Translations under genes and position numbers: made by a program
The notes under the pieces: generated by a model
What the model saw: the letters and a program-made list of their open reading frames with translations, nothing else
Database searches by the model: none
Told to the model about the DNA's origin: nothing
Assembly (NCBI GenBank): GCA_014729675.1
Contig: WJJM01000014.1
Location: forward strand, 1 to 33,247
Reading direction: 5' to 3'
DNA from: Candidatus Woesearchaeota archaeon
Lineage (GTDB): Archaea; Nanobdellota; Nanobdellia; Woesearchaeales; WJKL01
Length of the DNA: 33,247 nucleotides
Shown: one piece after another, positions 1 through 33,247 of the stretch
Layout: the number at the start of each line of letters is the position of its first letter
Position numbering within the stretch: position 1 is the first letter of the stretch

Positions 1-2
1 AA

Positions 3-164
3 TATGGCTCTAAACTAAGAGCCAGAAAATATAAAACCCAGAAAATAGAACTATTGTTTAAAATATTATCATACAATATCGAAAGATCAATAAGAATTGT
101 TATTACTTTGGTGATTCACCATCTGTATTTCTACAGAGCCCAATTGACAGAAAGATTTAAATAA
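3..164 (+). CDS. possible C-terminal tail of a gene cut by the left window edge
   Basis: One frame is open from the left edge to a TAA at 162-164, giving about 53 residues beginning YGSKLRARK and ending LTERFK. The translation is basic and uses AGA and ATA codons like the neighbouring genes. It has no recognisable domain. The end of the frame overlaps the TATA box of the next gene. In DNA this AT-rich a chance open frame of this length is quite possible, so this is a weak call. The first nine residues slightly recall ribosomal protein L37Ae, but the rest does not fit. Confidence 0.2.
   Translation, partial: YGSKLRARKYKTQKIELLFKILSYNIERSIRIVITLVIHHLYFYRAQLTERFK
154..162 (+). promoter_or_regulatory. 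TATA box of the FKBP gene
   Basis: The stretch GATTTAAAT lies about 28 nt before the ATG at 186. That is the usual archaeal TATA-to-start-site distance, so the transcript is probably leaderless or nearly so. No Shine-Dalgarno sequence precedes the ATG, which agrees with a leaderless mRNA. Confidence 0.6.
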
Positions 165-185
165 TGCCTGTAGATTATCTGTTTT

Positions 186-911
186 ATGGCTGAGATGAAA
201 AAGAAAGATTTTGTAGAACTTGAATATACGGGCAGGATCAAAGACAATGATCTTGTGTTTGACACTACAGATGAAAAACTTGCTAAAGAGACTGGTTTGC
301 ATCAAGAAGGCATGGAATACGGGCCTGTAACTGTCTGCATTGGAGAAGGACAGATTCTTCCTGGACTGGAAGAGGAACTTATAGGAAAGGAAACAGGAAA
401 AAAGTATACTGTTGAGATTCCTCCTGAAAAGGCTTTTGGAAAAAAGGATGCAAAACTCATCAGGATGATACCTATGTCTGCTTTCAGGAAGCAGCAGATA
501 ATGCCTGAGATAGGGATGCAGGTAAATATAGATGGTTCTATCGGGATAATAAAGACTGCTTCCGGCGGAAGATGCCTTGTGGATTTCAACCATCCATTGG
601 CGAGCAAAGAGCTTGTCTATGATGTTAAAGTAGGAAATATTGTAACAGATGACAAGAAAAAGCTGGAGTCATATCTAAAGCTTGCGTTCGGCCTGAAAGA
701 TGTTAAAGTTGAGATGCAGGATAAGAAAGCAAAGATCAATATCAAGAGAGAAGCTCCGGAAGGCCTGGAAGAACAGTTAAACAAAAAAATAAAGGAAGTT
801 ATCCCAGGCATAGAAAATGTTGAACTTGTTCTTGAAAAAAAAGAAGATAAGGAAAAAAAGTCTGCTGAAGTAAAGCAAGAAAAGTCTGAAGAAAAACCTG
901 AGAAAAAATAG
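186..911 (+). CDS. FKBP-type peptidyl-prolyl cis-trans isomerase, long archaeal (SlyD/FKBP26-like) form
   Basis: A cytosolic prolyl isomerase and folding chaperone that catalyses cis-trans isomerisation of X-Pro bonds. Residues 7-85 and about 136-152 form the split FKBP core (VELEYTGRIKD, IGEGQILPGLEEEL, YTVEIPPEKAFG). Residues about 86-135 are the insert-in-flap chaperone domain. Residues about 155-215 form the extra C-terminal alpha/beta domain seen in Methanocaldococcus FKBP26. The last 25 residues are a Lys/Glu-rich tail. At 241 aa it matches the long archaeal class (about 230 aa). The ATG at 186 fits the TATA spacing. The gene stands alone upstream of ftsZ, which has its own promoter. 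Family assignment is firm; the client proteins cannot be told from sequence. Confidence 0.95.
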   Translation: MAEMKKKDFVELEYTGRIKDNDLVFDTTDEKLAKETGLHQEGMEYGPVTVCIGEGQILPGLEEELIGKETGKKYTVEIPPEKAFGKKDAKLIRMIPMSAFRKQQIMPEIGMQVNIDGSIGIIKTASGGRCLVDFNHPLASKELVYDVKVGNIVTDDKKKLESYLKLAFGLKDVKVEMQDKKAKINIKREAPEGLEEQLNKKIKEVIPGIENVELVLEKKEDKEKKSAEVKQEKSEEKPEKK

Positions 912-922
912 ATTTTTTATTA
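912..922 (+). terminator. T-rich terminator after the FKBP gene
   Basis: A run of six T followed by ATTATT begins directly after the stop codon, without a stem. Archaeal RNA polymerase commonly terminates at such oligo-T tracts. Confidence 0.45.
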
Positions 923-941
923 TTAACTATTGCAGAATAAT

Positions 942-989
942 AATATTTAAATATCAGAGTGCTTTTTATTGTTTTAGTCAAGGTGTGAG
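942..989 (+). promoter_or_regulatory. ftsZ promoter and ribosome binding site
   Basis: ATATTTAAATAT at about 942-953 is a strong TATA box. The expected transcription start is near 973-976, giving a leader of about 15 nt. AGGTG at 981-985 is a Shine-Dalgarno match placed just before the GTG start at 990. Confidence 0.6.
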
Positions 990-2198
990 GTGGAGAAATT
1001 GGATTTTAATGTTAATCAGGGAAATAATGAAAATTCTGGACAGGATGAAAATGAGGCAAGGGAGACCTACCAGCCTGAAGAGAACAAAGAAGACATAAAA
1101 GTAGAAGCTGCTTCTGTAGATAAAGAGGAGCCTAAGCAGGAAGATTCCAGACCTAGTGATATAGATGCTGAACTTGAGAACATGCTAAGCCAGCAGAAAG
1201 CAAAGATAAAGGTTATCGGTGCAGGGGGAGGGGGAAACAACACCATCAACCGTATAACTGAGGTTGGAATACAGGGAGCTGAAAGTATAGCTGTAAATAC
1301 AGATGCACAGGACCTCCTTTACACTACTGCTGATAAAAAGATACTGATAGGAAGAGATGTTACAAAAGGCATGGGTGCAGGAAGCAATCCCAAGATGGGT
1401 GAAGAAGCTGCAAAAGAAAATGAAGTTGAGCTGAAGAAATCCATGCAGGGTTCTGATATGGTATTTATCACATGCGGTCTAGGAGGAGGAACCGGAACAG
1501 GATCTGCTCCAGTAATCGCTGAGATGAGCAAGAAGATGGGAGCTTTGACTGTAGGGATAGTCACTATACCTTTCCAGATGGAAGGCCATACAAGATATGA
1601 GAATGCAGTTATTGGCCTTGAGAAGATGGAGCAGATAGTGGATACACTGATAGTCATACCCAATGATAAGCTGTTGGACCTTGCTCCAGACCTGCCATTG
1701 CATACTGCTTTCAAGGTTGCAGATGAGATACTCACAAATGCTGTGAAGGGCATAGCTGAACTTGTTACAAAAGCAGGATTAGTGAACCTGGACTTTGCAG
1801 ACATCAAAGCTGTAATGAAGAACGGAGGGGTTGCTCTTATAGGTGTTGGAGAGTCTGACACTGAGAACAGGGCGACAGAAGCTGTTGAAAAAGCTATAAA
1901 CAATCCTCTGCTTGAAGTGGATGTTGCAGGAGCTACAGGAGCCCTTATAAATGTTGCTGGCGGAGAAGACATGACTCTTGATGAGGCAAGGAATGTTGTC
2001 GAGGCTATAAGCGAGAAGCTTGATGACGATGCAAAGATAATCTGGGGAGCACAGATATACAAGGATCTTGACAAGACTATCAGGACTATGCTTGTTATTA
2101 CAGGAGTCAAGTCAGGACAGATATTCGGTCCTGAAAGAAAAGTCAGCGATAAGAAGAAAGCTGAAATCAGCAACGAATTGGGCATAGAGTTTGTATAA
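990..2198 (+). CDS. ftsZ: cell division protein FtsZ
   Basis: A tubulin-like GTPase that polymerises into the division ring. Residues about 72-83 carry the GAGGGGNN nucleotide-binding loop. The tubulin signature GGGTGTG is at 165-171. The T7 catalytic loop NLDFADIK is at about 266-273, so the protein should hydrolyse GTP. Residues 1-65 are an acidic, disordered extension, longer than in bacterial FtsZ. The final ELGIEFV resembles the short conserved C-terminal tail that binds ring-anchoring partners such as SepF in other archaea; that role is inferred. The start is a GTG preceded by AGGTG. The gene heads the archaeal order ftsZ-secE-nusG-rpl11, here split from secE by 600 nt of non-coding DNA. 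Confidence 0.97.
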   Translation: MEKLDFNVNQGNNENSGQDENEARETYQPEENKEDIKVEAASVDKEEPKQEDSRPSDIDAELENMLSQQKAKIKVIGAGGGGNNTINRITEVGIQGAESIAVNTDAQDLLYTTADKKILIGRDVTKGMGAGSNPKMGEEAAKENEVELKKSMQGSDMVFITCGLGGGTGTGSAPVIAEMSKKMGALTVGIVTIPFQMEGHTRYENAVIGLEKMEQIVDTLIVIPNDKLLDLAPDLPLHTAFKVADEILTNAVKGIAELVTKAGLVNLDFADIKAVMKNGGVALIGVGESDTENRATEAVEKAINNPLLEVDVAGATGALINVAGGEDMTLDEARNVVEAISEKLDDDAKIIWGAQIYKDLDKTIRTMLVITGVKSGQIFGPERKVSDKKKAEISNELGIEFV

Positions 2199-2213
2199 TT
2201 TTTTCTTTTTATA
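2199..2213 (+). terminator. T-rich terminator after ftsZ
   Basis: ATTTTTTCTTTTTAT follows the ftsZ stop directly. Two oligo-T tracts in a row are typical of archaeal intrinsic termination and suggest that ftsZ is not co-transcribed with secE. Confidence 0.5.
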
Positions 2214-2289
2214 TCTTATTTATAATTTAGTAAATTGGCTTGCGATGAAGTTAATCTAAAAAGAATAAAATTCAATAATTTTCTTCTAG

Positions 2290-2530
2290 GTAAGTATAGT
2301 TGACTTGTGATAATTATTTCTATGTCAACAGAGTTGCCCTGCAATAATTATTTAACAATAATTATTCATAACGCTCGCTTTGCTCGCTACTATAGCGCTG
2401 AAGCAGAGGCGATGTATTCTAAGTTCTATTTGAGGCTGAATTACTAAGTTGATTAACCTGAAACCAAAAATCAACTTAGATGATAATGCATGCCTTGCAC
2501 GAACAGCGAAGCTGTGAGTGCTATAGATTG
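2290..2530 (+). ncRNA. candidate structured non-coding RNA between ftsZ and secE
   Basis: No convincing reading frame crosses this stretch, yet it holds a series of hairpins: GTTGAC/GTCAAC (2299-2329), CGCTA-CTA-TAGCG (2385-2397), an 11-bp perfect stem CTAAGTTGATT/AATCAACTTAG with a 14-nt loop (2444-2479), and a GC-rich hairpin at 2497-2521. The last has two stems (4 and 5 bp) separated by tandem G-A/A-G mismatches. A TATA-like TTATTTATAATTT (about 2217-2229) precedes the block and T-rich tracts follow at 2533-2548. It lacks the hallmark sequences of SRP RNA and RNase P RNA that I would recognise. The strand is assumed from the flanking signals. Confidence 0.35.
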
Positions 2531-2532
2531 GA

Positions 2533-2563
2533 TTTTATTTTGCTTTTTGGAAATATTAAAAAA
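2533..2563. repeat. 31-bp direct repeat, copy 1
   Basis: The 31 nt starting TTTTATTTTGCTTTTTGG and ending in AAAAAA recur without a mismatch 57 nt downstream. The T-rich half would act as a terminator for + strand transcripts, and the A-rich half for - strand transcripts. Confidence 0.75.
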
Positions 2564-2620
2564 TAGGCGGGCTTTCAATTATATAGATCAAAGTCTGACT
2601 TAAAGAAGGGATTGAAAAAT

Positions 2621-2651
2621 TTTTATTTTGCTTTTTGGAAATATTAAAAAA
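2621..2651. repeat. 31-bp direct repeat, copy 2
   Basis: Identical to copy 1 at 2533-2563. Two perfect copies this close suggest a recent duplication, or a retained pair of oligo-T terminators shielding secE from upstream transcription. Confidence 0.75.
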
Positions 2652-2743
2652 ACAAAGTGCAATGGATATGATAAAATTTTAATTTTCTAGAAAAGATAGA
2701 TAATGATCAAAATATTGCCAAAATCCAATCTATTTCCGATAGC

Positions 2744-2753
2744 TTTATAAATA
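2744..2753 (+). promoter_or_regulatory. TATA box of the secE-nusG operon
   Basis: TTTATAAATA is the best TATA match upstream of secE. The expected start is near 2772, giving a leader of about 45 nt that includes GTGAG at 2806-2810 as ribosome binding site. Confidence 0.5.
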
Positions 2754-2817
2754 AGCTATGCAATCTTATTTTTATCTGCTTCTGAGAAGTTGAAAAAGAA
2801 GTAGTGTGAGAATCGAT

Positions 2818-3024
2818 ATGGATTACAAACAATTTGAAGAGAAACAAGGCATTGTTTTCAAGCTGAAAAGGTTTGGAAAAGAGTGTATGAGAGTATTAAA
2901 AGTTACTAAGAAGCCTGGCAAGGAAGAATACAAAACAATAGTCAAAGTGAGTGGGCTTGGAATACTTATCATAGGGCTTGTGGGCTTTTTGATAACAATG
3001 GCAAAACAACTTTTATTTGGATAA
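2818..3024 (+). CDS. secE: protein translocase subunit SecE (Sec61 gamma)
   Basis: The small essential subunit that clamps SecY in the Sec translocation channel of the cytoplasmic membrane. The product is 68 aa: an amphipathic, Lys-rich N-terminal half (residues 1-45) and one membrane segment near the C-terminus (GLGILIIGLVGFLI), as expected for archaeal SecE (about 60-70 aa). The ORF track starts at a GTG at 2806. I prefer the ATG at 2818 because GTGAG (2806-2810) then serves as ribosome binding site with 7-nt spacing. Assignment is helped by the nusG gene 1 nt downstream, a near-universal pairing. Confidence 0.9.
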   Translation: MDYKQFEEKQGIVFKLKRFGKECMRVLKVTKKPGKEEYKTIVKVSGLGILIIGLVGFLITMAKQLLFG

Positions 3025-3025
3025 G

Positions 3026-3643
3026 ATGGCTGAAGAAGAAAATAATACTGAAACAGAAGAGATTGAAACCCATATATTTGCATTAAGGACTACTGCAAAC
3101 AGGGAAGACCAGGTAATGGACTTTGTTACGTCTAATGTAAAGAACAAAAAGCTTAATGTTTATAGCGTGATAAGGGCGCATGGTATGAGGGGCTATATCT
3201 TTGTTGAGGCTGAAAATAGAGTGGAAGCAGAGCAGGCAGCATTTAATGTCCCTTATGCAAGAGGAATACTTCCAAAAGAGGTTGATTACAGCGAGATAGA
3301 GCATCTTCTTGAGCAGGTTAAGGTTGAGATGAACATCCAGAAGAACGATATAGTGGAGATAATCTCGGGGCCTTTCAAGAGAGAGAAGGCAAAAGTCACA
3401 AGGATAGACAAAGCAAAGGAAGAAGTTGTTGTTGAATTGCTTGAAGCTGCAGTACCTATCCCAATAACAGTCAGGATGGATGCAGTCAAGGTTATCAGAA
3501 GGGAGTCAGAAGAAGGAGAAAAAGAAGAAGAGCCTGAATTCAGGATTCCTGGAGCAAAAAAGCCTGAAAATAAAGAAGAGCCTGCTGAGGAAGAGGAGCC
3601 TGAACAGCCGCAGGAATTTAAGATGCCTGATGCAGACAAATAA
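3026..3643 (+). CDS. nusG: transcription elongation factor NusG/Spt5
   Basis: A processivity factor that binds the RNA polymerase clamp and couples transcription with translation. Residues about 14-90 form the NGN domain (HIFALRTTANRE, RGYIFVEAE, PYARGILP). Residues about 105-145 form the KOW domain (KNDIVEIISGPFKREKAKV). Residues 160-205 are an acidic Glu/Pro-rich tail, which makes the protein longer than the usual archaeal Spt5 (about 145-155 aa). The ORF track uses a TTG at 3017; the ATG at 3026, one base after the secE stop, is much more likely. Co-transcribed with secE. Confidence 0.95.
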   Translation: MAEEENNTETEEIETHIFALRTTANREDQVMDFVTSNVKNKKLNVYSVIRAHGMRGYIFVEAENRVEAEQAAFNVPYARGILPKEVDYSEIEHLLEQVKVEMNIQKNDIVEIISGPFKREKAKVTRIDKAKEEVVVELLEAAVPIPITVRMDAVKVIRRESEEGEKEEEPEFRIPGAKKPENKEEPAEEEEPEQPQEFKMPDADK

Positions 3644-3655
3644 TTTTTCACAATC

Positions 3656-3667
3656 TTTTTAAATAAA
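3656..3667 (+). promoter_or_regulatory. probable TATA box of rpl11
   Basis: TTTTTAAATAAA follows the nusG stop. A transcript starting near 3687 would carry a leader of about 145 nt containing the two hairpins described below. A weaker TATA-like CATTTAAGA near 3800 could give a leaderless rpl11 mRNA instead. Confidence 0.45.
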
Positions 3668-3704
3668 CACTTAACTGTTTAATAAAACAATCAAAAAACA
3701 ATAG

Positions 3705-3737
3705 AAAATGTCAAAATCCCATGGGTTTTGAGATTTT
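3705..3737 (+). promoter_or_regulatory. rpl11 leader hairpin 1 with mini-ORF MSKSHGF
   Basis: AAAATGTCAAAATCCC can pair with GGGTTTTGAGATTTT (one bulge, one mismatch). The 5' arm contains ATGTCAAAA, the same nine bases that begin rpl11. It opens a 7-codon reading frame, 3708-3731, that stops inside the hairpin. Confidence 0.6.
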
Positions 3738-3758
3738 AAACAAAAAAATAGATTATTA

Positions 3759-3804
3759 AAATGTCAAAAGTGTCAAAAACAAAGTTTTTGGACTTTTAAC
3801 ATTT
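3759..3804 (+). promoter_or_regulatory. rpl11 leader hairpin 2 with mini-ORF MSKVSKTKFLDF
   Basis: A long stem of about 20 pairs with an AAA loop. Its 5' arm AAATGTCAAAAG (3759-3770) is identical to the rpl11 initiation region (3831-3842); identity extends to 16 nt (ATTAAAATGTCAAAAG). Its 3' arm CTTTTAACATTT (3793-3804) matches the complement of the rpl11 start at 11 of 12 positions, so it could pair with either. A 12-codon frame, 3761-3799, begins within it. This has the form of a translational switch; function is inferred. Confidence 0.6.
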
Positions 3805-3832
3805 AAGATCATCAAAAAAATAAATCATTAAA

Positions 3833-4606
3833 ATGTCAAAAGAAACCATTGAATCGCTTATTGAAGGAGGAAAAGCAACAGCTGCACCGCCATTAGGGCC
3901 TGCATTAGGACCTATGGGCGTGAATATAGGAGAGGTTGTAGCTGAGATCAACAAGAAGACAGAAGCTTTTAAAGGAATGCAGGTTCCTGTAAAGGTAAAT
4001 ATTGATACAGATACAAAAGAATTTGACATAGAGGTAGGAACACCTCCTGCATCTGCACTGGTAAAGAAGGAAGCTGGTGTTGAAAAAGGTTCTGGAAACC
4101 CTAAACAGGACAAGGTCGCTGATATTCTTATAGAACAGATAATCAAGATAGCAAAGATGAAAGAAGGCAACCTTCTTGGAAAGACATTAAAAGAGAAGGT
4201 AAAGGAAGTTATGGGTACATGCAATTCCATGGGCATATTGGTTGAGGGAGTTGATGCCACTGAAGCCATAAAAAATGTGAATGAAGGCAAGTTTGACAAG
4301 GAGATCAAAGAAGAGAAAACAGAGCTTACAGCAGAAGAGAAGAAAAAACTGGAAGAAGAGAAGAAGAAGCTTGCTGCAGAGATGGAAAAGAGAAGGTCCC
4401 AGTACGAGAAGCTGGCAAAGGAGATTATCTCATCTATGGCTGGAAAAGAGAAAGGGGAGATCCGTGGAAAGCTAAAAGAGGCCAAGATACCTGTAGAGAT
4501 AATAGAAGAGCTTATGCCTGCTGAAGGTGCTGCAGAGGCTGTAGCTGAAGGTGCTGCAGAGGGTGCTCCTGCTGGAGAAGGAGCAAAAGAAGAGAAGAAA
4601 GAGTAA
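3833..4606 (+). CDS. rpl11: 50S ribosomal protein L11 with C-terminal extension
   Basis: Binds the GTPase-associated centre of 23S rRNA at the base of the stalk. Residues 1-70 form the N-terminal domain with PPLGPALGPMGVNIG at 19-33. Residues about 75-150 form the rRNA-binding domain (SGNPKQDKVADILIEQI). Archaeal L11 usually ends near 160-165. Here residues 163-257 add a charged coiled coil (165-200), a short helical region (IRGKLKEAKIPVEIIEELMP) and an Ala/Glu/Gly tail (AEGAAEGAPAGEG) like the acidic tails of stalk proteins L10 and P1. The usual partners L1, L10 and L12 do not follow; the next gene faces the other way. The start at 3833 is chosen over the two upstream ATGTCAAAA copies because those frames close quickly. 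Confidence 0.95.
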   Translation: MSKETIESLIEGGKATAAPPLGPALGPMGVNIGEVVAEINKKTEAFKGMQVPVKVNIDTDTKEFDIEVGTPPASALVKKEAGVEKGSGNPKQDKVADILIEQIIKIAKMKEGNLLGKTLKEKVKEVMGTCNSMGILVEGVDATEAIKNVNEGKFDKEIKEEKTELTAEEKKKLEEEKKKLAAEMEKRRSQYEKLAKEIISSMAGKEKGEIRGKLKEAKIPVEIIEELMPAEGAAEAVAEGAAEGAPAGEGAKEEKKE

Positions 4607-4644
4607 ACTGATCTATTTTATAACGCAATAAACTTTAATAATAT

Positions 4645-5193
4645 CTATAATCTATAGAGACTTTTTTGGAGTTTGGTCAACTGTGTTTTTTCTTTTTCTA
4701 TATTGTTTAAGATATCCTGTTTTTTAAATTCACTGGCATATATGATACCAGGATATTTTCCGATGTTATCAGAATGGTTGAAGCATAAGACCTCAAATCC
4801 TTTTTCTTCAAGCTTTTTTGAGACGCCTACGACAGCAGTCTTTTCAAATCTCATCACAGGAGTTTCATATTCAGCTATCGCGCTTGGCGATGAAGGCAGT
4901 ATACTGAATTCAGACATGTTTTTATACTTTTCAAAATCACCATTTATCCTGAAGTCTTCTTTGTATCTGGTCAGTATATTTAATCTTTCCCATTTATGAG
5001 GCAGTTTTATATCTTCAAGAAGTGCTTTTGTTTCAGATGCTTCTGATTTTCCATGCCAAATATAGAATGTTGCGCTTCCTGGATATGACTCATAGAATTG
5101 GATGATACTGCCGGGTTTTCTGTCCTGTTCTTTGCAGGCAATCCTCTGCAATCTTTCTATCTTTGAATCTAGTCTTTTTTTTGAAGATGGCAT
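4645..5193 (-). CDS. conserved-looking protein of unknown function, 182 aa
   Basis: I do not recognise this protein. It is soluble, with no signal peptide or membrane segment. The N-terminus is basic (SSKKRLDSKIERLQRI). The middle has mixed strands and helices (SIIQFYESYPGSATFYIWHG; VMRFEKTAVVGVSKKLEEKG), suggesting a compact alpha/beta fold, and the last 25 residues are a Lys-rich helix. The ATG at 5193 lies about 27 nt from a TATA box on the same strand (around 5216-5226), so the transcript is probably leaderless. It converges with rpl11 across a 38-nt gap. The coding frame is well supported by length and promoter position. Confidence 0.75.
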   Translation of the reverse strand: MPSSKKRLDSKIERLQRIACKEQDRKPGSIIQFYESYPGSATFYIWHGKSEASETKALLEDIKLPHKWERLNILTRYKEDFRINGDFEKYKNMSEFSILPSSPSAIAEYETPVMRFEKTAVVGVSKKLEEKGFEVLCFNHSDNIGKYPGIIYASEFKKQDILNNIEKEKTQLTKLQKSLYRL

Positions 5194-5215
5194 ATTGGAT
5201 TAAAGAAAGAAAATA

Positions 5216-5226
5216 ATTTATAAATA
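5216..5226 (-). promoter_or_regulatory. TATA box of the 182-aa gene
   Basis: On the - strand ATATTTATAAATT is centred about 27 nt before the ATG at 5193, the standard archaeal spacing for a leaderless transcript. Confidence 0.55.
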
Positions 5227-5243
5227 TTTCTCAAAATTGTGCA

Positions 5244-6287
5244 CTATTGGTTTGTCTTTTTTAGTTTTTCTTCCTGCTGTTCAAGTTTTTCAAGAGTCTG
5301 GAGAAGTTTCTGCTCTTGTTTTTGCTTGGCTTTTTCAGCGGAATTCAGCTTATTCTTCAAAGAGATGACCTTTGCTTTTTTCTTTTCTAGCTCTTCCTCT
5401 TTTGCCTTGAGATTGTAAATCTTTTGGGAAACTTCAGGAATCTCTTTTTTCAGCCTATCCAAAGTCATTTTTTTCTTTTCTTTTTCCCTTTTTTTTGCAT
5501 TGAGTTTTTTTATCTTTTCCTTAAGAGGAGCCAGTTTAGACTGCTTTATGTCTGATAATGACTCAGAGTACCTCTTTATAGATATTACAAGTGCCTTTAT
5601 CTCTTTTTCCAATTGATCGTGCATCTTATTTTTAGATGACTTTTTGCTCTTTAAAGAGGAAATGTTCTCTCTTATCGGAGGTATCTGGTTCTTGAGCCTG
5701 TCAAGAGAGTTTTCTACTGTCGACAGCCTTAACTTGAGTTTTTTGAGTTCTTCTTTAAGCTGTTTTTCTGCTTCTTTTTTCTGTCTTTTCTTTTCAAGAA
5801 GGCCTCTTATCTTTTTTTGAAGAGGTTCAAGCTGTTTTTTTACCTGCTTAAGCTCGTTCTCTTTTCTTGTCAGGGCAGATTTCTTTATACGGGATTCGAA
5901 TTTTTTCTTAGTGAGAAGAGACTCTTTTTTGAATTTTTTCTTCTTTAAGGAGTCCAGCTCTTTCTTCAGAGTAGGTATCTCTTTTTCAACTCCATCGAGA
6001 AGATTTATGCTGCTCTTCAGTTCAGAAAGCTTTTCTTTTTTCTGCCTTCTCATTTCCCTTAGGCTTTTTATTTTACTGGTTATTTCTTCTGACTGCTTTT
6101 CTATACTTTCAAGAGAATTCTTGATATTCTTGGACCTGTCTTCTATAGACCTAAGATCTTTCTCAATATCATTTATCCTGTTTTCTTTCTTATCTTCAAT
6201 GCTTTTTATCGCCCTAAGTGCGTGTTCTTTCTCTTTGTCAAGCTCATCATTGATAATCTGTATAAATTTATCTATATTTTCATCCAT
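5244..6287 (-). CDS. long coiled-coil protein, 347 aa
   Basis: Almost the whole chain is Lys/Glu/Leu heptad sequence (for example SLESIEKQSEEITSKIKSLREMRRQ), interrupted briefly near IPTLKKEL, IPPIRENI and IPEVSQKI, which look like evenly placed hinges. There is no Walker motif, membrane segment or globular head, so it is not an SMC ATPase. A perfect GAGGTGA ribosome binding site lies 6 nt before the ATG. It probably forms an elongated cytoplasmic rod or scaffold. Its partner is unknown, but a second coiled-coil protein is encoded in the HerA operon of this window. Confidence 0.8.
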   Translation of the reverse strand: MDENIDKFIQIINDELDKEKEHALRAIKSIEDKKENRINDIEKDLRSIEDRSKNIKNSLESIEKQSEEITSKIKSLREMRRQKKEKLSELKSSINLLDGVEKEIPTLKKELDSLKKKKFKKESLLTKKKFESRIKKSALTRKENELKQVKKQLEPLQKKIRGLLEKKRQKKEAEKQLKEELKKLKLRLSTVENSLDRLKNQIPPIRENISSLKSKKSSKNKMHDQLEKEIKALVISIKRYSESLSDIKQSKLAPLKEKIKKLNAKKREKEKKKMTLDRLKKEIPEVSQKIYNLKAKEEELEKKKAKVISLKNKLNSAEKAKQKQEQKLLQTLEKLEQQEEKLKKTNQ

Positions 6288-6354
6288 CTTTGTTCACCTC
6301 ATAAACTGATCACTTAAAGAACAATTTTATACGCATTTAGGCAGAGAATTACGA

Positions 6355-6642
6355 TCATCTGCTCTTTTTTGATCGCTTTTTCTTCTTGCTCTTTTTTGAT
6401 CTTGGATCGCTTTTTGACTTTCTCAGACCAGCCAGCTTATCCAGCTCTTTAAGTTCCTTGTCTTCAAGCTTCAACAAGGTCTTGGTAAGATTATTTATCT
6501 CTGCTTCAAGTTTTTTTGAGTTTCTCATCTGGTAAGTTATCAAAATAAGAACAACTGTTATCTCTAATAGGATAAGTATACTGAATATGCCTAATGCAAA
6601 TAAAAGTTCAACAAGGGGTATATCCACGCCAAATACGTACAT
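6355..6642 (-). CDS. small single-pass membrane protein with basic tail
   Basis: Residues about 8-37 form one membrane segment (LLFALGIFSILILLEITVVLILI). A short coiled coil follows (EAEINNLTKTLLKLEDKEL), then a Lys/Arg/Ser tail (SKKSKKKKRSKKSR). The ORF track begins at a GTG at 6651, but that GTG is part of the ribosome binding site GAGGTGA; the ATG at 6642 with 6-nt spacing is the better start (95 aa). The tail resembles those of the 1589-aa and 197-aa proteins here. It has its own TATA box. Function unknown; it could anchor a coiled-coil partner or nucleic acid at the membrane. Confidence 0.75.
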   Translation of the reverse strand: MYVFGVDIPLVELLFALGIFSILILLEITVVLILITYQMRNSKKLEAEINNLTKTLLKLEDKELKELDKLAGLRKSKSDPRSKKSKKKKRSKKSR

Positions 6643-6680
6643 CAGTTTCACCTCTTTTATTGTTTTTTATTATCTTATTT

Positions 6681-6690
6681 TTTTATAAAC
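6681..6690 (-). promoter_or_regulatory. TATA box of the small membrane protein gene
   Basis: GTTTATAAAA on the - strand, about 44 nt before the preferred ATG at 6642. This leaves a leader of about 18 nt that contains the GAGGTGA site. Confidence 0.45.
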
Positions 6691-6705
6691 CTTTCGAAAA
6701 TGCAT

Positions 6706-9700
6706 TCATACATCTTCAAGGCTGTGTGCTGTATGGTATCCTGATACAAGATTAAGGTCTCCTGAAGATGTTCTTATTATCTTATCTTCTTTGTACAGCC
6801 TGTATCTGATATAATAATCTCCTGCAAAATCATCTGTATATTCATAAGTGAATGCAAACAGTTCTGTCTTTTTCGGGCCTATTTTGTAAGGGCCGTAGAT
6901 TTCAGATGCTAATGTATTTGGGCCTCCAAACATGGACATGAATAGTCCTGACAATGATGATGAAGGCCTATAAGATACTTCTGGCTCTGAGTTTATGTCA
7001 AATTCTACAGAATAATCTCCTTCTTCATCTTCCTGGTTAGATATAAGGATATAGACATCTGCAGTCCTTGTATTATTGTGCACATCAACCAGCACCAGGA
7101 ATTCTGAGGTGTTTATCCTTATAGGTACCGTCTCCTCATATATTGTCTGGCCGTAGGATTGGAGTTTGAAAGTGAGACCGATCATCCTTTCAGTCCTTAC
7201 TAATGGAGTCTTTAAGTTTATGTCAAAGTCTATAGACTCTCCAGGCCTTAGTGAATCGTAGCCTTTTGAATCTGAAACACCCCATCTCAAAAGTGCAGGC
7301 TCTCTTATGAAATCCTTCAGTATCCAGCCTGTAAGTCTTATGAAATCCCAGCCAAGGATCTTTCTTGGATGCAATATTACAGGGGGCTTTTCTTCTGTCT
7401 CAGCCCTGTCAACAGCTACACTTATATTTGAAATGGTTGAATTTCCCCTGTTCGTGAACCTTACTGAAAGTTTTTTATCCTCTCCTGAAAATGCAGAATC
7501 AGGAGCCTTATATTCATATCTTGTTATCTTCCTTATCTGGTCAAGCTGCCTGTCTGAATAACGAGGAACAACCCTCTCTTCTCCTGTTTCAGGATCTATT
7601 ATCACTTCTTCTTCCTCAGGCTCTATCACTTCAGGAGGTGGCATCTCTGGAGGTATTATCTCTGGTAATTCCGGCTCTTCAGGAGGTATTACTATATCAG
7701 GGGTTCTTGTTCCACCGCCTCCTCCGCCAGTATCATCTGAACCTCCAAATCCTTCATCTATGCTTCCATCGCAATCATCATCAACACCATTCTCTATCTC
7801 TGCAGCTCCAGGATTTATAGAAGCGTTAGAATCATTGCAGTCAACTGGTCCGCAAAGGCCGCCTTCTATCGCATAGCTGTCATTGTCTGCGTCTGTACAA
7901 GATATGATATTCAGGGTATTGCTGCAAAGCTCTGCTCCGTCCTGAAATCCGTCATTTGGGGTTATGCATGCCTGCCAGATATCTCCTGCAGAAGTCTCTT
8001 GAGAGGAGATCTTGTCTGTCCTGTTATCATACAGGAATTCTATCTGTTCAGGAGACAAGGCTGTTGAATATATCCTTATATCATCAATGGTTCCGTTGAA
8101 TCCTCTGTCTGTAAACTGATCATCATAACCTATTGTCCAGTTTGCAGGGACAGGCATTATCTCGTTCCACTGGCTTAGGTTTCCGCCACATATCGGCCTT
8201 TCAATGCCGTTTATATACATGCTAACGTTATTGTTGCCTGCAGAAAAGTATTTCCATGTCACTGCTATGTGTGCCCACTGACCTTTTGATGAGACTGCTG
8301 CAAAATCCACTGCTGCAAATGACTGATAATTGGTTGTGCCTTTTTCAGGCCAGAAGAAAAATGAATTATTGCTTCCGCAGTCGCTTGAGAATGCTATCTC
8401 TATGCCTCTTGCACCTGTTCCGTTGGAAGGTTCAAGTATGTTCTTATTTGTTCCGTCATCGTTCTCAAACTCTTCAGGCTTGACCCATGCTGTGAATGTT
8501 CCTTCTGAAAGGTTGAAATCAAGCTTTCCCTGTCCCTGCACGATTATACTGTCTGAGTCTGGTCCTCTGTCTTCTCCGTCAAATGAGTATGCGCCTTTTC
8601 CATCATAGCCGGCTGTTAATGAATATGCTGCCTTATGGACTCTTGCATCATTGTCCTCTGAATATTCTTTGGCAAAGGTGGAATTTGAAGATTCAAAAGG
8701 AAGTATGAGCTCTTCAAAACTGCTGCTGTTTCTTTTCCATGATATAATATTCTTTACAGGATTTGAATCTGAAGTTGACTGATTATAGACTGTAATGTTC
8801 TCCTGAGTAAGGTTGGTACCTAAAGACGAATTAAGTATTGGTTTTAATTGTGTCGGAGGATTTGAATCAAGATAGAATATTCTTGTCTCTGATGTATTTG
8901 AATTACCTGAATCATCAGAGCAAGTTATATTCCATTGATATGTTCCGTCTGCAAAAGATACTGAATGGGCTGCAGGTGTTGCATTTGGCGATGAAACTGA
9001 TGCATTTACAGTTCCATCTATAGTCAGATTGCAGTCAAGACTGCTGTCCAGATCGTCTGTAGCTGTCCAGTTGAAAGTTATGCTTGATGATGTTGTATAG
9101 TATTCATCATCAGGAGCATTTAGCTGAACAGAAGGAGGAACAGTATCATTGGCACTAGTAAGATTTACAATAAATGTCCTGTTTTCAGTCTGGTTAGAGT
9201 TTTCTAAGCTGTCATTGCACCAAACCCAATAGAGGTATTCATCTTCTGTCAAATTGACAACTGTATAATATGCAAAAGTATCTGCATCATTGTTGTTTAT
9301 GCTCATAGGATATTCTATAACTGCTTTTTCCTCTGGGCCATAGGATATCAGAGAATCTGAACCTGAAAGATATGATGCATTTATCCATGAATGTGAACGG
9401 GATGTGTTGGATATCCTTGCTTCATCTATAAGTCCTGGGAATCTTCTGTCTGAATGTGCGTCTTCTCCTCTGCCGATGTAAAGATCATCTGTCTGGACAT
9501 TTGTACTCTGGTTGAAGTTCAAAGAATTGTTGTCTTCCTGCCCGTCTATATAGAGCCTTACTTTTCCTTCAGATTTATTATAGACAGCTGCAAGATAATA
9601 CCATGTTTTGGTGGATAATGTTGTGTTTGATATGAGATTAGCATTATTACCTCCATAGGACATGACAAAATCAACAAGATCATCTTTTATCCTAAAACTG

Positions 9701-12039
9701 TATTGATCATCTCCTGCCCAATTATCATCTCCTTTATCTATTATCTTTTCTTGAGTAGAACCAAGAGAACTTTCTCTGTAGACCCATGCTTCAAAACTTT
9801 TACTGCCCAGGATATTCAACGAAGCGTGATTTGAGACTACTATCCTGTCTGAATTGCTGTCAAAATCATAAGAACCATCTATCTTACCTGATGAGTTGAA
9901 TGATGCATCTGTATTAGTGCCGTTATTGATGCCTGTTGAATCATTTATCTGGCCTGACTGCTCTTCGAGATGATGGACCATAACATACTTGCTGCTCCAG
10001 ACATCTGATGCATCTTCTGATGCATTGTTTGAGCAGTTATAGTAAAGATATATATAATCTGACAAAGATGGGTCTATCTGAGGGACTTTTACCCAGACAA
10101 ATGAATCTCCTGAACTATCCCATGACTCCATCTCATGAGACAATAATGTTGAATCATCTGCATCGTAAAATCTTATGCCTTCTTTTCTTGCTTTTGAATA
10201 GTTTATATTAGTGGAGTCAAGCTTTATCAATCCAGGGAAATCTACAAGAGCTTCAGAACCCCATGGTGTATTAAATGTGAGTTTTTTTCTATGGGAACAG
10301 TTATAATCTGCCCAAGGATCCCAGTTAAGTATGCATGATGACAGATTTTTATCTGCAGTTATGTTTATAGTTGCATAGGTCTTGTTTATGGTAGATCCAT
10401 TTGAAGGAGTTGGAGCTGTAAAAGTCATATTGATTTCTGAAGGCTGTATCTCCTGGCTGCTTATGCTAATAAATCCTTCAGGATCTATGATGTTCTGATA
10501 TGTAGTGTTTATCCAGTTGCTGTCCAAAGAAAAGTTCATTATCCTGACTTCATCTATCTGGCCATCGAAATAATCTGTAAGGCCTCTTCCATCAGTCCTT
10601 CTAACGCCAATATCAACAGCGCTTGATGTTGAGGCATTTCCAGCTGTTGTGCCTGCCTGAGTTCCATTAAGTTTTCCATCTACGTAGATCTCAAGATCAG
10701 TATCTTTTCTTATGCCCACTATATGATACCATGTTCCATCAGTCAACACTGCATCTGAAGTTACTGACTGAACATTATTTCCAGCAATTTCATAGCTAAA
10801 AACTCCACTTCCTCCGGCACCTAGAGAAAGCTGATATGTTTCATACTGGCCGTTGTCTTTCTTTTCAATGATAGTCTTGTCTGCAGTTGTTGTCTCTATC
10901 CATGCAGAGACTGCTATATGGGTTCCGTTGCCGTTAAGATGATTGCCTGAAATGTCTGTTATATGATCATCTCCTGAGATATTTAATGATCCATCTAAAA
11001 TGCCTTCTATCTTTTCATCCCCTTCGAAATTTACAGCATTCCCATGGGCAGAATATTTGCTTGAATCATTCCTGTCTAAAGTTCCTGATTCAGAAAGATG
11101 CCAAACTCCAAGGAAATTAGAGTTCCACACTGATGATGGATCCTGATTATCAAGGGCAGCAGGATTTCCATAATATATGTATATGGTATTATTGGCTGTT
11201 GAATTAAGATAAGGCATATTTACCCAGATCTCAGCATTTTCTGATGTAGAGTCCCATCTTTCTAGTTCATAACTTAAGTTGTTGTTTGATTCGTCTGTGA
11301 ATCTTATGTCCTCTCCATCTGATTTGGCATCTGAAAAGTTAAAATTGCTTGAGTTAAGCTTTATGAAAAGAGGAAAATCCTGAAGGTCTGCAGCAATCTT
11401 ATTATCAGATATGACTATCTCTTTTCTGTAATCCCAATCATCATCCCACCAGCTTGATCCTGAGATTGAAGCTCCTGAAGTTTGTGATTGGCCAGAACTG
11501 CCTGATGTGCCCATCAAAGGAAGATTTGATGATGAGCCTGATCCTAAAACTGATATCTCCCGGATGTTAAAGATGTTATCATTGAATTCTGAACTTAGAG
11601 TGTATGTTTTCTGATCTGGAGGAGTTAAGACTGAATAGCTTATCTCTGCTGTGCGGTTTACATCTTCAATAATCCATTCAAGCTTAAAATGATCATCATC
11701 ATAGACAGATACCTCTGCTCCGCCTGAATCTGTTATTGTCCAGTCTGAAGGATATATCTCTGCTATGGTCATATCAGGCATGTATCCTGAGACTGATATG
11801 TCCAATGTGATCGATGCTTCAGTAGATGAAGGTATGGAATTGTCGCTGCATCCTGCACATGATATTGTCATTTCTACAGATATAGGGCCTGATTCCCCTA
11901 TGAAATACCCTGTTAAAGATGGATCAACGATTGTTAAGATCAGTATAGTGGCTGATAAAAATATAAGGAACAGTCTGACAGAATAAGGCAGGCTCTGTAT
12001 ATGCCTATACAATCCATCAATATATCTTTTGAATGTCAT
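6706..12039 (-). CDS. giant surface protein with two DUF2341-LamG modules, a third LamG and a MopE-like motif (1777 aa)
   Basis: A membrane-anchored exported protein. Residues 22-38 are the N-terminal membrane segment, followed by LTGYFIG (42-48). DUF2341 begins near 197 (WWDDDWDYRKEIVI) with LamG to about 515. An Ig-like domain near 540-573 is interrupted by a second DUF2341-LamG unit (about 575-900) and resumes at IEYPMSINNN. Ig-like domains follow, then a third LamG (about 1136-1340), a calcium-type motif DCNDSNASINPGA (about 1400-1435), a Gly-rich linker and a Pro/Glu-rich stalk (1446-1483). The C-terminal beta-rich region has no membrane anchor. LamG and DUF2341 domains usually bind carbohydrate or act in adhesion. 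N-glycosylation sequons are dense. The start overlaps the 1589-aa gene by 4 nt (ATGA), so the two are coupled. Confidence 0.9.
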   Translation of the reverse strand: MTFKRYIDGLYRHIQSLPYSVRLFLIFLSATILILTIVDPSLTGYFIGESGPISVEMTISCAGCSDNSIPSSTEASITLDISVSGYMPDMTIAEIYPSDWTITDSGGAEVSVYDDDHFKLEWIIEDVNRTAEISYSVLTPPDQKTYTLSSEFNDNIFNIREISVLGSGSSSNLPLMGTSGSSGQSQTSGASISGSSWWDDDWDYRKEIVISDNKIAADLQDFPLFIKLNSSNFNFSDAKSDGEDIRFTDESNNNLSYELERWDSTSENAEIWVNMPYLNSTANNTIYIYYGNPAALDNQDPSSVWNSNFLGVWHLSESGTLDRNDSSKYSAHGNAVNFEGDEKIEGILDGSLNISGDDHITDISGNHLNGNGTHIAVSAWIETTTADKTIIEKKDNGQYETYQLSLGAGGSGVFSYEIAGNNVQSVTSDAVLTDGTWYHIVGIRKDTDLEIYVDGKLNGTQAGTTAGNASTSSAVDIGVRRTDGRGLTDYFDGQIDEVRIMNFSLDSNWINTTYQNIIDPEGFISISSQEIQPSEINMTFTAPTPSNGSTINKTYATINITADKNLSSCILNWDPWADYNCSHRKKLTFNTPWGSEALVDFPGLIKLDSTNINYSKARKEGIRFYDADDSTLLSHEMESWDSSGDSFVWVKVPQIDPSLSDYIYLYYNCSNNASEDASDVWSSKYVMVHHLEEQSGQINDSTGINNGTNTDASFNSSGKIDGSYDFDSNSDRIVVSNHASLNILGSKSFEAWVYRESSLGSTQEKIIDKGDDNWAGDDQYSFRIKDDLVDFVMSYGGNNANLISNTTLSTKTWYYLAAVYNKSEGKVRLYIDGQEDNNSLNFNQSTNVQTDDLYIGRGEDAHSDRRFPGLIDEARISNTSRSHSWINASYLSGSDSLISYGPEEKAVIEYPMSINNNDADTFAYYTVVNLTEDEYLYWVWCNDSLENSNQTENRTFIVNLTSANDTVPPSVQLNAPDDEYYTTSSSITFNWTATDDLDSSLDCNLTIDGTVNASVSSPNATPAAHSVSFADGTYQWNITCSDDSGNSNTSETRIFYLDSNPPTQLKPILNSSLGTNLTQENITVYNQSTSDSNPVKNIISWKRNSSSFEELILPFESSNSTFAKEYSEDNDARVHKAAYSLTAGYDGKGAYSFDGEDRGPDSDSIIVQGQGKLDFNLSEGTFTAWVKPEEFENDDGTNKNILEPSNGTGARGIEIAFSSDCGSNNSFFFWPEKGTTNYQSFAAVDFAAVSSKGQWAHIAVTWKYFSAGNNNVSMYINGIERPICGGNLSQWNEIMPVPANWTIGYDDQFTDRGFNGTIDDIRIYSTALSPEQIEFLYDNRTDKISSQETSAGDIWQACITPNDGFQDGAELCSNTLNIISCTDADNDSYAIEGGLCGPVDCNDSNASINPGAAEIENGVDDDCDGSIDEGFGGSDDTGGGGGGTRTPDIVIPPEEPELPEIIPPEMPPPEVIEPEEEEVIIDPETGEERVVPRYSDRQLDQIRKITRYEYKAPDSAFSGEDKKLSVRFTNRGNSTISNISVAVDRAETEEKPPVILHPRKILGWDFIRLTGWILKDFIREPALLRWGVSDSKGYDSLRPGESIDFDINLKTPLVRTERMIGLTFKLQSYGQTIYEETVPIRINTSEFLVLVDVHNNTRTADVYILISNQEDEEGDYSVEFDINSEPEVSYRPSSSLSGLFMSMFGGPNTLASEIYGPYKIGPKKTELFAFTYEYTDDFAGDYYIRYRLYKEDKIIRTSSGDLNLVSGYHTAHSLEDV

Positions 12040-15000
12040 CTTTTGCCTGTTTTTTTCTTAGTTTTTTTAGATCTTTTTTTAGTGGACCTTTTAGTCTTTT
12101 TCTTAAGTTTTTTGGATTTTTTTCTTGCTGATCTTTTCTTTTTTACCTCTGCAAGAGGTGACAACAAGAATATTATGGCTAGAATTATTATCAATATCCA
12201 CCAATAGCTGCATATATACATAAATCTCCCATAATCTTTTCCAAGGAATATGCAATCTGATATATGGGCTCCATTTTCATAATCAACCTGTTTTTCAGTT
12301 TTTTTAGCAGGTTCTGTTTCTATTGGCTCTTCTGTTTCAAGAGTCTCTTCAACAGGGCATTCACCACAATCTTCTGGACAGTTGCTGCAGTCTTCCCCTA
12401 CTGAAGAGGCTGTTGTACATATCCCATCTCCGCAGTAGATGTCTGAACCATAGGATGATCCAGATATTTGGACAGCTTCTCCTTGTTTAGCTGGTGATAT
12501 TGTACCTTTTATTCCAGAGTATGTCAGATTTTCTACTTTTATCCAGTTTCCAAGGTCTGTGCAGGTTATACTTCCTTTTGTATAGCCTGCAGAGTTTCCC
12601 AGGCAGGTTGTAAAGTCTGTCTCATTATTGCCAGTACAATCATTTGTTATCTGCGCTACTTGAGAGATCTCATCATCTTTTACACATAAGCTTATGAAAT
12701 TGTTGTCTTGTATGAACAATGTTTTTGTCTCTCCTGGAAGGAGCTGTGATGAAAGATTTACAGCTATCCCTTGATTAGTTCCTGTGTTTATTATCTCTAT
12801 GGACACTTCAGACAAATATATCTTTGAAGTGTTTGAAAAGTTATGAGTGAAGTTCATGAGAATATTGGCTCCATCATAAAATCCTAATGTATTTGTTCCA
12901 GACCAAGAGTTTCCATCTATGTCTGTATTGTTGTTTACTTTTATATCTAAGTTTATTCCTGACTGGGAAACATCATCTTCATTGAAGATAAGATAATCTT
13001 CATCATCCGCTTTGTTGTCCTGATCTATATCTTCAAAGATATAGAATGATGCTTTTTCAGTATCATTTGTGTTGTTTGATGAATCTTTTGCTATTATCGT
13101 TATGTTGTAATCTGCAATTATAGAGGTATTTGAAAAAGTTCCTGTGTAAAGTCCATTGTTTTTGTTTAAAGTTATAGTCTGGAATGATGTGTTCCAGGTT
13201 ATGTTTGCCTTTACTTCAGTTATGCTGTCATAATAAGGATCTATAACTGTTGCGTTTATGCTTATTGTTGAGTTTTGCGAGAAGTTTTTGTTGTTTGGCT
13301 GGACATTTGTTACACTTGGATTTGAAATATCTAATATATTGAAACTTCCGCTTGTTGTATTGCTGTTTCCTGCATTGTCTGTTGCATTTATAACTATGTT
13401 ATAATTTCTAGGGAGGAGTGTTTCCTGGAAGTTATTTTTGTAATACCATTGTGTTCCATTGAAAATTAACTGGATAGTTGTTTTTGTTGAATTTGGGTAT
13501 GTGATTGTTGCTGTAACTGTTGCATTTTCATTGGTTTCTATATTGAATGGAACTGTATCATTTTGATTATAGTTTCCTGATGGAGTTGTTATTGTTATTG
13601 ATGGCGGAGTTGAATCAATACAGTTGTTATCATTGCTGTCTGTATCTCCATCACAGTCATTATCTAATGTATCTGCGCAAGAGGATTCTGGATCTTCATA
13701 GTTTGCTATTCCTGTGTAATCATTCTGCCATGAGCCTGCTGTGCATGATTTTTTAGAGCCGATGCATACTCCTGCCTGCTTGTCATTGTTTGGAGGAGCT
13801 TCTCCTGAGCCGTCTGCTGTTGTTCCATTGCAATCATCGTCAATACCATTGCAGATATCAGAAGCAGCAGGGTTGATGGATGTATTAGTGTCATTGCAGT
13901 CATTTCCCTGTACTGTTGTACAGTTTATAGGGACGCAGTTGTATGTACTGCAGGAGCCGTCTGATGTAGAGTCTATGTATGTGTCTGTATCATTATCGCA
14001 GTAATATGTTAATGTTGGGCAGACTCCTCCTTCGTCTATGTTAGTATCGCAGTTGTCATCTACATTGTTGCATGTTTCATTTGCTCCTGGGTTGATGGAT
14101 GCATTAGTGTCATTGCAGTCATCTCCATCAAAAGCACATCCATCTGAAATATTGCAATTAGGACATACTCCGTATCCATCTCCATCATCGTCATCACACA
14201 CAGCTGTCTGAAGTGTTGTAAAATTAAAATATCCTGTTGTGTTGCAGTTGTTATCTGAATCACATGAAGTTACATTGTAATAGTATAACGTGTTGTTAGT
14301 TAGTGATGTTAGTTGGATAAAATGGCTGGTTGTTGAGTCATCTAATGGTTCTGTTGTTCCTAAACTTGTTGTTGTTCCATAGTTTACACTTGAATTTGCT
14401 AATTCGTTAGTGTTCCATGTTATGTTTGCTGATTGGTTTGTTATATCTGTTGCGTTTACATTTGTTATTGCTGGAGATGTCATATCAGTTACATTAAAAC
14501 TCTCTGAAGTAGAGTTCTGATTTCCAAAAGTATCGTTTGCTTTCAAATATATATCATATGTTCCTTGAGATGTAAGATTAGATGGATCAAGGGTTATAGA
14601 GCCGGATGATGATGCAGATTCATATAATATTGTCCCGTTTGGATATGTAATGTTGAATAAAGCTGTATCCAGATTTGTATCTGATGCAGTCCAGTTTATG
14701 ACAATAGAATCCACATTAAACTCTAAAACTGATGTATTCTTCCATATGCTTAATGACGGATCTGTGTTGTCTGCTTGGCCTATTGTTCCGCCTGATACAA
14801 AATTGTTCATGTTCATCAGATTGTTATAATCAGCTTTTAGCCATGCGTCAGAACGCTGAACCTCTGAAAATCGTACTTCAGAGTATATGCCATTTGCACA
14901 GCGATTACTCGCACGATTAACGTTGACACGCCATGCATCGAACAGTGAATCACCGCCATTATCATACGTCGTACCGTAAGCAGTACCGTCACGCCAGAAT

Positions 15001-16805
15001 TCCAGAACGTGACTACTGTTTTGCGTCATGGCATAATAATGCCAGTCTGTGTCCTTAAAATTAGTCGATAATTCCCAACCAGTGCCATCATCCTCGGTGC
15101 CCCTATAGGATAATCCGTATGAGTTAAAGCTATTGAGAACTGAATGATCTACCTGCCATGTGTTCCTATTGGTTGACGATCTGCCTGTATTAACAGTCGA
15201 TACATATCCTGCAGCATGAACATTGGCAATTGACGTAACCTTAGTAAGAGCTTCCCACGTTACCTGTGAAAAAGACTCCTCACTTGCAAATTGGTACTCT
15301 GCATACCGCCCCAGAGTTGCATCATCTGTATTGCCATCAAACTGCCAAGCATACCCAACACCACCAGTAACTCTTGTTACACTGCCTGTTCCACCCGCAA
15401 CAATAGCAAGGTCATCACCGTTGCTTGTCCGATCCTCAGCATCCCCAGATGTTGCCTCTTTGAAGATGTACACAGCCCTATGGTCGCTGTCATAAGCATT
15501 ATACTGACCGTAAGTGCTTCCTGCTGAAGGCTGTGAAGCTGTACTGTTTCCCCAGTACATCCATATAACTGTATCTTGTGTACTTGATACATTGGGGACA
15601 AGAACTGCAATCTCCATGTCTGCAGAAGAAGGATCATTGTCTGTAGAAAATGTCCTTATATCTATGGCTAACCTGTTTTCTCCATCATCTGTAAATCTTA
15701 TGTCTCCTCCTCCATTTAATGCAGAAGAGTTTCCATCAGCATCAAGAGGGCTGTTGGATGATTGCAATCCACTTACATTGTGAGTTAAGATCAAAGTCCA
15801 ATTCTTAAGGTCTGAATCTATATAATCATGATCAATAGTAAAGTTCATCCTGTGAGGGAATGATAGGTTCCACCATCCTGATTCTCCAAATCCTGGATCA
15901 TCTGGAGTCAATGTAAAGGTATATTCCTGCCCTTGAACAAGATTGTCTTTAAACAATATCCATTCTCCGAAACAGGATTGTTCTGTAAAATTCCATTCCC
16001 TGCATTTGTATAATTTTGTACCTTTTGCTGTTACTGTAACTGTGGCATTTGTGAAGTTTAGGTTTGTAGGGTCAATAGCATAAAGTTGCAGGTATCCTGG
16101 GTTTTTTTCTGTTTCAGTCAGATCATCAAGATTTATATCCTCAGAAAATGTTTCATAAAACTCCATCTTTTTGAACTCTATCTCTTTTACAGGATGTTCT
16201 GAAGGCTTTACTTTTATATTGTATTCTCCTTCATCGAGTTCTATTGGTTCTTCGCTTTGCTTTACTGCTTTTGTCTCATCTGTCAGGCTGTCTATTATCT
16301 CCATGTCTGCATCAACAGTATTGTTTCCTGCATCTTTTACTGCAGAAGTTATGTTTACTTTCCTTGCCTGACCCAACTCAAAAGCTTCTGTATGTGAGCC
16401 AACTAAGATCCTGAAATATTCATTGTTATAATCACGTATCTTTAATGTTACTCTCTCATGGCCTACAGACATATCTTTATCCAGAGTGTAATTTTTTATC
16501 CTTCCTTTTACAGATATAGGCAGAAGCTTATTGTAATCATGATGGAATATTACTGTCAATATTTTTGTCTGATCATCATAAGAAGTTGAGTCAAGTATAG
16601 CGTCATATCTTGCGTCTTCTTTAATCTTTTTACATAATGTGTAATCTGTACTATTTAATGTATCCTCTTTAGCTATGAAATATCCTGTTATATCTGAAGT
16701 GAAGAGATATACAAAAGATAATACTAAGAATAACGCTAAAACAGCTAAAAAAATATTTTCATTTCTCTTGATAGAGTATTTTTTACGGATTTTAAGATTT
16801 AACAC
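12036..16805 (-). CDS. giant double-anchored surface protein with DUF2341-LamG, Fn3-like and MopE-like repeats (1589 aa)
   Basis: Residues 18-37 are a membrane segment followed by ITGYFIA. Residues about 55-305 are a module shared with the giant at the right edge (DARYDAILDSTSYD, SHTEAFE). DUF2341 begins near 308 (GWWNLSFPHRM) and LamG spans about 450-655. An Fn3-like domain follows (ANITWNTNELANSSVNYG). Residues about 862-1062 hold MopE-like metal-binding motifs (DCNDTNASINPGA, DCNDTNTSINPAA). After Ig-like domains comes a Cys-rich module (CGDGIC...CSNCPEDCGEC, near 1455-1487), a membrane segment (about 1527-1548) and a 35-residue Lys/Arg/Ser tail. The start is GTG at 16805, with GAGGTG 8 nt upstream inside the preceding gene. 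The middle of the LamG region has foreign-looking codon use. Confidence 0.9.
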   Translation of the reverse strand: MLNLKIRKKYSIKRNENIFLAVLALFLVLSFVYLFTSDITGYFIAKEDTLNSTDYTLCKKIKEDARYDAILDSTSYDDQTKILTVIFHHDYNKLLPISVKGRIKNYTLDKDMSVGHERVTLKIRDYNNEYFRILVGSHTEAFELGQARKVNITSAVKDAGNNTVDADMEIIDSLTDETKAVKQSEEPIELDEGEYNIKVKPSEHPVKEIEFKKMEFYETFSEDINLDDLTETEKNPGYLQLYAIDPTNLNFTNATVTVTAKGTKLYKCREWNFTEQSCFGEWILFKDNLVQGQEYTFTLTPDDPGFGESGWWNLSFPHRMNFTIDHDYIDSDLKNWTLILTHNVSGLQSSNSPLDADGNSSALNGGGDIRFTDDGENRLAIDIRTFSTDNDPSSADMEIAVLVPNVSSTQDTVIWMYWGNSTASQPSAGSTYGQYNAYDSDHRAVYIFKEATSGDAEDRTSNGDDLAIVAGGTGSVTRVTGGVGYAWQFDGNTDDATLGRYAEYQFASEESFSQVTWEALTKVTSIANVHAAGYVSTVNTGRSSTNRNTWQVDHSVLNSFNSYGLSYRGTEDDGTGWELSTNFKDTDWHYYAMTQNSSHVLEFWRDGTAYGTTYDNGGDSLFDAWRVNVNRASNRCANGIYSEVRFSEVQRSDAWLKADYNNLMNMNNFVSGGTIGQADNTDPSLSIWKNTSVLEFNVDSIVINWTASDTNLDTALFNITYPNGTILYESASSSGSITLDPSNLTSQGTYDIYLKANDTFGNQNSTSESFNVTDMTSPAITNVNATDITNQSANITWNTNELANSSVNYGTTTSLGTTEPLDDSTTSHFIQLTSLTNNTLYYYNVTSCDSDNNCNTTGYFNFTTLQTAVCDDDDGDGYGVCPNCNISDGCAFDGDDCNDTNASINPGANETCNNVDDNCDTNIDEGGVCPTLTYYCDNDTDTYIDSTSDGSCSTYNCVPINCTTVQGNDCNDTNTSINPAASDICNGIDDDCNGTTADGSGEAPPNNDKQAGVCIGSKKSCTAGSWQNDYTGIANYEDPESSCADTLDNDCDGDTDSNDNNCIDSTPPSITITTPSGNYNQNDTVPFNIETNENATVTATITYPNSTKTTIQLIFNGTQWYYKNNFQETLLPRNYNIVINATDNAGNSNTTSGSFNILDISNPSVTNVQPNNKNFSQNSTISINATVIDPYYDSITEVKANITWNTSFQTITLNKNNGLYTGTFSNTSIIADYNITIIAKDSSNNTNDTEKASFYIFEDIDQDNKADDEDYLIFNEDDVSQSGINLDIKVNNNTDIDGNSWSGTNTLGFYDGANILMNFTHNFSNTSKIYLSEVSIEIINTGTNQGIAVNLSSQLLPGETKTLFIQDNNFISLCVKDDEISQVAQITNDCTGNNETDFTTCLGNSAGYTKGSITCTDLGNWIKVENLTYSGIKGTISPAKQGEAVQISGSSYGSDIYCGDGICTTASSVGEDCSNCPEDCGECPVEETLETEEPIETEPAKKTEKQVDYENGAHISDCIFLGKDYGRFMYICSYWWILIIILAIIFLLSPLAEVKKKRSARKKSKKLKKKTKRSTKKRSKKTKKKTGKR
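14840..15460 (-). other. LamG-coding segment with atypical codon use
   Basis: Within the 1589-aa gene, arginine codons switch to CGT, CGC, CGA and CGG (8 of the 12 I read), while flanking parts use AGA/AGG almost only. The segment also looks richer in GC. It corresponds to the LamG-like core (from about SGDAEDRTSNG to QRSDAWLKAD). This suggests the domain was acquired from a different genome and replaced or extended the resident one. Boundaries are approximate. Confidence 0.6.
15887..16632 (-). repeat. duplicated surface-protein module, copy in the 1589-aa gene
   Basis: The region encoding DARYDAILDSTSYD through TFTLTPDDPGFGE closely matches 31357-32115 in protein and DNA, including a 29-nt identical run (CTCAAAAGCTTCTGTATGTG followed by AGCCAACTA on the + strand). 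The two proteins share this module but differ on both sides, which points to duplication and domain shuffling. Confidence 0.85.
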
Positions 16806-17077
16806 CTTACAAGCACCTCTTTCTTATCGTATCTGCATCTCCAAATTTTGAGGAACTGTTCTACTTCATCAGCATCTTTTTCAGGAACAAGAAGAACAGC
16901 CCTTCCAAGCTGAGTGATATTAAACTCTTTTACAACTCCTGACTTCCCATCACGCCCCTTAAGAGCATAATAGAATCTTACCTTATCTTTTTTCAAAAGA
17001 TGTTCGGTCGAGTAACTAAATAGAAACATAGGTGAATACTTTTTTCTTTCTAAAATAACCTCTTTTTCCCCGCTCAT
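16799..17077 (-). CDS. 92-aa protein of unknown function, first gene of the giant-protein operon
   Basis: I cannot name the family. It is basic and soluble, with no membrane segment. The core FYYALKGRDGKSGVVKEFNITQLGRAVLLV followed by a helix (EVEQFLKIW) is compatible with a small winged-helix-like fold, but that is a guess. It overlaps the 1589-aa gene by 7 nt, so the two are one transcript. Its ATG lies just downstream of a double operator-TATA-operator promoter. A short first gene behind multiple operators is a common arrangement for an autoregulator, which is the main reason to suspect a regulatory role. Confidence 0.65.
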   Translation of the reverse strand: MSGEKEVILERKKYSPMFLFSYSTEHLLKKDKVRFYYALKGRDGKSGVVKEFNITQLGRAVLLVPEKDADEVEQFLKIWRCRYDKKEVLVRC

Positions 17078-17080
17078 TTA

Positions 17081-17140
17081 GATATGTTATACTAGTTAAC
17101 TTAATTCATATATAAATCTTTCTATGTTATATAGGTTAAC
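17081..17140 (-). promoter_or_regulatory. proximal promoter module: operator - TATA - operator
   Basis: Operators TGTTATACTAGTTAAC (17085-17100) and TGTTATATAGGTTAAC (17125-17140) flank a - strand TATA box (17107-17117). The expected transcription start (about 17086) falls inside the first operator; the second sits just upstream of the TATA/BRE. Half-sites are GTTA-N7-TAAC. Binding at the start site would block polymerase. Confidence 0.7.
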
Positions 17141-17170
17141 AATAATATAGAGGAGAAAGAAGTAAAATCC

Positions 17171-17230
17171 ACTTTGTTATATTGGTTAACCTAAAATTAT
17201 TAAATAGTCTTTAATGTTATATTGGTTAAC
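17171..17230 (-). promoter_or_regulatory. distal promoter module: operator - TATA - operator (90-bp duplicate)
   Basis: Operators at 17175-17190 and 17215-17230 (both TGTTATATTGGTTAAC) flank a TATA-like ATTTAATAAT on the - strand (about 17197-17206). Every element lies exactly 90 bp from its counterpart in the proximal module, so this is a tandem promoter duplication. Confidence 0.65.
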
Positions 17231-17242
17231 AAAAAAGATATC
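17231..17242 (-). terminator. T-rich terminator after the 231-aa gene
   Basis: On the - strand the stop codon at 17243-17245 is followed by GATATCTTTTTTG. The oligo-T tract abuts the distal operator and separates the HerA operon from the next operon. Confidence 0.45.
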
Positions 17243-17938
17243 TCACTTTTCAACAGAGTATATTATCTTGTCAAGAAGAAGTATTGTACCTTTTTCAACA
17301 TCAAAAACAAAGTCATAAGTGCAGCCATTCATCCCAAAAAGAGCGCAAGTGTCGATGCATTCGTCTTTGAATTCAAGACCTTCTGTGTTCTTTACAAAAT
17401 CAACAAATACTTCTTTATCCTGTCCATGCTTTTTTTCCTCTTCAAGAAGAGCTGCAAATGCCTGGATATCTTTAGAATATTGATCCTCACATCTCTGGTC
17501 AAATTCAGGAAGAATATCTTCTCCTTTTAATGAAAATATTATGTCATCAGATGCTAAAAATGGATTGCTTTCTGTATCGCCTGTCTCTTTTACAGCAAAC
17601 CCTGTTATAGCAGAAAGGCTTGGCTTTTCCTGTTCATTGGAATATATAAGATATGATTCTTCCTCATGCTTCAGATATATGTTTACAGAGCCTTCTCCGA
17701 CTATCTTTCCAGAGACCATCATGCTTTTAATAGGAAGAGGCTGTGAGTCTTTAGAAGAAAGAGAGTATACCTGATCATCAAGAACGATTACTTCCAGATC
17801 TTCCATTGAGTAGAGTGCAGGAACATGCCCTGTCACTGAAGGCTTTGATACAAACAAGAATGTAAAAGTAAAAGAAAGGAACAAAAAAACAGCTATCACG
17901 CTTGCCTTTTCCCATCTGTTAAGACTATCTAATACCAT
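17243..17938 (-). CDS. membrane-anchored exported protein, 231 aa
   Basis: Residues about 12-31 are an N-terminal membrane segment (ASVIAVFLFLSFTFTFLF), followed by VTGHVPA. A second motif of the same kind, ITGFAVK, is at 111-117. The rest is predicted extracellular, acidic and strand-rich in its first half. The C-terminal half holds four Cys (RCEDQ, ECIDTC, NGC), likely disulfide bonded. No family is recognised. It is the last gene of the HerA operon, 1 nt after the coiled-coil gene, so it is probably a membrane partner of that system. Confidence 0.8.
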   Translation of the reverse strand: MVLDSLNRWEKASVIAVFLFLSFTFTFLFVSKPSVTGHVPALYSMEDLEVIVLDDQVYSLSSKDSQPLPIKSMMVSGKIVGEGSVNIYLKHEEESYLIYSNEQEKPSLSAITGFAVKETGDTESNPFLASDDIIFSLKGEDILPEFDQRCEDQYSKDIQAFAALLEEEKKHGQDKEVFVDFVKNTEGLEFKDECIDTCALFGMNGCTYDFVFDVEKGTILLLDKIIYSVEK

Positions 17939-17939
17939 C

Positions 17940-18662
17940 TTAAAAAAACCATCTTTTTTTATCTGTATGGGGCTTTATGTTTTTTAATCTTTTGTTTATC
18001 TTATCAATATCTTTTTTCCTTGCAGATTCTTTTAGTTTTTTCTTGAGTTTGTCTATCTCTTTCTGCATAGAATCTATCTCTTTTTGCTTTGCAAAATCCT
18101 CTTTTATAGACTCCATCTCAGAAGAGAATCTTTCAAAAGAAGATTCAAGCTTTTTGCTTAATTCTTTGGATTCCCTGAACTCAACATACTGTTTCTGGAA
18201 CTCATTGAAAAGCTGCTCTGTCTTGACTGAATTTTTTTCTATATCTGCATCCAGTTTTTCCAGCTTTCTCAGCTTATCGTCCATCTTTCTGTCAAGTCTT
18301 GAGACTTTGCTGTAATCAAAATGCTGTATCTTTGATTTCATATGCTTCATCTCCTGGACAAGCGTCTCCTGTATTTTTTTTATAGAATCGAGATTAAGCT
18401 TTATGGAATGTATAGAAAGATCATTGTTCTTGAGCTTCTCTATAAAATCAGGCTTTATCGTCTCAAGAAGGGCATCTTCTTTTTTTGAGGATATCTCAAG
18501 GTCTGTCTCTTTTTTCTGAAGGTCAGAGATTGCCTGCTTAAGCCTGCCTATCTTCTCATTGATGTTGTTAAGGTAAGAGTCCTGATTGTCCTTTGCACTG
18601 TTTAGATATTCATATTTTGATTTCAGTTTTTCTATGTCCTGCAGCATCTCTTTTTTCTTCAT
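17940..18662 (-). CDS. coiled-coil protein of the HerA operon, 240 aa
   Basis: Nearly continuous heptad sequence with no membrane segment or nucleotide-binding motif. The C-terminus is basic and ends in KKRWFF. The gene overlaps the HerA-fusion gene by 4 nt (ATGA) and is followed after 1 nt by the 231-aa membrane protein. Tight coupling suggests a cytoplasmic rod or adaptor that works with the membrane ATPase. The ATPase itself ends in a long helical, basic region that could pair with it; this is inference. Confidence 0.8.
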   Translation of the reverse strand: MKKKEMLQDIEKLKSKYEYLNSAKDNQDSYLNNINEKIGRLKQAISDLQKKETDLEISSKKEDALLETIKPDFIEKLKNNDLSIHSIKLNLDSIKKIQETLVQEMKHMKSKIQHFDYSKVSRLDRKMDDKLRKLEKLDADIEKNSVKTEQLFNEFQKQYVEFRESKELSKKLESSFERFSSEMESIKEDFAKQKEIDSMQKEIDKLKKKLKESARKKDIDKINKRLKNIKPHTDKKRWFF

Positions 18663-21283
18663 GTTTTCTGATTACCTCTCTTTTCTTTGCCATATTCATC
18701 GATTATATCTGCTATATCCTGGTCTGATCTTTTATCAGAGGATGGCTGTTTTTCTGGCCTGTTGTTTTCTTCTTTAATCTTTTGAGTGGACTTGTCTCTG
18801 TCTTTTTTGTTATTTCTTCTGGAGCCTGTAGTTTTTCTTTTCTTTGAGCTGAACTTCCTGTTAACTTTGGGGATAAGGCTTTTTAAGTATATATCAGCAA
18901 CGTCAAACTTGCATTCATCTATCTGTTTTTCTGCAAGTTCAAGCTCTACCTTAAGGTCAAAGAGATTCTTTCTTCTTGAGCTCATAGAGCTGATCTTTGA
19001 CTTCAGTTCAGAGATTATCCTGCTGTAGCGGATGTATCTCTGGAGCTTCTCTTTTTCAAGACCTTCTATTGAATGGCGTACCGGCCTGAAAGCCACGAAG
19101 TAAGGCTTGCCGTTGTTATATGAACTGTTGTTGAACAATCCTGTCCCGGTAGGGGATTTATAGATTGCCCTCAATATCTCCTCTCCATACTTGTCCTTTA
19201 CTCTCTGCATATCTTCTCTGTCGTTTGTTCTCATCTGGACCTCTGTAGATATGTTTGACTCTATAGGGCCAATAAGGTCTTTTGTTACCTGAGATATCAG
19301 AACTATTCCTATGCCCCATTTTCTGAATTCCCTTACAGCCCTTTCAAGCTGAGTGTATGCTGCTTTTGAGCCTCCAAACTTAGGCAGGAGCCTATGGACT
19401 TCGTCAAAGACTAGAAGTGTCTTAAGCTTACTGTGCTCTTTAGGCTGTTTTTTGAATATGTCCTTTATAGTTGCTGAGATGAACCTGTTAAGTTCTTTTG
19501 GCTCCAGCTTGTCAAGAAGGATTATATTCAGGCTGCTGCCAAGGCTACCTATATCAAGGGGTTTTCTTGGATGTTCTATGCGATATATGCTGCTCTTGAA
19601 CTGTTTTGCATCCTGTTTTTTCATTCCAAATTCAGGATATCTCTTAAACATGTCCTTTGAGCTGCATCTTTTTGCAAATCCTGTCCATTGTGATGTAGGG
19701 TCAAACACTATCACCGAGACGCCATTGTCTACAGCTTCTTCCACTATGACCTGTGCTGCTATGGTCTTTCCGCAGCCAGTGGATCCTGATATCAAAGAGT
19801 GTGTCTTGAGATCATCCGGGTAGAGGTATGCATAACGGTCTTTTTCAGCTATCTTTCCGATAGCAAGAGAGTTCTTCCCTTTTTTAGGGAGAGATGAGCT
19901 GTCTATACTCAACGAATATCTTCTTCTCTGGGCAAGCTTGACTCTTGAAAGGATGAACACTATCCAGAGTACAGACAAGAGCAAAGCTAACAATGCAAGT
20001 ATGCCTTTTTCTATGTTAAATATCTTCTGGGCATACCATGGGACATCTACCTTGAATTTTGCAAACAAAGGTATCCTCTTTCCTTTGAATTTTGCATCTA
20101 TATTAAGGACGTATGTTCCTGTCTTAAAATTATCAGGGATGTCCAATTCCTTAGGGATTGAAAGAGCATTCTCAAGGGTTATGTTTTCCTCTTCATAGAT
20201 AACTTCGTTTTTCTGCTGGCTTAGGTTTGTTATGTCTGTAGATGCAGCTCCTGTCAGATAACCCATATAATCTGTGTCTAACCCCATGACAAGATATTTA
20301 AGGAAAACATCTTCTGGATCTTCTGTAACCAAAGGTGCTTTTCTTAGGTTAAGCTTAAATCTTAGTGTATCTCCTGGGTTTATCTTTTGGGTAAGTATAT
20401 CAACATCTATGTCTAAAGTTTCAAGTTCGGGCTTTTCAAGATTTTTTATGACCTTGAATGTAATAGGTATTTCTTTGTAGCTTGTGGAAGATATCAGCAT
20501 CAAGGAGCCATAATATTTGCCTATCGGCTTATTGGCTAATGCAAGAAAATCAAGCTCTTTTTCTCCTGGAGGGACCATTATATATTCAGAATCAAGCAAG
20601 ATAGAATCTTTTAGCTCTTTTGACAGTTCTGCCTTAAGGAATACTGTCTCATCTTCATTGTTGGAGAGGGTTATCTTTATGTTCCTGAACTCGTCCTCCT
20701 GCAGCTCTATGAAGAGGTCTTCGATATCTGCATTGAAATCGTCCTGCTGCTCAGTTATGTTTGTCAATCTTTCAATCTCAGCCTGAAGCTCTCTTATCTT
20801 TCTAGAACTGCCTCCACCTCCTCCCCCGCCTCCTGAAGAAGATGTTGAAGAAGGGCATGTTCCGCAGTCAGACTGACAGTTGGCGCATGACTCTCCTGTG
20901 TTGCAGAGATTATCTCCACAGTAAGGGGACAAGGAGATGGTTACTATTGCTGATGAAGTTGAGCCTCCATCTGAGGCAGTTATGTTTGCATAAGTTATTC
21001 CAGTGTCAGACAGAGTGGAGTTCCACTGGCCTGTTGAATTTAAAGGATGTGTAAAGTTTATTGTTATATTGTCATTGTTAGGGTCTGATACAGAATATGA
21101 TAGGTCTACTATATCTCCTGCATCTCCAGTGTAGTTGGAATATTGTATTATTGGTGCTTGATTTGATATGTTGAATGAGCCGGATGTTTTTATAGCATGG
21201 CCTGTTATCACAGTAAAAGCACTTGCAGTACCAGCCAGTATAATTATAAGTACAATATATAACAGTTTGTTTTTTGTTATCAT
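18659..21283 (-). CDS. transmembrane HerA/FtsK-class ATPase fused to an extracellular domain, 874 aa
   Basis: Residues 8-25 are an N-terminal signal/anchor followed by ITGHAIK. An Ig/cadherin-like domain spans about 40-118. A Cys-rich module (CGDNLCNTGESCANC, 122-143) precedes an eight-Gly linker and a short coil (161-195). A second extracellular beta-rich region reaches about 415. Residues 427-447 are a membrane segment. The cytoplasmic part holds Walker A GSTGCGKT (500-507), Walker B LLVFDEVH (623-630), and a conserved-looking SQVTKDLIGP, as in HerA/DUF87 and VirB4/VirD4-type motor ATPases. The C-terminus (745-874) is helical and basic. ATP hydrolysis is expected because both Walker motifs are intact. 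Such motors move DNA or proteins; the surface fusion suggests external contact controls it. The gene overlaps its upstream AbrB-like and downstream coiled-coil genes by 4 nt each. Confidence 0.9.
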   Translation of the reverse strand: MITKNKLLYIVLIIILAGTASAFTVITGHAIKTSGSFNISNQAPIIQYSNYTGDAGDIVDLSYSVSDPNNDNITINFTHPLNSTGQWNSTLSDTGITYANITASDGGSTSSAIVTISLSPYCGDNLCNTGESCANCQSDCGTCPSSTSSSGGGGGGGGSSRKIRELQAEIERLTNITEQQDDFNADIEDLFIELQEDEFRNIKITLSNNEDETVFLKAELSKELKDSILLDSEYIMVPPGEKELDFLALANKPIGKYYGSLMLISSTSYKEIPITFKVIKNLEKPELETLDIDVDILTQKINPGDTLRFKLNLRKAPLVTEDPEDVFLKYLVMGLDTDYMGYLTGAASTDITNLSQQKNEVIYEEENITLENALSIPKELDIPDNFKTGTYVLNIDAKFKGKRIPLFAKFKVDVPWYAQKIFNIEKGILALLALLLSVLWIVFILSRVKLAQRRRYSLSIDSSSLPKKGKNSLAIGKIAEKDRYAYLYPDDLKTHSLISGSTGCGKTIAAQVIVEEAVDNGVSVIVFDPTSQWTGFAKRCSSKDMFKRYPEFGMKKQDAKQFKSSIYRIEHPRKPLDIGSLGSSLNIILLDKLEPKELNRFISATIKDIFKKQPKEHSKLKTLLVFDEVHRLLPKFGGSKAAYTQLERAVREFRKWGIGIVLISQVTKDLIGPIESNISTEVQMRTNDREDMQRVKDKYGEEILRAIYKSPTGTGLFNNSSYNNGKPYFVAFRPVRHSIEGLEKEKLQRYIRYSRIISELKSKISSMSSRRKNLFDLKVELELAEKQIDECKFDVADIYLKSLIPKVNRKFSSKKRKTTGSRRNNKKDRDKSTQKIKEENNRPEKQPSSDKRSDQDIADIIDEYGKEKRGNQKT

Positions 21284-21426
21284 TTTTTCTTGAATTTCAG
21301 CAAAAATCCTTTTTTATGTTTTTTAAAATCTAGCTCCATGCCTTTTTCTAATTCTTCATATTCGGCAATAAGTTTAGGAATAGTAACTACTAGCTGTCCT
21401 GATGGAAGTTTTTGTATCTTTACCAT
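21280..21426 (-). CDS. small AbrB/SpoVT-like swapped-hairpin DNA-binding protein, 48 aa
   Basis: Too short for the ORF track. The frame reads MVKIQKLPSGQLVVTIPKLI, then AEYEELEKGMELDF and a Lys-rich end (GFLLKFKKK). The pattern K-L-x-S-G-Q-L-V-x-T-I-P-K followed by L-x-K-G-x-x-L-x-F is the classic AbrB/MazE swapped-hairpin fold, which dimerises and binds AT-rich DNA. The stop overlaps the start of the HerA-fusion gene (ATGA), so it is the first gene of that operon. A 20-bp AT palindrome lies 12 nt upstream of its ATG and is a candidate autoregulatory site. It may be an antitoxin-like or purely regulatory protein; no toxin is adjacent. Confidence 0.85.
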   Translation of the reverse strand: MVKIQKLPSGQLVVTIPKLIAEYEELEKGMELDFKKHKKGFLLKFKKK

Positions 21427-21516
21427 ACTATTATTTTAAATATTAAATTTAATATTTTATTTATTAATTATTATAATATTTTATTTAATAGTATAAATAT
21501 GTTTCGATTATTGAAT
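21427..21516 (-). promoter_or_regulatory. AT-rich promoter region with 20-bp palindrome upstream of the AbrB-HerA operon
   Basis: AAATATTAAATTTAATATTT at 21438-21457 is a perfect palindrome. AATATTTTATTTA occurs twice (21451-21463, 21475-21487). Several TATA-like sequences are present, so the exact promoter cannot be fixed. This gap also ends operon B, whose last stop codon is at 21517. Confidence 0.5.
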
Positions 21517-21993
21517 CTAATCAAACAAGGTTCTAAAAAATCCAAATAGTCTGCTGATCAGACCTTTGCCTTTGTTGTATGCTATGAATGCTCCTGTGGG
21601 AGTTGATTCCTTCTCAGAATATTCAAATTTTACAGAGTTTTTATCTGATGTCGAGGAATCATATGCTTTGACTTCTGCTGTGTATATCCCATAATCCGAT
21701 AACTCTGTCTTGTATATGTATAATGCTTCTGTTCCAGAAGATGAATCAAGTTCAGCAGGGCTGAATTCTTTTATTATGGAACTATCTTTTGACAGCTGCA
21801 CCTCTACATCTTCTATATCCTTAAAACTGTTCTGATCAGAAACCTTTGCCTTGACTGTCAGAAGATTCCCATTTATGTCTGTTGTTACAAGTTGAACATC
21901 TATAGGAGAATTTTTTATATCTACGCTTGCTGTAGATGATATTGCTGAAACAGAAGGCATAAGCAAGATTAAGATCAAAAAAAACCTGATCAT
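21517..21993 (-). CDS. small exported Ig-like protein, 158 aa
   Basis: Residues 1-17 are a signal peptide (MIRFFLILILLMPSVSA). Residues about 22-128 look like one Ig-like beta sandwich (VQLVTTDINGNLLTVKAKVSD; GIYTAEVKAYD). The end carries PTGAFIA (132-138) and a short amphipathic segment (LISRLFGFFRTLF) that could lie on the membrane. The start overlaps the 197-aa gene by 4 nt. It is the last gene of operon B. Function unknown; probably an accessory envelope protein. Confidence 0.8.
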   Translation of the reverse strand: MIRFFLILILLMPSVSAISSTASVDIKNSPIDVQLVTTDINGNLLTVKAKVSDQNSFKDIEDVEVQLSKDSSIIKEFSPAELDSSSGTEALYIYKTELSDYGIYTAEVKAYDSSTSDKNSVKFEYSEKESTPTGAFIAYNKGKGLISRLFGFFRTLFD

Positions 21994-22583
21994 TTTTTCT
22001 TTTTGGCTTTTTTAGGAGTTTTCTTTTGTTTAGTATCTATGGTTTTCTTATCAGCACTACCTTTCTTTTTCTTTATGATGTAAAGTATGATATATGCTGC
22101 TGCTATAAATGCAACTGCTATAAGGACTATCATAAAAACTGAGATAGGCTTTTCAGGTTCTACAGTCATATTTTCTCTTTCTCTTTCAAGGACAACATTC
22201 ACTGTTATCGGAAGACCGCATGTATCTTTCTTTACTGAAGTTCCTGCTGCACTTGAAGAAGGCTGGCAGGAAACGCAGAAATTCTGCACATATGTTCCTA
22301 TGTTTTTAGGAGCTGTAACTGTTCCATAAACTTCTTTTATAGAACCTGCAGAGACAATTATAGTATCTTCATCAAACTCAACATCCAAGGCAGTATCTTC
22401 TTCTATAGAAGGAATGCATTCCATATCTTCCTGACTTTCTATCGCCTGGACCTGGAACTTGAAACGCCCTGATTCTCCTTTCAGAAGATTAAGTTCTGAA
22501 GGAAGAGGATTTGTTACACCTGCAAAAGCCAGCTGTGAGAGTATTATAAGTCCTATGATGATATATATTATCTTTGTTTTCAT
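21990..22583 (-). CDS. exported protein with beta domain, C-terminal membrane anchor and basic tail, 197 aa
   Basis: Residues 1-21 are a signal peptide. Residues 25-130 form an exported beta-rich domain with four or five Cys (MECIPS, NFCVSCQ, DTCGLP), of the kind that contacts other envelope proteins. Residues about 147-169 are a membrane segment (FMIVLIAVAFIAAAYIILYII), followed by a Lys-rich cytoplasmic tail (TPKKAKKKK). The gene follows the 855-aa gene by 8 nt with a GAGGTAAAG ribosome binding site. The layout (signal, one beta domain, anchor, basic tail) resembles membrane proteins that hold surface proteins in Gram-positive WxL clusters, but no homology is claimed. Confidence 0.8.
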   Translation of the reverse strand: MKTKIIYIIIGLIILSQLAFAGVTNPLPSELNLLKGESGRFKFQVQAIESQEDMECIPSIEEDTALDVEFDEDTIIVSAGSIKEVYGTVTAPKNIGTYVQNFCVSCQPSSSAAGTSVKKDTCGLPITVNVVLERERENMTVEPEKPISVFMIVLIAVAFIAAAYIILYIIKKKKGSADKKTIDTKQKKTPKKAKKKK

Positions 22584-22591
22584 CTTTACCT

Positions 22592-25159
22592 CTATGATAT
22601 TGTTATTGTTATTGTTGCATTATAAGTTCCTGCCTGAAGTCCAAAAGGCGGAGCTATATGATAGTAAGTGTCAAGAGTCTCATCTAAAGCAGGGTTATCG
22701 CATGATGATGATGAGCATACCTGAAGGCCTGAAGCAGGCTCAAATGTCCTTTGTGTTGAGTCTAGATAAACAGGAGCGATAGTGCCTGATTCTGATGAAT
22801 ATGAATTGTCATCATCTATCTGCATATCTGTTCCGTTCAATGTCCATGTATCTGTGCCTGAAGTTGGATCAGAGATATTCCATTGTATATTCAGATTGTC
22901 ATTTCCCCAATTGGTCATAGTTGCCAATGAAGTGCCGTCATTCCACTGACCAAGTGAAGGGGATCCATCTCCCAGAGTTATAATTGAAGGATAATCAACT
23001 GCTTTTACAGTTCCAAACTCCCATGAGGAACCGATCTCTGGATCTGCAAGCCTTTGACCTGCCTGGGAGGAAACATTTGCATAAATCTTATAATCTGAGT
23101 TTGGAGACTGGAAAAATTCAGGGCCATCTGTCTTGTTTGCTGAAAAAGTATAAGTACATTCAGAACCTGACCTTTCTATAGAATCAAGCTCCCAGCTGTA
23201 GTCTGCTGTTGAAGGGAAGCAAGAGCCTGTATCAAGACAAAGGTAGATATAAGCTGTGCTTGATGTATCGCAGTCATTATCTGCATCTTCTGCTGTTACT
23301 TTTACAGCGACTGCCGCATTTGAGTGTTCTATAGGTGTTAAAGCACATGAAGAGGAAGTGCAGCTTGAATATGCTCCACCATTGTCTGTCATTGAAATAT
23401 CTGTGATGTCTGGGAGAGAGTCATATAATGTTAATGTTGTGTTGTAATAATCTGAAGTTCCTCCTGTGTTTCCGTCTGTGGTCCAGATGCTTGCATAGAC
23501 TGTGTTGTTTGCATAATCTCCTGAAGGAGTTCCCCAGGGTATTGCAGAATCTACTGTCTCTCCTGCTTTGTCTGCATTGTCATTTGATTCATATGTTCCA
23601 TCTCCATAAGATGTTCCCACTCTTATATGATATGTTAGGGAATCTGCAGGCCAATGATCATCTGTTCCGTCATCTGCATCTGTAGCTGTCCATGACAGGG
23701 TTGGTGTTGGATTATGAGTTGATAAAGGGGATAATGATGAGGGTGTGGATGGGATGCTGTTTATAAGATTAAAGCTTGTATCTAATGGTGTTCCGTTTTC
23801 TGAACCATCATCAGGAGTTAATCTTAGATAATATGTTCTGCTTGTTCCTGAATGAAAAATGCCTGATACTGCACTTACATCATCTGAAGAAGATGTTGAA
23901 GAATATGCATCACAGTTGTTTGAGTCTCTTTTTCCTGAAGATGTTGCTATGCATATATGTGTTGTTACATCATCTCCATCATTGTCAAAGGTTGCCCATC
24001 TTAGATTAGGAGTTGAATCATGAGTATCTGGTGTTCCTGCTGAATCCCAGCTTGAAGCTCCGTCCTGTACTTCAAATCCTGAAATTGATGGGGCAGAATT
24101 TGTTATAGTCACTGAAGAACTGTTTACAGCAGTTCCTGCAAGACCATGCTGATCTTTTGGAGTTATCTCACAGATCCATTCTTCATCTGCAGCAGTGTTT
24201 GAAGAATCTATAGTTACAGTTGTAATGCCTCCCTGCAACACTCCGTCTTTATACCATCTGAATGTTGATGAGCCTTCTGAATCAGTATCTGAGTCAGAGA
24301 AACTATATGTGCATGTAAGATCTTGGGATGAGGATGGGGTTGAAGGTGATATCTCTACAGAGCTTGCTGATGGAGCATGATTTACATAAAATGTATGGGA
24401 ATATGAAGATGAGCATTGTCCTGGGCATGAGTTGTCATCTGGAGGGCAGTCGCAGACAAAGAAATATGCTGTATTTGATGTTGAGTCTGACTGCTGGGCA
24501 GTATATGTGCAGCTAAGAGATGAATCGTCTGAATATGTTGAATTGTGCTCGTTGCAGTATTCATCTGCTGTGCATGTTCCATCTGTATCTATAGAATTTG
24601 TACTGCATACTCTTAAATTATGAGCGTCTTCTGAATCAGTATCTGAATGAGAGGACATTGAGAAAGTTATTGTTTCTCCTACATCTTTGTCTCCGTCATT
24701 AGATGCATCTGATGTCTGGCCTGAGATAGTGGGAAGAGCATCTGTCAGTGTAAAAGAGATTGATGTGTTTGCTGTTCCGTTGGTTGTCCCATCATTTGGA
24801 ACAAGTTTAACATAATAGTTTCTTGAAGCTGTGCCCCATGTATAATCCCAGTTTGATTCTAGTTGAGTAAAAGCATACTGGGGATCTGCATCTGGACCTG
24901 TATTGACAACATCGCAGGAATCATCATCTGTATCTGCTGAGATGCATATATAAGTAGAGATAGGATCTCCGTTTACATCTGAACCTTCTGTCCATGAGAA
25001 TATCTGGGACTTGTTATGGGTTGTTTCTGGAGTCCATGAAGAAGGGGCTGGAGGAGCAGAGTTTCCCACATTAAATGTTCCTACAGGGGATTCTGTCTCA
25101 GCGATAACAATAGGAAGAATAAAAATAAACAATAAAGCTATAGTTATCTCTTTTTTCAT
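22592..25159 (-). CDS. large secreted Ig/Fn3-repeat surface protein, 855 aa
   Basis: Residues 1-20 are a signal peptide. At least six Ig/cadherin-like repeats follow, recognised by recurring NSAPP/PSxS starts and by ICISADTDDDSC/ICIATSSGKRDSNNC pairs, which are internal repeats of one domain type. Asp/Asn-rich loops suggest calcium binding. The last 130 residues form a separate beta domain ending AGTYNATITITIS, without a membrane anchor, so the protein must be held by partners, perhaps the two small proteins encoded downstream. It has its own TATA box (25191-25202) and a leader of about 10 nt. Role inferred: adhesin or S-layer-associated protein. Confidence 0.85.
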   Translation of the reverse strand: MKKEITIALLFIFILPIVIAETESPVGTFNVGNSAPPAPSSWTPETTHNKSQIFSWTEGSDVNGDPISTYICISADTDDDSCDVVNTGPDADPQYAFTQLESNWDYTWGTASRNYYVKLVPNDGTTNGTANTSISFTLTDALPTISGQTSDASNDGDKDVGETITFSMSSHSDTDSEDAHNLRVCSTNSIDTDGTCTADEYCNEHNSTYSDDSSLSCTYTAQQSDSTSNTAYFFVCDCPPDDNSCPGQCSSSYSHTFYVNHAPSASSVEISPSTPSSSQDLTCTYSFSDSDTDSEGSSTFRWYKDGVLQGGITTVTIDSSNTAADEEWICEITPKDQHGLAGTAVNSSSVTITNSAPSISGFEVQDGASSWDSAGTPDTHDSTPNLRWATFDNDGDDVTTHICIATSSGKRDSNNCDAYSSTSSSDDVSAVSGIFHSGTSRTYYLRLTPDDGSENGTPLDTSFNLINSIPSTPSSLSPLSTHNPTPTLSWTATDADDGTDDHWPADSLTYHIRVGTSYGDGTYESNDNADKAGETVDSAIPWGTPSGDYANNTVYASIWTTDGNTGGTSDYYNTTLTLYDSLPDITDISMTDNGGAYSSCTSSSCALTPIEHSNAAVAVKVTAEDADNDCDTSSTAYIYLCLDTGSCFPSTADYSWELDSIERSGSECTYTFSANKTDGPEFFQSPNSDYKIYANVSSQAGQRLADPEIGSSWEFGTVKAVDYPSIITLGDGSPSLGQWNDGTSLATMTNWGNDNLNIQWNISDPTSGTDTWTLNGTDMQIDDDNSYSSESGTIAPVYLDSTQRTFEPASGLQVCSSSSCDNPALDETLDTYYHIAPPFGLQAGTYNATITITIS

Positions 25160-25190
25160 AATATACCCTCTTTATTTTTTGTTGATTAGG

Positions 25191-25202
25191 TTATTTATAT
25201 AC
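25191..25202 (-). promoter_or_regulatory. TATA box of the 855-aa gene operon
   Basis: GTATATAAATAA on the - strand, centred about 37 nt before the ATG at 25159. GAGGGTAT close to the ATG is the probable ribosome binding site. Confidence 0.55.
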
Positions 25203-25231
25203 TTTTTGTTTTTTTTTCGGCTGCTTTTTGG

Positions 25232-25762
25232 TTATCCTGCTGTCTTTAGCTTGTTTTTTGCCCTGTTATGGACTGTCCAGATTGTTTTTTCATCTCTTTG
25301 GATAATGTCTCCTATATCATGATATGAAAGATCATAATTATCTTTTAAGTATGTTACTGTTGATTCCAAGATGCTTAAATTGGTATTTAATGCTGATACA
25401 GGGATGTTGTATCTTGTCTCCTCTGCTTTGAGTTTTTCAGGGAGTTTTTTTACAGCATTTTTGTATGCCTGCCATACTGTCTTATCGGATCTTCCCAACA
25501 AAGCAGCAATCTTCTTATAGCTGTAATCAAGATTTTCCTTCATATATTTTACCTCTGTTTCCAAAGGGGAAAGTTTTTTGTTGAATATTGAACAAGGGAT
25601 CGAGATGTCCTGCTTGAGCTTATTTATCAGGTCTGCAGCAGGAAGATGGTATCTTTCCTTAAGCTTGTTAAGCAGAATCCTGAAAAGCTGGAAATCTTCA
25701 TCATCCTGAAGCCTGGCTTTATTAAAATGCTTTGCTGTATCCTGTTCTTCTTGTTTTTTCAT
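25232..25762 (-). CDS. protein with duplicated sigma-region-4-like helix-turn-helix, 176 aa
   Basis: Two tandem copies of one unit occupy residues about 54-107 and 119-172. Shared positions read IPxS...LSxLE..VxYxKxNxDxSYxxI, then KTxW and AxxKL. Each contains an HTH (SYKKIAALLGRSDKTVWQAY; SYHDIGDIIQRDEKTIWTVH) like sigma-70 region 4 and related DNA-binding domains. A third, degenerate start (YHLPAADLINKL) precedes them. No sigma region 2 is present. The ATG follows the stop of the giant adhesin gene with no gap (TAGATG), so it is co-expressed with that adhesin. Likely a DNA-binding regulator of the surface operons; its targets are unknown. Confidence 0.8.
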   Translation of the reverse strand: MKKQEEQDTAKHFNKARLQDDEDFQLFRILLNKLKERYHLPAADLINKLKQDISIPCSIFNKKLSPLETEVKYMKENLDYSYKKIAALLGRSDKTVWQAYKNAVKKLPEKLKAEETRYNIPVSALNTNLSILESTVTYLKDNYDLSYHDIGDIIQRDEKTIWTVHNRAKNKLKTAG

Positions 25763-28700
25763 CTAATCGCTCTTTATATCAATAGTGTTATTGTATGTTT
25801 GCGCTTTTGTTTCAGAAGGTATTGTTCCTCTGAAGTATAATGAAACTGTTTCAGCAGGAGCTAAATTGTTTAATTCCTGGATCTGCAGATATCCCGAGGT
25901 TATAGATGTGAAACTGTCTCCTGTATCTGAGTAAGTTGCGTTGCTGATGCTTATGTTGTATGAAGAATCTGAGACACCTATGAAATCTGTTCCTCTTATG
26001 CTTATGTTTATAGGTGTATTCCCTGTATTTTTTATAGTTAAAGGATAAGCTGTTGAAGAATTGATATTTTGGCCTGGAATTCCAGTGAAATTAATATTGT
26101 ATGAGCTTATCGAGTGGGCTGTTAAATCATTATAATAATAGCTGGAATTTTCATTGTCTGTTGAGCCAGTTGAGTTTATATCGATGCTTATGTTCCAATA
26201 GCCTGGATTCCTGAAGTATTCCATGTCCCACTCTGCTGTGCATTGCGTTATCCCTGCAAGCTGCTGTATCTCTCCGGTTATTATAGATAATGTAGGGACT
26301 GTATATGAACCTGAAGAGTTCCAGATACGGATACTGCATGCATCTATCTCTGATGAATTTGTTATGTTTGCTGCTAAGTTTACAGTTACATTTGAGGATT
26401 CTATAGGGTTTATCTGTGTTCCATCTGTGAATTCATCATCATCAGGAGTTATTGAGATTGAGGTTATGTTTAAGGTTGAAGTTAAATGGCTTCTTTTTGA
26501 TATGGAAAGATCATCTATTTCTAAAGAGCCGAAATTCGCGCTGTTAAGTTCATCAAGATATATCCTTACTGTATCAAGAGAAACATCATTGTCAAAGCCT
26601 ATATCACTTTCCTGCAGCTGCCCATCTATATATACATCATAAGAATAATCGCTTATATCCACTATCACGCTTATAACTGCATCATTATCGCTTACAACTG
26701 CAATCTGATTAACAGAAGCTCCATTTACATAACCAAATCCTTCATGATCATCCATACCATGGTCAGGGCCAGCCCATTTTAGATTAACTCCAACTCCTGC
26801 ATTGTCATCTCCTTCTGAAAACTCGCTGCTTTTTCCAAGCTGCATAAATGCTTCATACCAGCTTTCACTGCCAGTCCTTTCAAAATCAAAGACAAATGTC
26901 CAATTTAATGTTCCTGATGACTGTTCTGTAAATGAGTGAGAAACCAACGGCTGATGGTCATTATCATTGGAATCAAAGCTAAGCCTGTTTGAATCTATCT
27001 TTGCCTCTGCTCCTGACAAGCTGTCTGATTCTGACCAGCTATTTCCGACAGTATTGCTATTATCCCTGTTAAAATCATCTGAGAACAGGCTGCTCCATTC
27101 TGATGGAGTTCCATTTACTGTGTAGTTCATGGTTGGAGAGGAATTATACATGTTATTTGAACCGTTTCCATAAGCACCCCAATAATACTCATATGTCCCG
27201 CTTGAGGGCATATCTACTGACACTGAATATTGGCTTGAGATGATAGAAAAGTTATCAAAGTGAACTTCGCATAATGTTCCTGCATTATGGGATGTTTCTA
27301 TAATGCCTACATCCTGTGCTGCAGCTGCAGAGGATAATTCAACAGTATCTACTGTTGTCCAGCTTATTCCATCTGTAGAGCATTCTCCTGTAAATGTTGT
27401 TCCTTGTTTGGTCAACCTAAGATGCATAGGGTATGTGCCTGAGCATGCTGCATCACTGCTATAATCAAGATATCCATTATCATCTTCATCAGCCTGCAGC
27501 CTTACACTGTTTCCAGGTGTAACTGCTACAACAACATAACCTGCTGAACTTCCACTTTGGGTCATGTCATTTCTTGCAGTTATTCCTGCTTTTGCCCAAT
27601 CATCTGTGTCTTCCTGGGATGCTACAATAACTTCTGCAGTCCAGTCTCCTGAGATATCATCTTTGAATACTGCGCCGTATCCATCATCCCCTGTCCAGAT
27701 ATCTTCTCCGTTTGCGTCTATTATAAGCTCCCCCTCTGATTCTGAAAAGCTTGTTCCGCTGATGCCATCTGCATCATGGGTTTCCCAACTATCATCTATA
27801 CTTCCATCGTCGAAAGTATCTTCTGTATATCCTTCTGCAGAATGGTTTTGTCCATCTATGTAAAGGAAAACAGTGCCGTTTGTAGATTCAACAGTTACAT
27901 TAAATACAGCTATTCCTGAATCTGTTAATGCGCCATTATTGTCTTCATAATTACTAAATTTTGGATAGTTATTGTCAATACAGTCAGATGTTGAACTTGT
28001 ATCTTTTACATCGGTATCATTGATATTTCCGTTAGTGTCTTTAGTATGTATTGTGATATTATAACTTATTCCGCAACTTAGATCAGTATAATTATAATGG
28101 TTGTTTGAAGTATTCTGTATATTAACTCCATCCAAGTATATGATGTTTTCACTGAAGTCTTCATCTGAAGGATTTATCCATGTCCAGTATATCCAGTCAG
28201 TTCCTTTGCTTTGGTTGTTTAGGCCTGTTATTGAATCAGGGAGATTTGAGCATGAACCAGTCTGATAGCTATAATAGGTTGTATTTGATGCTTCTCCGCA
28301 ATTATTTTCATCATATTGTGTCCTGTTTCTTTCCTGGCTTATCGTATCATTCTCATAGCAGACAGATGTGTTATACCAGGGGGTCCAGGATGTGTTTACA
28401 AGGCTTGTAATACATGAGCTTATAGTAAGATCAATACTTGGATCGTAATAATCTGAATAATTATTGCTGCCGTTTAAATCAATTGCTCTGCATTTCAAGT
28501 CAATATTTGATTGTTCTGTGATGTTTGAAATGTCCCATGTATGTGAACTTCCATCTGTATGGTTTCCAAGATTATGCCATGAATAACTGCTTGTTGAAGC
28601 AGGCTCAAATGATGCTATTATTCCTGTTCCTCTGTAATTATCAGTCTCTGAGCCTCTTGCCCTGAACTGCCTGTTTGTCTGAGAAGATGTTGAAGATATC

Positions 28701-31700
28701 CAATAAGCTGTAGCTAGGACTGCAGAGCTTGGGTTGTTGCTGTCAGTGGCCTCTGTCATCTCTATTTCAGGGCTTAATCCATCGTCGCTATCTTCTGTGG
28801 GATTAGTATCCCAATCGTCATCATTATATGAACCTCCCCTGCCGCTTGCTGCTCCAAAAACAACTATGCCATCTTGAGGGATATCTATCACTGCAGGATA
28901 TATCTCTGCCTCTGCAGCACTTGTATCTTCAATTTGGCTGTCATATGGGACGCCATCTTTTACATTATAGAACACCAAAACATCCATTGCCCATCCTGAA
29001 TCACCGCCACTGTAAGATATTGTCTGGCTTCCTGACAGGCTGCCAAGATCAGATTCTGTAAAGTAATGCATTTCCTGGTGATTCCCTGCTCCAACATCAT
29101 TGTCTGCTACTTTTAACTGATTAGCACTATTTCCGCTTATTGACACAGTTCCCTGGAATGAAGATCCTGGAGTAGATTCATCATCAAGAATTGCAACAAC
29201 CAATCTGTTGTTTCCTGGCTCCCCTATATCAATAGTATGAGAAGTTCCTGTACTTCCGCTAGCTCTTTGAAATTCTATTGTAGAAGAGCTTCCTTCTGAT
29301 GAGTTGTATTTACCCCACAAATTATATATTATTGTATCATTATCAGAATCTGTTGATCCAGAACATTGTATTTCAACATCTTCGTAGAAGGTATCATTGC
29401 AAGTTCCGCCATTGCAAGTTATTGAAGTTGGTATTGTAGGGGCTTGATTTACTTTATCAACTATAGTAATATTTACTTTCTCAGTCTGATTACTGATCGA
29501 AAGATCGCTTGTCAAATTTGCATAAACAAAAAATTCATAAGTCGAGTTTGCAGTTCCAGTTGCATTTACCCAAAAAGTTACTAACTCTGATTCATCATCA
29601 CTTAAATTAATTGTATAAGGATTACTTGATTTATTTGTATAAAAAGGATTTCCAGAACCTACAGGAATTATCCCTTTTCCTGAACCACCATCATAAGTCC
29701 ATCTCACATAAAGTTTTGGAGCAAGAGAACTATCATCATTGAAATCCTCAATATCTTCGTGTCTTCCATCTCCAGAAGTTATTCCCCTAATCTCAAAACC
29801 CATGTAATTTCCAATTTCCCAATCTTGCTTGTCAACAATGTGCTGAACTAGATCAGTAATATCAGAAGAGTCTTGCCAACCTTCTGAAAATCCATCTTCA
29901 GGAATACTCCAAGAAACAGTCGTCCCCCAATAACTCCTATCTCTAATGTCATCAGCATCACCATTGAAAGCAGAAACATCATCATTATCCTCAACACTGA
30001 TCCTTGCAGTGTAAGATCCATCATCGCCATAATAGTCGTCTTCACCAATGTATAGAGAAAGATAAGCCTCATCTATAGTGGCTCCCTGAGGAATATCAGG
30101 ATCAAACTGATAACCACCAACATCCCACCAATCTGCATCACCAAAATAATTTGAATTAATGCTTCCAGAATCTCCATCATCCCAAGCATCACGATTATTA
30201 GCATCAATTTGAAATGTGTCAAATTCTTGAGGATCAAGAGTAACATTAATTTCACCACAATCTCTACCAGAGCAAGAAACATTGACCGTAAACTCATTAA
30301 ATTCGTCCTTTGTAAAATTACTATCACCCACTGGATCAACTAACTCAATCCCTATACTTGCATTTATAGAATTCTCTCCAACACAACTAATTTCAACATC
30401 ATCAATATATGTTTCATCATTTGAATAACTCACATAAGCCTCGAATCTCATTGAAAAATCATCTGCTAAATAACCATCTAAATCTATTTCAACATCATGC
30501 CAATTAATATCATCATCTCCATCTTCAACATACCAAATTTCATTATTCCAAGAACCATCATAAATATCTAAAGAAAGTTTATCTTCATCCTCATAACTAG
30601 ATAAATAATAAGAAAAGCTCAAAGTACAGTTAGTTTGACCAGATAAATCTAAACTATTTGTAAGAGTTATAAATGAACCTTCATAATTCCACCATTCAGA
30701 ATCTCCATCAGCATGTGCAGAATAAGAACCATGTCCAGAATCAGGAGCAGGATCTGTTCTCCATTCATTATCTCCAGATTCAGTCCAGTTGCTCAAGCTA
30801 TTGTGCTCAAAATCATCATAGAATAGTACGGTTGAAGATTCTGCTGCTGAATCATATGTTACATTAAAAAATAAAACATCCCATGTGGTTGTTTCTGTTG
30901 AGGGCGGTCCGGGATCTTCTCTTGCATTCTCAGATTTTGCTTTTGCTCTTGTTCCTGAAGCTCCGAAGAAATTCTCACATGACCATGACTCTAATTCGGT
31001 TACATCTGTACAGGTTACTCCTGGATTTGCTGATGTTCCAGGACAGGTTGTTGTTACAGCAGTATAGCTGGAATCTCCATCTGCATCAACACTGATATCA
31101 CAGTCCGTAGGGGCTGTATCAGAAGTCCACCATTCATAACAGATCTCTACATTTGTTATTGATTCGCAGTCAGTTATGCTGCTGTTTACGCTTTCTATCC
31201 TTATACCAGCATATTTATTTTGGTCTTGTTTATTGTAGGTGTGTGTCTCTGTTGTTCCGTCATCCTGCTCAAGACTTGCACCGCCGGCATCATCGCAGCT
31301 GCTTCCAAAACTTCCTTTTGGGTCTTCATCTTCAGCAGAACAGCTGTTTATTGTCTCTCCAAATCCAGGGTCTTGCGGCGTTAAAGTAAAGGTATATTCC
31401 TGTCCAGGGGTGAGATTTGTCTTAATCAAAGTCCAGTTTCCAAAACATGTTTGGGTCGTAAAATTCCAAGATTTACATTTATATAATGAAGTTCCAGTTG
31501 CTGTTACTGTAACTGTTGCATTTGTGAAGTTAAGATTTGTTGGATCAATAGCATATGTTTCTTTATATTGCGTTAGGTTCTTTTCTGTTTCATTTACATC
31601 ATCAATCCTGAAGTCCTCTATAAAATCTTCATAGACTTCCATGTCCCTGAACTCTATCTCTTTTACAGGATGATTCTCTAAATTAACCTTTATATTGTAT

Positions 31701-33247
31701 TCTCCTTCATCTATTGTTTTTTCTGGCTCATTTTTTTGTTTTACTGATCTTGTTTGTTCTGTTAAACTGTCAATGAGTTCGATGCTTGAATTTATTGTTT
31801 GATTTTTGGCATCCCTTACATTAGACTTTAATCTTATCTTCTTTGCCTCCCCAAACTCAAAAGCTTCTGTATGTGAGCCAACTAATATCCTGAAACGTTC
31901 ATTATCGTAGTTGTATACTTTCAATGTGATAATCTCATGCTCTGAAGCTATATCTTTGTCAAGAGTGTAGTTTGTTATCCTTCCTTTTACAAAGATAGGC
32001 AAAGGCTGATAATAATCATGATGGAATATTACTGTCAAAGTTTTTGTCTGGTTGTCATAGGAAGTTGAATCAAGGATAGCATCATATCTTGCGTCTTCCT
32101 TTACTTTCTTGTATGTTATGTTTGTCCTGTTCTCTGTGCCTATTGTTTCCATGAATGCTACTTCCCCCTCTGAAGAGCCTATAAATACAGAATAAAGCCC
32201 ATCTATATCTTTTACATATTCAAATGCAGACCTGCAACCCCTCCATCTGTAGCTCCAATCAGGACATTTATAGAGCCTGGATCCTTTTGAGACAACAGTG
32301 ATGTTAACATCGGAATAAGGCACGTTTGATCTTAAAGCATAACTTTGTACAACATTGTCCATCTCAACCTGATCTTGATCAAGCTCTATGAACTTGTTTG
32401 AATCTTCCTGGATAGAAGCTGAAGTTAAGGTTATACTTTTTAATATGTGCTCATGAGGCGTAATATTGATATCATATTCTCCCTGCATTATCCTTACAGT
32501 GTTGTTGCTTTTTGTTGAATTTACAAACTCATTCTTAGGGGAGATGCTTATATCTGAGATTATCTCTTCATCTTCATGAGACATCACGCTGAACTTGAAC
32601 TGAACTGGGACTTTTGTTGTGTTCTTTAGGGTATAGCCTATGCTGCCTATCTCAAGCATCCCTGAGTCTATCTCAAAGATAATCTTATAATCTGTATGAT
32701 TCAGGCTGGATGGAAGGGAACATGTATCTTTGCAGAGATTTTCAAAGCTAAACTTTTTTACAGATCCTGCTTTTTCAGGGTTAAAAACAGCATTTGCAGA
32801 AGCGATTATCTTTACTTTTTCATCCTTTATCCTTATCCTTGCTGCTCTTTTCTGCTCTCCTGAATAAGAGAAGTGCATAGGAATCTTTATCTTTGAAGTG
32901 CCGATAGGAATGTTTTTTGAAGAAGGCAGTTTTAGGACGTATGTATCCTCATATCCTTCTATATCCAATAATAGGTATCTTAGATCTATAGGCTGTATCT
33001 CATCATTAGTTATATCTAATAAAATCTCTGTTATAGTCCCCCATGAGCCTTTCCAGTCATGGGAAAATGTTGCATTTGTTATGATGACATGCTTATATGC
33101 GGCTATCTCTGTTATGTTCTTAAGTTCTATTGTTTTATTTTCAGGCTCAATAGTTATGTTTTCTTCAGGCTCTGATATGTTTATATCTACATTTTGGGTG
33201 ATGTTTTGGGTGATGTTTTGGGTGATGTTTTGGGTGATGTTTTGGGT
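25763..33247 (-). CDS. giant adhesin-like surface protein, 5' end beyond the window (at least 2494 aa)
   Basis: The ORF track starts at a TTG at 32968, but the frame stays open to the right edge, so the true start lies outside. The first visible residues are four TQNI repeats. The module shared with the 1589-aa protein follows (31357-32115 in DNA). Next come a Cys-rich region, a MAM-like jelly roll (VLFYDDFEHNSLSNW), a carbohydrate-binding-like domain near SINSNYFGDADWWDVGG, Ig-like domains, a Cys/Trp-rich unit (NTSWTPWYNTSVCYEN), a DUF1349-like beta sandwich (WTTVDTVELSSAAAAQDVG), another jelly roll (WYEAFMQLGKSSEF) and a closing beta domain ending TYNNTIDIKSD. There is no C-terminal anchor. 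Ligand-binding domains and dense sequons indicate attachment. The codon use of one internal stretch differs from the rest. Confidence 0.85.
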   Translation of the reverse strand, partial: TQNITQNITQNITQNITQNVDINISEPEENITIEPENKTIELKNITEIAAYKHVIITNATFSHDWKGSWGTITEILLDITNDEIQPIDLRYLLLDIEGYEDTYVLKLPSSKNIPIGTSKIKIPMHFSYSGEQKRAARIRIKDEKVKIIASANAVFNPEKAGSVKKFSFENLCKDTCSLPSSLNHTDYKIIFEIDSGMLEIGSIGYTLKNTTKVPVQFKFSVMSHEDEEIISDISISPKNEFVNSTKSNNTVRIMQGEYDINITPHEHILKSITLTSASIQEDSNKFIELDQDQVEMDNVVQSYALRSNVPYSDVNITVVSKGSRLYKCPDWSYRWRGCRSAFEYVKDIDGLYSVFIGSSEGEVAFMETIGTENRTNITYKKVKEDARYDAILDSTSYDNQTKTLTVIFHHDYYQPLPIFVKGRITNYTLDKDIASEHEIITLKVYNYDNERFRILVGSHTEAFEFGEAKKIRLKSNVRDAKNQTINSSIELIDSLTEQTRSVKQKNEPEKTIDEGEYNIKVNLENHPVKEIEFRDMEVYEDFIEDFRIDDVNETEKNLTQYKETYAIDPTNLNFTNATVTVTATGTSLYKCKSWNFTTQTCFGNWTLIKTNLTPGQEYTFTLTPQDPGFGETINSCSAEDEDPKGSFGSSCDDAGGASLEQDDGTTETHTYNKQDQNKYAGIRIESVNSSITDCESITNVEICYEWWTSDTAPTDCDISVDADGDSSYTAVTTTCPGTSANPGVTCTDVTELESWSCENFFGASGTRAKAKSENAREDPGPPSTETTTWDVLFFNVTYDSAAESSTVLFYDDFEHNSLSNWTESGDNEWRTDPAPDSGHGSYSAHADGDSEWWNYEGSFITLTNSLDLSGQTNCTLSFSYYLSSYEDEDKLSLDIYDGSWNNEIWYVEDGDDDINWHDVEIDLDGYLADDFSMRFEAYVSYSNDETYIDDVEISCVGENSINASIGIELVDPVGDSNFTKDEFNEFTVNVSCSGRDCGEINVTLDPQEFDTFQIDANNRDAWDDGDSGSINSNYFGDADWWDVGGYQFDPDIPQGATIDEAYLSLYIGEDDYYGDDGSYTARISVEDNDDVSAFNGDADDIRDRSYWGTTVSWSIPEDGFSEGWQDSSDITDLVQHIVDKQDWEIGNYMGFEIRGITSGDGRHEDIEDFNDDSSLAPKLYVRWTYDGGSGKGIIPVGSGNPFYTNKSSNPYTINLSDDESELVTFWVNATGTANSTYEFFVYANLTSDLSISNQTEKVNITIVDKVNQAPTIPTSITCNGGTCNDTFYEDVEIQCSGSTDSDNDTIIYNLWGKYNSSEGSSSTIEFQRASGSTGTSHTIDIGEPGNNRLVVAILDDESTPGSSFQGTVSISGNSANQLKVADNDVGAGNHQEMHYFTESDLGSLSGSQTISYSGGDSGWAMDVLVFYNVKDGVPYDSQIEDTSAAEAEIYPAVIDIPQDGIVVFGAASGRGGSYNDDDWDTNPTEDSDDGLSPEIEMTEATDSNNPSSAVLATAYWISSTSSQTNRQFRARGSETDNYRGTGIIASFEPASTSSYSWHNLGNHTDGSSHTWDISNITEQSNIDLKCRAIDLNGSNNYSDYYDPSIDLTISSCITSLVNTSWTPWYNTSVCYENDTISQERNRTQYDENNCGEASNTTYYSYQTGSCSNLPDSITGLNNQSKGTDWIYWTWINPSDEDFSENIIYLDGVNIQNTSNNHYNYTDLSCGISYNITIHTKDTNGNINDTDVKDTSSTSDCIDNNYPKFSNYEDNNGALTDSGIAVFNVTVESTNGTVFLYIDGQNHSAEGYTEDTFDDGSIDDSWETHDADGISGTSFSESEGELIIDANGEDIWTGDDGYGAVFKDDISGDWTAEVIVASQEDTDDWAKAGITARNDMTQSGSSAGYVVVAVTPGNSVRLQADEDDNGYLDYSSDAACSGTYPMHLRLTKQGTTFTGECSTDGISWTTVDTVELSSAAAAQDVGIIETSHNAGTLCEVHFDNFSIISSQYSVSVDMPSSGTYEYYWGAYGNGSNNMYNSSPTMNYTVNGTPSEWSSLFSDDFNRDNSNTVGNSWSESDSLSGAEAKIDSNRLSFDSNDNDHQPLVSHSFTEQSSGTLNWTFVFDFERTGSESWYEAFMQLGKSSEFSEGDDNAGVGVNLKWAGPDHGMDDHEGFGYVNGASVNQIAVVSDNDAVISVIVDISDYSYDVYIDGQLQESDIGFDNDVSLDTVRIYLDELNSANFGSLEIDDLSISKRSHLTSTLNITSISITPDDDEFTDGTQINPIESSNVTVNLAANITNSSEIDACSIRIWNSSGSYTVPTLSIITGEIQQLAGITQCTAEWDMEYFRNPGYWNISIDINSTGSTDNENSSYYYNDLTAHSISSYNINFTGIPGQNINSSTAYPLTIKNTGNTPINISIRGTDFIGVSDSSYNISISNATYSDTGDSFTSITSGYLQIQELNNLAPAETVSLYFRGTIPSETKAQTYNNTIDIKSD
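29420..30830 (-). other. segment of the giant adhesin gene with atypical codon use
   Basis: In this stretch isoleucine is coded mainly by ATT (for example GATATTACTGATCTAG, GAAATTGGAAATTAC), whereas flanking parts favour ATA (for example AACATAAGCATAAGAGGA). It covers the MAM-like and carbohydrate-binding-like domains. The difference suggests a separate origin for these domains. Boundaries are judged by eye. Confidence 0.5.
31357..32115 (-). repeat. duplicated surface-protein module, copy in the giant adhesin
   Basis: Matches 15887-16632 in protein (DARYDAILDSTSYD through TFTLTPQDPGFGE) and in long DNA runs. This copy carries a few extra residues and sits deeper in the chain than its partner, which follows directly after a membrane anchor. 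Confidence 0.85.
33192..33247 (-). repeat. 12-bp in-frame tandem repeat coding TQNI, running off the window
   Basis: The + strand unit TTTTGGGTGATG repeats four times perfectly and continues as a partial unit to the last base. On the coding strand it reads ACC CAA AAC ATC, that is T-Q-N-I, so each junction creates the N-glycosylation sequon N-I-T. The total copy number is unknown because the window ends inside the array. Confidence 0.9.

Follow-up and report, generated by a model that had tools for sequence, protein, structure and literature searches.

The gene cluster of the window is a conserved system and not a chance neighborhood, and the copy analyzed here is a divergent variant of an operon conserved among DPANN archaea. 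For its ATPase, which is fused to a surface protein, the most likely function is contact-dependent transmembrane translocation resembling that of Ced systems and coupling proteins, the cargo and direction of which we infer. The window, i.e., the whole stretch of DNA analyzed (33,247 bp), comprises the entire contig C72 of a draft genome of 1.44 Mb and 92% completeness. As checked by coordinates and gene sizes, the cluster extends on the minus strand from position 33247 down to approximately 6706; its genes and those of the plus-strand group at the other end of the window are as follows:

25763-33247, minus strand: giant surface protein of at least 2494 aa, 5' end past the contig end
25232-25762, minus strand: duplicated-HTH protein, 176 aa, with two sigma-70-region-4-like units (Pfam Sigma70_r4_2, E 9e-10)
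22592-25159, minus strand: secreted protein, 855 aa, rich in Ser/Thr/Asp and without Pfam family
21990-22583, minus strand: 197-aa protein with signal helix, transmembrane (TM) helix close to the C-terminus and Lys-rich cytosolic tail
21517-21993, minus strand: small secreted Ig-like protein, 158 aa (weak Ig matches only)
21280-21426, minus strand: AbrB-like protein, 48 aa, overlapping the HerA start codon
18659-21283, minus strand: HerA fusion, 874 aa (Pfam HerA_C, E 6e-13; DUF87, E 3e-10)
17940-18662, minus strand: coiled-coil partner, 240 aa, soluble, with the aromatic/basic ending KKRWFF (family alignment)
17243-17938, minus strand: anchored TM protein, 231 aa, with TG motif after the helix; starts 1 bp past the coiled-coil gene
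16799-17077, minus strand: 92-aa protein without known family
12036-16805, minus strand: 1589-aa surface protein with TG-motif anchor, MopE-type metal-binding motifs, CGDxxC, C-terminal TM helix and Lys-rich tail
6706-12039, minus strand: 1777-aa surface protein with TG-motif anchor, three Laminin_G_3 domains (E 8e-60) and two DUF2341 stretches
186-4606, plus strand: FKBP-like protein, FtsZ, SecE, Spt5 and L11 (SecE and Spt5 by Pfam, the rest by eye)

Several genes of the cluster overlap by 4 bp (AbrB-like/HerA fusion, HerA fusion/coiled coil, 158-aa/197-aa and 1589-aa/1777-aa proteins) or 7 bp (92-aa/1589-aa proteins) and are therefore probably translated jointly in few units. These units probably are giant-HTH-855-197-158, AbrB-HerA-coiled coil-231 and 92-1589-1777. 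A previous sequence-only reading had placed four large surface proteins, a motor and a coiled-coil protein on one strand, and the gene sizes and positions were confirmed. Among the up to three regulators named in that reading, the AbrB-like and duplicated-HTH proteins were retained, and the 92-aa protein was dropped, having no detectable family; neither this protein nor the 231-aa protein had any match in Pfam and NCBIfam. The giant (31355-31567) and the 1589-aa protein (15882-16103) share a domain that is 77% identical between them, representing either a recent duplication or an exchange inside the cluster. Within the genome, strong copies of this domain were found only on the window contig; it is also present in the giant protein encoded 3' of the coiled-coil gene in three relatives. 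Downstream (3') of the cluster, at 4645-6651, genes for a 98-aa TM protein with Lys-rich tail, a 347-aa coiled-coil protein and a 182-aa protein without family are located, which may or may not belong to the HerA system.

The HerA fusion starts with a membrane helix carrying the TG motif, a CGDxxC module (aa ~122), a Gly-rich linker and a coiled stretch, followed by two Ig-like domains (aa ~183-412), a TM helix (aa ~427-453), the ATPase (aa ~473-740) and a helical hairpin tail. In the AF2 model, built with 71 relatives, most of the ATPase exceeds a pLDDT of 90, and residues 21-160 are below 50. Foldseek assigned the ATPase to archaeal and bacterial HerA structures (4d2i, E 1.6e-13; 8xav; 9x1m), followed by TcpA, and the ectodomain exhibited structural likeness to the biofilm scaffold protein RbmA. 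When the family profile was compared with solved structures, only HerA chains scored below E 1e-3, FtsK and DotL being far weaker. Membership of the ATPase in the VirB4/TraG group was rejected, since HerA is recovered in this comparison. Among the 71 sequences, Walker A residues G500/G503/G505/K506, Walker B D627, Q665 and most of the REFRKWG core are invariant or nearly so, and Walker B E628 is kept in at least 90%. A HAS barrel is absent from the model, in which the TM helix ends at 453 and two short strands only precede Walker A (~500). The Pfam search also returned a ResIII match (E 1.6e-4) and neither a LamG nor a serine protease domain for the fusion; LamG is located on the 1777-aa neighbor. 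Alignment and model show this membrane topology and intact catalytic residues of the ATPase.

Scanning one genome per species yielded 281 confirmed matches to the HerA fusion family, and the best 77 of these were examined as loci in detail. Named loci among the best 77 belong to the DPANN groups Woesearchaeota, Pacearchaeota and 'Nanoarchaeota', apart from a few that come from archaeal bins bearing odd labels. In an even draw, the family was detected in 45 of 194 phylum genomes, a few of the 45 matching the ectodomain part only; since only about a quarter of the phylum genomes carry it, the way of life of the group does not depend on the family. Gene order recurs among the best 77 of 281 loci. 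The usual operon comprises, from its 5' end, one or two RHH genes, a surface protein of about 1000 aa and the HerA fusion (~1300 aa), followed by genes for DUF5752 and/or a helical hairpin, for a coiled coil and often for a giant surface protein. Considering loci with enough flank, the upstream surface gene is present in 34/45 and RHH in 26/45, and downstream the DUF5752/hairpin gene is present in 33/49 and the coiled coil in 35/49. Genes were called by a simple ORF rule and TM helices by hydropathy, small genes being uncertain; DUF5752 was confirmed by Pfam, and the RHH-like match is slightly below the Pfam cut-off. The ~1000-aa upstream partner possesses a C-terminal TM helix and a conserved, all-helical, TPR-like cytosolic tail (pLDDT 95), for which the fold search returned weak TPR-like matches (E at least 0.009). 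The modeled tail suggests that surface contact may be relayed to cytosolic partners. In one relative (G044:C36; L085 8948-12900), the HerA fusion is interrupted by an in-frame TAG, which separates an ectodomain gene (587 aa) from an ATPase gene (716 aa); this may reflect a genuine split, a stop codon that is read through or else an error.

The neighborhood comparison across Woesearchaeota and Pacearchaeota, proposed earlier as a check of the cluster being a system, was positive in that coiled-coil genes and genes for large surface proteins co-occur with the HerA fusion. HerA operons without large surface genes nearby, which would have spoken for the opposite, are mostly not what was found: another large surface gene is present in 38 of 44 loci of at least 15 kb, and the HerA gene itself encodes a surface-protein fusion. 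Furthermore, the coiled-coil gene is inherited together with the ATPase. Among 60 relatives, the window genome included, it was detected in 16/16 genomes with the ATPase vs. 2/44 others. One of these two (G008) has a HerA gene cut by the contig end at the ATPase start; counting it, the figures are 17/17 vs. 1/43. The resulting p value is about 1e-12 or below, with relatedness ignored. The coiled-coil model was partly built from the same genomes, and G008, G019, G024, G026, G043 and G052 are positive without having contributed a sequence. In G019 and G043, the coiled-coil and HerA matches are located on different contigs. As a separate observation, a coiled-coil gene in G019:C36 (L180) lies amid several genes of the duplicated-HTH type, and the 16 kb examined there contain no HerA fusion.

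An AbrB-like gene preceding the HerA fusion occurs in the window only, G026:C41 featuring an AbrB-like 57-mer that overlaps its giant HerA frame; the AbrB-like gene does not hold as a general HerA partner, most relatives having RHH genes instead. The duplicated-HTH family was found in 41/60 genomes with up to eight copies, mostly just 5' of large N-anchored surface genes (e.g., L165 10750, L167 3949, L170 870, L172 1173 and L183 991). With this distribution and with surface genes of any kind following it, the duplicated HTH was rejected as a HerA-specific partner; these proteins are likely a regulator class of surface-gene islands.

The motifs considered to tie the operons together fared differently. 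The xTG motif, which follows the N-terminal helix, is overrepresented here, occurring in 4/8 cluster genes with N-terminal TM helix vs. 1/69 such genes in 266 kb sampled from this genome; the respective N-termini are those of 6706-12039, 12036-16805, 17243-17938 and 18659-21283 (for relatives, see L055-L110). Across the family, TG/IG/VG-[YFWH] directly follows the N-terminal membrane helix in 44/54 long HerA fusions vs. about 4% of other N-anchored proteins, and no known sorting signal was recognised in it. CGDxxC was rejected as a system marker, being present elsewhere in the genome as well (2/263 sampled genes), and Lys-rich tails are not markers either.

Regarding gene content, the window keeps the HerA fusion, the coiled coil and large surface genes, and is without RHH, DUF5752 and the TPR-tailed surface partner. 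In the tree of 79 ATPases, that of the window forms the longest branch (2.35 for the end branch), and its placement is therefore unsure. As the most divergent copy, and one without RHH, DUF5752 and the TPR-tailed partner, the window version may have changed its role.

Among known systems, the SPEARE proteins of Nanohaloarchaeota combine protease, adhesion regions and a cytosolic ATPase part (PMC6642349, PMC10266531), a plan which the 4,197-aa relative of G045 matches. Their cytosolic part was first read as type III restriction, with similar cytosolic sequences reported from Woesearchaeota (PMC6642349), and later as a VirB4/TraG-like ATPase with a second ATPase gene next to it (PMC10266531). 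Compared by published description, the family has in common with them a long Ig/adhesion extracytoplasmic region, a TM helix near the C-terminus and a conserved cytosolic ATPase weakly matching ResIII, as well as, in one relative (G045), a subtilase and, in some relatives, an adjoining second ATPase gene. In contrast, the window protein has just 874 aa and neither a protease nor a LamG domain of its own, although the topology agrees. Moreover, the typical woesearchaeal form of about 1300 aa is encoded in an operon with RHH, TPR-tailed protein, DUF5752 and coiled coil, genes that PMC6642349 and PMC10266531 do not describe for SPEARE. The cluster is probably a relative of the SPEARE proteins.

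In terms of function, CedB/CedD represent the closest precedent in archaea, CedD being a TM-anchored ATPase of the HerA clade required for DNA import (PMC11868833). Both systems are archaeal and contain TM-anchored HerA-clade ATPases in paralogous pairs, but the family has no CedA-like channel and carries a large outside arm in place of the VirB4-type N-terminal domain. The CedD NCBIfam model matched 18/18 scanned members and gave the best E value among models (4e-13), with scores far under the cut-off; for the window fusion, the score was 36.7 bits at a cut-off of 600, the similarity being local. No polytopic conserved gene adjoins the HerA gene in the best 77 of 281 loci, and the cluster itself revealed no gene for a CedA/VirB6-like polytopic channel, a relaxase or NurA and none for an obvious cargo; relaxase and VirB genes had no Pfam or NCBIfam match among the scanned window genes.

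Coupling proteins (VirD4/TrwB) are built as helix, outside domain, helix and ATPase. The fusion matches this layout of the type IV coupling proteins (TcpA, TrwB, TraD), and TcpA is among its structural matches; however, it is nearer to HerA in sequence and fold, its outside loop is much enlarged, and neither a relaxosome nor a mobile element context is present. The HerA-NurA and SIR2/DUF4297-HerA defence complexes share the ATPase fold and catalytic residues, whereas the fusion is without HAS barrel and without NurA or SIR2 partner and possesses TM helix and ectodomain.

For the cluster as a whole, we infer attachment and transfer as the function. Six HerA fusion subunits would assemble into a ring, their helices enclosing a passage across the membrane. 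The Ig arms, together with the neighboring LamG/Ig giants, would attach to the surface of host or partner cells, and contact might be passed on to the cytosolic helical tails, the DUF5752 adaptor and the coiled coil, acting as gate or scaffold for the motor. The motor would then pump a polymer over the membrane, most likely DNA, with import favored over export, and less likely protein; expression would be controlled by the AbrB-like and duplicated-HTH proteins. A membrane-anchored HerA ring motor whose surface arms and giants bind a partner cell and trigger polymer pumping, most likely of DNA, upon contact is given an even chance of being correct.

Effector injection similar to type IV secretion, with the motor exporting proteins into the attached cell, has been proposed for giant proteins of cultivated nanohaloarchaea (PMC10266531). 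The architecture and the adjoining second ATPase gene agree with that proposal (PMC10266531), as do the tandems of giant and short ATPases in G019, G024, G026 and G052, but the ATPase is of the HerA clade by sequence and structure, being neither VirB4 nor a coupling protein, and effector-like cargo genes were not recognised in the examined loci. Effector injection is accordingly considered unlikely, with DNA uptake being the likelier of the two. An adhesion or signalling complex, in which the ATPase acts as mechanosensor or remodelling switch on the arm and the helical tails and nothing is translocated, would fit the highly variable ectodomain combined with a conserved cytosolic part, the TPR-like tails and the DUF5752 and DUF835 modules resembling signalling or scaffold modules, and the absence of a channel gene from the loci. 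Against this, the whole catalytic core is strictly conserved, and HerA-clade enzymes of known function are polymer-translocating rings (PDB matches), so that such a complex is regarded as improbable.

It is even harder to reconcile the data with a machine for export or assembly of the organism's own giant surface proteins. Large surface genes do adjoin the HerA gene in the 38 of 44 loci mentioned above; however, ordinary N-terminal signal or anchor helices, as in Sec export, are present even on the HerA fusion, and large surface proteins occur in many genomes without the ATPase, making this explanation very unlikely. Finally, a DNA repair or defence HerA gene might have entered an adhesin island by chance, such islands being gene-mixing zones, and PADLOC HerA models indeed match the ATPase. 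This reading is hardly credible: ectodomain and TM helix are fused to the ATPase, recurrent gene order and coiled-coil co-inheritance (at the p value given above, with relatedness ignored) contradict it, and the family had no match in viral contigs or plasmids. The contact-triggered, membrane-anchored translocation motor is the preferred reading.

The core gene family is already known in outline. Its operon, partner genes and distribution were not found in the open-access literature searched, in which no paper on DUF87 in Woesearchaeota or on DUF5752 in archaea was found either. In this context, what had been a lone curiosity among the giant proteins of halophilic nano-archaea becomes a defined operon, the partners of which are named and which occurs in about a quarter of the sampled phylum genomes; this bears on the question of how host-dependent DPANN archaea obtain material from the cells to which they adhere. 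The putative ATPase ring, the coiled coil, the DUF5752 adaptor and the surface partner are gained as experimental targets, and the short versions of about 700-1300 aa are much more tractable than proteins of 9,000 aa. A wider proposal, tentative and somewhat doubtful, would see here an undescribed, widespread contact-dependent machine for uptake of DNA or another polymer in Woesearchaeota and Pacearchaeota, the ATPase ring of which bears host-binding arms, with the SPEAREs as one branch and giants having arisen repeatedly from short forms.

Across the family, the ectodomain arm ranges from about 400 to more than 11,000 aa. Giant frames without masked bases encode 8,055 aa (G057:C4) and 9,165 aa (G026:C97), and lower bounds were obtained for G158 (at least 8,189 aa) and G178 (at least 11,424 aa). 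A frame of 15,809 aa in G026:C41 (L188-L190), which also ends in a HerA ATPase, was dropped, as it spans an N run (5,549 X, a third of its length). The 4,197-aa protein of G045:C9 combines an S8 subtilase, Ig-type domains, TM helix, HerA ATPase and DUF835; its subtilase triad is intact (D600/H632-634/S784), and its ResIII match has an E value of 8.7e-5. The DUF835 of this protein (L035) is located at the C-terminus (aa 4069-4188). Tandem giant and short ATPase genes were found in G019, G024, G026 and G052. In the ATPase tree (79 sequences), a minimum of six changes is required to account for the giants. For three genomes (G024, G026 and G052), the tree joins the giant ATPase with the short ATPase from the same operon as sister sequences. 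Hence, arms are easily gained or lost, and paired ATPases evolve together. Such sister pairs are as expected for subunits of one ring.
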